64,000 nucleotides of DNA, taken from Azoarcus indigens. GTDB taxonomy: Bacteria; Pseudomonadota; Gammaproteobacteria; Burkholderiales; Rhodocyclaceae. This document shows positions 1 through 64,000 of the stretch, piece after piece (within the stretch, counting starts at the first letter, position 1; each line of letters begins with the position of its first letter). The position numbers and the translations under genes are program-made. Under the pieces are notes generated by a model. It was not told where the DNA came from. It searched no databases and saw only the letters and a list, made by a program, of their open reading frames with translations. The stretch is taken from NCBI RefSeq assembly GCF_004361735.1, contig NZ_SNVV01000003.1, positions 248,001-312,000 of the forward strand. Reading direction: 5' to 3'.

Positions 1-227
1 CGCGGGGAAGGGTTGGGGAGAGAGGGACGCCCCGCCGGAGGCGGCTGCGTTCAGGGCTCCCGGGCCTCTCCCCCTCTCCCCCGGCGCCCGTTCCGCGCCC
101 CGGCCCTGCGGCCTGACGGCCTCCGGGCGCTCCGGCGGACGAAGCAGTGCTTCGCTTTTCCCCCTGTGCTCCACAAGGGGGGAGGGGAGAAAATCTGCGC
201 TCATGACGTTCAGATGGCAGGCGGAGC

Positions 228-1406
228 TCATAGCTGCAGCTCCCTGCTCCCCATCCGGTTGGCGGGGGCAGCCTGGCGGGTGGGTTTCGTCGTCTGCCGG
301 GTGGGGGCGGCCTTGGGCCGGGCCTTCTCGCGCCCTCCTTCCTCAAGCTGAACCACCGACTCCGCCAGTTGCGTCGCCACCGCTTTCTCCGCCACCGCAA
401 CCGCCTGCCGCTGGCGGCGCAATCCCCGCGCCAACAAGCGGCTGAGGGCCGCTTCGCTGGGGCACAGGCCGCCTTCCCCACCCGCCTCGCCGGCAACCAG
501 TTCGCCGGCGAGATAGAGGTCGAAGATCACCGGGCAGATGTAGCTGGAGCGGGTCACCGCGGCGGTGTTGCCCAGTTGCGACGCCACCGCGCGCACGCAG
601 CGCGACAGCATGCGGGCGCCGGTGCGCTGGCAGGTGGGTGCGCCCAGGGCGGTGAGGTACTCCGCCGCCTTCAAGGTGCCGCCCCAGGTGCGGAAATCCT
701 TGGCGGTGAAGCGGCCCATGGCTTCGCGGATGTAGGCGTTGAGGTCTTCGGCCCGCACCTTGCGACGGCCGCCTTCCTCGTCCTCGTACTGGAACAGCGT
801 GCTGCCGGGCAGCGCCAGCAGGCGGCCGATGAGCTGGGCCAGGGTGCGATCACGCACCGATTGCTCCTGCTCCACGCCGTGCTTGCCGCGGTAGTGGAAG
901 ACCACCTTGCTGCCTTCAACCCGTACATGCTGCTTCTTCAGCGTGGTGAGACCGTAGCTGCGGTAGCGGCGGGTGTAGTCGGCGCTGCCCACGCGCAGGT
1001 GGGCACGGTCCAGCAGGCGCACCAGCAGCGCCAGCACCTTGCGCCGCGGCAGGCCGCTGCAGCGCAGATCGGCGGCCACGCGTTCGCGCAGCTGCGGCAG
1101 GGCCTGGGCGAAACGGGCGAGGCGGCGCCATTTGCGCATCGCCTGCGCATGGATGAAATCCGGGTGGTAGCGGTATTGCAGGCGGCCACGGGCGTCGCGG
1201 CCGAAGGCCTGCAGTTCGGCGTCCGCGTCCGGGCTGACGTAGACCTCCTGGTAGGCCGGCGGCACCGCCAGCGCGGCGATGCGGGCGAGGCCGGCGGCGT
1301 CCTTGTACTCGCGGCCGTTGGGGCGCAGGTAGCGGAAGCCGCCTTCCGGCAGCGGCTCGCGGCGCAGGTAGCGTTGCTGCAGCAACTCGGTGGGGAGCGT
1401 AGCCAT
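228..1406 (-). CDS. DNA topoisomerase IB (poxvirus-like, bacterial)
   Basis: A 392-residue type IB topoisomerase, which relaxes supercoils through a 3'-phosphotyrosyl intermediate without ATP. An N-terminal region around residues 1-90 is followed by the catalytic domain with the KDFRTW block near 236-241. The motif SSYICP places the likely nucleophile at Tyr289. The family usually has Asn or His where Cys291 sits, a small variation. The last ~50 residues are basic and low in complexity. It is the last gene of a five-gene minus-strand operon, three bases after glgX ends, so it is probably co-expressed with stress genes rather than being the main relaxing enzyme. Family assignment is confident; its physiological role here is inferred. 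Confidence 0.93.
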   Translation of the reverse strand: MATLPTELLQQRYLRREPLPEGGFRYLRPNGREYKDAAGLARIAALAVPPAYQEVYVSPDADAELQAFGRDARGRLQYRYHPDFIHAQAMRKWRRLARFAQALPQLRERVAADLRCSGLPRRKVLALLVRLLDRAHLRVGSADYTRRYRSYGLTTLKKQHVRVEGSKVVFHYRGKHGVEQEQSVRDRTLAQLIGRLLALPGSTLFQYEDEEGGRRKVRAEDLNAYIREAMGRFTAKDFRTWGGTLKAAEYLTALGAPTCQRTGARMLSRCVRAVASQLGNTAAVTRSSYICPVIFDLYLAGELVAGEAGGEGGLCPSEAALSRLLARGLRRQRQAVAVAEKAVATQLAESVVQLEEGGREKARPKAAPTRQTTKPTRQAAPANRMGSRELQL

Positions 1407-1409
1407 CGC

Positions 1410-3583
<2,174 letters not shown>

Positions 3584-3587
<4 letters not shown>

Positions 3588-4726
3588 GCTGCCCCCCCAG
3601 GCGGGATTTCTGCGGCCGGATCGGCGGGCGGCGTGCCGGCGGGCGCGGCGGCCGCGGTGGCGGCCTTGGCCTCCTCCACCACCTGGTGCACGAAGCACAG
3701 CTTGTCCAGCACCACGGTGGCGATCACGAAGGGGTAGGCATCGCCCTGCCCCAGGCTGCGGCCCATGCTGTTGAGGAACTGGCTGAGGGGCAGCCATTGC
3801 TCCAGCAGCACCTGGCGGAAGGGCCGGCCGCTGCCGCCCACCGCCGGCACGTCGGCCGGGCCGCCGGCGGCCTGGTCGGAATGCAGGGCGAAGCCCCAGT
3901 GGGCGGCGGTGTCCAGCGCGTCGGTGATGTGCAGGTAGTGGGCCCAGGTCTCCGCCCAGTCTTCCCACGGGTGCATGGTGGCGTAGGCGCTGATGTGGCG
4001 TTCCGCCCAGTCGGCCGGCGCACCGTTGGCGTAATGGGCGGCGGCGGCGGCGGCGTAGTCCTGCGTCTCGTCGCCGAACAGGGTGCGGAAATCCTGCAGC
4101 CGCGGGCCCTTCGCAATGAGACGGTCCCAGTAGTAGTGGCCGATCTCGTGGCGGAAATGGCCGAGCAGCGTGCGGTAGGGCTCGCCGAGTTCGACGCGGC
4201 GGGTTTCGCGGGTGCCGTCGTCCGCCTCGGCGATGTCCAGGGTGATGGTGCCGTGCAGGTGGCCAGTGGTGGCCTTCTCGCCGTTGCCGCCGCGGAAGTG
4301 GAACAGCAGCGGCACGCTGCCGTTCTCGTCATCCACCGGCAGGCCGAGGCGGTAGAGGGAATAGAACAGCCGGCGCTTGGCTGCCTCCAGCTTGAACCAG
4401 GCGGCCTTGCTGTCGGGGTCGTCCACCGCGATGGCTTCGCTGTCTTCGGTATGGCGGCAGCAGCGGCACAGGGCCTTGCCCTCCTCCACCCGGCTCATCC
4501 AGTTGCAGACCTGGTGCTGGCTGTAGTTGGCGCAAGGCTGCCAGTCGAATGGATTCACCAGTGCGGCATCCACGCCCAGCCGGCGCCAGGCGCCGTCCTC
4601 CTGGATCTCGAAGGCGGCAATCGCGAGTTCTTCCGGCACGAAGCCCAGGGCGGCGCCGCAGTTGCCGCAGTTGCTGTTCTCGAAGAAGGCGACGAAGCCG
4701 CAATTGGTGCAGTGGAAGGTCTTCAT
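3584..4726 (-). CDS. Zinc-ribbon protein with Mx-type putative zinc metallopeptidase domain
   Basis: A 380-residue protein. Residues 1-25 form a rubredoxin-like zinc ribbon (CTNCGF then CGNCGA), and a second Cys-rich group with CRCC and a downstream His lies near residue 95. The C-terminal two thirds contain the metallopeptidase signature HEIGHYYWD, with a later WAETWAHYLH segment that may supply a third ligand. This matches the family described as zinc-ribbon domain plus putative zinc metallopeptidase (Peptidase_Mx). The substrate is unknown. The start was set at MKTFHCTNC, since upstream codons read through mscS in another frame. It overlaps both neighbours by four bases in the operon. Cytoplasmic, as no signal peptide is seen. 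Confidence 0.85.
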
Positions 4727-5862
4727 GGCGCCGGCGCCTGCGCGCCCTCCGTCAGGTTCGTTGGCCGCTGGGCGGGCGTGTTCTCGGGGGCGCCGGGCTG
4801 GTCCAGCCTGTCGCTGCGGTCCAGGGTGGCGCGCACCTGAGGCAGCCATTCGGCGTAGTTGTCCTGCATGTAGGCGATGAGCTGCTCGCGCACCTTGCAG
4901 CGCAGGTCCCAACCGCGGCCGGCGTCGCGGGTGCTGACCAGCGCGCGCAGCTGCATGGACTTCTCGCTGAAATCGGTGACCTGCAGCACGCAGACGCGGC
5001 CATCCCACTCGGGCGCGTCTTCCAGGATGCGTTTGAGCTGCTCGCGCAGCGGCTGGACGGGCATGCGGTAGTCCACCCACAGGAAGACCGAACCGATGAG
5101 GTCGGAGGTGCGGCGCGTCCAGTTCTGGAAGGGGTTCTGGATGAAGTACTCCAGCGGCACGATGAGGCGGCGGTCATCCCAGATGCGCACCACCACATAG
5201 GTGCCGGTGATCTCCTCCACCCTGCCCCATTCGCCCTCGACAATGAGCACGTCGTCCACCCGTATGGGCTGAGCGAGGGCGATCTGCAGGCCGGCGATGA
5301 GGTTGCCCAGCACCGGCCGCGCCGCCAGGCCAGCAACGATGCCGGCGAGGCCGGCGGAAGCCAGCAGGCTGGCGCCGATCTGGCGCACATTGGGGAAGGT
5401 CATCAGCATGGAGCCGAGACCCAGCAGGCCGACGATGAACATGGCGGTGCGCGCCAGCACCCGCACCTGGGTCTGCACGCTGCGGGCACGCAGGTTGTCC
5501 GCCGCGTCGGTGGGATGGCGGGCGACCACGTCGTCGGCAAAGGCGGCGATGAACCGGATGACGAACAGCGTCACCAGCAGGATCACCGCGATGGACATCA
5601 GCTGCCGCAGGCCGACCAGCACGCCGGCCGGCACCGCGGCGTCGGCCAGGGCGACATGGATGAAGAGCAGCGGCAGCAGGATCTGGGTGGGCCGGCGGGT
5701 GTATTCCAGCACCCGCTCGGCCGGGGAGAAGCGGCGGAACAGGCGGCGGGCCACCCGGTCCAGTACGGCATGCACCAGTAGCCCGACCAGCGCTGCCGCC
5801 GCGCATTGCAACAGCAGCGCAAGCCAGGGCCGGCTGGCGATGAAGTCGCCCACTACCTCCAT
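4723..5862 (-). CDS. MscS-family mechanosensitive ion channel
   Basis: A 379-residue inner-membrane protein. Hydrophobic segments lie near residues 15-35, 65-80, 90-110 and 135-155. The pore-lining TM3 and the start of the beta domain are recognisable in the Ala/Gly-rich stretch around residues 165-190, followed by ALAQPIRVDDVLIVEGEWG, the typical MscS beta-domain entry. Such channels open under membrane tension and release solutes after hypo-osmotic shock. The tail after ~350 is Pro-rich and disordered. The start overlaps the preceding stop by one base (TGATG) and the stop overlaps the metallopeptidase start by four bases. Ion selectivity cannot be judged. Confidence 0.93.
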   Translation of the reverse strand: MEVVGDFIASRPWLALLLQCAAAALVGLLVHAVLDRVARRLFRRFSPAERVLEYTRRPTQILLPLLFIHVALADAAVPAGVLVGLRQLMSIAVILLVTLFVIRFIAAFADDVVARHPTDAADNLRARSVQTQVRVLARTAMFIVGLLGLGSMLMTFPNVRQIGASLLASAGLAGIVAGLAARPVLGNLIAGLQIALAQPIRVDDVLIVEGEWGRVEEITGTYVVVRIWDDRRLIVPLEYFIQNPFQNWTRRTSDLIGSVFLWVDYRMPVQPLREQLKRILEDAPEWDGRVCVLQVTDFSEKSMQLRALVSTRDAGRGWDLRCKVREQLIAYMQDNYAEWLPQVRATLDRSDRLDQPGAPENTPAQRPTNLTEGAQAPAP

Positions 5863-7490
5863 CAGCGGCCCCCCTTCTCTTCATCGGCGATGAGCGGCTG
5901 GATCTTGCGCAGCTCATCCAGGTGCCCATGCAGCACCTTCACTCGCTGGTCGGCATAGGCGCGCAGCTCCTGGTCCTTGCCTTCGCGCACCTGCTGCTCG
6001 TACAGGGCGATGCTTTCCTGGTGGGCGGCGACGCCGAAATGGCGCATGAAGGCGGCATCCAGCCGGGGGCCGGAGAGCTGGCGCATTTCGTCCAGCTGGG
6101 CACGCTCACGGTCCTGGATCTCCTCCCGCACGGTGATGCCGCGGGCGCTGGCAAGCTTGGCCAGGTGTACGTTGGCCTGCTGGTGATCCACCACCATGCG
6201 CTCGCCGAAGCGCTTCAACCGCGCATCCGAGCTGCCGGCGGCAATAATGCGGCCGGCCTCCATCTCGCCCAGTCCACGCGACATGGCGATGGTGACGAAG
6301 TGGGCATCGGCCTGGTTGAGCTGCATCTGCGGCTGGGCGGCTGGCTTCACCTGGGACGGGGCTGACTGCGCCTGTGTCCGGTGGAAGTGGGCGCCCTGAT
6401 GGACCGGCGAGTAGGCGAGCACCGGACCGCTGTGCAGGCCGGTCAGCAAGCTGGGCACGGCCGCCGGCGCCCTGGAGCCGGGACCCGCCGGCGAGGCACC
6501 GGGCGACATGGAGCCCCCGCCGCTTCCTCCCGGCGTGCCGCCCGGGGCGGTGGGGGTACCGCCCGGGGCGGTGGTGCCGCCAGGCGCGGTGCCACGGCTA
6601 CCCGGCGCTGTGGTCCCCGGCGAGCGGGTGCCCGGCGCGGTCGTTCCGGGGGATCGGGTGCCGGGAGCGGTTGTACCGGGAGCGGTTGTACCGGGGGTGG
6701 TCGTGCCCGGCGTAGTCGTGCCCGGGGTGGTCGTGCCCGGGGTGGTCGTGCCCGGCGTGGTCGTGCCTGGCGTGGTCGTGCCCGGGGTGGTCGTGCCCGG
6801 GGTGGTCGTGCCCGGGGTGGTCGTGCCCGGGGTGGTCGTGCCCGGGGTAGTCGTTCCCGGGGTGGTCGTGCCCGGCGTGGTCGTGCCCGGCGTGGTCGTG
6901 CCCGGGGTAGTCGTACCCGGCGTGCTCGTTCCCGGCGTGGTCGTACCTGGCGTGGTCGTACCCGGGGATGTCGTTCCCGTCCCACCTTGCCCAGTGCCGG
7001 TACCACTGCCGCCCTGGCCGGTGCCACCAGGCGCCGGGGCGAGTTGTACCAGGTGCAAACGCGGATGCATGGCGACATAAAGGGCATCGCCCAGCGAGGA
7101 GCTGGGCTGGCCGCGCTGCCCCTCGCCGGCGCCTTGCGGGCTGGCGGGGTTGCCGGAGTCCTGCATCGGCGGGTTGGGGTTGTCCTCGTGCGGAGTCTGG
7201 CGCGGATCTTCCGGGGTCTGATCGGGTGCGCGCGGCACTTGATCGGGATTGGGGGCGAGCGGCTGCGGGTCTTCCGGGCCGCCACTGGCGGGCGGAGGAT
7301 TGGAATCCGAACGCGGCACACCCTGGCTGCCCGGCGGCGGCACATCCGGCGGCGCGGCGGGCGGTACCGTGGGCGTGGCGGGCGAAGCCGGGGGCGTTGC
7401 CGGAGCCTCCGCGGGCTGACGGTCGCAGGCCGTAAGAACGCCGCCCAGCGCCGCCAGCGCGGCGAAGTGGCGAAGTCGTCTCATGTCCAT
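5862..7490 (-). CDS. DUF4142 lipoprotein with long Thr-Pro-Gly repeat stalk
   Basis: A 542-residue predicted lipoprotein. The signal peptide ends in LTAC, making Cys22 the lipidated residue. A Pro-rich linker (about 25-125) is followed by a tandem pentapeptide TPGTT/APGTT tract (about 172-270, degenerate to ~305). A C-terminal DUF4142 domain follows (about 385-535), a ferritin-like four-helix family of unknown biochemistry seen in stress-induced envelope proteins. The repeat would act as an extended spacer holding the helical domain away from the membrane. The ATG chosen (MDMRRLRHF) has AGGAGG nine bases upstream, while earlier in-frame codons lack a signal sequence. First gene of the five-gene operon, with a sigma-54-type promoter at 7598-7613. 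Confidence 0.88.
   Translation of the reverse strand: MDMRRLRHFAALAALGGVLTACDRQPAEAPATPPASPATPTVPPAAPPDVPPPGSQGVPRSDSNPPPASGGPEDPQPLAPNPDQVPRAPDQTPEDPRQTPHEDNPNPPMQDSGNPASPQGAGEGQRGQPSSSLGDALYVAMHPRLHLVQLAPAPGGTGQGGSGTGTGQGGTGTTSPGTTTPGTTTPGTSTPGTTTPGTTTPGTTTPGTTTPGTTTPGTTTPGTTTPGTTTPGTTTPGTTTPGTTTPGTTTPGTTTPGTTTPGTTTPGTTAPGTTAPGTRSPGTTAPGTRSPGTTAPGSRGTAPGGTTAPGGTPTAPGGTPGGSGGGSMSPGASPAGPGSRAPAAVPSLLTGLHSGPVLAYSPVHQGAHFHRTQAQSAPSQVKPAAQPQMQLNQADAHFVTIAMSRGLGEMEAGRIIAAGSSDARLKRFGERMVVDHQQANVHLAKLASARGITVREEIQDRERAQLDEMRQLSGPRLDAAFMRHFGVAAHQESIALYEQQVREGKDQELRAYADQRVKVLHGHLDELRKIQPLIADEEKGGR
6605..6978 (-). repeat. 15-bp tandem coding repeat (TPGTT units)
   Basis: The 15-base unit, CCCGGGGTGGTCGTG on the plus strand, repeats about 19 times without change of period between 6691 and 6975. 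Degenerate copies continue to about 6605. Variation is mostly at two third-codon positions, so the encoded TPGTT pentapeptide is conserved. Such a tract is likely to change copy number by slippage. The in-frame period means expansion or contraction would alter stalk length without breaking the protein. Confidence 0.92.
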
Positions 7491-7597
7491 TGCTGGTCCT
7501 CCTGTCTTGGGGATTGCCGCAGTGCGATCCCCTTCTGTTGGCCGCCTGATTTCATGCCCCGTGCAAGCGGGCTGGCGGCTTTGGCGAGCCCCTACCC

Positions 7598-7613
7598 TGC
7601 ATTCGGCGTGCCC
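7598..7613 (-). promoter_or_regulatory. Candidate sigma-54 promoter of the DUF4142-mscS-glgX-topoIB operon
   Basis: On the minus strand the sequence reads GGGCACG-CCGA-ATGCA. The -24 half matches TGGCACG except for the first base, and the -12 half has ATGC for TTGC. GG and GC are separated by exactly ten bases. A transcript would start near 7586, about 95 bases before the ATG at 7490. Confidence 0.5.
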
Positions 7614-7956
7614 GCCTTGTTCTGCTGCGCCGGGAAAGCATGGATAAAGGCATGCGGGCGCGACTGCCCGGAATGGGTCATCACCCTGAAAACAGCGGCA
7701 TACAGCCGCCTCAGCGCCGGTGCGAAGCCAAGGCGCGGATTGCGGCGCCGCATCAAACGGCGGCGGGAAGAAGGGCCCGGCTACCGGCCTCGGGAAGCGG
7801 CCGGTGGGAAAAAAAGTCATCGCACAGGAAAAAACGACTTACATTCGGGCGCGCCGGATTTAGTGATCCCGCAACAAAGGAAGAACACCCTCTGCCCTGC
7901 GCGAGGGGAGAAGCGGATGACGTTGGGGACCCCCAAGGCCAGGAGCCGAATCCGAA

Positions 7957-8001
7957 TCCATGCCAGAGACATGGAACTCACAGCCATGCCGGAGGTATGG
8001 C
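7957..8001. promoter_or_regulatory. Tandem 19-bp dyads upstream of rpoN, enhancer-like
   Basis: TCCATGCCAGAGACATGGA (7957-7975) and GCCATGCCGGAGGTATGGC (7983-8001) are each imperfect palindromes. They agree at most positions in the same orientation, with starts 26 bases apart. They lie about 130-175 bases upstream of the predicted rpoN transcription start, the usual place for binding sites of AAA+ sigma-54 activators. The bound protein is unknown and no such activator is encoded in the window. Confidence 0.5.
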
Positions 8002-8106
8002 CGAAGTCATGACTCTCCGGAAATTCTTACTGCCGGCATGTAAAACGTTCCGGGAAATTCAATTGCTCGCGGCCCTGGATCCCAGTGAATACAAGGAAAA
8101 TCTCAC

Positions 8107-8121
8107 TGGCATGGTCCTTGC
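8107..8121 (+). promoter_or_regulatory. Candidate sigma-54 promoter of rpoN
   Basis: TGGCATG-GTCC-TTGC fits TGGCACG-N4-TTGC with one mismatch and correct GG-N10-GC spacing. The transcript would begin near 8133, leaving a leader of about 50 bases before the ATG at 8183. It implies that the encoded factor, or another RpoN, controls its own gene. Confidence 0.65.
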
Positions 8122-8182
8122 GGAAGTCGGAGGCCCACCGCGTCCCCCTTCGCGGTAGAAGAGATCGGAGCAAGGAGACGTC

Positions 8183-9628
8183 ATGAGCCTCGGAATGGAA
8201 TTACGCCTGCGACAGCATCTGGCCATCACGCCCCAGATCCAGCAGGCCCTCCGGCTATTGCAGTTGTCATCGCAAGAGTTTTCACAGGAAGTCGAGCAAG
8301 CGGTCACCAGCAACCCTTTCCTCGAGGAAGACCCGGAAGCGCCCCCCCAACCTTCCGCAGCAATCGCGATGCCGGCCCCGTCGGAGACCACGGTGTCCAC
8401 GCCGGACAGCATGGAATCCGGCGAAGCGCCGATGCCGATGGCGCTGCACGAGATAGGCCGCTCCGGCGGCGGCAGCAGCGGCGACGAGGAGAACGACTGG
8501 ACGGAGTGGACCGAGTCACCCATCTCGCTGCGCGAGAATCTGCGCACCCAGCTGCAGCTGTCGCCGATGAGCGACCGCGACCGCACGCTGGCCTACATGA
8601 TCATCGACGAGCTCACCGATGCCGGTTACCTGGAGACGCCGCTGGAGGAACTGGCCGAGCTGATCTCACCGGAAGAGGAAGTGGATGTCTGCGAACTGAG
8701 CGCCGCGCTCAAACTCGTGCAGCAGCTGGACCCGCCCGGCATCGGCGCCCGCTCCCTGCAGGAATGCCTGCAGTTGCAGCTGCAGGTGCTGCCGGAAGAC
8801 ACCCCCGCGCTGCCGCTGGCAATGGCGCTGGTCAATGAACATTTCGATCTGCTGGCCAAGCGCGAATTCACCCGCCTGCAGCAGATCCTGGAATGCGACG
8901 AGGACGCCCTGCACAGCGCCCGCGCCCTCATCCGCACGCTGGAACCCCGCCCCGGCCGCGTCTTCGCGCCGGACAACACCCGCTACGTGGTGCCGGACAT
9001 CATCGTCACCAACCAGCGCGGCCGCTGGGTGGCGACGCTGAATCCGGCGGTGCAGCCGCAGGTACGGATCAACCGCGCCTACGCCGACATCGCCGCCGGC
9101 CGCAACGGCGGCGGCTCCTTCTCCCGCCTGCTGCAGGAAGCGCGCTGGCTGCTGCGCAACGTGGAGCAGCGCTTCAACACCATACAGCGGGTGGCCGACG
9201 CCATCGTCGCCCGCCAGCGGGTGTTCTTCAGCTACGGGGAGGCGGCGATGAAGCCGATGGCGCTGAAGGACATCGCCACCGAACTGGGGCTGCACGAATC
9301 CACCGTCTGCCGCGTCACCAACGGCAAGTACATGGCCACACCGCGCGGCCTGTTCGAGTTCAAGTACTTCTTCTCTCGCCAGCTGGCGACCGAGGACGGC
9401 GGCAGCTGCTCCGCCACCGCCATCCGCGCGCTGATGAAGGAGCTGATCGCCGCCGAAGATCCACAGACGCCGCTGTCCGACGCCCAACTCGCCCGCATGC
9501 TCGCCGAGCAGGGCCTGAAACTGGCCCGGCGCACGGTGACCAAGTACCGCACGCTGATGCGCATACCCAGCGTGGAGCTGCGCCGCGTCGCCGGCCGCGG
9601 GTCCCACGTCGAAGCCAACGCCGCCTGA
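8183..9628 (+). CDS. rpoN: RNA polymerase sigma-54 factor, probable paralogue (RpoN)
   Basis: A 481-residue sigma-54. Region I is the Leu/Gln-rich N-terminus (MSLGMELRLRQ to about residue 50) that interacts with activators. An acidic variable region II follows (about 50-110). The core-binding domain spans roughly 115-300. The helix-turn-helix for the -12 element lies near 345-385 (LKDIATELGLHESTVCRV). The RpoN box ARRTVTKYR at 448-456, which reads the -24 element, is intact. The start has AAGGAG eight bases upstream. The housekeeping rpoN normally sits with lptB, hpf and ptsN, none of which is here, so I infer a second copy dedicated to this island. Downstream are a glycine-zipper protein and a glycosyltransferase in probable operon. 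Confidence 0.96.
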   Translation: MSLGMELRLRQHLAITPQIQQALRLLQLSSQEFSQEVEQAVTSNPFLEEDPEAPPQPSAAIAMPAPSETTVSTPDSMESGEAPMPMALHEIGRSGGGSSGDEENDWTEWTESPISLRENLRTQLQLSPMSDRDRTLAYMIIDELTDAGYLETPLEELAELISPEEEVDVCELSAALKLVQQLDPPGIGARSLQECLQLQLQVLPEDTPALPLAMALVNEHFDLLAKREFTRLQQILECDEDALHSARALIRTLEPRPGRVFAPDNTRYVVPDIIVTNQRGRWVATLNPAVQPQVRINRAYADIAAGRNGGGSFSRLLQEARWLLRNVEQRFNTIQRVADAIVARQRVFFSYGEAAMKPMALKDIATELGLHESTVCRVTNGKYMATPRGLFEFKYFFSRQLATEDGGSCSATAIRALMKELIAAEDPQTPLSDAQLARMLAEQGLKLARRTVTKYRTLMRIPSVELRRVAGRGSHVEANAA

Positions 9629-9655
9629 GCGGCGCCACCACAGGAGGGAGGCATC

Positions 9656-10222
9656 ATGACCGCGATCATTGCCGCACACTTCGCCCACGTCGAACACATG
9701 CACGAGGCCACCGCGCAGCTGCGCGCCCAGGGCTTCAGCCGGGACGAGTACGCAACCTACTTTCTCAACCCCCCGGGCCAGCACGGCCTCTACCACCTGG
9801 GCGGCGATGCCGCCAGCGATGAAGGCACCCGGAAGGCCGGCAAGAATGCCACCGCCGGCGCCGTGGCCGGCGGCGCCGCCGGTGCCATCGTCGGCACCAT
9901 AGGCGGGCCGATGGGCATGCTCGCCGGCGCCGGCGCCGGCGCCTACCTGGGCGCCCTGGCCGGCGCCCTGCGGGCGGCGGACGCCCCCGAACCGGCGAAG
10001 GCCAGCACCGAGGCCCCGGCCGAACCGCCCGGCGGCCCGATGGTGGCGGTGAACGTCGACAAGCCCGGCGCCGAGGCGGCCGCCGTTGCCATCCTCGGTC
10101 GCTGCCATGCACGCCAGATCGACCGCGCCAACGGCGAATGGCGGGATGGCGACTGGCTGGATTTCGACCCCCGCGAACCCATCCAGACCCTGCTGCGCCA
10201 AGGCCAGGGCCAGGGCCGGTGA
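9656..10222 (+). CDS. Glycine-zipper stress-type protein
   Basis: A 188-residue protein of unknown function. Residues 1-45 form a small alpha/beta region (IIAAHFAHVEHMHEATAQL) resembling general-stress proteins that act by pairing, with the FSRDEYATYFLNPPGQHG segment after it. A Gly/Ala-rich glycine zipper at about 66-105 could insert into or span a membrane. The C-terminal part resembles a second ferredoxin-like fold (MVAVNVDK to the end). An AGGAGGGAGG ribosome-binding site precedes the ATG. It lies 27 bases after rpoN, and its stop overlaps the start of the next gene (GTGA), so the three are likely one transcript. The function is not known. Confidence 0.8.
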   Translation: MTAIIAAHFAHVEHMHEATAQLRAQGFSRDEYATYFLNPPGQHGLYHLGGDAASDEGTRKAGKNATAGAVAGGAAGAIVGTIGGPMGMLAGAGAGAYLGALAGALRAADAPEPAKASTEAPAEPPGGPMVAVNVDKPGAEAAAVAILGRCHARQIDRANGEWRDGDWLDFDPREPIQTLLRQGQGQGR

Positions 10223-11394
10223 GCAGCGCTGGCATGCGCGAGGGCAGCGCCCTCCACGTCTCCGACGTCACCATGTTCTACGCCGCCCGCAGCGGCGGCA
10301 TCCGCCGCTACCTGCAGGAGAAGCGGCGCTGGCTGCAGGCGCGACCCGGCTTCCGCCACTCGCTGGTGCTGCCGCGGCACGCCGCCCTTGGCGAGGAAGC
10401 GGTCGAAGTACCCAGCCTGCCGCTGCCCTTTTCCCACGGCTACCGCCTGCCGCTCGCGCGCCGGGCGGCCGCCCGTGCGCTGGTGGAGCTGCAACCGGAC
10501 GTGATCGAGGCCGGCGACCCCTACCGCCTCGCCTGGGCGGCGGTGGACGCCGGCCAGGCGCTGGGCGTGCCGGTAGTCGGCTTCTACCATTCCGACATGC
10601 CACGGGTGATCGGCAAGGCCTGCGGCGCCGCCGCCGAGCGCCTGGCCGAGGCCTACACCCGCCGCCTCTACAGCCGCTTCGACCTCGTGCTGGCGCCCAG
10701 CGCCTGCATGGTGCAGCGCCTGCTGGAACTGGGCCTGCCGCGGGTGGAACGCCAGGCGCTGGGGGTGGACAGCCGCGTCTTCCACCCCTCGCGCCGCAGC
10801 CAGGGCTGGCGGCTGCGCCTGGGCGCCGGCCCGCGCGACCGCCTGCTGGTGTTCGTCGGCCGCTTCGCCGCCGAAAAGAACCTGCCAGTGCTGTACGACA
10901 TGCTGGACCGCCTGGGGCCCGGCCACGTCCTGGTGCTGGTCGGCAACGGCAACCCGCCGCCGGAGCACCCGGCAGTGCGGGTGGTGCCCTTCATCTCCGA
11001 CCCGGCCCGGCTGGCAGGGCTGATCGCCAGCTGCGACCTCTTCGTCCATGCCGGCGACCAGGAGACCTTCGGCCTCGCGCCGCTGGAAGCCATGGCTTGC
11101 GGCCTGCCGGTGGTGGCCGCCCGTGCCGGCGGCTTGGCGGAACTGGTGGACGACAGCGTGGGCTGCGCGGTACCGGCCCCCGACCCTGCCACCCTGGCCA
11201 GCGGCATGGCAGAGGCGGTGAAGCAGCTGTGCGCCGCCGACCTGCAGCCGCTGCGCGAAGCCGCCCGCAGCCGCGCCGAGAGCTATGACTGGGAGCGCAT
11301 CCTGCCCGGCATCGCCGCCCGCTACGCCGCCCTCGGCCGCCATCGCGAGCTGCCGCTGGGCGATATCGGCCTCAGCCCCTCGGCACTGCGCTGA
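10219..11394 (+). CDS. Glycosyltransferase family 4 (GT-B fold)
   Basis: About 391 residues. It transfers a sugar from a nucleotide donor, with unknown acceptor. The N-terminal Rossmann half begins at HVSDVTMFYAARSGGIRRY. The C-terminal donor-binding half has VGRFAAEKN and the E-x7-E-type motif in GDQETFGLAPLEAMACG. A GTG start at 10219 overlaps the preceding TGA by four bases and fits translational coupling. An ATG at 10234 is the alternative, and neither has a strong ribosome-binding site. It is close in type to mannosyl- or glucosyltransferases of glycolipid synthesis. The next deacetylase gene is 174 bases away. Confidence 0.88.
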   Translation: MSSAGMREGSALHVSDVTMFYAARSGGIRRYLQEKRRWLQARPGFRHSLVLPRHAALGEEAVEVPSLPLPFSHGYRLPLARRAAARALVELQPDVIEAGDPYRLAWAAVDAGQALGVPVVGFYHSDMPRVIGKACGAAAERLAEAYTRRLYSRFDLVLAPSACMVQRLLELGLPRVERQALGVDSRVFHPSRRSQGWRLRLGAGPRDRLLVFVGRFAAEKNLPVLYDMLDRLGPGHVLVLVGNGNPPPEHPAVRVVPFISDPARLAGLIASCDLFVHAGDQETFGLAPLEAMACGLPVVAARAGGLAELVDDSVGCAVPAPDPATLASGMAEAVKQLCAADLQPLREAARSRAESYDWERILPGIAARYAALGRHRELPLGDIGLSPSALR

Positions 11395-11568
11395 AGGGAA
11401 AGCCCGTTCCGGCGATGAAGACGCTGACCTGGCCGCTGCCCGATCCAGCCCCATCCCCGCCCCTTGCGGCGGCGGGCAGCCCCGCCCTGCCGCACCAACC
11501 GCCCCTTGCCTGCCGCCCCGCGCCGGCCTGGGCCGCTCCCGCTTTCCTGAACCGATGAAGCCGCCACG

Positions 11569-12489
11569 GTGAACCCGCAAGCCAGCCCGCCGCGCCACGC
11601 CGGTGCCGCCCTCTCGCTCTTCCCCGCCCCACCCGCGGTGTGCGTCGCCATGCATGACGTCGCCCCGGCCACCTGGACGCGCTGCGCCAGCCTGCTGAAG
11701 GCGATGAGCGAAGTCGCGCCGGTGCCCTTCACCCTCCTGGTGGTACCCAATTACCACCGGCAGGGCGACCGGGTGCCGGACTGGTACGAGCAGGCGCTGC
11801 GCGAGCACCTCGCCCGCGGCGACGAACTCGCCCTGCACGGCTACGCCCACCAGGACGAAGCGCCGCTGCCGCGCACGCCGCGGCAGTGGTGGCGCCGGCG
11901 CATCATGACCGCCGCCGAAGGCGAGTTCTCGGCGCTGGACACCTCCGCCGCCCGCAACCGCCTCAGCGCCGGTTTGGGCTGGTGTCGCCAGCACGGCTGG
12001 CCGGTGGAGGGCTTCGTCGCCCCGGCCTGGCTGCTCAGCCCCGGGACCTGGCAGGCGCTGGAGAACCTGCCCTTGAGCTACACCACCACCGCCACCGGCT
12101 TTCACCTGCTGCATCCGCGACGCAGCGTGGACATGCCCGCCATCGCCTATAGCACCCGCAGCCGCGCCCGCCTCGGCCTCTCGCTGGCGTGGCACGGGCT
12201 GCGCCCCTTGCCGCGTGCCCCCGGGGTACGCATCGCCCTGCATCCGGACGATGCCGGGCAGCCGGCGGTGATCCGCCAGTTGCAAGGCCTGCTGGAGAGT
12301 CTGCTGCGCAGCCGTATGGCGCTGACCAAGCGCGCGTTCGCCGCCGCGCTGCTGGGCCGCCGGCCGCCGCAGGCGGCAGCCGGGGCCCCTGCTGGCGACA
12401 AGGCCCCCTACGCCGGCAGCACCAGCGCCAGCGAGAGTGTCGCCAGCGTGGCGCCGAGGGCGGAGCCGGCCAGCACATCGCTGGGATAG
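11569..12489 (+). CDS. DUF2334-type polysaccharide deacetylase family protein
   Basis: A 306-residue NodB-like protein. MHDVAPATW near residue 28 supplies the usual metal/catalytic Asp pattern, and ELALHGYAHQDE near residue 88 provides the metal-binding His pair. The final ~50 residues are low in complexity. Predicted to remove an acyl group from a glycan or act as a related hydrolase; no clear signal peptide is visible. The start is GTG at 11569, because the ATG 14 bases earlier is in a frame that stops at once. Its last 82 bases overlap the convergent PAP2 gene, which reads in the opposite direction. Confidence 0.8.
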   Translation: MNPQASPPRHAGAALSLFPAPPAVCVAMHDVAPATWTRCASLLKAMSEVAPVPFTLLVVPNYHRQGDRVPDWYEQALREHLARGDELALHGYAHQDEAPLPRTPRQWWRRRIMTAAEGEFSALDTSAARNRLSAGLGWCRQHGWPVEGFVAPAWLLSPGTWQALENLPLSYTTTATGFHLLHPRRSVDMPAIAYSTRSRARLGLSLAWHGLRPLPRAPGVRIALHPDDAGQPAVIRQLQGLLESLLRSRMALTKRAFAAALLGRRPPQAAAGAPAGDKAPYAGSTSASESVASVAPRAEPASTSLG

Positions 12490-12953
12490 TGCAGGCCCAG
12501 CACCACCCTCACCACCGCGGTCAGCACCGCGAAGCCGGCCAGGGCGCCCCCCAGCAGCGGAAAGTAGGCGAAGGCGATGACGGCGAAGGCCACCGCATGC
12601 ATGGTGTGGCCCGAAGGAAAACTGAATTCGTCCAGGGGCCGGGCGCACACGGTGAGCCCGGCCAGGCGCACGCAGGGCCGTGGCCGGCCGGCGCGGCGCT
12701 TGATCAGCAGATACAGCGCCACGCCCACCAGCGCCACCGCCCCCATGTGCAGGGCGCAGCGCACCCCTGTCTGCCCGGGCAGCAACAGCAGGCCGAGGAT
12801 GAGCGCGCCCCACAGTTCGCCATCGCCCATGCGGCTCACCGCCCGTGCCAGCCACAGGCAGGGGCGATAGGCCAGCACGCGGTTCAGCGCGACGACGCAG
12901 GCGCCGTCGATGGCCAGCAGCCGGCCCACGCGCTCAAGCGAGTCCGGCCGCAT
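12408..12953 (-). CDS. PAP2-family membrane phosphatase
   Basis: A 181-residue integral membrane protein with about five hydrophobic segments. The three catalytic blocks are present: KRRAGRPRP, FSFPSGHTMHA and RVVLGLHYPSDVLAG, giving the catalytic His pair and Arg. Such enzymes dephosphorylate undecaprenyl diphosphate, phosphatidylglycerol phosphate or phosphatidate. The substrate is not decidable here. It overlaps the upstream glycosyltransferase gene by 20 bases, so the pair probably works in making or recycling a lipid-linked sugar. The 3' end runs 82 bases into the convergent deacetylase gene. Confidence 0.92.
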   Translation of the reverse strand: MRPDSLERVGRLLAIDGACVVALNRVLAYRPCLWLARAVSRMGDGELWGALILGLLLLPGQTGVRCALHMGAVALVGVALYLLIKRRAGRPRPCVRLAGLTVCARPLDEFSFPSGHTMHAVAFAVIAFAYFPLLGGALAGFAVLTAVVRVVLGLHYPSDVLAGSALGATLATLSLALVLPA

Positions 12954-14127
12954 GGCGGTAGTGGCCGACGCCGGCGGCGCAGGCCACCAGGCGGGCTTCG
13001 AACTCGCCCAGGATCACCGGCCAGGCCAGTTGCCGCGCCGCACTGCGGGCGGCATCCGCCAGCAGGCGGCGCTCCCTGTCCTGGACCGCCAGCACGCGGG
13101 CGGCACCAATGAAGGCGCTCTCGGCCAGCGCGGCGGCGGCCCGGGTGTCGCCGCCCGGCGGCGGCAGCACCCGCGCGCTCAGGCGGTCGGCCAGATGCTC
13201 ATGGGTGGCGCCGATGTCGAAGGCGACGATGGGCAGCGCGCTCGCCATCGCCTCCACCACCACGTTGCCGAAGGTCTCGCTGAGGCTGGGGAAGAGGAAG
13301 AGATCGGCGGAGGCGTAGTGCTGTGCCAGCGCTTCGCCGCGCTGCACGCCGGCGAAGATCTCACCCGGCGCGTCGCGCTCCAGCTCCGGCCGCAGCGGGC
13401 CATCGCCCACCCAGATCAGGCGCGCATCCGGCCGCTCGCGGCGGATGGCGTGGAAAGCCTCGCGCACCAGCGCCGGGTTCTTCTCCGGCGCCAGCCGGCC
13501 GACATGCAGCACCGCCAGCTGGCGCTCGCCCAACCCCCACTGCGCGCGCAGACCGGCGCTGCGCCGGGTGGGCGAGAACAGCTCGCCATCCACTCCGCGG
13601 CCGACTATGGCGAGGTTGCGGTAGCCCTGCGCCGCCATCTCCGCCGCCAGCATGCGGGTGGGCACGAAGGTGAGATCGCAGCGGTTGTGGAAGGTACGCA
13701 ACGCGGCGCTGATGACATCGGCCAGCCTGCCCAGCCGGTAATAGCCGCTGTACTTCTGGAAGTGGGTGCGGTAATCGCTGGTCACCGGCACGCCCAGCTG
13801 GCGCGCGGCGAACAGCGCCGCCCAGCCCAGCGGCCCTTCGGTGACGATGTGCACCACGTCCGGACGCGCCTTGCGCCAGCGCCGCAGCAGGCGGAACACC
13901 GCCGGCATGCCGAACTGCAGGCCGGGATAGCGCGGCAGCGGAAAACCGCGTACCAGCAGCGTCCCCTCTTCCGCCACCTCTCCCGCCTGCCGCGGCCGCA
14001 CCAGATCCACCTTGTGACCACGGCCGCGCAGGTAGTGCACCGTGCGCTCAACCGTAAGCGCCACGCCGTTCAGTTCCGGCGAGTAGGTCTCGGTCACCAC
14101 GGCGATGGACAGGCGGGGGCGTTCCAT
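12934..14127 (-). CDS. Glycosyltransferase family 4, mannosyltransferase-like
   Basis: A 397-residue GT-B enzyme. The N-terminal acceptor half starts at IAVVTETYSPELNGVALTV, typical of enzymes related to GDP-mannose-dependent alpha-mannosyltransferases. The donor half has VGRLAPEKN and LFPSLSETFGNVVVEAMAS. The start MERPRL was chosen because AGGAGA lies nine bases upstream, and the 61 codons before it are not protein-like. Paired in an operon with the PAP2 phosphatase, which suggests glycolipid assembly. A good -24/-12 promoter (14211-14226) lies about 85 bases upstream. Substrate specificity is inferred only from the family. Confidence 0.9.
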   Translation of the reverse strand: MERPRLSIAVVTETYSPELNGVALTVERTVHYLRGRGHKVDLVRPRQAGEVAEEGTLLVRGFPLPRYPGLQFGMPAVFRLLRRWRKARPDVVHIVTEGPLGWAALFAARQLGVPVTSDYRTHFQKYSGYYRLGRLADVISAALRTFHNRCDLTFVPTRMLAAEMAAQGYRNLAIVGRGVDGELFSPTRRSAGLRAQWGLGERQLAVLHVGRLAPEKNPALVREAFHAIRRERPDARLIWVGDGPLRPELERDAPGEIFAGVQRGEALAQHYASADLFLFPSLSETFGNVVVEAMASALPIVAFDIGATHEHLADRLSARVLPPPGGDTRAAAALAESAFIGAARVLAVQDRERRLLADAARSAARQLAWPVILGEFEARLVACAAGVGHYRHAAGLA

Positions 14128-14210
14128 ATTGTTTTCTCCTTCGCGCCGCAGCGCGTGTCTCTGTGTCGGGGCTTCCTGCGCACAGGAAAACCGGCGGGCA
14201 GGGCACTGAA

Positions 14211-14226
14211 GGCAATCGCCATGCCC
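14211..14226 (-). promoter_or_regulatory. Candidate sigma-54 promoter of the GT4-PAP2 pair
   Basis: Minus strand GGGCATG-GCGA-TTGCC: GG-N10-GC spacing exact, -12 TTGC perfect, -24 with two mismatches from TGGCACG. Transcription would start near 14199, about 70 bases before the ATG at 14127. Confidence 0.58.
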
Positions 14227-14318
14227 GAGCGGAGCCGCGGGAAGCGCCCGCATCGGCGGGCGGGCGGCCGGCGCCGCCCCACGCCGGCGAGAGCGACCGC
14301 AGCGCAGCAATGCCCACT

Positions 14319-14340
14319 CCCGCCCCCGGTCGGGGGCGGG
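14319..14340. other. Perfect GC hairpin between divergent promoters
   Basis: CCCGCCCCC and GGGGGCGGG form a nine-pair stem with a GGTC loop. No T run follows on either strand, so it is not a standard terminator. It lies between two opposed sigma-54-type promoters and could insulate them or be a protein site. Confidence 0.45.
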
Positions 14341-14484
14341 GCAGGCGGAATAGCGGAATGGATCTGCGAGGGGAAAAAACTACATGCCGCTGTCGAATTT
14401 GCATGCGGCCCGGCGGAGCTGCTGGAGCCCGGCCGCGATGCGGACGCCCTCGGGAAGGCGGGCCGGGTCACCGCCGACGACCCC

Positions 14485-14500
14485 GGGCACGCCCATTGCA
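14485..14500 (+). promoter_or_regulatory. Candidate sigma-54 promoter of the small-ORF/phospholipase operon
   Basis: GGGCACG-CCCA-TTGCA differs from TGGCACG-N4-TTGCA only at the first base. The start of transcription would be near 14511, 25 bases before the ATG at 14536. Confidence 0.65.
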
Positions 14501-14535
14501 ACCCCCCGGCCATCGCTGCTGCCCGGGATGACTTC

Positions 14536-14742
14536 ATGAGCAATCCGTACGAGACCGACACCGAACCCGCGGAATTCGAGTTCGAGGTCCCGGAAATCCT
14601 GCGCTGGGTGCTGCCCTGCCAGGGCTGCTCCCGCTGTGCCCCGCTGATGGGAACGGCCGAAGCGCATCCCCGGCGGTCGCGCAGCGGTACTGCCTGCCGC
14701 GGCACGCGCAGCAGCCGCGGCCGCCGCCGGGTGGCGCGCTGA
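14536..14742 (+). CDS. Small hypothetical protein, possible leader gene
   Basis: A 68-residue frame beginning MSNPYETDTEPAEFEFEVPE and turning Arg/Ser-rich after residue 40 (SRSGTACRGTRSSRGRRR). The acidic first 25 residues look protein-like, and a CQGC...C cluster lies near 29-33. The ribosome-binding site is weak (GGGAT). Its stop at 14742 sits just before the GCGGAGGG ribosome-binding site of the phospholipase gene, and it starts 25 bases after a predicted promoter start. It may be a translated leader of that operon. No family recognised. The tail could also be chance reading of GC-rich DNA. Confidence 0.4.
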   Translation: MSNPYETDTEPAEFEFEVPEILRWVLPCQGCSRCAPLMGTAEAHPRRSRSGTACRGTRSSRGRRRVAR

Positions 14743-14757
14743 GCGGAGGGCACCGGA

Positions 14758-17157
14758 TTGCGCCCCCGCGACCCCACGCTTCTTGGCGATCCTGGCAGCG
14801 GCGGTCTGCGCAGCGTGGCCGGCGGCGCCCTCCCCGCCACCGCCCTCCCGGACACCGGCCTTGCCGGCACCGGCGCCCGCAGCGCTCCGCCGCCGGCCGG
14901 CCCTGCGGCCAGCCTGTTCGTCCCCGGCCACAACTGCTGCACCGTGGCCCGCGCCCACCGCGCCGGCATGGTGGTGGATGGCGAAGAGTATTTCCGCGCC
15001 TTCGCCCGCGCCGCCGAGCGTGCCACCCGCTCCATCACCATCCTGGCCTGGGACTTCAACAGCAATACCTGCCTGCATTTCGACGACGAGCCGCCGGTGC
15101 CCGGCATGCCGGAACGCCTGGGCGATTTCCTCAACTGGCTGGTGCAGCGCCGCCGTGGCCTGCAGGTGCACATCCTGGACTGGGACTACCCGATGGTGTT
15201 CGGCACCGACAGGGAATTCCCGCCGCTCTATGGCCTGGGCGGCTGGGAGCCACACCGCCGGGTACACCTGGCCTATGACGACACCCATCCGCTGGGCGCC
15301 TCGCACCACCAGAAGATCGTCGTCATCGACGACGCCCTCGCCTTCATCGGCGGCTTCGATCTCACCGTGCGGCGTTGGGACACCTGCGCCCACCGCGCCG
15401 ACGATCCGCGCCGCGACTGCGCCGGCAAGCCCTATCCGCCCTTCCACGACATGATGCTGGCGGTGGATGGCGAAGCCGCCCGCGCACTGGCCGGCGTGGT
15501 GCGCACCCGCTGGGAGGCGGCCCTCGGCCATCCGCTGCCCCCGCCGCCGCGACATGCGGAGTTGGCCGCCGATGGCAGCCCCTGGCCGCCCGGACTGGAG
15601 GTGGCCTTCTCCGATATCGACATCGCCATCTCCCGCACGCTGCCGGAACGCGCCGGCCAGCCGGCGGTGCGCGAGGTCGAGCAGCTCTACCTGGACATGG
15701 TGGCCGCCGCCCGCCGCTGCATCTACGTGGAGAACCAGTACTTCACCGCTGGCGGCATCGGCGAGGCGCTGGCGGCGCGGCTGGAGGAGGAGGACGGGCC
15801 GGAGATCATCGTGGTGGTGCGCCTGTTCAGCCACGGCTGGCTGGAAGAACACACCATGCACGTGCTGCGCGCCCGGCTGGTGGAGCGCCTGCGCGCCGCC
15901 GACCACCACGGTCGCTTCCACATCTACTACCCGCATGTGGACGGCCTGTCCGAGCGCACCTGCATCGACCTGCACGCCAAGCTGATGATCGTAGACGACG
16001 AGATCCTGCGCATCGGCTCGGCCAACCTGTGCAACCGCTCCATGGGCATGGACAGCGAGTGCGACGCCGCGCTGGAAGCCCGTGGCGACACCCGCGTCGC
16101 CTCCGCCATCGCCACCTACCGCAACCGCCTGCTGGCGGAACACCTGGACTGCGCGCCAGATGCGGTGGAGGCGGCGCTACGCCGCCACGGCAGCCTGGCG
16201 GCCGCCATTGCCGCGCTGGCCGGGCGCAGCCGCACGCTGAAACCGCTTGAGGACCAGCCGGACTGGCCGCAGGCGGTGCTGGACTTCGCCCGCGTCGGCG
16301 ACCCCGGCAAACCGGTGTCGCTGGAGCGGCTGATCGAGGAGTTCAGCCCGGAAAGCCTCATCGCCAGCAGCCCGGAATACGCTGCCGAGGGCAGCCCCGG
16401 CGGCCAGGCCACCGGGCTGCTGCCGGGCATGCCGCGGCCGCGTCGCATGCATCCGGTACGCCGCCTCGCCGCCCGCATCGCCGCCCTCGCGGTGGTGCTG
16501 GTTGCGCTCACCGCGGTGTGGCAATACACGCCGCTGGCGCAGTGGGTGAACGCGGAGCGCGTCACCCAGTGGGCGCGGGAGTTCGCCGACCGGCCGTGGG
16601 CGCCCATCCTCATCCTGCTCGCCTATACCCCGGCCTGCGTGCTGATGTTCCCGCGGCCGCTGATCACGCTGGCGGCAGTCGTGGCCTTCGGCCCCATGCT
16701 GGGCTTCGTCTATTCCCTCTCCGGCATCCTGCTGGCGGCCTTCTTCACCTACGTCGCCGGCATGGCGATGCCGCAGGAGACGGTGCACAACCTCGCCGGC
16801 CGCAAGCTGCGCCACATCGCCGAAACCCTGCGACGGCGCGGCGTGATCGCCATCACCGCGCTGCGCCTGGTGCCGATCGCGCCCTTCGCGGTGGAAGGCG
16901 TGGTCGCCGCCGCCATTGGCATCCGCCTGCTGCCCTTCATGCTGGGCACCCTGTTCGGCATGCTGCCCGGCACCCTGGCCACCACCGTGTTCGGCGACCA
17001 GTTGCAGTCGGCGCTGCGCGATCCCTCGCGGGTGAATTACGGCCTGATCGCCGCCGCCGTCGCCGGCGTCGCCCTCATCACCCTGGCGGTGCGCCGCTGG
17101 CTGGTCTCCGAGCACCGCACCCACGCCCATGGCAACCCAGGCCAACAGCCTCGCTAG
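14758..17157 (+). CDS. Phospholipase D-like protein fused to a VTT (SNARE-associated/DedA-like) membrane domain
   Basis: A 799-residue two-part protein. Residues ~65-560 carry two PLD half-domains with HKD motifs HHQKIVVIDD near 182 and HAKLMIVDDEILRIGSAN near 405, both complete. This suggests phospholipid transphosphatidylation or hydrolysis, as in cardiolipin synthases. A basic stretch (~558) leads to a first hydrophobic segment at ~573-595. It is followed by a VTT domain (~610-770) of the DedA/TVP38 type with several hydrophobic helices and FPRPLITLAAVVAFGP. The start is TTG, with GGAGGG eight bases upstream. It overlaps the next gene by 29 bases. Such fusions plausibly couple lipid remodelling with lipid translocation; that link is inferred. 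Confidence 0.92.
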   Translation: MRPRDPTLLGDPGSGGLRSVAGGALPATALPDTGLAGTGARSAPPPAGPAASLFVPGHNCCTVARAHRAGMVVDGEEYFRAFARAAERATRSITILAWDFNSNTCLHFDDEPPVPGMPERLGDFLNWLVQRRRGLQVHILDWDYPMVFGTDREFPPLYGLGGWEPHRRVHLAYDDTHPLGASHHQKIVVIDDALAFIGGFDLTVRRWDTCAHRADDPRRDCAGKPYPPFHDMMLAVDGEAARALAGVVRTRWEAALGHPLPPPPRHAELAADGSPWPPGLEVAFSDIDIAISRTLPERAGQPAVREVEQLYLDMVAAARRCIYVENQYFTAGGIGEALAARLEEEDGPEIIVVVRLFSHGWLEEHTMHVLRARLVERLRAADHHGRFHIYYPHVDGLSERTCIDLHAKLMIVDDEILRIGSANLCNRSMGMDSECDAALEARGDTRVASAIATYRNRLLAEHLDCAPDAVEAALRRHGSLAAAIAALAGRSRTLKPLEDQPDWPQAVLDFARVGDPGKPVSLERLIEEFSPESLIASSPEYAAEGSPGGQATGLLPGMPRPRRMHPVRRLAARIAALAVVLVALTAVWQYTPLAQWVNAERVTQWAREFADRPWAPILILLAYTPACVLMFPRPLITLAAVVAFGPMLGFVYSLSGILLAAFFTYVAGMAMPQETVHNLAGRKLRHIAETLRRRGVIAITALRLVPIAPFAVEGVVAAAIGIRLLPFMLGTLFGMLPGTLATTVFGDQLQSALRDPSRVNYGLIAAAVAGVALITLAVRRWLVSEHRTHAHGNPGQQPR

Positions 17158-17947
17158 CTGGCGCAACCTGGACCTCGCCCTCGGCGAGGACTGCCTGCGC
17201 ATCGCCTCCTACAACGTGCACCGCTGCGTCGGCCGCGACCGCCGCTGCGATGTCGCCCGCGTCGGCCAGGTGATACGCGAACTGGGCTGCGACATCGTCG
17301 GCCTGCAGGAGGTGGACAGCCGCTCCGACGGCCGCCACGACTCCATGCAGCTCGATTTCCTCGCCGCCCAGACCGGCATGGAGGCGGTCGCCGGCCACAC
17401 CATCATTCGCCACGAAGGCAGCTACGGCAACGCCCTGCTCACCCGCCGCAAGGTGCTGGCGGTACGCCGCCACGACCTCAGCTACCGCCGCCGCGAACCG
17501 CGCGGCGCGCTGGAGGTGGACCTGGACGTGGCCGGCGAAACGGTGCGCGTCATCGTCACCCACCTGGGCCTGCGGCCGGCCGAGCGCCGCTACCAGGTGC
17601 AGCAGATGCTCAGGCTGCTGCACGACATCCCGCCGGAGCAGTCGGTGGTGGTACTGGGCGACATCAACGAATGGCTGCCCATGGGCCGGCCGCTGCGCTG
17701 GCTGAACAACCTGCTCGGCCACGCCCCGGCCGAACGCTCCTTCCCCTCCGGCCTGCCGTTGTTCGCGCTGGACCGCGTCTGGGTCCGCCCCCGCCACACC
17801 CTGCTCGCCTTCGAAACCCACCGCAGCCCCTCTTCCCGCATCGCCTCCGACCATCTGCCGGTGAGAGCCATCGTCGCCCCCGCAGTACCGCCGGCCAGCG
17901 CGCAGGTGGAACATGTGCCGCCGCAGCGGCAGGCGCGCTCGGCCTGA
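17129..17947 (+). CDS. Endonuclease/exonuclease/phosphatase (EEP) family protein
   Basis: A 272-residue metal-dependent phosphodiesterase fold. Motifs in order: SYNVHR (~29), QEVD (~63), HLGL (~137), GDINEW (~170) and SDHLPV (~237), which give the Asn, Glu, His and Asp residues of the DNase I-like active site. Substrates in this family range from DNA to phospholipids and inositol phosphates. Overlap with the PLD-VTT gene (29 bases) suggests it acts on a lipid or on a PLD product. No signal peptide. The C-terminal 25 residues are disordered. Confidence 0.9.
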   Translation: MATQANSLASWRNLDLALGEDCLRIASYNVHRCVGRDRRCDVARVGQVIRELGCDIVGLQEVDSRSDGRHDSMQLDFLAAQTGMEAVAGHTIIRHEGSYGNALLTRRKVLAVRRHDLSYRRREPRGALEVDLDVAGETVRVIVTHLGLRPAERRYQVQQMLRLLHDIPPEQSVVVLGDINEWLPMGRPLRWLNNLLGHAPAERSFPSGLPLFALDRVWVRPRHTLLAFETHRSPSSRIASDHLPVRAIVAPAVPPASAQVEHVPPQRQARSA

Positions 17948-17968
17948 AATCTGCTGCTCGCTGGACCC

Positions 17969-18032
17969 TGAGCCAAATAAGCCGCAAAATCGGCTCACTC
18001 AATGAGCCGATTAACCCCTCCCAATCGGCTCA
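17969..18032. promoter_or_regulatory. Palindromic operator array upstream of fic
   Basis: AATCGGCTCA (17988-17997) and its inverse TGAGCCGATT (18003-18012) form a ten-base inverted repeat around a five-base spacer. A third copy, AATCGGCTCA, lies at 18023-18032. A further half site, TGAGCC, is at 17969-17974. The array ends 19 bases before the fic start codon. This is the layout of an autoregulatory operator, and the Fic protein has a winged-helix-like C-terminus. Confidence 0.75.
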
Positions 18033-18051
18033 CAACACGAGCCGCCCCGCG

Positions 18052-19203
18052 ATGCGCACCCCACCCTGGATCTGGCAGCAGCCCGATTGGCCTCAGTTCC
18101 GCTGGCAAGCCGAAGCGCTTGCACCGCTGCTGCGGGCCTGCACCCAGGCCCAGGGGCGACTGCTGGGCATGGCGGGCGCGATCGGCGCCGATGTGGAAGC
18201 CCAAAACAATCTGGACGCCCTGCTGCAGAACATCATCACCTCCTCGGCCATCGAGGGCGAACAGCTCAACGTCGGCTCGGTGCGCTCCTCCCTCGCCCGC
18301 CGCCTCGGCCTGGACGACAGCGGCAACCCCAGCCCCCGCAGCGAAGGCCTGGCCGAACTGTCGCTGGATGCCACCCGCCATCCCGATCAGCCGCTCACCC
18401 TGGAACGCCTGTACCGCTGGCACCGCTGGCTGTTCCCGGCCGAAGAGCTGCAGCTCACCCGCATCCGCGTCGGCGAGCTGCGCGGCGACGAGACCATGCA
18501 GGTCGTCTCCGGCCGGCTGGACCGGCCCACCGTGCATTTCGAGGCGCCGCCGCGCGCCGGCCTGGAACAACAACTGGATGGCTTCATCGCCTGGTTCGAA
18601 CACAGCCGCGGCGATACCACGCTGGACCCCATGCTGCGCGCCGGCATCGCCCATTTCTGGTTCGTCACCCTGCACCCTTTCGACGACGGCAACGGCCGCC
18701 TCACCCGCGCCCTGACCGACCTCGCGCTGGCCCAGGACGCGCCGGAGGCAATCCGCTTCCATGCCTTGTCGGCCAGCATCCTGGAGCAGCGCGCCACCTA
18801 CTACCGCATCCTCGAAGCCAGTCAGAAAGGCAGCCTGGACGTCACCGCCTGGCTGCAGTGGTTCCTGCAAACGCTGCTGCACAGCCTGGAACAAGCCCTC
18901 GCCCGCATCGACCGCGTGCTGGCCAAGGCGCGCTTCTGGCAGCGCCACCGCCACGAGGGCCTGTCCGCCGAACAGCTCAAGGTGCTCAACCGCCTGCTGG
19001 ACGGCGGGGAACGCGGCTTCGATGACGGCATCAGCGCCGCCCAGTACAAGGCGGTGGCGCAAGTCTCCAAGGCCACCGCCACCCGCCACCTGGCCGACCT
19101 CGTCGCCAAAGGCTGCCTGGTCCGCCTGCCGGGCGGCGGGCGCAGCACGCGGTATGAGATCAACCAGTGCGACGGTCTCCCGTCCGCACAAAGCGACCAG
19201 TAG
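18052..19203 (+). CDS. Fic family protein with N-terminal inhibitory motif and C-terminal winged-helix region
   Basis: A 383-residue Fic protein (FIDO fold), which usually transfers AMP to a protein hydroxyl. The N-terminal helix has SSAIEGE at 64-70, the inhibitory S/T-x-x-x-E-G motif of class II Fic enzymes. The catalytic loop HPFDDGNGRLTR starts at His208 and is complete. The C-terminal ~80 residues (YKAVAQVSKATATRHLADL) look like a winged helix-turn-helix, which may bind the operator just upstream. The ATG at 18052 was chosen because the upstream part of the frame runs through the operator. No antitoxin gene adjoins it. Gene neighbours and palindromes suggest a mobile or self-contained unit. 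Confidence 0.93.
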   Translation: MRTPPWIWQQPDWPQFRWQAEALAPLLRACTQAQGRLLGMAGAIGADVEAQNNLDALLQNIITSSAIEGEQLNVGSVRSSLARRLGLDDSGNPSPRSEGLAELSLDATRHPDQPLTLERLYRWHRWLFPAEELQLTRIRVGELRGDETMQVVSGRLDRPTVHFEAPPRAGLEQQLDGFIAWFEHSRGDTTLDPMLRAGIAHFWFVTLHPFDDGNGRLTRALTDLALAQDAPEAIRFHALSASILEQRATYYRILEASQKGSLDVTAWLQWFLQTLLHSLEQALARIDRVLAKARFWQRHRHEGLSAEQLKVLNRLLDGGERGFDDGISAAQYKAVAQVSKATATRHLADLVAKGCLVRLPGGGRSTRYEINQCDGLPSAQSDQ

Positions 19204-19270
19204 GCCACCGCCGGGCACGCGGTTCTCATGCGTTGGGGCAGGCAATTCCGCCCAGCAACCGGAGACAGCC

Positions 19271-19660
19271 ATGCCCAGGCATCACATCGAAGTTCCACGC
19301 ACGCTCAAGCGCTCGCCGGCCAAGGCGCAGCGCACCTATGCGAAGACGCTGGAGAACGCCGAGCGGGAGTACGGCCCCGGCGAGCGGGCCGGGCGTACCG
19401 CGATCGCCGCGCTGAAGCACGGTTTCGAGAAGGTGGGCGACCACTGGGAGGCAAAGAAGGAGCGCGGCCCCTCGGACCCGCGCGCCGAGCATTCCACCGC
19501 CGAGAAGCGCCAGGGCAAGGGCGAGACCTTCGGCGGCGTGGACTACCAGGGCCATAGCCGGCAGGAGCTGTACGAACGCGCCCGCGACCTCGGCATCCGC
19601 GGCCGCTCCAGCATGAACAAGGCTGAACTGGCGCGGGCGATCGCCAAACATCAGCGCTAA
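19271..19660 (+). CDS. ChaB-family protein with C-terminal Rho-N/SAP-like segment
   Basis: A 129-residue small basic protein. Residues ~1-60 match the ChaB fold (LKRSPAKAQRTYAKTLENA). A Lys/Arg-rich linker follows. The last ~35 residues (SRQELYERARDLGIRGRSS and the following KAEL) resemble the helix-extension-helix nucleic-acid-binding unit seen in Rho N-termini. ChaB is of poorly known function, often stress-related. A GGAGA ribosome-binding site sits upstream of the ATG. A clear intrinsic terminator follows at 19692. Upstream is the unrelated Fic gene, and no promoter stands out in the 67 bases between. Confidence 0.85.
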   Translation: MPRHHIEVPRTLKRSPAKAQRTYAKTLENAEREYGPGERAGRTAIAALKHGFEKVGDHWEAKKERGPSDPRAEHSTAEKRQGKGETFGGVDYQGHSRQELYERARDLGIRGRSSMNKAELARAIAKHQR

Positions 19661-19691
19661 GCGGCAAGCCTCTTTGAAAGACGGGACAAGG

Positions 19692-19725
19692 GCGGGCGCC
19701 GCTGCGGTGCCTGCGCTTCTTTTTT
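19692..19725 (+). terminator. Intrinsic terminator after chaB
   Basis: GCGGGCGCC and GGTGCCTGC form a nine-pair stem (two G-T pairs) around a GCTGC loop, followed by GCTTCTTTTTT. It fits a Rho-independent terminator for the plus-strand chaB transcript, ahead of the convergent cydB gene. Confidence 0.8.
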
Positions 19726-19837
19726 CCGCAGGCGGGTGTGCAGGCCTGCACTGGACTGCCGGCCTCGCGGGCAGTCGCTCTTCGGCAGGCCCGGAGCGGA
19801 TGGGGCAGGCAGCAGATTCCGCCGCTTGAGCGCCCCC

Positions 19838-20860
19838 TCAGCCGTACTCCAGGTGCGTCGCCTTACCCCAGAACACCCGGTAGGCGAAGATGGTGTAGCC
19901 GATGATGAACGGCAGCACCACCACCACGCCGACCAGGATGAAAGCGAGCGAGCCGGGGGCGGCGGCGGCCTGCCAGACGTCCATGCGTTGCGGCACGATC
20001 CAGGGGAAGAGGCTGTAGGCGAGGCCGTGGAAGGCGAGGATGAAGATCGCCACCGTGGCGGCGAAGGGCACCCAGACCCAGGCGTGGTTGCCCCGCGCCA
20101 GTTGGGCCGGCAGCCGGCGCAGCACCACCGCGGCGAAGACGAACAACACTGCGGTGATCAGCGGTATGGGCGCGAGCAGGAAAAGGTTGGGCACTTCGAA
20201 CCATTTGTCGAAGATGGCACGGCTCAGCAGCGGCGTGGCCACCGACACCGCGGCGACGCCGAAGGCGGTGAACCACAGCGCCCGCCAGCCCCAGCGCGCG
20301 GCGCGTATCTGCAGTTCCCCCTCGGTCTTGATCAGCAGCCAGCCCGCGCCCAGCAGGCAGTAGCCAGCGGTGAGGCCGAGGCCGATGAAGGCGGCGAAGA
20401 ACAGGTTGATGGCGCTGCGCTCGAAGCCCACCACCAGCAGCCCCACCATGTAGCCCTGCGCCAGCGCGGCGATCAGCGAGCCGGCGCAGAAGGCGCGGTT
20501 CCACCACGGCTTGTGGTGGGCCTGGGCCTTGACGCGGAAATCGAAGGCGACGCCGCGCAAGATCAGGCCCAGCAGCATCGCCGCCACCGGCAGGTAGAGC
20601 GCGCCCATGACAACGCCGTGGGCGAGCGGGAAGGCGGTGAGCAACACGCCCACGCCCAGCACCAGCCAGGTTTCGTTGGCGTCCCAGAAGGGGCCGATGG
20701 AGGCAACCATGATGTCCTTGTCGTGCTCGTCGGCGACGCCCAGCAGCGCGCCCAGGCCGAGGTCGTAGCCGTCCAGCACCACGTAGATGAGGATGGCCAG
20801 CCCCATCACCAGCAGGAACACCAGCGGCAGCCAGCCGGCGGGTTGGCTCAGGTCAGGCAT
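19838..20860 (-). CDS. cydB: Cytochrome bd-type ubiquinol oxidase subunit II (CioB/CydB)
   Basis: A 340-residue membrane subunit with about eight to nine hydrophobic helices. The N-terminus (VFLLVMGLAILIYVVLDGYD) carries the conserved LDGYDLG signature, and GPFWDANETWLV is the usual second block. Together with CydA it oxidises quinol and reduces oxygen to water with high affinity and no proton pumping. The start was placed at MPDLSQPAGW, which overlaps cydA by eight bases. It ends 113 bases from the chaB terminator. No cydX-like small gene was found downstream. Confidence 0.96.
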   Translation of the reverse strand: MPDLSQPAGWLPLVFLLVMGLAILIYVVLDGYDLGLGALLGVADEHDKDIMVASIGPFWDANETWLVLGVGVLLTAFPLAHGVVMGALYLPVAAMLLGLILRGVAFDFRVKAQAHHKPWWNRAFCAGSLIAALAQGYMVGLLVVGFERSAINLFFAAFIGLGLTAGYCLLGAGWLLIKTEGELQIRAARWGWRALWFTAFGVAAVSVATPLLSRAIFDKWFEVPNLFLLAPIPLITAVLFVFAAVVLRRLPAQLARGNHAWVWVPFAATVAIFILAFHGLAYSLFPWIVPQRMDVWQAAAAPGSLAFILVGVVVVLPFIIGYTIFAYRVFWGKATHLEYG

Positions 20861-22292
20861 CGCGTCTCTCCTCCGGCGAGCGGGCGCCGTCGTCCGGGGT
20901 GGCGCCACGCTGGGCGCGCTCCTTGTCGGCCACGCCGACGCCGGCATGGAAGGGGTCGGCGACCGGGTTCATCTGCTTGGGCTGCTCGCTCTCGCCGGCC
21001 TTCTTCGCCAGATGGAAGATCACCGAGATGAAAGCGGTGAGCAGCACTGCGTAGAGGCTGAGGTACATCGCCAGCGTGAGGCCGATGCGGCTGGCCGCGG
21101 TGGCGGTGGCGGCCTCCGCCGTCCTGAGCACGCCATGCACCAGCCAGGGCTGGCGGCCGATCTCGGTGACGTACCAGCCGGCCACCAGCGCCACCCAGCC
21201 GGAGAAGGTCATCGCCACCAGGATCATCAGCGTGCGCGGCCCCGGTGCGCCCTGGCGCCTGAACTGGTACAGCGACAGCCAGGACACCAGCAGCATCAGC
21301 AGGCCTGTGCCCACCATCAGCCGGAAGGCGAAGAACACCGGCTTCACCGGCGGATGCTCGCCGGCGAAGTCGTTGAGGCCGCGGATCTCGGCATCGAAGG
21401 AGTGCCCCAGGTAAAGCGAGGCCAGGCCGGGGATGGCGATCTCGTAGCGGTTGCTGCGGCTGGCCTCGTCCGGCACGGCGAACAGCACCGCGGCGGCACC
21501 GCGCTGGGTCTCCCAGATGCCCTCCATGGCCGCCAGCTTGGCCGGCTGGTGGTGTAGGGTGTTAAGGCCATGCAGGTCGCCCACCAGGATCTGCAGCGGG
21601 ATCAGGATGGCGGCCAGCCGCACCCCGGTGCCGAGGGCGACGCGCACGTCGCCGCCCCGGTCTCCGCGGCGCCAGCGCCAGGCGGAAATGCCGGCGACGA
21701 GGAAGGCGGTGGTGAGGCCGGAGGCCAGCAGCATGTGGGTGAAGCGGTAGGGGAAGGACGGGCTGAAAAGGATGGCCAGCCAGTCGGTGGGGTGGGCGCG
21801 GCCGTCTATCATCTCGAAGCCCACCGGCGTCTGCATCCAGGAGTTCAGCGCCAGTATCCAGAAGGCCGACAGCGTGGTGCCGGCGGCCACCAGGAAGGTG
21901 GACAGGATGTGCACCCTGCGGCTCACCCGCTTGGTGCCGAACAGCATGATGCCGAGGAAGCTCGCCTCCAGGAAAAAGGCGGTGAGCACCTCGTAGGCCA
22001 GCAGCGGCCCGGCGATATTGCCCACGGTCTCCATGTAGCCCGGCCAGTTGGTGCCGAACTGGAAGCTCATGGTGACGCCGGTGACGATGCCCAGCGCGAA
22101 CGTGAGCGCGAAGATCTTGACCCAGAAGCGGTAGGCCCCCATCCACGACTCGTCGCCGCTGCGGTCGTAGCGCAGGCGGAAGTAGAGCAGCACCCAGGCG
22201 AGCGAGATGGTGATCGCCGGGAACAGGATGTGGAAGGTGATGTTGGCTGCGAACTGCAGCCGCGACAGCAGGACCGGGTCCAGGCTCTCCAT
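20853..22292 (-). CDS. cydA: Cytochrome bd-type ubiquinol oxidase subunit I (CioA/CydA)
   Basis: A 479-residue subunit. The N-terminal LLSRLQFAANITFHILFP holds the His ligand region for heme, GYMETVGNI and GFEMIDGRAHP follow, and the quinol loop is short (roughly residues 250-320). That is the cyanide-insensitive (CIO) subgroup pattern. The start MESLDPVLLSRLQ lies seven bases after the DksA-like gene. The enzyme is a high-affinity quinol oxidase insensitive to cyanide in known relatives. The operon DksA-like, cydA, cydB has a sigma-54-type promoter at 22777-22792. The C-terminal ~45 residues are charged and disordered. Confidence 0.95.
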   Translation of the reverse strand: MESLDPVLLSRLQFAANITFHILFPAITISLAWVLLYFRLRYDRSGDESWMGAYRFWVKIFALTFALGIVTGVTMSFQFGTNWPGYMETVGNIAGPLLAYEVLTAFFLEASFLGIMLFGTKRVSRRVHILSTFLVAAGTTLSAFWILALNSWMQTPVGFEMIDGRAHPTDWLAILFSPSFPYRFTHMLLASGLTTAFLVAGISAWRWRRGDRGGDVRVALGTGVRLAAILIPLQILVGDLHGLNTLHHQPAKLAAMEGIWETQRGAAAVLFAVPDEASRSNRYEIAIPGLASLYLGHSFDAEIRGLNDFAGEHPPVKPVFFAFRLMVGTGLLMLLVSWLSLYQFRRQGAPGPRTLMILVAMTFSGWVALVAGWYVTEIGRQPWLVHGVLRTAEAATATAASRIGLTLAMYLSLYAVLLTAFISVIFHLAKKAGESEQPKQMNPVADPFHAGVGVADKERAQRGATPDDGARSPEERRDA

Positions 22293-22299
22293 CGTCGCC

Positions 22300-22704
22300 C
22301 TACTCCTCGCGCACCGCGATTTCCGGCGTAGTGGCGTGGGTGCGTTCGTAGAGATCCTGGCAGCGCACGCAGCGCGCGGCGGCTGGCTGCGCCTCCAGGC
22401 GGGCGAAGGGAATGTCGTCGCCGCAGTCGATGCAGATGCCCGCCTCGCCCTCGGCGAGGCGAGCACGGGCGGCCTCGATGTCGCGCAGTTCCCGCACCTC
22501 GCGCACCACCGCGGCATTCTCGTTGTCGCGCAGCAGTTCGAGGTCGGCCTGGTCGGCGGCATCGCCCACCGGCGCGCTCAGGCCCGGCTCGCTGCTGGCG
22601 CGCAGGCGGTCCACATGCTCATGCACGCCGGATTTCACCGCCTGCTCGCGCTTGTCCAGCAACTCGCTCAAGGCCCGCAGCTGCTGCTCGCTCAACTCGC
22701 TCAT
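22300..22704 (-). CDS. DksA/TraR-family zinc-finger protein
   Basis: A 134-residue protein. A long N-terminal coiled-coil (residues ~1-95, with acidic tip region around DAADQADLELL) is followed by a C4 zinc finger: CIDCG then CVRC. Family members bind the secondary channel of RNA polymerase and change promoter choice during stress, sometimes with ppGpp. The start has AGGAGGGG upstream. It is the first gene of the cydAB operon, seven bases before cydA, so it may tune expression of this island. True DksA is about 151 residues, so this is a shorter paralogue. Confidence 0.9.
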   Translation of the reverse strand: MSELSEQQLRALSELLDKREQAVKSGVHEHVDRLRASSEPGLSAPVGDAADQADLELLRDNENAAVVREVRELRDIEAARARLAEGEAGICIDCGDDIPFARLEAQPAAARCVRCQDLYERTHATTPEIAVREE

Positions 22705-22776
22705 AAGGTCCCCTCCTAGACGGTGGCGATCCCGCCGGGCGCTCCTGCCCCCGGTCCTTCGCCTGGTGCCGGCCTC

Positions 22777-22792
22777 AGCAAGCCGGGTGCCC
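22777..22792 (-). promoter_or_regulatory. Candidate sigma-54 promoter of the DksA-like/cydAB operon
   Basis: Minus strand GGGCACC-CGGC-TTGCT, with perfect -12 and two -24 mismatches, GG-N10-GC spacing exact. The transcript would start near 22766, about 60 bases before the ATG. Confidence 0.58.
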
Positions 22793-23129
22793 AGCCGCGC
22801 GTCGGCCCCGCCCTCGCCGACGCCCGAGCGGGGTGCAGGCTGCCAGCCCCGCCCCGCCTGCACCCTGCGGCCCGTTCCCGGCGCCACTGCGGAACCCCAG
22901 CACGCCTGCGCCTGGACCTGGGCTGCCCAAGTCCGGCGGACCGGTAGTTTTTTCCCCTGCGTGCATTTTTTTCAGCGCTGGAACAAGGATTTCGCCAGCC
23001 GGAAAACCCGGGCCGGGGCCCGCCTCCAGCGCGGCGGGCGGCCGCCGAGGCCGCGCTGGCGCCATCGCGGCTTGCGGCGGTGCCGCAGTCGAGCGCGAAT
23101 CCATGCGGATCGACGGGCGGCAGCGCGGC

Positions 23130-23152
23130 GGGCCCTCATGTTGCTATGCAAC
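23130..23152 (+). promoter_or_regulatory. Candidate sigma-54 promoter overlapping a TTGC-N3-GCAA dyad upstream of phasin
   Basis: GGGCCCT-CATG-TTGCT (23130-23145) has correct spacing and a perfect -12, but a weak -24. The -12 lies inside GTTGC-TAT-GCAAC (23140-23152), a dyad like operators reported for PhaR-type repressors of phasin genes. Binding there would block the promoter. Confidence 0.4.
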
Positions 23153-23237
23153 GTAACCGTAGCCCCAAAGGGGCTGCGGCCGGTGCGGGGCAGCGCCTTG
23201 TACCCGGCTTTTTTCATCAACTTCAGGAGATCAGACC

Positions 23238-23918
23238 ATGGCCCAGACTTCCAGCGGCTTGAAACAGCAGTCCGATTCCAGCGCGCGCGACGCCATCGCC
23301 AGCAACTTCGCCGCGACGACGCTGCGCAGCATCAGCCAGTTCTACGACCTCCAGGCCGCCACCGCCCGCATCATGCTGCGGACCCAGCTGCGCGCCTTGT
23401 CCGCCATCGGGATGCCGGACTATTCCCGCCTGCTGCAGGTGGCGGACGACCGCGCCCTCACGCTGTTCTCGGCCACCACCGACAATGCGCTGCGTTTCGT
23501 CGGCCAGGCGGACGACACCCTGGGACAGATCCACAGCCACTTCTCCCGCCTGCTGGAGCAGCAGGCCATAGGCTTCACCGAGCGCTGGCAAAACGGCCTG
23601 GAGGAATTGCAGCAGCAGGCCAGCGAGAGCCTGCAGGAGCTGCAGGAACTGACGCGTCAACAGGCGGATGAAATGGCCCGCGCCACCGACTCCATCACCG
23701 ACATGACGCAGGCCACGCTGCGCGAAGGCGGCGAGCAGTTCCGCGCCACCGTGCGCCAGGGGCTGGAGCACAGCCGCGAACTGGCCAGCCGACAGGTGGA
23801 AGCGCTGCGCCGTGGCGGCGAGCGGATCAACGAGAACGCCCGCAGCGCGGTACGCGAGGGTGCGGAAGCCGCCAGGCAGGCGGGCGACGGAGCGGCCAAG
23901 GCGGGCAAGGCGGCCTGA
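23238..23918 (+). CDS. Phasin family protein
   Basis: A 226-residue, almost wholly alpha-helical amphipathic protein without Cys. Residues ~25-135 form the phasin-type region (ISQFYDLQAATARIMLRTQL, then repeated Q/E-rich helices). The C-terminal ~70 residues are Ala/Glu/Arg-rich with a short Lys/Ala tail. Phasins coat polyhydroxyalkanoate granules, limiting their fusion and aiding mobilisation. The ribosome-binding site AGGAGA is clear. No PHA synthase is in the window. It could also be a phasin-like stress protein not bound to granules. Confidence 0.85.
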   Translation: MAQTSSGLKQQSDSSARDAIASNFAATTLRSISQFYDLQAATARIMLRTQLRALSAIGMPDYSRLLQVADDRALTLFSATTDNALRFVGQADDTLGQIHSHFSRLLEQQAIGFTERWQNGLEELQQQASESLQELQELTRQQADEMARATDSITDMTQATLREGGEQFRATVRQGLEHSRELASRQVEALRRGGERINENARSAVREGAEAARQAGDGAAKAGKAA

Positions 23919-24332
23919 TTCCGCCATCCCTCCGGATCAGGGCGGAAGCAAACCGGGACCACACCGGGCCCAGCCGGCAGCAGCAGCAAGCACCGGATGA
24001 GGCAGCTGACGGGATCGACATTGCCGCTACCGCGCGTACGGCCTCGCCTTCCCCGGCATGGCACAGCCAGCCGCAGCGGCAAACTTCCAGCCAGGGCGCC
24101 CGCTCACTCGCGCGGCTCGCGCCCGGGGCCTGGCTTCGCAATCGGCAATCCGGGCAATCGCCCTGACCTTCGGGCCTCGGGGGACGGCGGCCGGAACAGA
24201 CGGGCGGGATGCCCCTCGGGGATGCACGGCTGCGGCGACGCATGGTTGCGCCGCGTTGGAGCGCGCCCTCAGGGGCAAGCGCCGGGCCGGGATCCCCCCC
24301 GGAATCCCGGCCTTTTCCGGCGACACCGGCGT
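23919..24332. other. Convergent intergenic region after phasin
   Basis: A 414-bp GC-rich gap between phasin and the convergent Lys/Arg-rich gene. A weak GGCGG-N7-CCGCC hairpin surrounds the phasin stop codon (23909-23925) without a T run. Open frames here have poor composition on both strands. I see nothing else. Confidence 0.5.
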
Positions 24333-25499
24333 TCAAGCCGGTCCGGAGCACCTCCCGCGCCCCGGCACGGGGGCGCCCACCCCCGTTTTCCCCCCTCTTG
24401 TTCTTGTATTTGTCCTTGCGCCCCTGGGCGCAGCGGCGGCCGCTTTCCGCCGGCCACCGGCGGTGGCGCCGGGAACGCTCAAGCCACCACCATGCGGAGC
24501 GGCTGGCCGGGCTGCCGCAGTCTTCGTGCCCGGCGCGGCTTCTGCCTGAGTTGCCGCTGCCCCCGCGCCCTGCGGCGCTCCTGTTTCAGTCGCAGAGTCC
24601 GCCGGCACGGGAGGGCGTACGGCCTGGGTCGAGCTCGTTCTCCCGCCCGCCCCCTGGCTGGCACCACGGCCACCACCCGGGCGGTGGCGCTTGCCTCCTC
24701 CCGCCGGCGGCTGCGGCTCGTCGTCGCCCTCCTCGCTGGAAGTCCGCGTCAGCCCGCCCTCTATCAGACGTAGCGGCGGGCGCCCGTTGGCGCTACGCGC
24801 CGCCGCCAGGCGGGCGGCCCTGGCCAGCCTGGCGGCACTGGCCGCGCGCCTCGCCCGCAGCAAGGGGCCGGGGACGGCCCCCGGCCCCGCCGCGGAATCG
24901 CCCTTATCCACGAGTCTCGGCGCCGCCTTGGTGTGCAGGCAGGCGGAGGAAGAAAGCGACACAGGCGGGCCGGAAATCCGCCCGCGACGGCCGGGCTTGG
25001 TGACCGCCTTGGAGGGGGAGCTGGAAGGTTTTCTGGAGAAGGTGCTGGCGGGAGGCTTGGAAGGAGACTTGCCCCTGGGTCTGGCGGGCGCGTTGATGGC
25101 CGGCTTGGCGGCGGCTTTGCCGGCGGGTCGCGCCCGCCGTGGTTTCGCCGCCTGGGCTGCGCCGGGCCCGCGCGCCCCGGACGCCCGCCTGGCGCGGGCC
25201 GCCGGCTGGCGGGCAACAGGCTCGGCCGGCGTGTCAGCCGCAGCGGACGCCGCGCTCGGGCGCGCGATCACATGCTCGGTGGCGAGCAGCCACTCGCGCA
25301 TCGCTTGCGACCACCACCAGGCGGCCGGCGCCAGGATGAAGCCCCAGGCGCGCAGGGTGGCGCCAGCGGGTGTCCGCGCTTCGGGGCCACGCCAGACGAC
25401 ATAGACACGCTCGTCGGCGATGCCGGCACGGGCGATGCGTTCGCGCATCGGCGCCAGTTGCTCGTCGTCGCTGACCAGGCAATGAACGGTACAGGGCAT
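24333..25499 (-). CDS. Hypothetical protein with histone H1/AlgP-like basic low-complexity tail
   Basis: A 388-residue protein. Residues ~1-80 look like a small folded domain (MPCTVHCLVSDDEQLAPMRE, then VYVVWRGPEA and WGFILAPAAWWWSQAMREW) with one hydrophobic helix. I do not recognise the family. From ~85 to the end it is Ala/Pro/Lys/Arg/Ser-rich, with KAAAKPA- and KSPSKPP-like units as in bacterial histone-H1-like and AlgP proteins, which bind DNA non-specifically. The ATG at 25499 has AGGAGG five bases upstream and is preferred to the GTG two codons earlier. The last ~150 codons have weak coding character, so the 3' end is less certain. It has its own candidate promoter (25553-25568). Confidence 0.6.
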   Translation of the reverse strand: MPCTVHCLVSDDEQLAPMRERIARAGIADERVYVVWRGPEARTPAGATLRAWGFILAPAAWWWSQAMREWLLATEHVIARPSAASAAADTPAEPVARQPAARARRASGARGPGAAQAAKPRRARPAGKAAAKPAINAPARPRGKSPSKPPASTFSRKPSSSPSKAVTKPGRRGRISGPPVSLSSSACLHTKAAPRLVDKGDSAAGPGAVPGPLLRARRAASAARLARAARLAAARSANGRPPLRLIEGGLTRTSSEEGDDEPQPPAGGGKRHRPGGGRGASQGAGGRTSSTQAVRPPVPADSATETGAPQGAGAAATQAEAAPGTKTAAARPAAPHGGGLSVPGATAGGRRKAAAAAPRGARTNTRTRGGKTGVGAPVPGRGRCSGPA

Positions 25500-25552
25500 A
25501 TCCACCTCCTCCGCCTGTCAAGGCGGTGCCGGAAAGCTTGCCCGTGGAAAGC

Positions 25553-25568
25553 AGCAGGTTCCGCGCCA
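25553..25568 (-). promoter_or_regulatory. Candidate sigma-54 promoter of the H1-like gene
   Basis: Minus strand TGGCGCG-GAAC-CTGCT: first three bases and spacing match the consensus, with one mismatch in each half. It would start transcription near 25541, about 40 bases before the ATG at 25499. Confidence 0.42.
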
Positions 25569-25592
25569 GTTCCGCGCTGCCGTCCGCCCGCC

Positions 25593-26129
25593 TTACATCA
25601 GGAGACGAAATCCGGCGCCGAGCACGGTGCCGTAAACCGCGTGCGCCGCCAGCGCAACCAAAGGCGTACGGTAACCATAGTTGAGCGCGAGAAAACCTGG
25701 CGGCTCGAGACGCCGGCGCACGCCGGCACCATCGTGCTCCGAGGCCAGCCGTGGGTGGATATGGGAAAGCACCGGGAGGAATACGGTAAGACTTACCAGG
25801 CCATGCGCCAGCCCGGCCACCAGCCCCGCCAGCCAGCCGGCGCCGCTGCCACCGAAGGCGAAGGCGAAGTAGTAGAGGAAGGCGATGAGGCAGCCGCCGG
25901 CGAAGTTGAGCAGGAAGCCCAGCAGGCTGGCGGCCTCGCGGTCGCCGGTGAACAGCGAGCCCAGCAGCAGCGGCAGGTCCAGCCGCGACCAGCCGCGGAA
26001 CTGGCTGATGAACATCAGCGAGGTCATCGCCAGGGTGGCGATCACCGCCCACACCAGGATGCCCAGCACCGCCAGCGCCACATCCACATCCATCGCCGCC
26101 TGCACCGAGAGTCGCTCCGTTTCGCTCAT
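25593..26129 (-). CDS. Hypothetical inner-membrane protein
   Basis: A 178-residue protein with four hydrophobic segments (about residues 17-42, 66-88, 94-118 and 155-175) and short loops. The sequence is Gly/Ala/Leu-rich and no family is recognised. The AGGAGG ribosome-binding site precedes the ATG. It overlaps the upstream GH15 gene by four bases (ATGA), so the two are one operon. The loop HPRLASEHDGAGVRRRLEPP between helices three and four is the most polar part. Function unknown. Confidence 0.75.
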   Translation of the reverse strand: MSETERLSVQAAMDVDVALAVLGILVWAVIATLAMTSLMFISQFRGWSRLDLPLLLGSLFTGDREAASLLGFLLNFAGGCLIAFLYYFAFAFGGSGAGWLAGLVAGLAHGLVSLTVFLPVLSHIHPRLASEHDGAGVRRRLEPPGFLALNYGYRTPLVALAAHAVYGTVLGAGFRLLM

Positions 26130-28180
26130 GGGTCCTCCTTCTCCGCCTGCGCGCCGCTGCCGGGCAGGTCATCCTCCAGGAAGCCGGCGCGTCCGCTGTT
26201 GTAGGTGCGGCGGCGTCCGCCCACCACGGAATCGCCCCTGGCGCGGCCATCGCCCTCCCGCGTGGTGGCCAGCGCCAGCGCCGCCACCACCAGGCCGACA
26301 TGGCTGAAGGCCTGGGGGAAGTTGCCGGCCGGCTCGCCGCTATCCGGCGCCACCCCTTCCGCGAGCAGCCCGAGGTCGTTGGCGCGCGCCGCCAGGCGCT
26401 CGAAGATGTCGCGGGCGTGGTCGTACTCGCCCAGGCGCACCAGGTAATCCACCTGCCAGTAGCTGCACAGCAGGAAGGTTTCGTCGGCGCCGCCGACGCC
26501 GTCGTACTCGCTGCCCGGCGGATAGCGGTACAGCAGTTCGCCGCTGGCCAGCTGCCGCTGGATCAGCGCCCAGGTGCCACGCATGCGCGGGTGGTCGGCC
26601 GGCAGGTAGCCGTAGCGGGCGAGCAGCAGCAGGCTGGCGTCCGGCGCGGTGCCGCCGTAGTAGCCGACGTAGCTGCCAAGGTCGGCGCTGTAGCCGTGGT
26701 TCTCGATGTCGTCGCGGATGGCGGCCCGCTCTGCGCGCCAGGCGTCCTCGTCCAGTTCCAGGCCGAGCTGCCCGTGCACCGCCAGCAGCGCGTCCAGCGC
26801 CACCCAGCACATCACTTTGGAGTGGGTGTTGTGGCGCCGTGGCAGACGGATTTCCCAGATGCCGTTGTCCGGCTCGCGCCAGTGCCGGCGCACGGCTTCG
26901 CCCAGGTCCAGCAACAAGCGGCGCTCGTGGCCGTCCAGCTCGCCGCCCTGCTCCACGTAGCGCCGGGCGGTGAGCAGCACCTCGCCGTAGATGTCGAGCT
27001 GCAGTTGCTCCGCCGCGGCGTTGCCGATGCGCACCGGCCCCATGCCGCGGTAGCCCTCCAACCGGGCGATGTCCTCCCGCGGCACCGGGTTGCCATGCAC
27101 GTCGTACATGACGTCCACCCGCGGCCGGGTGAGCCGGGTGGCGTGCAGCAGCCAGTCGATGAAGGCGGCGCTCTCGCTGCGGAAGCCGAGATCCAGCAGG
27201 CATTGCAGCAGCATGGAGGTGTCGCGCAGCCAGCAGTAGCGGTAATCCCAGTTGCGCTCGCCGCCCCGGTGCACCGGCAGCGAGGTGGTGGCCGCCGCCA
27301 CCACCGCGCCGGAGAGCCGGTAGGTGAGCAGCTTCAGGGTGATGCAGCTGCGCAGCACCGCGTCCCGGTAGGGGCCGCGATAGCCGCTCCCGCCCGCCCA
27401 ACGCATCCACCAGCGGCGGGTGCAGGCGATGCGCTCGCTTACCTCGCTGGCGGGCGGCAGCACGCAGATGCCGTTGCCGCTCCAGGCCATCGCCAGCCGG
27501 CAGCAGTCGCCTTCGCGCAGCAGCATCTGGCCGCGCAGGCGGGTGCCGCCGGCCTCCGCCTGCAGGTCCATGTCGCCATACAGGTAGAGGGCACCGCTGC
27601 CCTGGTTGCCATGGCGGCGGCCGGGGTCGATCTCGCAATACCAACCCAGCCGGCCGCGCCGCCGCAGCTTTACCCCGCGGGCCCCGTAGCCGGGGCGCGG
27701 CTCGAACTCCACGTGCAGCCGCACCTCCCCTTCCACGCACTCGGCCAGGCGCAGGAGTTCGTGCTGGGGCTGCAGTTCCTCGCCACCGGCGTCCTCCGGC
27801 AGCAGCGTCATCGCCTCGGAGACCTTGAGGATGCCGTCGCGGCAGTGATAGGTGGTGACCAGCACCGCCGAGTCGCCGTCGTAGCGGCGGCGGCAGGAAA
27901 GAATGTCCGCCGGGCGCAGCAGGTAGCGGCCGCCGCGCTCCTTGTCCAGCAGCGCGGCGAACACCGAGGGTGCGGAAAAGTGGGGCAGGCAGAGCCAATC
28001 GATGGAGCCGGTGCGCGACACCAGCGCGGCGCTGCGGCAGTCACCGATAACGGCGTAGTCGGCGATGTCCGGATAGGGCTCGGCAGCTGCGGGATCGCGC
28101 GCAAGGGCGGCCGCGTCGGCCTGCCGGTCCGGACGGGGGGCGGAGTGGGAAACAGGGTCTGACATGCGAGGGGCTGACAT
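26126..28180 (-). CDS. Glycoside hydrolase family 15 protein (glucoamylase/trehalase-like)
   Basis: A 684-residue cytoplasmic GH15 enzyme. The N-terminal beta-sandwich starts at YPDIADYAVIGDCRSAALVS and SIDWLCLPHF. The (alpha/alpha)6 barrel shows RYCWLRDTSMLL, GNAAAEQLQLDIYGEV and FLLCSYWQVDYLV. The segment LAEGVAPDSGEPAGNFPQAF ends the core. Many relatives have two adjacent Glu at the start of that last segment, whereas here the second is Gly. Relatives hydrolyse glucans or trehalose. Start candidates are ATG at 28180 and 28165; neither has a strong ribosome-binding site, and a predicted transcript start at ~28182 would favour the latter. Forms an operon with the membrane protein downstream. 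Confidence 0.9.
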   Translation of the reverse strand: MSAPRMSDPVSHSAPRPDRQADAAALARDPAAAEPYPDIADYAVIGDCRSAALVSRTGSIDWLCLPHFSAPSVFAALLDKERGGRYLLRPADILSCRRRYDGDSAVLVTTYHCRDGILKVSEAMTLLPEDAGGEELQPQHELLRLAECVEGEVRLHVEFEPRPGYGARGVKLRRRGRLGWYCEIDPGRRHGNQGSGALYLYGDMDLQAEAGGTRLRGQMLLREGDCCRLAMAWSGNGICVLPPASEVSERIACTRRWWMRWAGGSGYRGPYRDAVLRSCITLKLLTYRLSGAVVAAATTSLPVHRGGERNWDYRYCWLRDTSMLLQCLLDLGFRSESAAFIDWLLHATRLTRPRVDVMYDVHGNPVPREDIARLEGYRGMGPVRIGNAAAEQLQLDIYGEVLLTARRYVEQGGELDGHERRLLLDLGEAVRRHWREPDNGIWEIRLPRRHNTHSKVMCWVALDALLAVHGQLGLELDEDAWRAERAAIRDDIENHGYSADLGSYVGYYGGTAPDASLLLLARYGYLPADHPRMRGTWALIQRQLASGELLYRYPPGSEYDGVGGADETFLLCSYWQVDYLVRLGEYDHARDIFERLAARANDLGLLAEGVAPDSGEPAGNFPQAFSHVGLVVAALALATTREGDGRARGDSVVGGRRRTYNSGRAGFLEDDLPGSGAQAEKEDP

Positions 28181-28192
28181 GCGCGCCCAGCC

Positions 28193-28208
28193 AGCAAACG
28201 GCGGACCC
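28193..28208 (-). promoter_or_regulatory. Weak candidate sigma-54 promoter of the GH15 operon
   Basis: Minus strand GGGTCCG-CCGT-TTGCT has a perfect -12 and exact spacing, but three -24 mismatches. It is back to back with the ThDP-enzyme promoter at 28221-28236. The implied leader is only about 15 bases. Confidence 0.35.
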
Positions 28209-28220
28209 GGCGGCAAGCGC

Positions 28221-28236
28221 GGGAACGTCGCTTGCA
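28221..28236 (+). promoter_or_regulatory. Candidate sigma-54 promoter of the ThDP-enzyme operon
   Basis: GGGAACG-TCGC-TTGCA: perfect -12, two mismatches in -24, GG-N10-GC exact. The transcript would begin near 28247, about 22 bases before the ATG at 28269. Confidence 0.48.
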
Positions 28237-28268
28237 CCCACTGCCGCAAGCCTTTCAAGGAGCACGGC

Positions 28269-30080
28269 ATGGCACGGACTGTGGGCGACTATCTGCTGGA
28301 ACGCCTTTCCGCCTGGGGGGTCCGGCGTATCTACGGTTATCCCGGCGACGGCATCAACGGCATCATGGGCGCCTTCGGCCGCCTCACCGCCAGCACCGCG
28401 GACAAGCCGGACGAGGGCATCCGCTTCATCCAGGCCGGCCACGAGGAGCTGGCCGCCTTCATGGCCTGCGCCCACGCCAAGTTCACCGGCGAGGTCGGCG
28501 TCTGCCTGGCCACCTCCGGGCCGGGCGCCATCCACCTGCTCAACGGCCTCTACGACGCCAGCCTGGATCATCAGCCGGTGGTGGCCATCGTCGGCCAGCA
28601 GAAGCGCTCCGCCATCGGCGGCGACTACCAGCAGGAGGTGGACCTCATCTCCCTGTTCAAGGACGTCGCCCACGAGTTCGTGCACATGGCGACCACGCCG
28701 GAGCAGGTGCGCCACCTGGTAGACCGGGCGATGCGCATCGCCCGCGACCGCCGCGCCGTCACCTGCATCATCTTCCCCAACGACGTGCAGGAGTTGCCGG
28801 CCGCCGAGCCGCCGCGGGAACACGGCACGGTGCATAGCGGCATCGGCCACACCGCCCTCGGCCAGGTGCCGGCGGCGGCCGAACTGCTGCGGGCGGCGGA
28901 CATCCTCAACCGCGGCAAGAAGGTGGCGATGCTGGTGGGCGCCGGTGCGCTGGGCGCCACCGAGGAGCTGATCGCGGTGGCCGACCGCCTCGGCGCCGGC
29001 GTGGCCAAGGCCTTGCTGGGCAAGGCGGCGATGCCGGACGACCTGCCCTACGTCACCGGCGCCATCGGCCTGCTTGGCACCAAGCCGAGCTGGGACCTGA
29101 TGAACGAATGCGACACCCTGCTGATGGTGGGCTCCGGCTTTCCCTACAGCGAATTCCTGCCGCCGGAGGGCAAGGCGCGCGGGGTGCAGATCGACATCGA
29201 CCCGCGCATGATAGGCCTGCGCTACCCGATGGAACTCGGCCTGGTGGGCGACAGCCGCGAAACCCTGCGCGCCCTGCTGCCGCTGCTGGAACAGAAGGAC
29301 GCCGCCGGCTGGCGCAAGGACATCACCGGCTGGGTGGACCGCTGGTGGCGGGTGATGGAGGGCCGCGCGCTGAACCCGGGCGAGCCGGTGAATCCGCAGC
29401 GCGTGTTCTGGGAGCTGTCGCCGCGGCTGCCGGCGGACAGCATCCTCACCTGCGACTCCGGCAGCGCCGCCAACTGGTACGCCCGCGACATCCAGTTCAA
29501 GCGCGGCATGATGGGCTCGCTGTCCGGCGGCCTCGCCACCATGGGGCCGGCGGTGCCCTACGCCCTTGCGGCCAAGTTCGCCCATCCGCAGCGGCCGGTA
29601 GTCGCCCTGGTGGGCGACGGCGCCATGCAGATGAACGGCATCACCGGCCTCATCAGCATCGCCCGCCACTGGCGCGAGTGGAGCGACCCACGGCTGGTGG
29701 TGATGGTGCTGAACAACGGCGACCTCAACGAAGTCACTTGGGAGCAGCGCGCGCTGGGGGGCGACCCGCGCTTCGCCGACGCCCAGGAGGTGCCGGCCTT
29801 CCCCTATGCGGAATACGCCCGCTTGCTGGGCCTGGAGGGCATACGGGTGGACCGCCCGGAGCAGGTCGCGCCTGCCTGGGACGCTGCCTTTGCCGCCGAC
29901 AGGCCGACGCTGGTGGAGATGGTGACCGACCCCAACATTCCGCCCATTCCGCCCCACCTCACCGCCAAGCAGACCCTGGCCTACTTCTCTGCCCTGCGCG
30001 GCGACCCGGACGCCAGGGCGCTCATCCTCGCCTCGCTGCGCGAGACCTGGGAGACCCTCTTCCCCATTGGCAAGGGTTGA
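28269..30080 (+). CDS. Thiamine-diphosphate-dependent enzyme, pyruvate oxidase/acetolactate synthase-like
   Basis: A 603-residue three-domain enzyme. The N-terminal Pyr domain starts at GDYLLERLSAWGVRRIYGYP and has the catalytic Glu in FIQAGHEELAAFMA (~60). The middle domain (~190-330) could bind FAD. The C-terminal PP domain holds the ThDP/Mg motif GDGAMQMNG followed by NNGDLN. The overall pattern is that of PoxB-like pyruvate:quinone oxidases and unassigned ThDP enzymes. If PoxB-like, it would decarboxylate pyruvate to acetate and pass electrons to quinone, fitting NDH-2 and the bd oxidase nearby. AAGGAG lies upstream of the ATG. The substrate is not proven. Confidence 0.85.
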   Translation: MARTVGDYLLERLSAWGVRRIYGYPGDGINGIMGAFGRLTASTADKPDEGIRFIQAGHEELAAFMACAHAKFTGEVGVCLATSGPGAIHLLNGLYDASLDHQPVVAIVGQQKRSAIGGDYQQEVDLISLFKDVAHEFVHMATTPEQVRHLVDRAMRIARDRRAVTCIIFPNDVQELPAAEPPREHGTVHSGIGHTALGQVPAAAELLRAADILNRGKKVAMLVGAGALGATEELIAVADRLGAGVAKALLGKAAMPDDLPYVTGAIGLLGTKPSWDLMNECDTLLMVGSGFPYSEFLPPEGKARGVQIDIDPRMIGLRYPMELGLVGDSRETLRALLPLLEQKDAAGWRKDITGWVDRWWRVMEGRALNPGEPVNPQRVFWELSPRLPADSILTCDSGSAANWYARDIQFKRGMMGSLSGGLATMGPAVPYALAAKFAHPQRPVVALVGDGAMQMNGITGLISIARHWREWSDPRLVVMVLNNGDLNEVTWEQRALGGDPRFADAQEVPAFPYAEYARLLGLEGIRVDRPEQVAPAWDAAFAADRPTLVEMVTDPNIPPIPPHLTAKQTLAYFSALRGDPDARALILASLRETWETLFPIGKG

Positions 30081-30135
30081 GGGCGGGGGTTGAGGACATG
30101 AGCCGAAGCTTTTCACCCGCACGGAGCGAGCAACC

Positions 30136-30510
30136 ATGAGCGAACCAATAGGCAAGACGCGCTGGGCCATCGCCGAGGGCTATCTGCCGGCGCAGCGCGG
30201 CGACGCCAGCCGCCAGCTCGTCAGCCACGAAACCGCCTGCCTGCTCAACACCGGCGACGAGGATGCCAATGTGCGCATCACCGTCTACTTCGTCGACCGC
30301 GAGCCCGCCGGCCCCTATCGCGTCACCGTACCAGCGCGGCGCACCCTGCACCTGCGCTTCAACGACCTGCGCGAGCCGGAACCCATACCGCCGGACACCG
30401 ACTACGCCAGCCTCATCGAGTCCGACCGCCCCATCGTCGTCCAGCACACCCGGCTGGACGCCCGCCAGGCCGAACTCGCGCTGCTCAGCACCCTGGCCTA
30501 CGCAGGCTGA
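30136..30510 (+). CDS. Sensory rhodopsin transducer (ASRT) family protein
   Basis: A 124-residue soluble beta-rich protein matching the family founded by the Anabaena sensory rhodopsin transducer (RWAIAEGYLP near the start, LVSHETACLLNTGDEDA, VTVYFVDREP and LHLRFNDLREP). Relatives form tetramers. Many occur without rhodopsin, and a sugar- or small-ligand-binding role has been proposed for them. No rhodopsin gene is in the window. Located 55 bases after the ThDP enzyme and 34 before NDH-2, it is probably in the same transcript. Function in this context is unknown. Confidence 0.88.
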   Translation: MSEPIGKTRWAIAEGYLPAQRGDASRQLVSHETACLLNTGDEDANVRITVYFVDREPAGPYRVTVPARRTLHLRFNDLREPEPIPPDTDYASLIESDRPIVVQHTRLDARQAELALLSTLAYAG

Positions 30511-30544
30511 CGGCCCGCCCCAACGCCCCCCGGAGAACACCCTC

Positions 30545-32086
30545 ATGCCGCCCACAGTCACCCCGCCCCATCTATACGCCCACGCCCCGTCCGCCCTCTC
30601 TTTGCTGAACGCCCTGAAGCAGGCCTGCCTGCTATCGCTCCCGCTGCCCGCCGGCGCGGCCGCCGCCGGCATGCCAGGCTGGAGCCTGCTGCAAACCCGT
30701 TTCGCCGGCGAACCCGGCGGCACCGGCGCGATGCCGGAGGAAGCGCCGCGCCGCAGCCGCAGCGCCGCCGACCTCGCCTCCCGCGAAGCCGCGGAACGCC
30801 GCCACCGCATCGTCATCGTCGGCGGCGGCGCCGGCGGGCTGGAGCTGGCCGCCCGCCTGGGCGACGACGCCGGCCGCCACGGCAAGGCAGAGATCGTGCT
30901 GGTGGACGCCGTCCTCACCCACATGTGGAAGCCGCTGCTGCACGAGGTGGCCGCCGGCACCCTGGGGCCGCAGGAAAACGAGCTCAACTTCCTGCAGCAA
31001 GCTCGCCGCCACCACTTCCGCTTCCACCTCGGCCGCCTGGAAACGGTGGACAGGGAAGCCAGGCAGATCTGGCTCGCCCCGCTGGTGGACGAGGAAGGCA
31101 TGGAGGTGGCCCCGCGCCGGCCGCTGGCCTACGACACCCTGGTGATCGCCATCGGCGCCATCGACAACGACTTCGGCACCCCCGGCGTGCGCGCCCACAG
31201 CCTGTCGCTCAACAGCATGGAAGAAGCCCAGCGCTTCCACCGCCGCCTGCTCGCCCTGTGCGCCCGCGCCGAGATGAGCACCGGCGAGGCGGTGCGCGTC
31301 GCCATCGTAGGCGGCGGCGCCACCGGCGTGGAGCTGGCGGCCGAGCTCGCTGGCGCGGCCGACGAGATCGCCTCCTACGGCATGCAGCTGCGCGACCTGC
31401 GCCTGCCGCTGCAGATCGCCCTGCTGGAGGCCGGCGACAAGCTGCTCGCCGCCTTGCCGGACGATATCGCCGCCAAGGCCGGCGACGACCTGCGCGGCCG
31501 TGGGGTGGACATCCGGCTCGGCGCCCGCGTCGCCGAGGTACGGGCAGACTGCGTGATGCTGAAGGGCGGGGAGCGCATCCCCGCCGACCTCACCGTGTGG
31601 GCCGCCGGCGTGCAGGGCCCGGAAGTGCTGCAGGGCCTGGACGGCCTGGAGACCAACCAGCGCCGCCAACTGGTCGTCCACCCCACGCTGCAGACTACCC
31701 GCGACGCCAACATCTTCGCCCTCGGCGACTGCGCCGCCTGCCAGCCGGACCCGGACGCCCCGCCGGTGCCGCCCAAGGCCCAGGCCGCCCAGCAGCAGGC
31801 CGAACTGCTGGCGCGCTCGCTGCAGCGCCACGTCGCCGGCAAGTCGCTGCTCGAATTCCGCTACCAGGAGCGTGGCAACCTCATCTCGCTGGGCCGCGAC
31901 AAGGCCGTCGGCAACGTCGAAGCCCCCACCGGCCGCCTCCACCTCCATGGCCGCTCCGCCCGCTTCGGCTACTGGGTGCTCTACCGCAAACACCTCTCGG
32001 TACTCCTCGGCGGCCTGCGCACCGCCTTCGTCACTCTGGGGCAATGGCTGAGCAAACGCTCGCAGCCCAAGGTGAAGCTGCATTGA
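30545..32086 (+). CDS. Type II NADH dehydrogenase (NDH-2) family flavoprotein
   Basis: A 513-residue FAD enzyme that oxidises NADH and reduces quinone without pumping protons. The FAD Rossmann motif is VGGGAGGLELAARLG (~93) and the NAD motif VGGGATGVELAAELAG (~255). The ALGDCAACQPD block near 395 completes the FAD site, and the C-terminal ~60 residues hold the amphipathic membrane-binding part. The chosen ATG gives a ~90-residue N-terminal extension that is unusual for the family (ordinary NDH-2 is about 430). A start at 30731 would give 451 residues. The extension is Pro/Ala-rich with one hydrophobic patch. Confidence 0.9.
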   Translation: MPPTVTPPHLYAHAPSALSLLNALKQACLLSLPLPAGAAAAGMPGWSLLQTRFAGEPGGTGAMPEEAPRRSRSAADLASREAAERRHRIVIVGGGAGGLELAARLGDDAGRHGKAEIVLVDAVLTHMWKPLLHEVAAGTLGPQENELNFLQQARRHHFRFHLGRLETVDREARQIWLAPLVDEEGMEVAPRRPLAYDTLVIAIGAIDNDFGTPGVRAHSLSLNSMEEAQRFHRRLLALCARAEMSTGEAVRVAIVGGGATGVELAAELAGAADEIASYGMQLRDLRLPLQIALLEAGDKLLAALPDDIAAKAGDDLRGRGVDIRLGARVAEVRADCVMLKGGERIPADLTVWAAGVQGPEVLQGLDGLETNQRRQLVVHPTLQTTRDANIFALGDCAACQPDPDAPPVPPKAQAAQQQAELLARSLQRHVAGKSLLEFRYQERGNLISLGRDKAVGNVEAPTGRLHLHGRSARFGYWVLYRKHLSVLLGGLRTAFVTLGQWLSKRSQPKVKLH

Positions 32087-32094
32087 GGCAGGGC

Positions 32095-32138
32095 GGCGCC
32101 GCCACCGCAGATGGCCGGCGCCGCCACCGCAGATGGCC
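32095..32138 (+). repeat. 22-bp tandem duplication after ndh
   Basis: GGCGCCGCCACCGCAGATGGCC occurs twice, perfectly, at 32095-32116 and 32117-32138, followed by a partial third copy. It lies in the 181-base gap between ndh and the glycan cassette. This may mark a slippage or joining site at the cassette edge; no function is evident. Confidence 0.8.
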
Positions 32139-32267
32139 GGCGCCGCTTCCGCCGGAAACCGCATCGAGCGCCCCGGCGCCCGGCATCGCCCCACAGGAAC
32201 CCCGCCGCGCTGCGGTAGAATCTGTCACAAAGCAGATACAAATCGTGGCAGTGAAAGGTGGCGTGCA

Positions 32268-33293
32268 ATGGCGTTTTTCCCGGTGTTTCTCTCGGTCGTG
32301 CTGGTCGTCCGCAATCAGGAGGCACGGCTCGAGGAAATGCTCTCGGCGGCGGTGGGCAGCATCTCCCCCCTGGTTGGCGACCACGAGATCATCGTCGTCG
32401 ACAACGCATCCACCGACGGTAGCGTGGCCGAGCTGAAGCGGCTGACCAGCGAGAACGGGCTGCCGAACCTGCAGGTGTACGCGCTGACGAAGGAAGTGGA
32501 CGCGGACACCGCCTCCTGGGTGGGCCTGGAAAACGCGCTGGGCGACTTCGTCGCCGTCATCGACCCGCTCGCCGACGACATCGCCTTCCTGCCGCAGATG
32601 CTGGACAAGGCCGTCTCCGGTGCCGACGTCGTCTTCGCCACCAACGAGCAGCGGCCGCGGCAGTCCCTGGCCTACACGCTGGCCTACTCCGTCTTCAACC
32701 GTCTGTACAAATTCTTCAACGGCATCCACCTTGCCAACGAGGCGCCTCAGTACCGGGTGCTGAGCAAGCGGGTGATCAATTTCATCCTGCAGCATCCCCA
32801 GCCCTCCATCACCTACCGCCATCTGCCGGCCACCGGCGGCTTTGCCCGGGTGAACCTGCGTTACAGCGCGCCGCCGCGCGCCACCGCGGCGAAGCCCCTG
32901 GGCGAGAGCATAGGCAGGGGAACACGGCTGCTGGTGTCCACCACCCGGGCGCCGATGCGGCTGGTCATGGGGCTATCCCTGTTCGGCGCGGTCGCCAACG
33001 TGCTCTATTCCATCTACGTGCTGGCGGTGGCGCTGCTCAATCCCAACGTGGCGGCCGGCTGGGTGAGCCTGTCGCTGCAGCAGTCAGGCATGTTCCTGCT
33101 GATCTCCCTGGTGCTGCTGGTGTTGGGCGAATACATCCTGCACATGGCCAGCCTGTCCACCGAAGGGCCGCCGTACCACGTCGCCCAGGAGTTCACCAGC
33201 GCCCGGCTGACGCGGCGGGAGAAGCTCAACGTGGAGGACGCTTCCACCGAGCGCGGGCGCTCCGTCTTCAGCGCTGCGGGACGCCCGGCGTGA
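32268..33293 (+). CDS. Glycosyltransferase family 2 with C-terminal membrane helices (polyprenyl-phosphate type)
   Basis: A 341-residue enzyme. The GT-A domain opens with LSVVLVVRNQEARLEEMLSA, has VVDNASTDGS (~43) and the metal-binding acidic region VAVIDPLADD (~95), a degenerate DxD. Two transmembrane helices follow at about residues 235-257 and 272-297, as in enzymes that load sugars onto undecaprenyl phosphate (GtrB/ArnC/DPM1 type). AAGGTGG lies before the ATG. It is the first gene of a seven- to eight-gene cassette with overlapping ends and overlaps the next by four bases (GTGA). Confidence 0.88.
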   Translation: MAFFPVFLSVVLVVRNQEARLEEMLSAAVGSISPLVGDHEIIVVDNASTDGSVAELKRLTSENGLPNLQVYALTKEVDADTASWVGLENALGDFVAVIDPLADDIAFLPQMLDKAVSGADVVFATNEQRPRQSLAYTLAYSVFNRLYKFFNGIHLANEAPQYRVLSKRVINFILQHPQPSITYRHLPATGGFARVNLRYSAPPRATAAKPLGESIGRGTRLLVSTTRAPMRLVMGLSLFGAVANVLYSIYVLAVALLNPNVAAGWVSLSLQQSGMFLLISLVLLVLGEYILHMASLSTEGPPYHVAQEFTSARLTRREKLNVEDASTERGRSVFSAAGRPA

Positions 33294-34438
33294 CCCTGCA
33301 GGCGTTCGACGCCGTCGTCGTCGGTGGAGGGTTCTACGGCGCCGCGATCGCGGTCTACCTGGCGCGCAGCCGCGGCTTCGGGAGGGTGCTGCTGGTCGAG
33401 CGCGGGCAGGCTCTGCTGACGCGCGCCTCGTATCACAACCAGGCCCGGGTGCATAACGGCTACCACTACCCGCGCAGCTTCACCACCGCTTACCGCAGCC
33501 GGGTGAACCTGCCGCGCTTCGTCAGCGACTGGCCGGCGGCGGTGCGCACCGACTTCACCAAGCTGTATGCCATCGCCCGACGCAACTCCAAGGTGACGAG
33601 CCGCCAGTTCGAGCGTTTCTGCCGCGACATCGGCGCCCGCATCCAGGCCGCTCCCGCCACCCTGGCCAGGCATTTCGACCCGCGCTTCATCGAGCGCGCC
33701 TACGTGGTCGAGGAGTACGCCTTCGACGCCTGCGTATTGCGCGCCTGGGCGGAGCGGGAACTGCGGGAAAGCGGCGTCGAGGTCCGGCTGGCAACGCAGG
33801 CTCTCGCGGTGGATGTGGCCCCGGCGGGCGGGCTGACGGTGACGCTGACGGGCGGGGCAGACGCTTACCAGGTTCACACATTCGGTGTATTCAACTGCAC
33901 CTACAGCGGGCTCAACCAGCTGGGCGGCAGTTTCGGCACCACCCGCACCGGGCTGAAGCACGAACTGACGGAGATGGCCCTGATGGACGTGCCGGCGCCG
34001 TTCAAGGACCTGGGGGTGACGGTGATGGACGGCCCCTTCTTCTCCTTGATGCCCTTCCCGGCGCGCGGGCTGCACACCCTCTCCCATGTCCGCTACACGC
34101 CTCACCTGCAGTGGGAGGACGAGCCCGGACTGGACCCCTACCGCCGCATGCAGGACTACGGGCAGGCAAGCCGGGCGGACCGCATGGTGCGCGACGTCGC
34201 CCGTTACATGCCGCTGGTGGCGCAGGCCCGCCATGTGGATTCGCTGTTCGAGGTAAAGACGGTCCTGCAGAAAAACGAAGGCGACGACGGCCGCCCCATC
34301 CTGTTCGAACGCCACGCCGGATTGCCGGGGGCGTATTCCATCCTCGGCGGCAAGATCGACAACATCTATGACGTCCTGGAGAAGCTGGAGAGCGAACCGC
34401 TGCTTTCCGCCTCCGGGGCCAGGGAGCACTCAACATGA
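33290..34438 (+). CDS. FAD-dependent oxidoreductase (DAO-like)
   Basis: A 382-residue flavoprotein. FAD binding is seen in VVVGGGFYGAAIAVYLARS (~10-28), with the E of LLVERG at strand two. YHNQARVHNGYHYPRS (~50) resembles a substrate-binding block of the DAO superfamily members found in polysaccharide clusters. The C-terminal GGKIDNIYDVLE closes the FAD site. The probable task is oxidation of a sugar or amine in the pathway. The start is GTG overlapping the previous stop, and it overlaps the epimerase gene by four bases. The precise substrate is not known. Confidence 0.8.
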   Translation: MTLQAFDAVVVGGGFYGAAIAVYLARSRGFGRVLLVERGQALLTRASYHNQARVHNGYHYPRSFTTAYRSRVNLPRFVSDWPAAVRTDFTKLYAIARRNSKVTSRQFERFCRDIGARIQAAPATLARHFDPRFIERAYVVEEYAFDACVLRAWAERELRESGVEVRLATQALAVDVAPAGGLTVTLTGGADAYQVHTFGVFNCTYSGLNQLGGSFGTTRTGLKHELTEMALMDVPAPFKDLGVTVMDGPFFSLMPFPARGLHTLSHVRYTPHLQWEDEPGLDPYRRMQDYGQASRADRMVRDVARYMPLVAQARHVDSLFEVKTVLQKNEGDDGRPILFERHAGLPGAYSILGGKIDNIYDVLEKLESEPLLSASGAREHST

Positions 34439-35220
34439 ACGCACTGATCGGCCATACCGGCTTCGTCGGTGGCACCTTGCTGCGGCAGGCGGCATTCGAT
34501 GCCCTGTACCGCTCCACCGACATCCATGAGGTCCGGGGACGCAGCTTCGATCTCGTGGTCTGCGCCGGCGCCCCGGCGCAGAAGTGGATCGCCAACAAGG
34601 AACCGGAAGCCGACCTCGCCAGCATCAACGGCCTGATCGGCCACCTGGACAAGATCGAGTGCAAGACCTTCGTGCTGATCAGCACCGTGGACGTGTTCAA
34701 GCAGCCGCTGGAGGTGGATGAAGCCTCGCCGGTCATCGAGGACGGCCTGCATGCCTACGGACTGCATCGCCGCCTGCTGGAGCAGTTCGTCGAGCGCCGC
34801 TTCGAGCGCCATCTCGTCGTGCGCCTGCCCGGCCTAGTCGGCCCCGGGCTGCGCAAGAACGTCATCTTCGACTTCCTCAACGACAACAACCTGCACGCCA
34901 TCGATAGCCGCGGCGTCTTCCAGTTCTACCCCATGGTCAACCTCTGGCAGGACCTGCAGACGGCCCTGCAGGCCGGGCTTTCGCTGCTGCACCTGACGGC
35001 GGAGCCGGTGAGCGTGGCCACCATCGCCGGTAGCGGCTTCGGCCGCCGTTTCGAGCAGGCGCTGGGCAACCCGCCGGCACGCTACGACATGCGCAGCCGC
35101 CATGCTGCCTTGTTCGGCGGCCACGGCAGCTACCAATACGACCTGCGCGAAACGCTGCTGGCGGTGCGTGCCTACGCCCAGTCGGAACCGCGCAAGCCCA
35201 AGGCGGAGGCGCCGGCATGA
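34435..35220 (+). CDS. NAD(P)-dependent sugar epimerase/dehydratase-like protein
   Basis: A 261-residue short-chain (extended SDR) Rossmann protein. The cofactor motif is IGHTGFVGG at residues 5-13, and LISTVDVF with Y of DGLHAYGLHR gives the likely S-x-Y-x3-K/H pattern. Usually YxxxK, but here YGLHR, so activity may be altered. It is shorter than typical UDP-sugar epimerases (~330). The context suggests conversion of a nucleotide sugar for the cassette. Both ends overlap neighbours (ATGA), consistent with coupling. Confidence 0.75.
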   Translation: MNALIGHTGFVGGTLLRQAAFDALYRSTDIHEVRGRSFDLVVCAGAPAQKWIANKEPEADLASINGLIGHLDKIECKTFVLISTVDVFKQPLEVDEASPVIEDGLHAYGLHRRLLEQFVERRFERHLVVRLPGLVGPGLRKNVIFDFLNDNNLHAIDSRGVFQFYPMVNLWQDLQTALQAGLSLLHLTAEPVSVATIAGSGFGRRFEQALGNPPARYDMRSRHAALFGGHGSYQYDLRETLLAVRAYAQSEPRKPKAEAPA

Positions 35221-36041
35221 GGCTGTCCATCTCCAACATTGCCTGGGACATCGAGGAAGATGGCGCGGTCGCCGCGCTGCTGCGCCAGCGCAAGGTGGAT
35301 GCGATCGACATCGCCCCCGGCAAGTATTTTCCCGATCCCGCACGGGCCACCGATGCCCAGATCCACGCCGTGCGCCAGTGGTGGGCGGAGCAGGAGATCG
35401 AGATCACCGGCATGCAGGCCCTGCTGTTCGGCACCCAGGGCCTCAATGTCTTCGGCCCCGCCGCCACCCAGGACGCCATGCTTGCCCACCTGGAGGCGGT
35501 CTGCCGCATCGGCGGCGGCCTCGGCGCGACGCACCTGGTCTTCGGCTCGCCGAAGAACCGTGACCGCAGCGGGATGAGCGACAGCGCAGCCACGGACATG
35601 GCATGCGCCTTCTTCTCCCGCCTGGGCGATGCCGCTGCCCGCCACGGCGTGGTGATCTGCCTGGAGCCCAACCCCGCTGCCTACGGCGCCAACTTCATGA
35701 CTACCAGCGCGGAAACCGCCGCGGTGGTGCGCGCCATCGGCCATGCCGCCATCCGCATGCAGTTCGACGTCGGCGCCGTCACCATGAACGGCGAGGATGC
35801 CGCCGAGGTGGTGCAGCGCTGCGGCGACCTCGTCGCGCATGTACATGCCAGCGAGCCCGGCCTGAAAACCCTGGGCGACGGCGGCAGCGACCACCAGCGC
35901 GCCGCAGCGGCGCTGCTGGCCAGCCTGCCCCAGCATGTGGTCTGCATCGAAATGCTGGCCAGCGAGAGCGAGCCCCATCTTTCCGCCATAGGCCGGGCCC
36001 TCGACCTGGCCGACGCGGCCTACCGGGCCGCCGGAGCCTAG
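35217..36041 (+). CDS. Sugar phosphate isomerase/epimerase (xylose-isomerase-like TIM barrel)
   Basis: A 274-residue AP-endonuclease-2-like TIM barrel. The N-terminal LSISNIAWDIEEDGAVAALL, LVFGSPKNRDR (~105) and ICLEPNP (~147, first metal Glu), and VAHVHASEPG (~205) match the metal-binding strand ends. Family members isomerise or epimerise sugars, inositols or related compounds. It starts within the preceding stop (ATGA) and ends four bases before the SMR-type gene. Its role would be to make the sugar carried by this cassette, which is inferred from position. Confidence 0.83.
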   Translation: MRLSISNIAWDIEEDGAVAALLRQRKVDAIDIAPGKYFPDPARATDAQIHAVRQWWAEQEIEITGMQALLFGTQGLNVFGPAATQDAMLAHLEAVCRIGGGLGATHLVFGSPKNRDRSGMSDSAATDMACAFFSRLGDAAARHGVVICLEPNPAAYGANFMTTSAETAAVVRAIGHAAIRMQFDVGAVTMNGEDAAEVVQRCGDLVAHVHASEPGLKTLGDGGSDHQRAAAALLASLPQHVVCIEMLASESEPHLSAIGRALDLADAAYRAAGA

Positions 36042-36045
36042 CCTC

Positions 36046-36402
36046 ATGAAGTGGCTCATCCTCGTCCTCGGCATCCTCGCCAACGCGTCCGCCAGCGTGC
36101 TGGTGAAGTACGCGATGCTGCCGCCGCGCCGTTTCCCCTCGCTGTCCGACCCGCTGGCGGCGCTCGGCAACTGGCCCTTCTGGCTGGGCCTTGCCCTCTA
36201 TGGCGGCGCCTTCCTGCTGTACGCGGCCGCGCTCGCCCGGCTGCCGCTCAATGTCGCCCACCCCATCCTGACCTCCGGCGCCGTGGCCACCGTGGCGCTC
36301 TTCTCCGTGGTGCTGTTCAGCGAGCCTTTCCACTGGACCACCGCGGTGGGCGTCCTGCTGGTGATTGCCGGCGTCTGCCTGATCACCCTTCGTGTTGCCT
36401 GA
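36046..36402 (+). CDS. Small multidrug-resistance/EamA-type four-helix protein (ArnE-like)
   Basis: A 118-residue protein with four transmembrane helices (about 2-18, 45-67, 74-91 and 96-115). It resembles the small EamA/SMR proteins that flip undecaprenyl-phosphate-linked aminoarabinose (ArnE/ArnF). In a cassette with two polyprenyl-type glycosyltransferases, a role as lipid-linked-sugar flippase is the simplest reading. Only one such subunit is present, so it would work as a homodimer. A true drug exporter is less likely. Confidence 0.78.
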   Translation: MKWLILVLGILANASASVLVKYAMLPPRRFPSLSDPLAALGNWPFWLGLALYGGAFLLYAAALARLPLNVAHPILTSGAVATVALFSVVLFSEPFHWTTAVGVLLVIAGVCLITLRVA

Positions 36403-36418
36403 ACTCCTGCAAGAAAAA

Positions 36419-37249
36419 ATGACTCCATCCACCCCGCCAGCGCTGCCCGGATCCGCCACCTGGGAAGTACCCGCCTTCGACATCGCCCTGTGGCCGGGCC
36501 GCAGCCAGCCCTGGTGCGTGGTGATTCCGGTGATCAACGAGGGCGAGCGCATCCGCAACCTCCTGCGCCGGATGGCGGCGCTCTCCGTTTCGGCGATGGC
36601 CGACATCATCATCGTCGATGGCGGCAGCAAGGACGGCTCGCTGGCCCTGGATGCGCTGCAGGCGCAAGGCGTGCGGGGCCTGCTGGTCAAGACCGGGCCG
36701 GGCAAGTTGAGCGCCCAGCTGCGCTGCGCCTACGCCTTCGCGCTGCAACAGGGCTACGCGGGCATCGTCACCATAGACGGCAACGACAAGGACGACCCGG
36801 AGGGGATTCCGCGCTTCATCGAAGCGCTGAAGGCAGGCTACGACTTCGTCCAGGGCTCGCGCTTCGTGCCCGGCGGCGTGGCGGAGAACACGCCGCGCTC
36901 GCGCGACTGGGCGATCCGCTTCATCCACGCCCCCATGCTGAGCCTGGCCTCCGGCTTCCGGTGGACCGACACCACCCAGGGCTTCCGCGCCTACAGCCGC
37001 CGCATGCTGCTGGACCCGAGGGTGGCACCGTTCCGCGACGTCTTCCTCACTTACGAACTGCTGGCCTACCTCTCCTATCGCGGCCCCCGGCTCGGCTTCC
37101 GCTGCATCGAGCTGCCCTCGATCCGGCGCTATCCGAAGGGCGAGGTGCCGACCAAGATTTCCAGCGTGCGCGGCAACCTCTCCGTCTTCAAGGTGCTGGT
37201 GGCCGCCTGCCTCGGCCGGTTCAACCCCGCCGGCGACCGGGAAGCCTGA
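36419..37249 (+). CDS. Glycosyltransferase family 2
   Basis: A 276-residue soluble GT-A enzyme. CVVIPVINEGERIRNLL (~31) opens the fold, then IIVDGGSKDGS (~60) and VTIDGNDKDDPEG (~114) with the DxD-like acidic motif. The C-terminal part FRAYSRRMLLDP is typical of UDP-glucose:undecaprenyl-phosphate and dolichol-phosphate sugar transferases. The ATG at 36419 was chosen; a GTG at 36392 would overlap the previous gene. Neither has a strong ribosome-binding site. It is the second GT2 of the cassette and has no membrane helices. Confidence 0.83.
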   Translation: MTPSTPPALPGSATWEVPAFDIALWPGRSQPWCVVIPVINEGERIRNLLRRMAALSVSAMADIIIVDGGSKDGSLALDALQAQGVRGLLVKTGPGKLSAQLRCAYAFALQQGYAGIVTIDGNDKDDPEGIPRFIEALKAGYDFVQGSRFVPGGVAENTPRSRDWAIRFIHAPMLSLASGFRWTDTTQGFRAYSRRMLLDPRVAPFRDVFLTYELLAYLSYRGPRLGFRCIELPSIRRYPKGEVPTKISSVRGNLSVFKVLVAACLGRFNPAGDREA

Positions 37250-37352
37250 TGCCGCGCCGGCACCGTTATTCCCCAGCCCCTGCTCCGCGCCTGACGCCGC
37301 CTGCGCTGGATTGGGCCGAGAACCAGCTGCGCTCTAACCCCCAAACCACAAG

Positions 37353-38963
37353 ATGAACCCGGCAAGAACCACGACAAACCGCCTTTTCGCCGCCTGCGCC
37401 CTGCTACTGGCCGCCTTCAACGCCTTCCTGCAGAATTTTCCCGGCAATTTCTCCCTCAACGGCGGCCTCTTCGCCTTCAGCGATCCCTTCCACCAGGGCG
37501 AGCATTTCGCCTTCGCCCAGTCCCTGGGCAACTCGACTCAGGCGGTGGACGCGCTCTCCATCCACGGCGCGCTGGATTTCATCCCCAGTCTCATCGGCGC
37601 ACAGCTGTGGGGCAGCGATCACCACTTCATCCCCAGCTACGCCATCTATGCGCTGCTGGGAACGCTGGCCGCCCTGCTGCTGTTCCTCGTCCCCGGCGCC
37701 GCCGGCGATGCCGCCAGGCGGCGCGCCTCCCTCTTCGCCCTGGCGCTCATCGGCGGTCTGGCGGTGGGCTACCGGGATTTCTTCCTGCTGATCTCCCTGG
37801 GCGCCTTCTACGGCCTGCTTACCGCGGAACTCCGCCCCGGCTGGCGAACCGCGCTCCAGCTCCTGTTCGGCCTCTCCACCGCCTTCGGCCTGTACTGGTC
37901 CTTCGACCGCGGCATTGCCGCCGTGGTCTCCCTGGGCACGGCCACGCTTTACCTGGCCTGGACGGACAGGCGCTTCGTGCTGCCCCTGCTCTCCTTCGCC
38001 GCCGGCCTAGTGATCCTCGCCTGCCTGCACGACGTCTTCTCGCCACGGGCTTTCATCGAGAACGTGATGGTGCTGGTGCAGACCTCTGCGCAGTGGCGCT
38101 ACAACCCCAGCGAGAAAACGGCGACGCTGACGGCCTTCGCCCTCTTCATCAACCTGCTGGCGCTGGGCCTGTTCTGGGGCTCCCACCTGAAAGGGCGGAC
38201 GCTGCGGCTGCATGCCGCCGAAGCCATCGCCCTGACGCTGCTTGCCATCCTCTTCCTGAAGATAGGGACGAACCGGGTCGACCTTCAGCACATCCACTCC
38301 GCGCTGTGGGTGCCGGGGATCCTGGCGATGCGGATGAACCACCGCAGCATTCCGTTGCACACGCCGCTGCTCTGCGTCTCCTTCCTCGGCTTCGTATTCG
38401 CGGTCCAGATCGGCGTCGAGTTCCGCTCCTATTGCCTGCCCCTGATCGCCGGCTTGATCCTCTATCAGTTCGACGCCCAGCGGACCGCGATCAGGCGCCT
38501 GATCAAGCTCACCTTCCTTTTCGCCCTGCTGCTGGTGCTCTTCTCCGCCTGGAAAAGGAACAGCGACCTGGAGAGCTACGCCTGGCTGCAGAGCCTGCGT
38601 GCCCCTCAGAGCAACTGGCAGAGCGCCGAACCCGCAATGCAGTGGGTCGCCTCCGAACTGCTCAGGAACAAGGTGGGCTGCGTCTTCGACCTCTCCAACA
38701 ACGGCATCATCAACGGCCTCACCCGGCTGCCCGCCTGCAGCCGTTTCATCTACCCGGTCTACGCCAGCGCGGCCTACGAGGACGAACTCATCCAGAGCCT
38801 GGCGAACGCGCGGCCGGCGGCCCTGGTGTATTCCTCCACCTTCTGGTCCTACCGCATCGACGGCCGCCCGATGAACGAGCGCTTCCCCGCGCTGGACCGC
38901 TTCATCCTCCAGAACTACCCGCAACAGACCTGCGAACACGGCTACTGCATCAGGTACCGCTGA
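37353..38963 (+). CDS. Multi-pass membrane protein, GT-C-like
   Basis: A 536-residue protein with about ten to eleven transmembrane helices up to residue ~400, then a periplasmic tail with four Cys (GCVFDLS, PACSRF, QTCEHGYC). The first loop (FSLNGGLFAFSDPFHQGEH) carries acidic residues in the place where GT-C enzymes hold their catalytic Asp. That fold uses lipid-phosphate sugar donors to modify lipids, glycans or proteins outside the membrane. Codon use is slightly less GC-rich than in neighbouring regions. It starts 103 bases after the GT2 gene. Function inferred; no known family motif is decisive. Confidence 0.7.
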   Translation: MNPARTTTNRLFAACALLLAAFNAFLQNFPGNFSLNGGLFAFSDPFHQGEHFAFAQSLGNSTQAVDALSIHGALDFIPSLIGAQLWGSDHHFIPSYAIYALLGTLAALLLFLVPGAAGDAARRRASLFALALIGGLAVGYRDFFLLISLGAFYGLLTAELRPGWRTALQLLFGLSTAFGLYWSFDRGIAAVVSLGTATLYLAWTDRRFVLPLLSFAAGLVILACLHDVFSPRAFIENVMVLVQTSAQWRYNPSEKTATLTAFALFINLLALGLFWGSHLKGRTLRLHAAEAIALTLLAILFLKIGTNRVDLQHIHSALWVPGILAMRMNHRSIPLHTPLLCVSFLGFVFAVQIGVEFRSYCLPLIAGLILYQFDAQRTAIRRLIKLTFLFALLLVLFSAWKRNSDLESYAWLQSLRAPQSNWQSAEPAMQWVASELLRNKVGCVFDLSNNGIINGLTRLPACSRFIYPVYASAAYEDELIQSLANARPAALVYSSTFWSYRIDGRPMNERFPALDRFILQNYPQQTCEHGYCIRYR

Positions 38964-38988
38964 TTCCGCTCGTCACCGGACACCTCAA

Positions 38989-39465
38989 ATGCGCCCCACC
39001 CTGAGCCTGCTTGCCTGCTCCGCCTTCCTGAGCCCCCTCCTGCCGGCCCACGCCGCCGGCGCGCCGCCCTTTGTCTGCGGCGACAGCGTGGTCCATGCCA
39101 CGACGGCGCAGGCGCGGGGCGATGTCTGGCTGCAGGATTTCGTCGTCACCCTGGAGCGCGGCGGAGAGCGGCGGGTGCTGCGGTTCAAGCCGGAGAATGA
39201 TTTCCTGCGGCTGCATTGCGTGGCCCACGGCGGGCGCGGCTATCTGGTCGTGGACCACAGCTGCGGCGGCAGCGGCTGCGCCGACCACAACTACGGCGTG
39301 GTCGATCTGGCGGATTTCAGCGAACCGTTGCAGCCCACCGAGCGCTATCGCGGCAATGAGGCCGCAGCGCGAAGGCTGCTGGAGGGCGATCTGCCGGCTT
39401 CCCTGGATTGCCGCGACACCGCGGGCGCCAGCCTGTGCCTGCAGGTGGAAGACGAACTGCAGTGA
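38989..39465 (+). CDS. Hypothetical periplasmic protein
   Basis: A 158-residue protein with an N-terminal signal peptide ending at AHAA (~24). The mature part has five Cys (VCGDS, LHCVAH, SCGGSGC, plus two near the end around DCRDTAGASLCLQV), suggesting disulfides. No family recognised. It follows the GT-C-like gene by 25 bases and may be the last gene of the cassette, possibly an acceptor or accessory protein. It could also be an unrelated exported protein. Confidence 0.65.
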   Translation: MRPTLSLLACSAFLSPLLPAHAAGAPPFVCGDSVVHATTAQARGDVWLQDFVVTLERGGERRVLRFKPENDFLRLHCVAHGGRGYLVVDHSCGGSGCADHNYGVVDLADFSEPLQPTERYRGNEAAARRLLEGDLPASLDCRDTAGASLCLQVEDELQ

Positions 39466-39579
39466 GCCCCGCGGCCGGCCTGCCGGCGCGGACGTGAGCG
39501 CAGGCCGTCGGGAAGGTGAACGCCGGCAGGGCCGGACCGCCCCGTGGCGGGCGCCACCGGCGCGGCCGCGTCACCCGGC

Positions 39580-39753
39580 TCAGAACACCAGCGTTCCCAG
39601 GCCGACCCCGAAGATCAGCACGATCAGGAAGATCGCCAGCGCGATGAAGAACAGCACCTTGGCAATGCCGGCGGCACCGGCGGCGATGTTGGTGAAACCG
39701 AGCAGACCGGCGACCAGGGAGATGACGAAAAAGATGATGGCCCACTTGATCAT
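39580..39753 (-). CDS. DUF1328 small membrane protein (YtjA-like)
   Basis: A 57-residue protein with two hydrophobic helices joined by a [14 protein letters not shown] turn, the signature of DUF1328. Members are small inner-membrane proteins induced in stress; function is unknown. The ribosome-binding site AAGGAG is 11 bases upstream. A second DUF1328 gene lies at 57577-57738. No sigma-54-type promoter is found here. Instead a TGTAA-N3-TTACA dyad lies about 70 bases upstream. Confidence 0.88.
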
Positions 39754-39818
39754 GATGGGGGGACTCCTTGAGTCGTCCGCCGGCCCCGGGCGAGGGGCGA
39801 TGGCGGACTGAAATGTTT

Positions 39819-39831
39819 TGTAAAACTTACA
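39819..39831. promoter_or_regulatory. TGTAA-N3-TTACA dyad upstream of DUF1328
   Basis: TGTAAAACTTACA on the plus strand is an inverted repeat (5-bp arms) in an A/T-rich patch within otherwise GC-rich DNA. It lies 66-78 bases before the ATG at 39753 and is a probable operator or promoter region. The regulator is unknown. Confidence 0.45.
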
Positions 39832-39890
39832 CTGCCCGGTAAGGCATACAGCCTGCGGAGCGTTTTTCCAGGCCGTTGGCATACCCACGA

Positions 39891-40229
39891 TCAGCGCGCG
39901 GGTTTGGGCATCAGCGCGCTCTGGACCGACTTCACGCCTTCCACCCGGCGGGCGACCAGCACCGCGGCTTCGGCCTCGGCGGCGGAGTCCACCGTGCCGC
40001 CCAGGTGGACGACGCCATTGCGCACTTCGACCTCGACATTGCGCGCCTTCACCTGATCGTTGCCGATCAGCGCCGACTTCACTTTGGCCTCCAAAGTCTT
40101 GTCGTCTATGTATTCCCCGGTCGTCCTCTCACCGGAATGGGTATCGCCGGCCGCATGGGAAACACTGGCCAGGACCGATGCCGCGGCACCCGCGGCGAGC
40201 ACGCTCAGGAAGGATCTTCTGGTATTCAT
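39891..40229 (-). CDS. BON-domain periplasmic protein with twin-arginine-type signal
   Basis: A 112-residue protein. [18 protein letters not shown] is a Tat-like signal peptide, with cleavage likely after SHA (~26). The mature protein is one BON domain ([18 protein letters not shown] to VKSVQSAL), a fold thought to bind phospholipid surfaces, as in OsmY. GGAGG lies ten bases before the ATG. A good sigma-54-type promoter is at 40316-40331, back to back with that of htrA. It resembles the BON gene at 56567, so the two are probably paralogues. Confidence 0.9.
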
Positions 40230-40315
40230 TCTGGCATTCCTCCGTGTGAGCCCACGCCGCCGGGAGGCGGCGGGCGGGCGTTTTCGGCCGCCCGGGGGCG
40301 GTCCGGCAGGGAGGT

Positions 40316-40331
40316 CGCAAACGGCGTACCC
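40316..40331 (-). promoter_or_regulatory. Candidate sigma-54 promoter of the BON gene
   Basis: Minus strand GGGTACG-CCGT-TTGCG: perfect TTGC, two mismatches in the -24, exact spacing. Transcription would start near 40305, about 75 bases before the ATG. Confidence 0.52.
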
Positions 40332-40358
40332 GGACGGTATCGCTAGCGAATCGACATA

Positions 40359-40374
40359 GGGCATGACACTTGCT
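40359..40374 (+). promoter_or_regulatory. Candidate sigma-54 promoter of the htrA operon
   Basis: GGGCATG-ACAC-TTGCT: perfect TTGCT, two -24 mismatches, exact spacing. Transcription would start near 40386, about 27 bases before the ATG at 40413. Only 27 bases separate it from the opposed BON promoter. Confidence 0.58.
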
Positions 40375-40412
40375 CTACCGCTGCGGTCGGGTCTGTCCCG
40401 GGAGTTCAGATC

Positions 40413-41951
40413 ATGCCTGCCCATAGCAAAAACAATACTTGCCGCCCGCTCGCCACCGCTCGCCCCGCACCGGTCCGGCCCCTGCCCCAAGCCCTGCCGA
40501 CTCGGGAAAGGCACCCCCTCGCCGCGCTCCTCGGCGGACTGCTGCTGGGCGCCGCCCTGCTCAGCGCCCTGGCCGGCTGCACGCCAGGCGACGCCGGTAC
40601 GGGAGACGCGCCGATCCGCAACATGGCCGCCTGGTTCCAGCAGCCCGCCAGCCGCAGCGCGGCCATGCCCGACTTCGGTCCGCTGATGCGCGCCCAGGGG
40701 CCAGCGGTGGTGAACATCGTCAGCGTGCGGCCGGCGGACGCGCCCGGGCTGGAAGGCCTGCCCGGCGAGCCCACCTCCACCTCGGTCGAACCCTTTACCC
40801 CGAGGCAGGACACACCGTCCGAAGGGCTGGGCTCCGGCTTCATCATCCGGCCGGACGGCCTCATCCTCACCAACGCCCATGTGGTGGCCGGCGCCACCTC
40901 CATCACCGTGCGCCTGGCCGACGGCCGCCGCGAGTACCCCGGCCGCGTCATCGGCGCCGATCCGCAGAGCGACATCGCGGTGCTGCGCATCGACGCCGAC
41001 GGCCTGCCGGTGGCGCGGCTGGGCAGTTCCGCCTCGGTGGTACCGGGCACCTGGGTGGCCGCCATCGGCGCGCCCTTCGGCTTCGCCAACACCATCACCG
41101 CCGGCATCGTCAGTGCCACCGGCCGCGCGCTGGCCGATGGCGACCTGGTGTCCTTCATCCAGAGCGACGTGGCGGTGAACCCCGGCAGCTCCGGCGGCCC
41201 TCTGATCAATCTGCGCGGCGAGGTGGTGGGCATCAACTCGATGATCTTCAGCCCCACCGGCGGCTACATGGGCCTGTCCTTCGCCATTCCCATCGAATCC
41301 GCGCTGGAAGTGGCGGCCGAACTGGAACGCGAAGGCACGGTGCGGCGCGGCCGCCTGGGCGTCACCATCCAGCCGGTCACCCGCGAGCTGGCGCGCGCCT
41401 TCGGCTTCGAAGGCGAAGGCATGGTGGTGGGCACGGTGGAAAACGGCAGCGCCGCGGAGCAGGCCGGCCTGCACTCCGGCGACGTCATCATCGGCCTGGA
41501 TGGCCGCCTCGCCGGGCCGGACCGCCTGCCCCAGCTCATCGCGGCCGCCACGCCCGGCAGCGAGCGCAAGGTGATGGTGTGGCGCGAAGGCCGCCGCCAG
41601 GAATTCACCGTCGTCATGGGCGAAACCAGGGCGGAACCGCCAAAGGCCACCCACAGCTCCGCCGCCGACAAGCATCTCACCCTGAGCGAAGTGCCCGCCG
41701 AGCAACGCAAGCGCCTCGGCATCGCCTACGGTTTGCGGGTGGACAAGGCGCCGCCGGCGCTGGCGGACGACGCGATCCGCAATGGCGACGTCATCCTCAA
41801 GGTCGGCGGCCGCAGCTTCGGCAACCGGCATGAGTTCGATCGCCTGCTCGCCTCCACGCCGGGCGGCTATGCGCCGCTGCTGGTGCGCCGCGGCGAATCC
41901 GCGGTGTACGTGGCGGTGGAGGTGCCGGAGACGGCGCGGGAGGCAGGTTGA
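40413..41951 (+). CDS. HtrA/DegP-family serine protease, predicted lipoprotein
   Basis: A 512-residue periplasmic protease and chaperone. A 35-residue basic N-terminus precedes a hydrophobic stretch ending LAGC, so Cys56 may be lipidated, which is unusual for DegP. The trypsin-like domain has His156 (TNAHVV), Asp187 (QSDIAV) and Ser260 (NPGSSGGP). Two PDZ domains follow at about 325-405 and 425-505; the second is degenerate. It degrades misfolded envelope proteins. The last four bases overlap the AI-2E permease start. A shorter start within the N-terminus is possible. Confidence 0.92.
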   Translation: MPAHSKNNTCRPLATARPAPVRPLPQALPTRERHPLAALLGGLLLGAALLSALAGCTPGDAGTGDAPIRNMAAWFQQPASRSAAMPDFGPLMRAQGPAVVNIVSVRPADAPGLEGLPGEPTSTSVEPFTPRQDTPSEGLGSGFIIRPDGLILTNAHVVAGATSITVRLADGRREYPGRVIGADPQSDIAVLRIDADGLPVARLGSSASVVPGTWVAAIGAPFGFANTITAGIVSATGRALADGDLVSFIQSDVAVNPGSSGGPLINLRGEVVGINSMIFSPTGGYMGLSFAIPIESALEVAAELEREGTVRRGRLGVTIQPVTRELARAFGFEGEGMVVGTVENGSAAEQAGLHSGDVIIGLDGRLAGPDRLPQLIAAATPGSERKVMVWREGRRQEFTVVMGETRAEPPKATHSSAADKHLTLSEVPAEQRKRLGIAYGLRVDKAPPALADDAIRNGDVILKVGGRSFGNRHEFDRLLASTPGGYAPLLVRRGESAVYVAVEVPETAREAG

Positions 41952-43093
41952 GCGCGCCCCCCGCACCCCAGCCCCGCCGCCGGCGCCCGCGCGCCGCGGC
42001 CTTGGGGCCGGCCGCGCCCGGCGTGGCCGCCGATGCCCGCCGCGCCGACCGCTCCATCGTGGTGGTGGGTGCGGTGGTACTGCTGGTGGGCTTCGGCCTG
42101 GTGATGTGGGCGATAGCGGACGTGGTGCTGCTGGTGTTCGCCGGCATGCTGCTGGCGATCTTCCTGCGCGGCTTCACCGACGCCCTGCGCCGCGCCACCG
42201 GCCTGCCTGACATGGTCGCCTTCGTCGCGGTAGTACTGGCCCTGCTCGCCCTGCTGGCGCTGGGCGGCCTGTTCCTCGGCGCCGAGGCCGCCACCCAGTT
42301 CGAACAGCTGGGGCCGCGCACCCGCGAAGCCTGGGACAAGATGCTGGCCGCCATCAACAGCTACGAATGGGGCCGCGCCCTGCTGAACGAACGCAACCTG
42401 CGGGCGATGATGCCGGAGAACCAGGAATGGCTGACCCAGCTCGGTGGCCTTTTCTCCACCACGGTGGGCGCCATTGGCGGCTTCCTCATCGTCGTCTTCA
42501 TCGGCCTCTACGGCGCCGCCGATCCCGGCACCTACCAGCGCGGCTTCCTCGCCCTGTTTCCGCGCGGCAACCGCGAGCGCGCCAGCGAGGTGATGGACGA
42601 AGTGGGCCACACCCTGCGCTGGTGGCTCATCGGCACCTTCGTGAAGATGACGGTGGTCGGCGTATCGGTGAGCATCGGCCTGTGGCTGCTGGGCATGCCG
42701 CTGGCGCTGGCGCTGGGCCTGATCGCCTTCGTGCTGGACTTCGTGCCCTACATCGGCCCGGCGCTGGCCGCCTTTCCCGCCTTGCTGGTGGCACTGGCCA
42801 TGAGCCCGACCGACGCCCTCTACGTCGGCCTGCTCTACCTTGGCGTGCAGGCCGCGGAGAACTACATCGTGTCACCGCTGGTGGACCTGCGCAGCGTGGA
42901 TCTGCCGCCAGCCCTGGCGATCGCCGCCCAGGTGCTGCTGGGCGCCCTGCTGGGCGCCCTGGGCGTGGTCTTCGCCACCCCGCTGGCCGCCACCGGCATG
43001 GTGCTGGTGCGCACCCTCTACGTGGAGCCGGACGAACCGGCCGGTTCGCCGGCCCCGGCGGAGGGCGGCGCCGCCGCGGGGGAGCGGGCGTGA
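41948..43093 (+). CDS. AI-2E family transporter
   Basis: A 381-residue membrane protein of the AI-2E/UPF0118 family. Eight hydrophobic segments, with the family signature FVLDFVPYIGPALAAFPALLV (the first 20 residues are diagnostic) near residues 260-280 and GVQAAENYIVSPLVDL near 305. Family members include putative exporters and Na+/H+ antiporters, so autoinducer transport should not be assumed. The start is TTG within the htrA stop (TTGA). The N-terminal 35 and C-terminal 20 residues are disordered. Confidence 0.88.
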   Translation: MSAPPAPQPRRRRPRAAALGPAAPGVAADARRADRSIVVVGAVVLLVGFGLVMWAIADVVLLVFAGMLLAIFLRGFTDALRRATGLPDMVAFVAVVLALLALLALGGLFLGAEAATQFEQLGPRTREAWDKMLAAINSYEWGRALLNERNLRAMMPENQEWLTQLGGLFSTTVGAIGGFLIVVFIGLYGAADPGTYQRGFLALFPRGNRERASEVMDEVGHTLRWWLIGTFVKMTVVGVSVSIGLWLLGMPLALALGLIAFVLDFVPYIGPALAAFPALLVALAMSPTDALYVGLLYLGVQAAENYIVSPLVDLRSVDLPPALAIAAQVLLGALLGALGVVFATPLAATGMVLVRTLYVEPDEPAGSPAPAEGGAAAGERA

Positions 43094-43247
43094 GCCCGGC
43101 GCCGCTCGTGGCCTGTTCACGGCGGCGGCCTGCCGCCAGCTTGTTCGCCCAAAAGCCGCAGCGGAAGCTGCGGCCCGGCCGCCGGGAAGCCGAATGCCGC
43201 TTGCCGCGGTCTTACCCGGCAGACGCTGAAGCTGGTGGAGGCAAGGA

Positions 43248-46200
43248 ATGAACACGCCGCAGCCCCGCCGCCCGGCTCCGCAGCCCACCGCTGAAGGTGC
43301 GCCGGTGCCGGCGACATCCGCAAGCGCGCCGCCGCGCCGGCGGCGCTGGCCCTGGTGGCTGGGCGGCACGCTGGCCGCCTTGGTGCTGCTCTACGCCTTG
43401 GCCGGCTTCCTGCTGCTGCCCTGGCTGCTGCAACGCGAACTGCCGCCGCTGCTGGAGCAGCGCCTGGGGCTCACGCTGAGCCTGGGGGCGCTGCGCATCA
43501 ATCCCTTCCTGCTGCGCGCCGAAGCGGATGAAATCGCGCTCACCCAGCCGGACGGCAACCGCCTGCTGGAAGCCGGCGGTGCCCGGGTCGACATGGACTG
43601 GTCCGGCCTCTTCGCCCGCCGCTGGACAGTGGCCGAAGCGGTGCTGGACAACCCGCGCCTCACCCTGGTCAGGGAGGGCGACGGCAGCTTCTCCCTGCCC
43701 CGTCCCACTCCTGCGCAGGACACCCCGCCCCGGCAGCAGGCCAGCGGCAGCGTGGCCCCCGCTGGCGAGCCGGTGGCGCCTTCCCCCGCTGCGGAGACTC
43801 CGCCCGCCGGCACGGATGCCGGCGCGGCCGGCCCCGCCACGGAAGCCCCCCTGCCGCCGCTGCTGATACGCCACCTCGCCGTCACCGGCGGCAGCATCGC
43901 CCTTCGTGAGCGCGAAGCGGCCGCCGATGCCCCGCCGGTCGCCATCGAAGGCATAGACTTGCGGGCCGATGGACTCGCCTCCGATCCTGAAGCGGGCGCC
44001 GCCACCTACCAGCTGGGCGCTCGCCTGCCCGGCGGCGGCAGCCTGCAGGCGGATGGCGAACTCGCCCTCGCCGGCCGCAGCAGCCAGGGCCGCATCCAGA
44101 TCGACGAGGCCCAGCTCCAGGGCTGGTGGCCGCTGTTGGCGCGGCAGCTGGACCTGGCACCGCCGCAGGGCCGCATCGCCCTCGGCGGTCACTACCAGGC
44201 CGGCATGACGGCGGGCGGCTTCGACCTGGCGGTGGAAGCGCTCAGCCTCGCCGCGGATGATCTGCGCCTCGCCCGCGCCGGCAGCCAGGACGAGGACGCG
44301 CCCATGCTGGCGCTGCGCCGCGCCGAGATCGGCGGCGGCAGCTTCACCCTGGGCGGGCGCCGCCTCAGTCTGCAGGGCCTGCGGCTGGCGGAGGGCGAGC
44401 TCAGCGTCATCGTCGATGCCGAAGGCAGGCTGGACTGGGCCAGTCTGCAGCGCGGCGCGGACAAGCCGCCGGCCGCCGGCGAGGCGCCCTGGCACATCCA
44501 GCTGCCGGAAGCGCGACTTGAAAACATCGCCCTGCACTACCGCGAACAGGCGGATGCCCGCCGCCGGCTGGACGTCGCCCGGCTGGACGCCGGCGGCAAC
44601 ATCACCGTCGCCACCGGCGATGAAGGCCTGCGGGTGGACGCGCTGGATGCCACCCTGCAGCGGCCCCGCTTCGCCGGCGGCGATGCCAGTCCGCTCACGG
44701 TGGAACGCATCCGCCTCGCCGGCGCCAGCGTGGACACCGCCAGGCGCGCCCTCACCGCCCGCGAACTGGCGCTGTCCGGCAGCAGGATGGACCTCGCCAT
44801 CGAGCCGGACGGCACCGTCTTCATCCCCGGCGGGCTGGTGCCGCAAGCCGCCCGCGAGGGCACGCCGGCGCAGCCGGCCCAGGGCCGGCAGGCAGAGGCC
44901 GGCCAACCCTGGTCCTACGCCCTGGAACGGGTAAGCGCAGACGGCCTGGACCTCGGCTTCCACGACAAGCGCACCAGCACCCCGCTGCAGCTGCGGGTGC
45001 AGGGCGGCGTGCAGCTCACCAATGTCGCCAGCGGAGAGGCCGGCCCGCTGGGCGTGGATGTGAAGCTGGAAGTGGCCGGCGGCGGCCGGCTGCAGATGCA
45101 GGGCGAGGCCGCGCAGGACGCCAGCCGGCTGCAGGGCCGGCTGCGCCTGGACGGGGTGGAACTCGCCCCCGCCCGCGCCCTGGTGGAGCGCTACACCACG
45201 CTGAAGCTGCTGGCCGGCAAGCTGGGCGGCGACCTGCAGATCCGCTACGCCCGCGACGGCGAGCCGCGCCTGCGCGCCGAGGGCGAGGCGCGGCTGGACG
45301 GCATCCGCTTCGACGTCGCCGAAAGCGGCGAGCCGCTGTTCTCCGCCCGCAGCATCGCCACCCGCGGCAGCCTGCAACTGGCGCCGGACCGGCTGGCGCT
45401 GGCCACCGTCGTCATGGACCGGCCCAACGCCCGCCTCATCGTGGACCGCGACCGCCAGCTCAACCTCGGCAAGATCCTGCGCCAGCGCGACAACCCGGCG
45501 GCGGACGGCGGCGCCCAGGCGGTCACCCGGAACACCGCCCGCAAAGTGGCGGCCAAGGTGGCGGAAGACGCGCCAGACCTTTTCCCGCTGCGGGTGGATC
45601 GCGTCGAACTGCGCAACGCCACGGTGGACTTCGCCGACCAGAGCCTGATCCTGCCCTTCTCCGCCCAGGCGCAAGGGCTCAACGGCCAGGTGCTGGGCGT
45701 GGACAACGCCGCCGGCAGCGAGGCGGTGATCGACGCCCGCGGCGCCATTCCGCCCTATGGCGAAGTCCGCGTCGAAGGCCGGCTGCGGCCCTTCGCCCCC
45801 AACGAACTCACCGACGTCGCGGTGCGCTTCGACAACGTCGAGATGTCCCAGCTCTCCCCCTACAGCGCCACCTTCGCCGGCCGCACCATCGCCCGCGGCA
45901 AGCTGTGGCTGGACGTGCGCTACCGGGTGCTCGACTGGCAGCTGGACGGCAACAACGCCGTCACCCTGGAAGACTTCACCCTGGGCGAGCGGGTGGACGC
46001 CCCCAACGCCATGGACCTGCCGCTGGAACTCGCCCTCGCCCTGCTCAAGGATCCCCAGGGCCGCGTCCACCTCGAAGTACCGGTGCGCGGCAACGTCGGC
46101 GACGCCCGCTTCGAGTATGGCCAGCTGGTGCGCGATGCCATCGGCAACGTGCTCAAGCGCGCCGTCACCGCCCCCTTCCGCCTGCTCGCCCGCCTGGTCG

Positions 46201-46787
46201 GCCGCGGTGAGGACGACAGCCTGCAGGCGGTCGCCTTCGAAGCCGGCAGCGAGCGCCTGTCGCCGGTGGAGGAAGAAAAGCTGCAGCAGCTCGCCGGCGC
46301 GCTGGCGCAGCGGCCCCAGCTCAGGCTGCGCATCCGCGGCACCTACCTCACCGCCGACGACGGCGCCGCCCTGCGCCTGCAGGCCACCCGCCGCGAAATC
46401 GCCAGCGCCGCCGGCCAGTCTCCGGGCAAGGGACCGGTGAACCAACTGGATTTCGGCGACAGCGCCATCCGCGGCGCCGTCGCAAGCCGTTTCGAAGCCA
46501 CCGCCGGCCCCCAGGCCTTGGCCGCCTTCCGCGACGAATTCGCCCGCGGCCCCCAGGCCGGCAACGAAACCGCCCTGCACCGCGAACTGTTCAACCGCCT
46601 GCTGCAGCACCAGGGCCTGGCGGACGAGGCGCTACAGGCCCTGGCCGAGCATCGCGGACAGGTCGTGCATGACTACCTCGCCGCCCACGGCGTGGCCGGG
46701 GAGCGGCTGGAGACGAAGCCGGCCGGCGCCGCCGAAGGACGAAAGGCGGCGCCGCAAGCGGAGCTGGAGGTGGAAGTCGCACGCTAG
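43248..46787 (+). CDS. DUF748 (AsmA-like) inner-membrane-anchored periplasmic protein
   Basis: An 1179-residue protein with an N-terminal transmembrane anchor (~37-60) and long periplasmic part of AsmA/DUF748 repeats: LRINPFLLRAEADEIAL, LARRWTVAEAVLDNPRLTL-type blocks, then PPYGEVRVEGRLRPFAP. The C-terminal ~180 residues include an OmpA-like helix-strand section (AFEAGSERLSPVEEEKLQQ). AsmA-like proteins form bridges that carry phospholipid between membranes, so a role in envelope lipid traffic is probable. It starts with AAGGA upstream of ATG, 154 bases after the permease. A 1132-codon open frame on the opposite strand is a GC artefact. Confidence 0.88.
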   Translation: MNTPQPRRPAPQPTAEGAPVPATSASAPPRRRRWPWWLGGTLAALVLLYALAGFLLLPWLLQRELPPLLEQRLGLTLSLGALRINPFLLRAEADEIALTQPDGNRLLEAGGARVDMDWSGLFARRWTVAEAVLDNPRLTLVREGDGSFSLPRPTPAQDTPPRQQASGSVAPAGEPVAPSPAAETPPAGTDAGAAGPATEAPLPPLLIRHLAVTGGSIALREREAAADAPPVAIEGIDLRADGLASDPEAGAATYQLGARLPGGGSLQADGELALAGRSSQGRIQIDEAQLQGWWPLLARQLDLAPPQGRIALGGHYQAGMTAGGFDLAVEALSLAADDLRLARAGSQDEDAPMLALRRAEIGGGSFTLGGRRLSLQGLRLAEGELSVIVDAEGRLDWASLQRGADKPPAAGEAPWHIQLPEARLENIALHYREQADARRRLDVARLDAGGNITVATGDEGLRVDALDATLQRPRFAGGDASPLTVERIRLAGASVDTARRALTARELALSGSRMDLAIEPDGTVFIPGGLVPQAAREGTPAQPAQGRQAEAGQPWSYALERVSADGLDLGFHDKRTSTPLQLRVQGGVQLTNVASGEAGPLGVDVKLEVAGGGRLQMQGEAAQDASRLQGRLRLDGVELAPARALVERYTTLKLLAGKLGGDLQIRYARDGEPRLRAEGEARLDGIRFDVAESGEPLFSARSIATRGSLQLAPDRLALATVVMDRPNARLIVDRDRQLNLGKILRQRDNPAADGGAQAVTRNTARKVAAKVAEDAPDLFPLRVDRVELRNATVDFADQSLILPFSAQAQGLNGQVLGVDNAAGSEAVIDARGAIPPYGEVRVEGRLRPFAPNELTDVAVRFDNVEMSQLSPYSATFAGRTIARGKLWLDVRYRVLDWQLDGNNAVTLEDFTLGERVDAPNAMDLPLELALALLKDPQGRVHLEVPVRGNVGDARFEYGQLVRDAIGNVLKRAVTAPFRLLARLVGRGEDDSLQAVAFEAGSERLSPVEEEKLQQLAGALAQRPQLRLRIRGTYLTADDGAALRLQATRREIASAAGQSPGKGPVNQLDFGDSAIRGAVASRFEATAGPQALAAFRDEFARGPQAGNETALHRELFNRLLQHQGLADEALQALAEHRGQVVHDYLAAHGVAGERLETKPAGAAEGRKAAPQAELEVEVAR

Positions 46788-47260
46788 GGGCAGGTGCGCG
46801 GCACTGGATCTGCGGCAGGGCGCATGCGGCCCACAGCGAAGCCCGGGGCTGGCCTCTAAGCGATGCAGGCAGCGACGAGCCTGCCTCCCGCTCCCGCGGC
46901 GCAGGCGGAAAAGCGCAGCAGCGCCTCCCCGGCCGAGGCGGCGGGTGGGGCGCGAGGGGAAGCCACCGGGAGGCTGGAGCCGGGTCCCCCTGATGGGCGC
47001 CCCGTCTCTCCCGCCCGCTGCGGCCGGGGAAAAGGGCGCTTGCGGCGGCTGACAGCCGCCCTCCCCGGCTGAACCGCAAGCACGCCGACCGCGATGCGCG
47101 CAGGGCGGCGGTTCCGGCGTGGCAGGACCGCGGCAGCCGGGGCCACGCTGCGGCGCCCCCCTTGCCGCCAAACTGTCCGTCCTCACGGCCTGAAGCCCCC
47201 TTGACTTCAAGTCGACTTGAAATGGCAGGCTGTGGACTTTGCAATCACAGGGAGGCTGCC
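46788..47260. other. 473-bp gap with a MerR-type promoter at its right end
   Basis: No supported gene is seen. Most of it is very GC-rich with many short repeats of GCCGG type. The final 60 bases hold a promoter with a 16-bp perfect palindrome between its -35 and -10 (47201-47231). No terminator with a T run was found after the DUF748 gene. Confidence 0.55.
47201..47231 (+). promoter_or_regulatory. MerR/SoxR-type promoter with palindromic operator
   Basis: TTGACT (47201-47206) and CAGGCT (47226-47231) are spaced by 19 bases. TTCAAGTCGACTTGAA (47206-47221), a perfect 16-bp palindrome, lies between them. Long 19-base spacers with a centred dyad are the hallmark of promoters twisted by MerR-family activators, and CTCAAGT-ACTTGAG-like arms resemble SoxR sites. 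The promoter would drive the methyltransferase at 47261. No MerR gene is in the window. Confidence 0.7.
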
Positions 47261-48106
47261 ATGAGCAGTGATGACGCCATCAGGGAGGAACAGGAGCGGC
47301 TTTGGAACGGGCCCGCGGGCCGGGCCTGGGTGGAGGCGCAGGCAGTGCTGGATCGCCTCTTCCAGCCGTTCGAAGCGCTGCTGGCCGGCACCGTGGCAGA
47401 AGGTTCCAGCAGGCGGGTGCTGGACGTGGGCTGCGGCACCGGGGCGCTGACGCTGGCGCTGGCGAGACGCCTGGCCGCCCCCGGGCGCAGCACCGGCATC
47501 GATCTCTCCCGGCCGATGATAGAAGCCGCACAGGGCCGGGCAGCTCGCGCAGTGTTGCCGGCCGCCTTCATTCTTGCGGATGCCCAGCGCCATGCCTTCG
47601 AGCCGGGTGGTTTCGACCACCTCGTCTCCCGCTTCGGCGTTATGTTCTTCGACCACCCGGTGCAGGCCTTCGCCAACCTGCGTGCTGCCGCAAGGCCGGG
47701 CGCGACGCTGGACTTCGTGGCCTGGCGCAGCCCCGCCGAGAACCCCTTCATGACCACCGCCGAGGCCGCGGCGGCACCGCTGATGCCGGCGCTGCCGCCG
47801 CGCCGCGCGGGCGGGCCGGGGCAGTTCGCCTTTGCCGATGCGGGCCGGGTGCGCCGCATCCTGGACGAGAGCGGCTGGCAGGAGGCGGCGCTGCAGCCGC
47901 TGGACGTGGACTGCCGCATGTCGGAAGCGGATCTGCTGCATTACCTGAGCTGGCTGGGGCCGGTGGGCCAGGCGCTGCAACGTAGCGACGCGCAGACGCG
48001 GAGCCGGGTGCTGGCGGTGCTGCGCCAGGCCTTCCAGCCCTATGTGCGGGGCGGCGAAGCGCGCTTCACCGCCGCCTGCTGGCGGGTGAGCGCCACGGCG
48101 CCCTGA
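47261..48106 (+). CDS. Class I SAM-dependent methyltransferase
   Basis: A 281-residue Rossmann methyltransferase. Motif I is VLDVGCGTGALTLALA (~53-68), motif II STGIDLS (~80) and FDHLVSRFGVMFF (~117). The C-terminal half resembles UbiE/arsenite- or natural-product-type enzymes, with substrate unknown. GGGAGG precedes the ATG, and upstream is a MerR-type promoter, so the gene should be induced by a specific signal (redox, metal or drug). It is a single-gene unit, convergent with the SDR gene. There are no Cys clusters of the arsenite type beyond scattered Cys. Confidence 0.88.
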   Translation: MSSDDAIREEQERLWNGPAGRAWVEAQAVLDRLFQPFEALLAGTVAEGSSRRVLDVGCGTGALTLALARRLAAPGRSTGIDLSRPMIEAAQGRAARAVLPAAFILADAQRHAFEPGGFDHLVSRFGVMFFDHPVQAFANLRAAARPGATLDFVAWRSPAENPFMTTAEAAAAPLMPALPPRRAGGPGQFAFADAGRVRRILDESGWQEAALQPLDVDCRMSEADLLHYLSWLGPVGQALQRSDAQTRSRVLAVLRQAFQPYVRGGEARFTAACWRVSATAP

Positions 48107-48200
48107 GCGCAGTCGAGCCGGGAGCGGCCACCGGCGCCGCTCGCCGCGCACCACCATGGACGGCTGCGGCCGGCGCTCGATACCGGACCCGACGCCAGAC

Positions 48201-49313
48201 TCAAGGCCGGCGCTTCCCCAGTACCGCCAGCAGTCCTGCGGCCAGCAGCGCCATGCCGGCGAGCATGCCCGCGTCCCTCTGCTGCGCCCGCGCCACCTCT
48301 GCGCCGAAGCGCCCCCGGGCGCCTTGCCGCCCCGGCGCCGGCCGCATCAGGTTGCCGTCGCGTAGCCAGGCGTGCGCCCCGCCGCCGGCATCCTCCAGCT
48401 GTCCTTCCCAGGCGTCCCGCTCCATCTTGCGGTCGAGGAAGCCGGGCAACACCCGGGTGCCGACGATGGCGAGTGCCGCCGGCAGACCGACCCAGTGTTC
48501 GCGCCGGCGGCTGTGCGCGGCACGATAGATGGCGCGGGCGGCCCGTTCCGGCGGAAACACCCGGCCCACCGGGCGCGGCCGCCCCGGCATGCGGTTGCGG
48601 CCCCAGTCGAACTGCGGCGTGTCGAAGGCGGAGAGCTGCACCATGGTGAGATGCACGTCGCAATCGTCGTGGTACAGCTCGGTACGCAACGCATCGGTGA
48701 AACCACGCAGCGCGGCCTTGGCCGCGCAGTAGGCGGACTGCAGCGGAATGGAACGGTAGGCCAGCGCCGAGCCGATCTGCACCACGGTGCCGCGGTTGCG
48801 CGGGCGCATGCGGCGCAGCGCCGCCTGGGTGCCCCACACCGCGCCCAGGTAGCTCACCTCGGTGACGCGGCGGAAATCCTCCGCCTGCATGCGGGCGACG
48901 TCGGCATAGACGGTGGCCATGGCGTTGTTCACCCACACCGAGATCGGCCCCCACTCCCGCTCCACCCGCTCCGCCGCCGCCTCCACCTGCACCTCGTCCG
49001 CCACATCCACGACCAGGCCGATGGCCTTGCCACCGGCCAGCGCCACCTCGGTGCAGGCCTCGCGCAGGCGTTCCTCGCCACGTGCCAGGATCGCCACCCG
49101 CCAGCCATGGCGGCCGAATTCCACCGCGGTGGCGCGGCCTATGCCAGCAGAACCGCCGGTGATGACGACCACCGGCGCTGCCCGGCCGCCCTCCTCCAGG
49201 GCCCCGCCGGCAGCCTCTGCCATCGACCGCCCCTGGGCATGCGTCGCCGCCCGGCGCGTTTCACGCAGCGCGTCCTGCTGCCGCTTTGCTTCGCCGTCGC
49301 TGTCGAATCTCAT
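48201..49313 (-). CDS. SDR family oxidoreductase with C-terminal membrane segment
   Basis: A 370-residue short-chain dehydrogenase/reductase. The cofactor motif TGGSAGIG (~52-59), NNAMA (~128) and the active-site YCAAK (with Ser 13 residues before, in QIGSALAYRSI) are present. The C-terminus has a hydrophobic helix (~345-363, GMALLAAGLLAVLG), so it is probably anchored to the membrane. The first ~45 residues are a charged extension. The start MRFDSD has GGAGGAGAG upstream and overlaps the ctaG stop by four bases. It is the last gene of the cytochrome oxidase operon; why an SDR is there is unclear. Confidence 0.9.
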   Translation of the reverse strand: MRFDSDGEAKRQQDALRETRRAATHAQGRSMAEAAGGALEEGGRAAPVVVITGGSAGIGRATAVEFGRHGWRVAILARGEERLREACTEVALAGGKAIGLVVDVADEVQVEAAAERVEREWGPISVWVNNAMATVYADVARMQAEDFRRVTEVSYLGAVWGTQAALRRMRPRNRGTVVQIGSALAYRSIPLQSAYCAAKAALRGFTDALRTELYHDDCDVHLTMVQLSAFDTPQFDWGRNRMPGRPRPVGRVFPPERAARAIYRAAHSRRREHWVGLPAALAIVGTRVLPGFLDRKMERDAWEGQLEDAGGGAHAWLRDGNLMRPAPGRQGARGRFGAEVARAQQRDAGMLAGMALLAAGLLAVLGKRRP

Positions 49314-50209
49314 CCGCTCTCCTCCTCCCGGGCAATCACCCGCTCCGAAGCCTGGCCGCGCTCCAGCCAGCGCCAGGTCATCCAGCCGGCGCCGGCGAGG
49401 TAGAACAGCGAACCCGGCACCCACATGATCAGACCGGCCAGTTGCTGGTCGGCCACGCTGCGTTCCGGCCCGTAGAAGGGCACGGTGGCGAAAGTCATCA
49501 GCGCGCCCAGCAGGCCGGTGTGCATCAGCGTTACCGTCACCGCCACCAGTGCGGCCCCCACCTCGGCGCGCGCCGCCCGCAGCGCTGCCCACCAGAACAG
49601 CCAGGCGGTGAACAGGAAGCAGGCATGCTCCACCATGTGCCACCAAGGGTCTTCCAGCGCCAGCAGGTAGAGCGCAGGCACATGCCATATCCATACCACT
49701 GCACCATGCACGGTGGCGCTTGCCGCCGGCTGCCGCCCGGCACGGATCAGCGCCCGCCACAGCGGCCGGCCATGGCCGCCCAGCGCCGCCCGCCATTGCG
49801 GCAGCGGCGCGGCCAGCGCCCACAGCGGCGCGATGACGACCATGAAAGCCATGTGCTGAATCATGTGCATCGCGGTGCTGGTCTCCGCCCACTCGTCCAG
49901 CGGGCCGAATACCGCCAGCACGGCGATCGCCATACCGGCATGGAAGGCGGTGCGCGCTCCCGGCGGCGGCGGGCGCAGCCGCGCGCCGCGCAGGTAGAGC
50001 AGCCAGGCGGCCGTCATCAGCAGCGCGCCCGCGAGCAGCGGCAGGCGATCCGGCTGGCCGGCGTCCAAGGGGTTGTGGGCCAGCGCCGGCGCAGCCCCCA
50101 GCAGCGCCGTCGCCAGCAGCGCTGCCGCATGGCGGAGCCCAGGCGGCGCCCCAGCCGCCAGGGCGGTCCGCACCGCCCGGCCAGCTCCGGCCGGGTATTT
50201 CACAGACAT
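49310..50209 (-). CDS. ctaG: Cytochrome c oxidase assembly factor CtaG (caa3 type)
   Basis: A 299-residue membrane protein of the CtaG_caa3 family (not the Cox11-type CtaG). About seven hydrophobic segments. The family motifs HMIQHMAFMVVIAPLWALAA (~120) and HMVEHACFLFTAWLFWW (~195) provide His residues that may bind copper. It has a signal-like N-terminus ending ALAHN. Family members are needed for assembly of caa3-type oxidase. It overlaps the preceding small membrane gene by ten bases and the SDR gene by four. Confidence 0.92.
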   Translation of the reverse strand: MSVKYPAGAGRAVRTALAAGAPPGLRHAAALLATALLGAAPALAHNPLDAGQPDRLPLLAGALLMTAAWLLYLRGARLRPPPPGARTAFHAGMAIAVLAVFGPLDEWAETSTAMHMIQHMAFMVVIAPLWALAAPLPQWRAALGGHGRPLWRALIRAGRQPAASATVHGAVVWIWHVPALYLLALEDPWWHMVEHACFLFTAWLFWWAALRAARAEVGAALVAVTVTLMHTGLLGALMTFATVPFYGPERSVADQQLAGLIMWVPGSLFYLAGAGWMTWRWLERGQASERVIAREEESG

Positions 50210-50550
50210 GGCGGCAACCCCAGCAGCGGCAGGCCGATGAACAGCATCGCGATCACCGCCACCAGATGCAGCGCGGCGCCGACGCGGGCGGCAAAGCGCT
50301 CCTGCGATGGCCGGCCGGCGGACAGCCGGGCGGCTCGCCAGCAACCCCAGGCGTAAGTGCCGGGCACGGCGGCGGCGGCCAGGGTAAACAGCAGGAAACC
50401 CAGGTTGATGGCGGCGGGCCCGGCTTCCTCCGGGCCCGCCGCCAGCCGCTCGCAGGCCACCGCAGTGCCGCCGTAGAGGGCGACGAACCACAGGCTCCAC
50501 AGCGTGAGCCCGAGCGGAATCTGCGCCGGATGGAAGGCCGGCGGCTTCAT
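50200..50550 (-). CDS. Small membrane protein of the oxidase operon
   Basis: A 116-residue protein with three hydrophobic helices (about 15-35, 50-70 and 88-110). No family motif is recognised. The start MKPPAFHPAQ overlaps the stop of the fused coxA-coxC gene by four bases, and the end overlaps ctaG by ten. Its place, between structural and assembly genes, suggests an oxidase accessory or subunit IV-like function. That is an inference from position only. Confidence 0.75.
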   Translation of the reverse strand: MKPPAFHPAQIPLGLTLWSLWFVALYGGTAVACERLAAGPEEAGPAAINLGFLLFTLAAAAVPGTYAWGCWRAARLSAGRPSQERFAARVGAALHLVAVIAMLFIGLPLLGLPPCL

Positions 50551-53180
50551 ATGCCGCCCCAGGCCGGCGGGAACAGCACCAGCGCCGCATAGCTGCTCCA
50601 CAGCACGCCGCCGTTGTAGTGCCACAGCCGTGCCACCACCAGCGGCTCGTAGGGCGCCTCCAGGCCGACATAGCCGCGGCGTACCCGCAGCGCCTGCAGC
50701 AGGGTGACCACGGTGGCCATGCCGAGGTGCACCAAGGAGTAGCCCAGCACCACCGCGATCACCGCGTCATGGGCGGTGGCCGTCACCACCAGCCCGGCCG
50801 CCCGCAGCGCGGCGTAGACCAGTCCCAGCGCCAGCGCGCCCCCCGCCGCCACCGCGGCGAAGGCGGCAGCGCCGTGCTTCGGCCCCCTGCCCTGCGCCAT
50901 CCGCCGGGCGCAGCGCTGCATGGCGAACTGCGCCAGGGTGTGCGCCACCGCCGCCGCCAACAGCAGGCGGCCGGCGCGGCCGGCCATGCCGCCGCCCTCC
51001 GGCACCTCCCAGGTGGGCCCCACCGTCCACAGGTAGAACCAGCCGAACAGCAGCGCCAGGTAAAGCGCGCCGTCCGCCAGCAGGGTAAGCGCCATGCCCC
51101 ACAGGCCTGGGCCATCGGCGGTGCGGGAATGCAGCGGCGGATCGCCGGGCGCGGTACGGGCGTCCGGCGCGGCGGCCGGATGGGCGCCGTTCTCCCACGA
51201 CCAGCGCAGCAGCAGCCCGGCCACCACCACCGCCGCCGCCAGCGCCACGCCGTAGGCCTTGGCCAACAAGGCGATGCACACCACCGCCAGTGCCAGCGCG
51301 GCGAGGAAAGGCAGCGCGGTGTTGCCCGGCAGATGGATGATCTCCCTTACCTCGCCGCTGGCCGGGTCGGTACCCCAGGTTTCGCGGCGGCCGTGGTCTA
51401 TCACCGCCAGCCCGCCACGGCCGGCGGCCAGTTCGCGGCCGATGCCGGGCTGGTCCCACAGCGGGTGGCGGCCTTCCACCCGTGGCAGGCTGATGAAGTT
51501 GTAAGGATTGGGCGGCAGCGCGGTGGCCCACTCCAGCGTGTCCGCCTGCCACGGGTTGTCCGGCGCCGGCCGGCCGAAGCGGAAGTGCAGCAGGATGTCC
51601 GCCAGCACCGTGACCACCCCGGCCGCCATGACGAAACCGCCGATCGAGGAAATGAGGTTGGGCAGGTCCCAGCCCAGCCCGGCCTCGTAGGTGTTCACCC
51701 GCCGCGGCATGCCCAGCAGCCCGGTCCAGTGCATCACCAGGAAGTTGAGGTTGAAACCGCCGAACACCAGCCAGAAGCCCCAGCGCCCCAGCGCCGGCGA
51801 GGCCATGCGGCCGGAAAAGTGCGGCAGCCAGTAGTACAGCCCGGCGATCAGCGGGAAGAACATGCCGCCCACCAGCACGTAGTGCATGTGGGCGACGACG
51901 AAGTGGGTGTCATGCACCTGCCAGTCGAAGGGCACCAGCGCCAGCATCACGCCGGTGAGGCCGCCGGCGACGAAGATGACGAGGAAGCCGGTGAGCCACA
52001 GCATCGGCAGGTGGAACACCGGCCGCCCCAGCCACAGGGTGGCGATCCAGGAGAACACCTGGATGGCGGTGGGGATGGCCACCAGCATGCTGGCGGCGGA
52101 GAAGAAGGCCTGCGCCAGCATCGGGATGCCGACGGCGAACATGTGGTGCACCCACAGGCCGAAGCTGATGAAGCCGGTGGTGAGCACCGCCACCACCACC
52201 CAGGCGTAGCCGACGACCGGCCGGCGGGCAAACACCGGCAGCAGGGTGGACACGATGCCGGCCGCCGGCAGGAAGATGATGTACACCTCCGGATGGCCGA
52301 ACAGCCAGAACAGGTGCTGCCACAGGATGGGGTCGCCGCCGCGGGTGGGGTCGAAGAAGGGCATGCCGGCGGCGCGCTCCAGCTCCAGCAGGATGCTGCC
52401 GAGGATGAGCGGCGGGAAGCCGATGACGATCATCATTGCCATGGTCAGGATGTACCAGGCGTACAGCGGCATCTTGTCCAGCGCCATGCCGGGCGCGCGG
52501 GCGCGCAGGATGGACACCGCCAGTTCCACGCCGGCGGACACCGCGGAGATCTCGACGAAGGTGACACCGATGAGCCAGAAGTCGGAGTTCGGCCCCGGCG
52601 TGTAGGTGGCGCTGGCCAACGGCGTATACATGAACCAGCCGGCATCCGGCGCGATGCCGAGGAAGAGGCTGGCGCACAGGATCAGCCCGCCGAACAGGTA
52701 GCACCAGTAACCCAGCGCCGACAGGCGCGGAAACACCAGGTCGCGCGCGCCCAGCATCTTGGGCAGCAGGTACACCGCCAGGCCTTCCATCATCGGCACC
52801 GCGAACAGGAACATCATCACCGTGCCGTGCATGGTGAAGACCTGGGCATACACCTCCGGCGTCATGATGGTGTGGCCGGGCAGCGCCAGCTGAGTGCGGA
52901 TTAGCATCGCCAGCAGGCCGCCGAACAGGAAGAAGCCCAGCCCGGTGAGCATGAAGCGCAGGCCGATGGCGGTGTGGTTGACAATGGTCACCGCGCGCCA
53001 GCCGCGCGGGTTGCCCCAGACGGCGTTGAAGTCCTCGTGCAGGCGGGCGGGGTCGGGATCGCCGCCGCTGGACTGCGGCGCCTTGTCGGCCGGGCCGGTG
53101 CCCGCGCCGCCGCCTTCGCCGGCACCCTCGCCCTCCCTGCCGCCCCGGGGCAGCGGCCAGTCCCTCGCGTCGCCGCTCAT
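50547..53180 (-). CDS. Fused cytochrome c oxidase subunits I and III
   Basis: An 877-residue protein. The first ~50 residues are disordered. Residues ~55-590 form subunit I with TMHGTVMMFLFAVP (heme-a His), WLFGHPEVYIIFLP (CuB His and Tyr) and VVAHMHYVLVGG (heme a3 and a His). Residues ~620-870 form a subunit III-like bundle (WGMALTLLADGALYLALLFG, LGYSLVHLGM). Fusion of I and III is known in caa3-type and related oxidases. With CoxB it reduces oxygen using cytochrome c and pumps protons. Start MSGDARDW lies within the coxB stop (ATGA). No separate ctaE follows. Confidence 0.95.
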   Translation of the reverse strand: MSGDARDWPLPRGGREGEGAGEGGGAGTGPADKAPQSSGGDPDPARLHEDFNAVWGNPRGWRAVTIVNHTAIGLRFMLTGLGFFLFGGLLAMLIRTQLALPGHTIMTPEVYAQVFTMHGTVMMFLFAVPMMEGLAVYLLPKMLGARDLVFPRLSALGYWCYLFGGLILCASLFLGIAPDAGWFMYTPLASATYTPGPNSDFWLIGVTFVEISAVSAGVELAVSILRARAPGMALDKMPLYAWYILTMAMMIVIGFPPLILGSILLELERAAGMPFFDPTRGGDPILWQHLFWLFGHPEVYIIFLPAAGIVSTLLPVFARRPVVGYAWVVVAVLTTGFISFGLWVHHMFAVGIPMLAQAFFSAASMLVAIPTAIQVFSWIATLWLGRPVFHLPMLWLTGFLVIFVAGGLTGVMLALVPFDWQVHDTHFVVAHMHYVLVGGMFFPLIAGLYYWLPHFSGRMASPALGRWGFWLVFGGFNLNFLVMHWTGLLGMPRRVNTYEAGLGWDLPNLISSIGGFVMAAGVVTVLADILLHFRFGRPAPDNPWQADTLEWATALPPNPYNFISLPRVEGRHPLWDQPGIGRELAAGRGGLAVIDHGRRETWGTDPASGEVREIIHLPGNTALPFLAALALAVVCIALLAKAYGVALAAAVVVAGLLLRWSWENGAHPAAAPDARTAPGDPPLHSRTADGPGLWGMALTLLADGALYLALLFGWFYLWTVGPTWEVPEGGGMAGRAGRLLLAAAVAHTLAQFAMQRCARRMAQGRGPKHGAAAFAAVAAGGALALGLVYAALRAAGLVVTATAHDAVIAVVLGYSLVHLGMATVVTLLQALRVRRGYVGLEAPYEPLVVARLWHYNGGVLWSSYAALVLFPPAWGGI

Positions 53181-53845
53181 CCGCCGCGCTCCTGCTGCCA
53201 GGCGGCGTAGGCCGCCGGTTCGTGGGCCACCACCCGCAGCACCATGAAGGCATGGCTGACGCCGCAATATTCGGCGCACTGGCCGCGGTACTCGCCCGCC
53301 TCGTCCGCCTGCAGGCGAATCAGGTTGCTGCGCCCCGGCACCATGTCGATCTTGCCCGCCAGGCGGGGAATCCAGAACGAGTGGATGACGTCCGCGCTGC
53401 GCACCACCACGTCCACCGGCTGGCCGGCCGGCAGGTGCAGCTCGTCCGCCAGCACCACGCCGGTGTCCGGGTAGTGCACCTCCCACCACCACTGGTGGCC
53501 GATGACCTCGATGCGCAGCGGCGCCTCGCCGCTGGCCGGCGGCAGAGGCAGCATGCGGTGGCCGGCGGGAATGCCGAAAGCGAGCAAGGCGATGATGGCG
53601 AAGCCCGGCAACAGCAGCCCGCCGCCCACCAGCCAGAGCAAGGTGATGCGTTTCGCTTCCACAGGCCCGACCATGGCCGAGGGCCGGCGCAGCGCATGCA
53701 GCCACAGCGCCACTACGCCGATCAGCACGATCGTTCCCACCGTCAGCATGCCCCACCACAACTGCGCCGCCTCCCGCGCCGCCGGGCCCGCAGGTTGCAG
53801 GGTGGAGACCGGTCCGGCGCAGCCGCCCAGGACACAGGCCAACAC
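53177..53845 (-). CDS. Cytochrome c oxidase subunit II; 5' end unclear
   Basis: At least 222 residues. Two membrane helices (about 27-50 and 67-90 of this start) precede a cupredoxin domain with the aromatic block GHQWWWEVHYP and the CuA site GQCAEYCGVSHAFM. There is no cytochrome c domain. A lipoprotein-type signal, RRLLGLLALACVLACVLGGC, runs in frame, but its basic beginning lies upstream of the only nearby start codon (GTG, 53845). ATGs at 53892 and 53886 are one base out of frame. Either a one-base error or indel has separated the start, or an unusual start is used. The rest of the gene is intact. First gene of the five-gene oxidase operon. Confidence 0.85.
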   Translation of the reverse strand: MLACVLGGCAGPVSTLQPAGPAAREAAQLWWGMLTVGTIVLIGVVALWLHALRRPSAMVGPVEAKRITLLWLVGGGLLLPGFAIIALLAFGIPAGHRMLPLPPASGEAPLRIEVIGHQWWWEVHYPDTGVVLADELHLPAGQPVDVVVRSADVIHSFWIPRLAGKIDMVPGRSNLIRLQADEAGEYRGQCAEYCGVSHAFMVLRVVAHEPAAYAAWQQERGG

Positions 53846-53880
53846 GCAGGCCAGGGCCAGCAGGCCGAGAAGGCGGCGGC

Positions 53881-53896
53881 AGGCATCGCCATTGCC
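53881..53896 (+). promoter_or_regulatory. Candidate sigma-54 promoter of the DUF2231 gene
   Basis: AGGCATC-GCCA-TTGCC: perfect TTGC, three -24 mismatches, exact spacing. It would start near 53907, about 75 bases before the ATG at 53981. It lies within the coxB signal region, so a chance match is possible. Confidence 0.38.
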
Positions 53897-53980
53897 CCGC
53901 GTCGCCGCCGGCCGCCCCGGCTCCCCGCTGCCGGCCGCGCACCGGACGGCTCCCCCCAGCCCAGACTCCAGGAGACCCGC

Positions 53981-54553
53981 ATGCCCCACCGCCCCCATCT
54001 GCCCGACCTGCCGCTGGCGCCGCCGCTGCCGGACGAAGTGCCGGAGCCGATCCGCAGCCGCGCCGCCATCGGCGGCCATCCGCTGCATCCCATGCTGATC
54101 CACTTCCCGGTGGCGGCGCTGATCGGCCTGGTGGCGGTGGATGCCGGCTGGTGGCTCACCGGCGACCCCTTCTGGGCGCGTGCCGGCCTGTGGCTGGCCG
54201 GGGTGGGCGCCGGCGGCGGCTGGGTGGCGAGCGCCATGGGGCTGGTGGACCTGCTCACCGTGCCGCGCATCCGCGAGAAGATCACCGCCTGGTGCCATGC
54301 GCTGATCGCGGTGATGATGCTCTCCGCCGCCTCGCTCAACTGGCTGGTGCGCCTGCGCGCGGAAGACGGCGTGGCGCTGGCCGGGCCCTGGCTCTCCCTG
54401 CTCACCGCAGTGCTGATCGCCCTGGCCGGCTACCTCGGTGGCCGGCTGGTCTATGAGCATGCGGTCGGCGTGCATCACAAGAGCCGCCTGGTGGAGCCGC
54501 ATGTGCCGCCGGGCACCGCCGCGGCCGAGGCCGACGGCAGCGGCGGCGCCTGA
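53981..54553 (+). CDS. DUF2231 membrane protein
   Basis: A 190-residue protein with four hydrophobic segments. The DUF2231 mark is IGGHPLHPMLIHFPVAALI (~30-48), whose His residues resemble metal or heme ligands, followed by LTVPRIREKITAWCHALI. Related proteins are linked to respiratory chains. AGGAGA is upstream of the ATG. Divergent from the oxidase operon and convergent with the CopD/HemJ-like gene. Function unknown. Confidence 0.85.
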   Translation: MPHRPHLPDLPLAPPLPDEVPEPIRSRAAIGGHPLHPMLIHFPVAALIGLVAVDAGWWLTGDPFWARAGLWLAGVGAGGGWVASAMGLVDLLTVPRIREKITAWCHALIAVMMLSAASLNWLVRLRAEDGVALAGPWLSLLTAVLIALAGYLGGRLVYEHAVGVHHKSRLVEPHVPPGTAAAEADGSGGA

Positions 54554-54570
54554 GGGCAAGGCGGCGCCGC

Positions 54571-54993
54571 TCATTGGAAGGGCTTGGCCAGCACCAGCCA
54601 CAGCGTGAGGCCGATGAAGACCGCCGCGCCCAGCCCGCAAGCGCTGGCGCGCCGCCGCAAGCCCAGCGGCGGCGGCGGCGCGCGCTCCACCTTCAGGATC
54701 AACGCGCCGCAGCCGGCGTGACAGCACACCATGCCGGCCACCGCGGTGAGCTTGGCCACCAGCCATAGCTGGACCACGTCCTCGCGCACGAAGAGCACCG
54801 TGCCGGAGGCGATGGCGAGCAAGGCGGCCGGCGTCGAGATGCCGATGAAGAGCAGCCGCGCCAGCCGTGCATGCAGCCGGTCTTCGTCGGCGTCCTGCGG
54901 CGCCCAGGCGGCGCGCACCAGCACCGGCAGGTAGAGCAGCAGGCCGCACCAGACGATGAGCGCGGCGAAGTGAAAGACTTTCAGCCAAGGCAT
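54571..54993 (-). CDS. CopD/HemJ-like four-helix membrane protein
   Basis: A 140-residue membrane protein with four hydrophobic helices. The N-terminus MPWLKVFHFAALIVWCGLLL places His8 and Trp15 as in HemJ (MLWVKAFHI-like), and a second His (CCHAGC) lies near 91 in helix three. Relatives are heme-binding protoporphyrinogen oxidases or copper-resistance membrane parts. Here the short length and Cys residues leave both open. It is a single-gene unit with no promoter recognised. A heme-related role would fit the oxidase gene cluster. Confidence 0.7.
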   Translation of the reverse strand: MPWLKVFHFAALIVWCGLLLYLPVLVRAAWAPQDADEDRLHARLARLLFIGISTPAALLAIASGTVLFVREDVVQLWLVAKLTAVAGMVCCHAGCGALILKVERAPPPPLGLRRRASACGLGAAVFIGLTLWLVLAKPFQ

Positions 54994-55086
54994 GGACGCC
55001 CCCGGATTCTGCGGATGATGTGAGGCCGCGGCGGCCCGCGCCGCCGGCGGGGAGGCGCCCCGCCTGCCTGCCGCGCAGTGGCGCCT

Positions 55087-56595
55087 TCACAGGAAGTATT
55101 CCCAGCGCCGGGCCAGCCACTCCAGGAAGCGCTTGCCGACATCGCGGCGCTTCCATTCCTGCGCCAGGATCTCGTGGGAGGCAGCCTCGTCGCGGGCGAA
55201 CAAGGCCTCCATCTCGCGGGCGAAGCCGGCATCCAGCACCAGTACGTCGGCCTCGTAGTTATGGACGAAGCTGCGCCAGTCCAGGTTGGTGGAGCCTACG
55301 CTGGACCACACGCCGTCTATCACCGCCGTCTTGGCGTGCAGCAGCGCGTCGCGGCGCTCGAACACCCGGATGCCGGCTTCCAGCAAGGTGTCGTAATGGG
55401 AGCGGCCGGCGTGGAAAGGCGCCCAGAAATCGCTGAAGCCGGGCAGCGCCAGGCGCACGTCCACCCCGCGCCTGGAAGCCGCGATCAGCGATTCCAGCGT
55501 GCGCTCATCCGGCACGAAGTAGCCGTAGGTGAGCCACACCCGCTTGCTGGCGTGGTCGATGGCGGACAGCAGGGCAACGTAGAGTTCGCTGCGCTGGCTG
55601 GCCGGGTCGGCGGCGACTACCCGCATGGCCATCGCGCCGGCGCGGCCGGGCGCCTTGTCCTGCACCGCCTCACGCGGCGGCGCCGCCGGTTGGCAGCGCT
55701 GGCCCTGCCAGCCCTCGTCGAACAGGTTCTGGAACTGGGAAACCACCGGGCCGCGGACGATGACGTGCGTGTCTCGCCAGCCGGATTTCGGGTCCGGCGT
55801 CTTCACTTTGCGGCCGAAGGAGCCGGAGCTGTAGACCGCGCTGATGTTGATGCCGCCGGTGAAGGCGACCTGGCGGTCGACCACCAGGATCTTGCGGTGA
55901 TCGCGGTTGTTGATGTTGAGCTGGGTATCGCCCGCCAGGCGCAACGGATTCACCGGGTTGAACTCGCACACAGCCACGCCGGCCGCGCGCAGCCGGTCGA
56001 AATAGGCCGCCGGGGTGGCGATGGAGCCTACGCTGTCGTACAGCACCCGCACTTCAACGCCTCTCGCCCGCCGCTCCTCCAGCAACTCGGCCAAGCGCTC
56101 GCCGGCACCGTCGGCTTCGAGGATGTAGGTTTCGAGATCGATGTGATGCTGCGCCTGAGCGATGGCCTGGAACATGGCGTCCTGCGTCTTCGGGCCATCC
56201 ACCAGCAGGTGGGCATCGTTGCCCAGCACCAGCGGCGAGCTGACCACCCCCTCCACCTGGGCGAGGTGGTGCGCCAGCAGGCTCTGCTCGCTGGCATCCC
56301 GCCCGAGGCGGCGCAGCGCGGCCTCGGCGCGGCGGGCGCTGAGCGGCCCGCGTTCGTCCTCCACCCGCAGCTCGGCGAGGCGCGGCGTGCCGGCCGCCTC
56401 CGGCAGCGTGGCGGCCGGGCCGGACACGCAGGCACCGAGCAAGGCGCACAGCAGGAGCAGCAGCCCCCACTGCGGCCGGCGCCTGCCCGCGGGGGCTGGC
56501 GGCTCGGGATGCGGGCTCGCCGGCTCAAGCCCAGAGCCCGTCGGCTCAGGGCGCGAGCCCGCAGGCTCAGGGCGCAGGCTTGATGAGGATGTCAT
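55087..56595 (-). CDS. Phospholipase D-family protein, ClsC-like cardiolipin synthase
   Basis: A 502-residue protein. The N-terminal 40 residues carry Arg-Pro-Glu-Pro repeats (RPEPAGSRPEPTGS...), then a hydrophobic segment ending LLGAC (~55) that may be a lipoprotein or signal anchor. Two HKD motifs are intact: HRKILVVDRQVAFTGG (~235) and HAKTAVIDGVWSSVGSTN (~420). The first block, DLETYILEADGAG (~150), is typical of bacterial PLD lipid synthases. It probably makes cardiolipin or related lipids at the envelope. The start overlaps the BON gene (56567) by 29 bases, so it is the last gene in that operon. Confidence 0.9.
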   Translation of the reverse strand: MTSSSSLRPEPAGSRPEPTGSGLEPASPHPEPPAPAGRRRPQWGLLLLLCALLGACVSGPAATLPEAAGTPRLAELRVEDERGPLSARRAEAALRRLGRDASEQSLLAHHLAQVEGVVSSPLVLGNDAHLLVDGPKTQDAMFQAIAQAQHHIDLETYILEADGAGERLAELLEERRARGVEVRVLYDSVGSIATPAAYFDRLRAAGVAVCEFNPVNPLRLAGDTQLNINNRDHRKILVVDRQVAFTGGINISAVYSSGSFGRKVKTPDPKSGWRDTHVIVRGPVVSQFQNLFDEGWQGQRCQPAAPPREAVQDKAPGRAGAMAMRVVAADPASQRSELYVALLSAIDHASKRVWLTYGYFVPDERTLESLIAASRRGVDVRLALPGFSDFWAPFHAGRSHYDTLLEAGIRVFERRDALLHAKTAVIDGVWSSVGSTNLDWRSFVHNYEADVLVLDAGFAREMEALFARDEAASHEILAQEWKRRDVGKRFLEWLARRWEYFL

Positions 56596-56890
56596 TCTTG
56601 ACCGACTGCACCCCCGGGACGCCGCGCGCCAGTTCGACCGCCTGGCGCGCTTCTGCCGCGGTCGCGACGAAGCCGCTCAGTTGCACCACGCCGCGATAGG
56701 TCTCCACCTTCACCTCACGGGCTTTCACTACCGGGTCGTCCACCAGCCTGGCCTTCACCCGGGCGGTGATGGTTGCGTCATCGACGTACTCGCCGGTGGA
56801 CTGCCGGGTTGCGGTGGGTGCGCAGGCCGCGAGCAGCGGCAGCGCCAGTGCCGCGGCTGCGGCGCCCAACATGGATCGTCTGTTCATCAT
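56567..56890 (-). CDS. BON-domain lipoprotein
   Basis: A 107-residue protein. The signal peptide MMNRRSMLGAAAAALALPLL ends in LAAC, so Cys23 is the probable lipid site. One BON domain (DDATITARVKARLVDD to VQSVKNDIL) follows, probably membrane- or phospholipid-binding as in OsmY. GGAGG lies upstream of the two ATGs (56890/56887). Very like the BON gene at 39891 in its first strand and the EY(I/V)DD motif, so these are paralogues. Its stop lies inside the next gene. Confidence 0.9.
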   Translation of the reverse strand: MMNRRSMLGAAAAALALPLLAACAPTATRQSTGEYVDDATITARVKARLVDDPVVKAREVKVETYRGVVQLSGFVATAAEARQAVELARGVPGVQSVKNDILIKPAP

Positions 56891-57066
56891 CGCCGGGTTC
56901 CTCCGGTGGTTGGAAAGCCTGGATTCGGAATCGCGCGCCACCTGCGGAGCGGCGGCGGCGTCCTCGCGGCCAGCGCGGGTGCGCGGGCCGGTGCCTGCCG
57001 GGTCGCGGTGCTCTCGCCGGCTCCAGCGCGCGGTGGCGCGGCTGGCGCTGCGCGCCGCGGAACGGC

Positions 57067-57564
57067 TCACGACGCCGGCATCGCCGGGCGGAGGGCATTG
57101 ATCACCTCCTCCACGCCGGCAACTTCGCGGGCAATGGCATCCGCCCGGGTGATCTGGTCCGCCGGTACCAGCCCGTCCAGGGTGACCTGGCCACGGGCGA
57201 CGGTGACGGTGATGGCACTGGCCTGCACCCGGCTGTCCGCGCCCAGGGCGGCGTTCACCCGCGCCCTCAGCACATCGTCGTTCACCGGCTCCGGCGTGGG
57301 GCGGGAGGTTTCACTGACCGAGGTGGGGCCTTCCTCCGTCTGGATCTTGTCGCCGCAGCCGGCGAGCGCCAGGCTGAAGACGGCGAACAGGGTGACGAAC
57401 AGGCGAGCCGGGCGTGGCCGCCGTGCCGTCCCACCACGGGCGGGCAGGTCGCCGCGCACGACGGCAAGCAGGGGCGGCAACGCGCCGGCACCGTGAAAAC
57501 CGGCAAGGCTGGCGGCGGCGGCTGCGCCCAGGGAAATCGGGGGGCTCATGCTGTTCATGCTCAT
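57067..57564 (-). CDS. BON-domain lipoprotein with long N-terminal extension
   Basis: A 165-residue protein. A hydrophobic segment ends in LAGC (Cys70), then a Thr/Pro-rich linker and a BON domain (~92-160, NDDVLRARVNAALGADSRV). The 50 residues before the lipobox are unusual, so the true start may be internal, for example the GTG of VRGDLPARGG, but the GGGAGG next to the ATGs at 57564 and 57558 supports the long form. Gaps of 12 bases from DUF1328 and about 176 to the next BON gene suggest one operon. Function is presumed envelope maintenance. Confidence 0.75.
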   Translation of the reverse strand: MSMNSMSPPISLGAAAAASLAGFHGAGALPPLLAVVRGDLPARGGTARRPRPARLFVTLFAVFSLALAGCGDKIQTEEGPTSVSETSRPTPEPVNDDVLRARVNAALGADSRVQASAITVTVARGQVTLDGLVPADQITRADAIAREVAGVEEVINALRPAMPAS

Positions 57565-57576
57565 CGGCCTCCCTGG

Positions 57577-57738
57577 CTAGCGTTGCAGGACACCCAGCAC
57601 CAGGGACACCACGAAGACCACCAGGAAGATGTAGAACAGGATCTTCGCGATGCCGGCGGCGCCGGCGGCGATGCCACCGAAGCCAAACAGGGCGGCGATG
57701 ATGGCGATGACAAGGAAAACCGCGGCGTAATAGAGCAT
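57577..57738 (-). CDS. DUF1328 small membrane protein, second copy
   Basis: A 53-residue protein, [20 protein letters not shown] followed by [20 protein letters not shown], with the typical two helices and Gly/Ala turn of DUF1328. GAGGAGG lies upstream of the ATG. It is the first gene of an operon with two BON lipoproteins and the PLD-family enzyme. A near-consensus -24/-12 promoter stands 47 bases upstream. Paralogue of the gene at 39580. Confidence 0.88.
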
Positions 57739-57784
57739 GGCTGACCTCCTCGGTCCGGAAGCGGCTGTTTACGACCCTCGCGGC

Positions 57785-57800
57785 AGCAAACAGCGTGCCT
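57785..57800 (-). promoter_or_regulatory. Candidate sigma-54 promoter of the DUF1328-BON-PLD operon
   Basis: Minus strand AGGCACG-CTGT-TTGCT differs from TGGCACG-N4-TTGCT only at the first base. Transcript start near 57774, about 36 bases before the ATG at 57738. One of the best matches in the window. Confidence 0.68.
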
Positions 57801-58163
57801 TCCCCGGCGGCTCGCGGCCGGGAGCGGGGAGAATGGCGGCTCCGCTTGCGCCCGCTTTCCGGCCCTCGCCTATGACCCACCGCCTGTCGCCCGCCCCCGC
57901 CGGCGACGGCCGTTTCCCGTCCTCCCGCCGGCCTTCAGGGTGATTTTTCCCGCGACTTCTGCCCCTCCGTGCAGGGAAAGCCGCTGATAGCCGGGGCACT
58001 TCTCCGGTTTTGCGCCGTGCCCGCCGGTTCAGCCCCCTGCTTTCACGCCTTTTCCGCCAGCCACGGCGCACGCTCGGCCTTTTCCGGCGGAAATCCCTGA
58101 AAAAACGCCATCTGACCGGTAACTATTACAGGCTGCCGGGCTTGGTCGCACCCCCGCGGCGCC

Positions 58164-58179
58164 GGGCATGAAAGCTGCG
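58164..58179 (+). promoter_or_regulatory. Candidate sigma-54 promoter of DUF3309
   Basis: GGGCATG-AAAG-CTGCG: two mismatches in the -24 and one in the -12, exact spacing. Transcript start near 58191, about 36 bases before the ATG at 58227. Confidence 0.45.
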
Positions 58180-58226
58180 CCTTTGCCGGCACCGCGGCCC
58201 CGCCGCCATAAAAAGGAGGACATGCC

Positions 58227-58385
58227 ATGACCGTATCGACCATCCTGCTGGTCATTCTCATCCTGCTCCTGGTTGGCGCCCTGCCCACCTGGCCCCACAG
58301 CGCCGGTTGGGGCTACCGGCCCAGCGGCCTCATCGGCCTGGTCCTGGTCGTCGTCCTCATCCTGCTGCTGATGGGCGCGATATAG
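58227..58385 (+). CDS. DUF3309 small membrane protein
   Basis: A 52-residue protein with two hydrophobic helices (STILLVILILLLVGALP and GLVLVVVLILLLMGAI) around a Trp-Pro-His loop (TWPHSAGWGYRPSG), as in DUF3309. The function of this widespread family is unknown. AGGAGG lies eight bases upstream. Single gene followed by a strong terminator hairpin. Confidence 0.88.
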   Translation: MTVSTILLVILILLLVGALPTWPHSAGWGYRPSGLIGLVLVVVLILLLMGAI

Positions 58386-58423
58386 CGACGGGCGCGGCGG
58401 CCTGCGCTGCGCCGCGCCTTCAG

Positions 58424-58462
58424 GGAAACGCCCCCTGCGGCGGCGCCGCAGGGGGCGTTTCC
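58424..58462. terminator. Bidirectional terminator between DUF3309 and the CBS gene
   Basis: An 18-bp perfect stem, GGAAACGCCCCCTGCGGC paired with its complement 58445-58462, with a GGC loop. It sits between convergent genes. The stem ends in GTTTCC with TTG after it on the plus strand, and the symmetry would also serve the minus-strand gene. The T tail is short. Confidence 0.75.
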
Positions 58463-58492
58463 TTGTTCAGGCCGGCCGCCGCCAGCCACGGC

Positions 58493-58981
58493 TCAGGACA
58501 TCTGCGTGCTGGAACCCGGCCCGCCGCTGTTGCGGCCGGCGGGGGGAGAGGCAGAACTGCCCGGACTGTGCGAGGGCTGCGAGATGCCGCATACCGCCTG
58601 CCCCGCCGGCCGCTCGCCCTGGCGGTTGGCAAGATCCGCCAGGGAGATGATGCCCACCATCTTCTTGTCGTGATCCAGCACCACCAGCCTGTGCAACTGG
58701 ATGTCGCCCATGTTGCGGGCAACGCCGTCCAGTTCGTCGTCGTCGAAGCAGTACTTCACCTGTTCGCTCATCACCTTCCGCACCTCGGTTTCGCCAGCCA
58801 TGCCGGCGGCCACGCCGCGGATGGCGATGTCGCGGTCGGTGACCATGCCGACCAGGCGGCCGTTCTCGCCTACCGGCAGGGAGCCGACGTCGCAGTCCGC
58901 CATCATCCGCGCGGCCTCGTGTATGGATTGACTCGGATTGACCAGCTTCACGTCCCTGGTCATCGCTTCTCGTACCAGCAT
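58493..58981 (-). CDS. CBS-domain protein
   Basis: A 162-residue soluble protein with two CBS motifs (about 8-60 and 70-120) forming one Bateman module: MTRDVKLVNPSQSIHEAA, VGMVTDRDIAIRGVA, and VRKVMSEQVKYCFDDDEL with MVGIISLADLA. Such modules bind adenine nucleotides and regulate partners. The C-terminal 40 residues are Ser/Pro/Gly-rich. The ATG has AAGGAGG-like sequence upstream. It has a promoter of sigma-54 type back to back with the peptide-ligase operon. The partner is unknown. Confidence 0.9.
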   Translation of the reverse strand: MLVREAMTRDVKLVNPSQSIHEAARMMADCDVGSLPVGENGRLVGMVTDRDIAIRGVAAGMAGETEVRKVMSEQVKYCFDDDELDGVARNMGDIQLHRLVVLDHDKKMVGIISLADLANRQGERPAGQAVCGISQPSHSPGSSASPPAGRNSGGPGSSTQMS

Positions 58982-59071
58982 GATGCACCTCCTTGATATG
59001 ACTGAGGAAAATCAGCATCAGACCGAACAGCTGAGGACGCGCCCCAGCGGGTCTATGCTGCATCTGGGGGC

Positions 59072-59087
59072 TGCAAGCCCCGTACCC
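59072..59087 (-). promoter_or_regulatory. Candidate sigma-54 promoter of the CBS gene
   Basis: Minus strand GGGTACG-GGGC-TTGCA: perfect TTGCA, two mismatches in the -24, exact spacing. Transcript start near 59061, about 80 bases before the ATG. Confidence 0.55.
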
Positions 59088-59130
59088 GCGGGCTTCGCCC
59101 GGCCGGCGCCGCCCCGGCCGCCCCGACGCG

Positions 59131-59146
59131 AGGCACGCCATTTGCG
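59131..59146 (+). promoter_or_regulatory. Candidate sigma-54 promoter of the peptide-ligase operon
   Basis: AGGCACG-CCAT-TTGCG: a near-perfect match, with only the first base off in the -24 and perfect TTGC. Transcript start near 59158, about 21 bases before the ATG at 59179. Confidence 0.68.
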
Positions 59147-59178
59147 ACATCCCCAGCCACGATGATCCGGAGGTCGAT

Positions 59179-59430
59179 ATGCACATTCCGATGGAGACAG
59201 TTCTCCCCCTGCCCGCCACGCCCCCTGCAGGGGTGCCAGCGCTGTTCGCGGCAGGATGGCCAGGCGGCCAGATGCGGGCCCACCGGCCTGAGCCGGTGCC
59301 CAACCCCGCGCCCGACCCGGTGCCGGAACATGTGCCCAACCGCGACCCGCTGCGCGATCCCGAGCCGGAGCCCGTACCGCCGATGGAAGAACCCCTGAAC
59401 GTGGAGGTTCCGCCGCCCACGCGCCATTGA
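59179..59430 (+). CDS. Small Pro-rich protein, possible precursor or accessory of the ligase operon
   Basis: An 83-residue protein beginning MHIPMETVLPLPATPPAG, with a hydrophobic patch (ALFAAGWPGGQ) and then a Pro/Glu/Asp-rich tail (PEPVPNPAPDPVPEHVPNRD and later EPEPVPP), ending NVEVPPPTRH. About a quarter of residues are Pro. GGAGG lies before the ATG. It is the first gene, 15 bases before the protease gene. I recognise no family. As its operon encodes a protease and two peptide-type ligases, it might be the substrate of one of them, but a structural role is equally open. Confidence 0.7.
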   Translation: MHIPMETVLPLPATPPAGVPALFAAGWPGGQMRAHRPEPVPNPAPDPVPEHVPNRDPLRDPEPEPVPPMEEPLNVEVPPPTRH

Positions 59431-59445
59431 AAGGGGGAGCCCGCC

Positions 59446-60183
59446 ATGCTGCCCAGTTCCCTGCATCTGCCGCTGAACATGATGCCCCAGCCCACCGAGA
59501 CCACCTGCGGCCCCACCTGCCTGCAGTCCATCTACCGCTACTGGGGGGAGGACGCGCCGCTGGAGGAAGTGATAGGCCGCACCCGCACGCTGACCCACGG
59601 CGGCACCTTCGCCGTCTTCCTCGCCTGCGACGCGCTCGCCCGGGGCTACTCGGCCACCATCTACACCTACAACGTCACCGTGTTCGACCCCACCTGGTTC
59701 CGCCAGCGCATGGACATCGCCGAACGCCTGCGCATGCAGCGCGAGTTCAAGACCGACCCGCGCCTGCTGCACGCCACCGAGGGCTACCTGGAATTCCTGC
59801 GCCTGGGCGGCAAGCTGCGCTTCAGCGACCTCTCGCCGCCGCTGGTGCGCGGCCTGCTGCGGCGCGGCTGGCCCATCATCACCGGCCTCAGCTCCACCTT
59901 CCTCTACCGCACCGCGCGCGAGTACGGCCCCACCGACATCCCCGATGACGTGCGTGGCAAGCCCGCCGGCCACTTCGTCGTCATCGCCGGCTACGACAGG
60001 CCGGCGCGCAAGCTGCTGGTGGCCGACCCCTACGGCCCCCACCCCTACGGCGGCACCCGCGATTACTGGATACGCATGGACCGCGTGTTCAACGCCGTGC
60101 TGCTGGGCATCGTCACCCACGACGCCAACCTGCTGGTGATCGCACCGCGCCGGCAGCACGACCACACCGGAGACCAGCCATGA
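59446..60183 (+). CDS. C39-like cysteine peptidase domain protein
   Basis: A 245-residue soluble protein. The papain-like triad is visible: QPTETTCGPTC with Gln15 and Cys21, GHFVVIAGYD with His176, and VADPYG with Asp194, as in C39 double-glycine peptidases. No transporter domains, so it is a stand-alone protease or a transglutaminase-like peptidase. There is no signal peptide; it should act in the cytoplasm. It is coupled to the RimK-like ligase (four-base overlap). It may release a modified peptide or hydrolyse an isopeptide bond. Confidence 0.88.
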   Translation: MLPSSLHLPLNMMPQPTETTCGPTCLQSIYRYWGEDAPLEEVIGRTRTLTHGGTFAVFLACDALARGYSATIYTYNVTVFDPTWFRQRMDIAERLRMQREFKTDPRLLHATEGYLEFLRLGGKLRFSDLSPPLVRGLLRRGWPIITGLSSTFLYRTAREYGPTDIPDDVRGKPAGHFVVIAGYDRPARKLLVADPYGPHPYGGTRDYWIRMDRVFNAVLLGIVTHDANLLVIAPRRQHDHTGDQP

Positions 60184-61649
60184 GCACCTTGATCGTTGTA
60201 GACGACGCCGGAGACTGGCCGGCGGGCGGGGCCGGCATCACCGTGGTCCCCGCCCGCCGCTACCTCACCGACCCCGCCTACGGCGAAGACCGGGCGGCGC
60301 GGGTATTCAACCTGTGCCGCTCCTACCGCTACCAGAGCCTGGGCTACTACGTCTCCCTGCTGGCCGAGGCGCGCGGCCACCGGCCGTGGCCGCGCGCCGG
60401 CACCATAGAGGATCTGCAGTCGCAGAACCTGGTGCAGGTACTCACCGCCACGCTGTCGCAGCTGGTGGAGCAGACGCTGGCGCCGTTGAAGGCAGACCGC
60501 TTCGAGCTCAGCGTGTACTTCGGCCGCAACCTCACCCAGCGCTACAACGTGCTCGCCCAGCAGCTGTTCGCGCTGCTGCAGGCGCCCCTGCTGCGGGTGC
60601 GCTTCGAACGCGCCGGTGGCCACTGGCACACCCGCAGCGTGCGGCTGCTGGGCATCAACGAGCTCTCCGACACCCACCGCAACTTCCTCTACGAAGCCGC
60701 CGCCAGCCACTTCTCCACCCGCGCCCGGCTGGACGACGGCCGCCCGGCGCGCGACTACGCGCTCGCCATCCTGCACAACCCGGACGGTGGCGAGCAGCCC
60801 TCCAACCCGGCCGCGCTGGACAAGTTCGCCAGCGCCGCCGCCGCCCTGGGCATGCGCCCGGAGTTCATCACCCCGGGGGATTTCGGCCGCCTGCCCGAGT
60901 TCGACGCCCTCTTCATCCGCGACACCACCTTCGTCCACCACTACACCTACCGCTTCGCCCGCCGCGCCGAAGGCGAAGGCCTGGTGGTGATCGACGATCC
61001 GGATTCCATCCTCAAGTGCAACAACAAGGTCTACCTGGCCGAGCTGCTGGCCCACCACAACCTGCCGGCGCCGCGCACCCTGCTGATCCACCGCGACAAC
61101 ATCGACCAGGTAGTGCCGCTGCTGGCCCTGCCCTGCGTGCTCAAGCAGCCGGACAGCTCCTTCTCCTCCGGCGTGGACAAGGTGGAGACCGAACAGGAAC
61201 TGCGCGAACAGGTGAATACCCTGCTGGAGAAGTCCGACCTGGTGGTGGCGCAGGAATGGCTGCCCACCGACTTCGACTGGCGGGTGGGCGTGCTCGACCG
61301 CCGCGTCATCTTCGTCTGCAAGTACTACATGGCCGAAGGCCACTGGCAGATCATCGACCACAAGGCCGACGGCGGCCCGCGCGAAGGCGCCACCGAGGCG
61401 CTGGCGGTGGGCGAGGCGCCGGAGGAAGTGGTGGACATCGCCCTGCGTGCCGCCAACCTCATCGGCGACGGCTTCTACGGCGTAGACATCAAGCAATCGG
61501 GCAACCGCTACTGCATCATCGAGATCAACGACAACCCCAATGTGGACGCGGGCAACGAGGACGGCATCCTGAAGGACGCCCTGTACCGCGAAGTCATGGG
61601 GGTCTTCCTGCGCCGGCTGGAACGCCGCCGCGACGGAGGCGAAGCATGA
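60180..61649 (+). CDS. RimK-like ATP-grasp ligase with N-terminal RLAN domain
   Basis: A 489-residue enzyme. Residues ~1-190 match the RLAN region that precedes some RimK-like ligases (VVPARRYLTDPAYGED, FNLCRSYRYQSLGYYVSLL). The ATP-grasp domain spans ~270-470, with PCVLKQPDSSFSSGV (nucleotide-binding Lys), VVAQEWLPTDFDWRVGVLD and the metal-binding IIEINDNPNVDAG. RimK-type enzymes join amino acids through amide bonds, using ATP to make an acyl phosphate. The substrate is not known. Start and stop overlap both neighbours by four bases, so all three products are probably made together. Confidence 0.92.
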   Translation: MSTLIVVDDAGDWPAGGAGITVVPARRYLTDPAYGEDRAARVFNLCRSYRYQSLGYYVSLLAEARGHRPWPRAGTIEDLQSQNLVQVLTATLSQLVEQTLAPLKADRFELSVYFGRNLTQRYNVLAQQLFALLQAPLLRVRFERAGGHWHTRSVRLLGINELSDTHRNFLYEAAASHFSTRARLDDGRPARDYALAILHNPDGGEQPSNPAALDKFASAAAALGMRPEFITPGDFGRLPEFDALFIRDTTFVHHYTYRFARRAEGEGLVVIDDPDSILKCNNKVYLAELLAHHNLPAPRTLLIHRDNIDQVVPLLALPCVLKQPDSSFSSGVDKVETEQELREQVNTLLEKSDLVVAQEWLPTDFDWRVGVLDRRVIFVCKYYMAEGHWQIIDHKADGGPREGATEALAVGEAPEEVVDIALRAANLIGDGFYGVDIKQSGNRYCIIEINDNPNVDAGNEDGILKDALYREVMGVFLRRLERRRDGGEA

Positions 61650-62923
61650 GCGACACGCATCTCCCGCCGGCCCCGGCCGCGCGGCCCCTCCCCGCCTTCT
61701 CCGGCTACGGGGTGGAACTGGAATACATGATCGTCGACCAGGCCCACCTCGACGTGAAGCCCATCGCCGACCAGCTGCTGTGCGCCGCCGCCGGCCACCC
61801 GGCGGCGGACGTGCCGCGCGGCGCCATGGCTTGGTCCAACGAGCTGGCGCTGCACGTCATCGAGATCAAGAACCCGGCGCCGGTCGCCCGCCTGGAAGGG
61901 CTGGCGGAGGCCTTCCACGCCGAGGTGCGCGCCGCCAACGAGCTGCTGGCCGGCATGTGTGCCCGGCTGCTGCCCGGCGGCATGCACCCCTGGATGGACC
62001 CCAGCACCGAAACCCGGCTGTGGACCTGGGACCGCGCCGCGCTCTACAGCTGCTACGACCGCATCTTCAACTGCCGCCGCCACGGCTGGGGCAACCTGCA
62101 GAGCATGCACCTCAACCTGCCCTTCGCCGGCGACGGGGAATTCGCCCGCCTGCACGCCGCCATCCGCCTGGCCCTGCCCATCCTGCCGGCGCTGGCCGCC
62201 AGCTCGCCCTGGGCCGACAGCCGCCCCACCGGCTGCATGGACTACCGGCTGGCGGTATACCGCCAGCACCAGCGCGAGGTGCCCTCCTCCATGGGCGACT
62301 GCATTCCCGAACCCAGCCACTCCGAAGCGGAATACCGCGCCCAGGTGCTGGCGCCGATGTACCGGGAAGTGGCGGAATACGGCGCGGTACCGTGCAAAGG
62401 CGACGCCGGCGAACTGCGCCACGAATGGCTGAACGTGCGCGGCGCCGCACCCCGCTTCGAGCGCAGCGCCATCGAGATCCGGGTGCTGGACACCCAGGAA
62501 TGCCCGAGCGCCGACCTCGCCATCGCCGCCGCCACCGTCGCCCTGGTGCGCCACCTCTACGACGGCGCCTGCGCCCAGGCCGACGCCGGCCTGGACACTC
62601 CGGCCCTGGTCGCCCTCTTCGAGCGCTGCATACGCGACGCCGAGCGCGCCGAGATCGATGACGCCCGCTACCTCGAACTGCTGGATTGCGGCACGGGGCC
62701 GTGCAGCGCCGGCGAGCTGTGGTCGGCGCTGCTCGCCCGCTTCGAATCCAGGGGACAGCTGCCGGCGGAGGCGCGCGCGCCGCTGCGCTTCATCCAGGAG
62801 CACGGGCCGCTGGCCCGCCGCCTCGCCATCGCGCTGGACGACGCCCCGGGCCGCCTGCGCGACGTCTACCGGGAGTTGAGCGCATGCCTGCAAGACAACC
62901 GCCAGTACGGCGCCCGCCGCTGA
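61646..62923 (+). CDS. Glutamate-cysteine ligase family 2 (GCS2)/YbdK-type carboxylate-amine ligase
   Basis: A 425-residue enzyme of the glutamine-synthetase-like GCS2 superfamily. GYGVELEYMIVD (~20) carries the metal-binding Glu residues, LALHVIEIKNP (~68) and LQSMHLNLPF (~152) follow, and AIEIRVLDTQECPSADLA (~275) completes the active site. Such enzymes couple Glu or another acid to an amine, making gamma-glutamyl-type bonds. The operon position after the RimK-like ligase suggests two successive amide-forming steps. It overlaps the RimK-like gene by four bases and the next gene by 40. Confidence 0.9.
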   Translation: MSDTHLPPAPAARPLPAFSGYGVELEYMIVDQAHLDVKPIADQLLCAAAGHPAADVPRGAMAWSNELALHVIEIKNPAPVARLEGLAEAFHAEVRAANELLAGMCARLLPGGMHPWMDPSTETRLWTWDRAALYSCYDRIFNCRRHGWGNLQSMHLNLPFAGDGEFARLHAAIRLALPILPALAASSPWADSRPTGCMDYRLAVYRQHQREVPSSMGDCIPEPSHSEAEYRAQVLAPMYREVAEYGAVPCKGDAGELRHEWLNVRGAAPRFERSAIEIRVLDTQECPSADLAIAAATVALVRHLYDGACAQADAGLDTPALVALFERCIRDAERAEIDDARYLELLDCGTGPCSAGELWSALLARFESRGQLPAEARAPLRFIQEHGPLARRLAIALDDAPGRLRDVYRELSACLQDNRQYGARR

Positions 62924-63801
62924 AAGGCCACGGCGCCACCGCCGCGCCGGCCGCGCCCGCAGGCGGCCTCTTCGTCCTCGTCAGCTGCGAGCACGGCGGC
63001 AAGCACATCCCGCCGGAGTACCGGGAACACTTCGCCGGCTACGCCCCGCTGCTGGACAGCCACCGCGGCCACGACCCCGGCGCCCTCCTCCTCGCCCAGG
63101 AAATGGCCGCCGCGCTGGACGCCCCGCTGGTCGCCGCCACCACAAGCCGGCTGCTGGTAGACCTCAACCGCTCACCCGGGCACCCCAGGCGCTACTCCGA
63201 GATCACCCGGCCGCTGCCGCACAAAGTGCGCGCCCGCATCCATGCCGAGCACTACCTGCCCTACCGGGAAGAAGTGGAGAAGCTCATCGCCACCGCCATA
63301 GCCCGCGGCGCCACCGTGGTGCACCTCTCCAGCCACAGCTTCACCCCCATCATGGACGGCCGGGTGCGCAACGCCGACGTCGGCTTCCTCTACGACCCCG
63401 GCCGCCCCGGCGAAGTCGCCCTCTGCCAGCGCTGGCTCGCCGCCCTGCACGGCCGCGCGCCCAAACTCCGCCTGCGCCGCAACTATCCCTACACCGGCCG
63501 CTCCGACGGCTTCTGCACCTGGCTGCGCCGCCGCTACCCGGCCGCGCGCTACATCGGCGTGGAACTGGAACTCAACCAGCGCCACGCCACCGCCGGCGGC
63601 CCCGCCTGGACCGCGCTGCGCGCCGACGTGGTCGCCGCGCTGCAGGCAGCGCTGCACGATCACCCGACGCTGCAGGTGCATCGCGCCGGGCTGCCTGGCG
63701 CGGAGTCGGCGCCGGCGGGGGAGCGGTCGTACATGGGGAGGCGGGCGCGGGAGGATGGCACTCAGGAAGAAGGTACAAGCACCATCGGCAAAAGCCGCTG
63801 A
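62884..63801 (+). CDS. N-formylglutamate amidohydrolase-like protein
   Basis: A 305-residue zinc amidohydrolase-like protein. LVSCEHGGKHIPPEYREHF (~32-50), DSHRGHDPGAL (~58) and VDLNRSPGHPRRYSEIT (~90), with VVHLSSHSFTP (~144), match the FGase family and provide likely metal His residues. In the usual histidine pathway it deformylates N-formylglutamate, but here no hut genes are near. As last gene of the operon it may cut an amide in the product made by the two ligases. The start ATG lies within the GCS2 gene end. Confidence 0.9.
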   Translation: MPARQPPVRRPPLKGHGATAAPAAPAGGLFVLVSCEHGGKHIPPEYREHFAGYAPLLDSHRGHDPGALLLAQEMAAALDAPLVAATTSRLLVDLNRSPGHPRRYSEITRPLPHKVRARIHAEHYLPYREEVEKLIATAIARGATVVHLSSHSFTPIMDGRVRNADVGFLYDPGRPGEVALCQRWLAALHGRAPKLRLRRNYPYTGRSDGFCTWLRRRYPAARYIGVELELNQRHATAGGPAWTALRADVVAALQAALHDHPTLQVHRAGLPGAESAPAGERSYMGRRAREDGTQEEGTSTIGKSR

Positions 63802-64000
63802 GGCAATAGTGAAAGGACGATTCAGGCTCGCCCTTCCCGGCAACGGCGTTCTTACGGCCGTTCTGGCATGCAGCGCGCGACCGGCATTGCAGGCCGGGCA
63901 CTTCCTGAAAGCCTGGCGAAAGCCATCAGCCGATGGAGAGCCGGCCCGGCCTCAGGCTCCATTGGCCCCAGACCCGGCCCCAGTCTCAGCCGACCATTGC

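Follow-up and report, generated by a model that had tools for sequence, protein, structure and literature searches.

A sigma-54 paralogue of Azoarcus indigens amid -24/-12 promoters with an altered first base: a probable two-tier system

The DNA analysed here, a 64-kb stretch of the Azoarcus indigens genome (hereafter the window), carries a second sigma-54 gene, rpoN2, set among -24/-12 promoters, of which rpoN2's own alone has the canonical first base. Based on our observations, we suggest that the window probably contains one portion of a sigma-54 system that has two tiers and a promoter code of its own. By sequence comparison we could demonstrate an excess of promoter sites, a change in the RpoN box, a split between T and G at position -26, the co-occurrence of an activator with RpoN2, and associated palindromes. 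The features are collected in Table 1.

Table 1. Promoters, genes and candidate enhancers of the proposed RpoN2 system (window positions unless marked as contig)
Feature	Position	Strand	Details
DUF4142 operon, G-type promoter	7598..7613	-	score 12.5
TTAC-N9-GTAA candidate enhancer, between DUF4142 and rpoN2	8027..8043	+	alignment block, 11 genomes
rpoN2, own -24/-12 promoter	8107..8122	+	TGGCATG-N4-TTGCG, canonical T at -26
rpoN2, sigma-54 paralogue, 481 aa	8183..9628	+	Pfam hits; 49% identical to the other copy
RpoN box ARRTVTKYRT codons, residues 448-457	9524..9553	+	57-row alignment
GT4-PAP2 operon, G-type promoter	14211..14226	-	score 15.1
Small ORF-PLD/VTT-EEP operon, G-type promoter	14485..14500	+	score 15.6
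DksA-like-cydAB, G-type promoter	22777..22792	-	score 13.0
ThDP enzyme gene, G-type promoter	28221..28236	+	score 13.0
Two candidate enhancer palindromes	39819..39850	+	TGTAAAACTTACA exact, GGTAAGGCATACA 2 mismatches; 19 bp apart
BON gene, G-type promoter	40316..40331	-	score 13.0; start codon assumed
htrA-AI-2E, G-type promoter	40359..40374	+	score 15.1
DUF2231 gene, A-type promoter	53881..53896	+	score 12.6
DUF1328-BON-BON-PLD operon, A-type promoter	57785..57800	-	score 15.6
Candidate enhancer palindrome	58118..58130	+	GGTAACTATTACA; centre ~40 bp upstream of DUF3309 promoter
DUF3309 gene, G-type promoter	58164..58179	+	score 12.4
CBS gene, G-type promoter	59072..59087	-	score 13.0
C39 peptidase-RimK-like ligase operon, A-type promoter	59131..59146	+	score 15.6
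Histidine kinase gene	227060-230047, same contig
Response-regulator activator gene, GSFTGA loop	232150-233571, same contig		PF00072, PF00158, PF02954

The window was scored with a 10-position sigma-54 matrix that left positions -27, -26 and -11 unweighted. At a threshold of at least 12 it returned 18 sites, 15 of them in non-coding DNA (10,502 b as called), two in sense and one in antisense orientation in the 53,498 b of coding DNA. An H1-like ORF (24333-25505) omitted by the gene caller contains two of these 15, at 24531 and 25424, and the remaining 13 are the gene promoters listed in Table 1. When the non-coding segments, 10,341 b in all, were simulated with a first-order Markov model, the mean was 1.2 and the maximum 4 sites in 60 runs, against the 15 observed, and the density per base was about 25-fold higher in non-coding than in coding DNA. 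With the full matrix, 14 sites of at least 12 were found in the window (2.19 per 10 kb) versus 23 (0.77 per 10 kb) in 300 kb taken as 15 other stretches of the same genome. The pattern TGGCACGN4TTGC with at most one mismatch occurs at 146 places genome-wide (its reversed control at 101), six of them in the window, where 1.7 would be expected by length. In a genome of 70% GC such sites could arise by chance, and at a threshold of 8 the full matrix finds the window close to background (12.7 vs 11.3 per 10 kb). However, the stringent excess, the concentration in non-coding DNA and the recurrence of sites in other genomes, before related genes that lie close to rpoN2, refute a chance origin at the level of the excess and make it scarcely credible; excess and recurrence also bear out an earlier claim of a coherent island. 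The promoter island is real and above chance.

The earlier note on this DNA had listed about sixteen promoters, of which 13 reach at least 12 in sense orientation before their gene. The phasin candidate falls short with a top score of 10.2, and nothing of 9.5 or more stands before the H1-like and GH15 genes. The four sites singled out as the best (8107, 14485, 57785 and 59131) are all within the six highest scorers. The spacing to the start codon, given there as mostly 20-95 b, is 16-108 b with start codons assumed, and 300 b for the peptide-ligase operon. The description of the promoters as matching the consensus has to be amended: all 12 promoters of effector genes in the window differ from TGGCACG at the first base, with G in nine and A in three.

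RpoN2 has the three sigma-54 domains above the Pfam cut-off, PF00309 (AID), PF04963 (CBD) and PF04552 (DBD), and comparison of the rpoN copies makes it a true paralogue of RpoN1. As had been surmised, the local gene is a second copy outside the housekeeping locus; read by eye, the RpoN1 gene follows an LptB-like ATPase gene and precedes hpf-like and ptsN-like genes. RpoN2 of the window keeps eight of the ten letters of the box ARRTVAKYRE, and its membership in the sigma-54 family is not in doubt. The replaced residues, T453 and T457, align with A459 and E463 of the 477-aa sigma-54 in PDB 9mse, and both box arginines (R455/R456 equivalents) are retained. A459 and E463 are replaced in 29 of 29 RpoN2-type loci (27 distinct) versus none of 27 RpoN1-type loci, A459 by T or S and E463 by T, A, G, N or R; the -12 helix is largely unchanged. 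RpoN2-type proteins form a single clade (support 100/100). The box difference might also reflect drift. One genome listed as lacking RpoN2, G016, carries a divergent RpoN2-type gene.

The base at -26 was compared across 24 regions from 22 genomes or contigs, which surround rpoN2 or, in two cases, the activator, and the choice of sites was independent of that base, as the position is unweighted. A site of at least 12 was found in 138 of 459 upstreams versus 7 of 134 background upstreams, the latter from the window's own genome only; the regions are related and the site counts are not independent. The 138 sites have G in 87, C in 22, A in 19 and T in 10, so that G amounts to 63% and T to 7%, versus about 32% and about 17%, respectively, in upstream DNA. 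One of the T sites is that of rpoN2 in G159, missed by the filter, and three precede the activator gene in MAGs. Taking the majority base of each of 47 gene families (ties to the first seen), G leads in 28, C in 7, A in 7 and T in 5: G occupies all 15 GT4-family sites and all seven DUF3309 members, 14 of the 17 DUF1328 sites (C 2, A 1), five of six CBS members (A 1) and two of three in the DksA-like-cydAB family (A 1). Expectation maximisation seeded only with GG-N10-GC recovered C(.66)G(.56)GGCAYG-N4-TTGC from the RpoN2 regions and no TTGC motif from the background. Among ten RpoN2-bearing genomes listed in full, the share of exact NGGCAYGN4TTGCW matches within 50 kb of rpoN2 was 11/39 for G, 12/25 for A, 7/56 for C and 0/44 for T, with about 2% expected.

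Because further genomes and the MAGs vary, most of the clade can be described as 'not T', but only part of it as 'G'. Four genomes outside the 24-region count have T in 3 of 29 non-rpoN sites; in G432, G016 and G101 C is commoner than G, and among the MAGs the base varies (of 15: C 6, T 4, A 3, G 2). In G159 the box is of the RpoN2 type, yet two of four sites have T, one of them that of its own rpoN2. The seven own-genome background sites of at least 12 are mostly G (G 4, T 2, C 1), therefore G at -26 also occurs outside the island, although chance matches or RpoN2 targets may be among them. Position -11 was rejected as the code, as it is in Rhodobacter, since its distributions overlap with no clean split (targets: A 40, T 41, C 34, G 23; rpoN2: G 10, A 9, T 1), in contrast to the clear split at -26. 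The GG-N10-GC core is canonical throughout, and the GC of the -12 element is common to both promoter classes.

The promoter of rpoN2 itself, found in 20 of 21 upstreams at a threshold of 9, has T at -26 in 18 cases (C 1, G 1), and in 12 of 14 at the stricter 12; in the four extra genomes it is T in only two (G489 has C, G432 has A). Leader sites of the glnK operon scoring at least 11 in RpoN2-bearing genomes have T in nine of nine; they stand before the leader gene, with a CGTGC- or similar -12 half, at 9 of 15 glnK-type loci, and a leader site of this score is absent at the other six. The L166 glnK locus has an additional, higher-scoring G site. Intergenic sites beside other activators of the genome (at least 10.5) have T in 11 of 17, and both intergenic sites adjoining the RpoN2-linked activator have G. 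P-II start codons were discarded as canonical controls: the 350 b before 29 of 30 genes gave a best score of only 8.5. Homologues of GT4, which share 47-55% identity and may not be orthologues, occur in 17 of 26 genomes listed as RpoN2-lacking, with a site of at least 12 in 1 of 18. DUF1328 was found in 4 of 20 genomes so listed, one being G016, where a strong C-type site stands at the DUF1328 locus (L185).

The activator combines a receiver, a sigma-54 interaction domain and a Fis-type HTH, the composition of the NtrC family, with GSFTGA instead of GAFTGA in the loop that contacts sigma-54. Among 15 parsed activators of the same genome (22 strong ones), only L045 shares this loop. At 76% identity or more the activator is present in 13 of 14 genomes with RpoN2 at E<=1e-150 and in none of 381 others, and in 11 of those 14 genomes it lies within 30 kb of rpoN2. 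G159 is without it at the threshold used. At the activator gene itself, the best sigma-54 score in 11 parsed RpoN2-bearing loci was 9.3; a T-type promoter occurs there in the three MAGs mentioned above. The palindrome TGTAAN3TTACA is enriched upstream of the sites: with at most two mismatches it occurs six times in the window versus 0.94 expected (0 of 100 shuffles reach six), and before 42 of 138 sites, the only ones where it is recognisable, versus 46 of 610 other genes, while the 300 kb of background hold 14. GTAA-N3-TTAC and TTAC-N8/9-GTAA occur 26 and 28 times in 852 kb, versus none of either in 300 kb. The pair in Table 1 lies upstream of a DUF1328 gene (39580-39753), about 500 bp from the nearest scored promoter. 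The exact dyad before rpoN2 is present in 14 of 15 isolate-type regions (G377 is without it) and in none of seven MAG contigs.

We therefore propose, as a model, that the histidine kinase probably phosphorylates the response-regulator enhancer-binding protein, which would then bind TGTAA-N3-TTACA palindromes. This activator, or another, would act with RpoN1 polymerase on the canonical T(-26)GG promoter of rpoN2, and the RpoN2 so made would, with the same activator, turn to promoters with G, less often A or C, before GG. Its putative targets are envelope, redox and carbohydrate genes, a stress-type regulon as judged from gene content. RpoN2 would read the shifted base because its box lost A459 and E463 and kept both arginines; its -12 helix is little changed, and the -12 element likewise. 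We infer the assignment of polymerases to promoters and the box change as cause of the base change, together with activator binding to the palindrome, kinase action on the activator and the order of the cascade. The whole looks like a private control channel, in which RpoN2 and its promoters changed together. The idea that the local RpoN is dedicated to this island is better founded than before, via the changed -24 element and not via consensus matches, with RpoN2 dependence itself being presumed.

There is perhaps an even chance of a stronger version, an orthogonal sigma-54 in which A459/E463 and the first -24 base changed together, branches chose different bases, and RpoN1 and RpoN2 promoters are insulated, linked in series via one activator. 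On such a reading, boxes ending in T or N would pair with G, and those ending in R, or of the form S..G, with C; the RpoN1 (T) promoters would include that of rpoN2. It is unlikely that the two sigma-54 copies can replace each other, the island being an ordinary sigma-54 regulon with -26 relaxed in GC-rich DNA. Such relaxation fits the canonical GG and GC, the T kept at some sites and the mostly non-T background sites, but G and T depart from upstream DNA as a preference would, most rpoN2 promoters and glnK-operon leaders keep T, and exact T-type sites avoid the island. Even less probable is that specificity comes from the dedicated activator alone, by its loop and palindromes, with a neutral box change. 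The activator does co-occur with RpoN2 and its loop is rare; however, the consistent -24 base change is left unexplained, as the -24 element is read by the RpoN domain (PMC9770992, in part), and rpoN2 promoters mostly have T despite a dyad built from the same half-sites.

Rhodobacter (Cereibacter) sphaeroides (RpoN1-RpoN4) and Bradyrhizobium japonicum (RpoN1/2) likewise have sigma-54 paralogues that control separate regulons. The R. sphaeroides copies reportedly differ in promoter recognition and in cognate activators, as Poggio is said to have found in 2006. Both the RpoN box and the -24 element are usually regarded as nearly invariant. The general stress responses governed by RpoS, EcfG and SigB, all sigma-70-family factors, have target genes of a similar kind (BON, CBS, DUF1328, phasin), whereas RpoN2, as a sigma-54, should need an ATP-driven activator. 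According to passages of PMC3162934, promoters of paralogues differ at -11 in R. sphaeroides and at -12 in B. japonicum, unlike the split at -26, within the -24 element, seen here. Two sigma-54 genes per genome, rpoN1 and rpoN2, also occur in Ralstonia and Xanthomonas, where the sections covered concern virulence, motility and growth and describe no promoter code. In the portions of open-licence PMC literature covered, promoter scans use a single consensus per genome, and no shift at -26 or in the RpoN box between sigma-54 paralogues was found.

If the proposed code is true, it would yield a rule linking sigma-54 residues to promoter bases that can be put to the test, and would explain the insulation of sigma-54 paralogues. 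Synthetic biology would gain natural pairs of orthogonal sigma-54 and promoter, and scans with a consensus would overlook regulons in such genomes. RpoN2 would also be a candidate regulator for small 'unknown' envelope genes (DUF1328, DUF3309, DUF4142, BON, DUF883) of Betaproteobacteria.

Azoarcus sp. BH72 rpoN2 (azo1790) is probably the orthologue of the gene in the window. On N2 it is induced 3.9-fold (array) or 17.8-fold (qPCR), the effect of NifA is negative, and a sigma-54 promoter is predicted upstream (PMC3916325, in part). The parts of that account covered scan with one known-site set and mention neither a regulon of RpoN2 nor a changed box or variant promoter. Neither the NifA pattern (TGT-N10-ACA) nor a loose NtrC pattern occurs upstream of rpoN2 in 11 genomes, therefore the nitrogen response in BH72 is not explained by them. 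The BH72 reverse qPCR primer matches three other regions and not the window, and the forward primer is an exact match to RpoN2 in the window and in four other regions.

The 5.46 Mb genome of which the window is a part (C3:248001-312000; 76 contigs) contains two sigma-54 genes, one on contig C20 and one, encoding RpoN2, at 8183-9628 of the window, whose products share 49% identity. The C20 gene was found, on reading by eye, to follow a gene for an LptB-like ATPase and to precede hpf- and ptsN-like genes, which bears out the earlier statement that the window copy lies outside the housekeeping lptB/ptsN locus. All three sigma-54 domains were detected in RpoN2 (Pfam), which shares 98% identity with RpoN2 of Azoarcus sp. 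TTM-91.

Promoters were scored with a sigma-54 matrix giving no weight to the position preceding GG, the starts of some genes being assumed. At a threshold of 12, the 10.5 kb called non-coding contained 15 sites (two of them actually inside an H1-like ORF missed by the gene caller) versus 3 in the 53.5 kb called coding; simulation gave a non-coding expectation of 1.2, with a maximum of 4 in 60 runs. The intergenic excess by which the earlier note proposed to judge its sigma-54 island is therefore present. Of the 16 promoters listed there, 13 score at least 12, the phasin promoter is weak (10.2), and those of the H1-like and GH15 genes are unsupported.

With GG numbered -25/-24, the preceding base is -26 (one position further out in the numbering of PMC9770992). 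This base is G at nine and A at three of the window's 12 effector promoters, and T at the promoter of rpoN2 itself. For a wider test, the neighbourhoods of rpoN2 orthologues were fetched; they come from related genomes, so their site counts are not independent. Expectation maximization on 347 upstream regions, seeded with GG-N10-GC only, yielded CGGGCAYG-N4-TTGC. The matrix without weight on -26 found a site in 138 of 459 upstreams of 24 regions (G at 87, C at 22, A at 19 and T at 10), and the majority base over 47 gene families was G in 28, C and A in 7 each and T in 5. The background, taken from the window's genome only, had a site in 7 of 134 upstreams and was not mostly T either (G 4, T 2, C 1). 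T predominates at the promoters of rpoN2 (T 18, C 1, G 1 at threshold 9, n=20; 12 of 14 at threshold 12) and at intergenic sites beside other activators in the window's genome (11/17); all nine glnK-operon leader sites of RpoN2-positive genomes have T, these last two sets serving as canonical controls. At one glnK locus (L166) a second, G-type site scores higher than the T site.

Exact matches to NGGCAYGN4TTGCW were collected for 30 genomes. In the ten RpoN2-positive genomes with complete match sets (G003, G006, G159 and G266 left out), 11 of 39 G-type, 12 of 25 A-type, 7 of 56 C-type and none of 44 T-type matches lay within 50 kb of rpoN2, where about 2% was expected; as the pattern needs A or T at -11, rpoN2 promoters ending in TTGCG are missed. 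Two RpoN2-positive genomes (loci L125 and L127) carry, far from rpoN2, an exact G-type site 99 bp upstream of a glutamine/glycine-rich protein gene, a likely distant regulon member. In G021, a genome without RpoN2 at E<=1e-150, AGGCACGCAGCTTGCT occurs on contig C1 in seven identical copies, probably a repeated element.

RpoN2 was detected in 14/395 genomes of the family (E<=1e-150) and 4/399 of the order (E<=1e-146), two of the latter being new (G432, G489). A separate search found it in eight MAG contigs of Betaproteobacteria, in Azoarcus sp. TTM-91 and in Dechloromonas hankyongensis; its eleventh match, from a Bacillota genome, shows 31% identity and a canonical-type box. The RpoN2-type proteins form a single clade (support 100/100). 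Their RpoN box reads [AV]RRT[VI][TS]KYR[TAGNR] in 29 loci (27 distinct, L002/L003 and L004/L061 being repeats) and that of the RpoN1 type ARRT[VI]AKYR[ED] in 27 loci; the alignment places the altered positions at A459 and E463 of a 477-residue sigma-54. The arginines R455 and R456, to which PMC9770992 ascribes recognition of CTGGC, are retained, as is LHEST or IHEST in the -12 helix. We infer that residue 459 or 463 may see the base before GG.

Four further neighbourhoods lie outside the 24-region count.

RpoN box and base at -26 in the four additional genomes
Genome	Box	Non-rpoN sites	n	Own rpoN2 site
G489	TKYRN	G 8, T 2	10	C
G432	TKYRR	C 7, G 3	10	A
G016	SKYRG	C 3, G 2, T 1	6	T
G101	SKYRG	C 2, G 1	3	T

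With T at 3/29 target sites, its scarcity at targets is general; the favoured base, G or C, varies by branch, and the rpoN2 sites indicate that T is not universal there. The MAGs (box ITKYRA) gave C 6, T 4, A 3 and G 2 (n=15), three of the T belonging to the activator gene. These sequences hint, over few branches, that box residue and -26 base covary.

Of 28 PF00158 matches in the genome, none is in the window. One activator (C3:232150-233571; receiver, AAA+ and Fis HTH domains, GSFTGA loop) ends 14 kb before it, among genes for a PAS/HisKA/receiver kinase, DUF883, a holin-like protein, BrkB, BON, PRC-barrel and DUF421; both intergenic sites beside it are G-type. It occurs at >=76% identity in 13/14 RpoN2 genomes versus 0/381 others, within 30 kb of rpoN2 in 11/13 (1.7 Mb away in G236, on separate contigs in G003), and a few kb from rpoN2 in three MAG contigs. 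A further five genomes carry a homologue of 55-61% identity: in G016 and G101 a divergent RpoN2-type gene is close by, and none was found within the 20 kb examined in G069, G208 and G258. At L210 and L211 (G069, G208; 55-56%), the neighbours appear by eye DUF421-, PRC-barrel-, DUF883- or DUF1328-like, with no RpoN2 in the stretch, perhaps an ancestral arrangement run by RpoN1. The histidine kinase near the activator of the window's genome (C3:227060-230047; L206/L207) is of the hybrid type, with PAS domains and a receiver at its C-terminus; in MAG contigs L067 and L070 the activator has large proteins nearby whose N-termini look similar by eye.

A dyad search yielded the palindrome TGTAAN3TTACA, with 13 exact occurrences in 852 kb versus 0 in 300 kb (39 vs 1 with up to one mismatch, 105 vs 14 with up to two). 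In the same comparison GTAA-N3-TTAC, spacing 3 being strongly preferred, gave 26 vs 0, and TTAC-N8/9-GTAA 28 vs 0; 14 of these 28 form the block upstream of rpoN2, and part of them are tandem palindromes two helical turns apart. With up to two mismatches, the palindrome precedes 42/138 sites versus 46/610 genes without a site. Linkage suggests that the RpoN2-linked activator may bind it.

We propose that the kinase would act on the activator, which with RpoN1 polymerase would drive the T-type rpoN2 promoter and with RpoN2 polymerase the shifted promoters. RpoN2 is still a sigma-54. According to PMC3162934, promoters of sigma-54 paralogues differ at a single position, -11 for R. sphaeroides and -12 for B. 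japonicum; searches of the open-licence PMC literature yielded no report of a -24-element shift between paralogues. A forward primer match makes azo1790 of Azoarcus BH72 the probable RpoN2 orthologue. This gene is described in PMC3916325 as induced on N2 (3.9-fold by array, 17.8-fold by qPCR), subject to a negative effect of NifA and preceded by a predicted sigma-54 promoter, which fits sigma-54 control of rpoN2 but does not prove it.

A block of about eight genes (32133-39465) separates the pyridine-nucleotide oxidoreductase and DUF1328 genes of the window; it includes a GT2 (Pfam), the rest appearing by eye oxidoreductase-, epimerase- and membrane-protein-like. It looks inserted, because in G334, G125, G311 and G299 DUF1328 lies within about 1.5 kb of the oxidoreductase start. 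On the minus strand, at 6500-7000, a long run of TTPG-type repeats lies inside the DUF4142 ORF.
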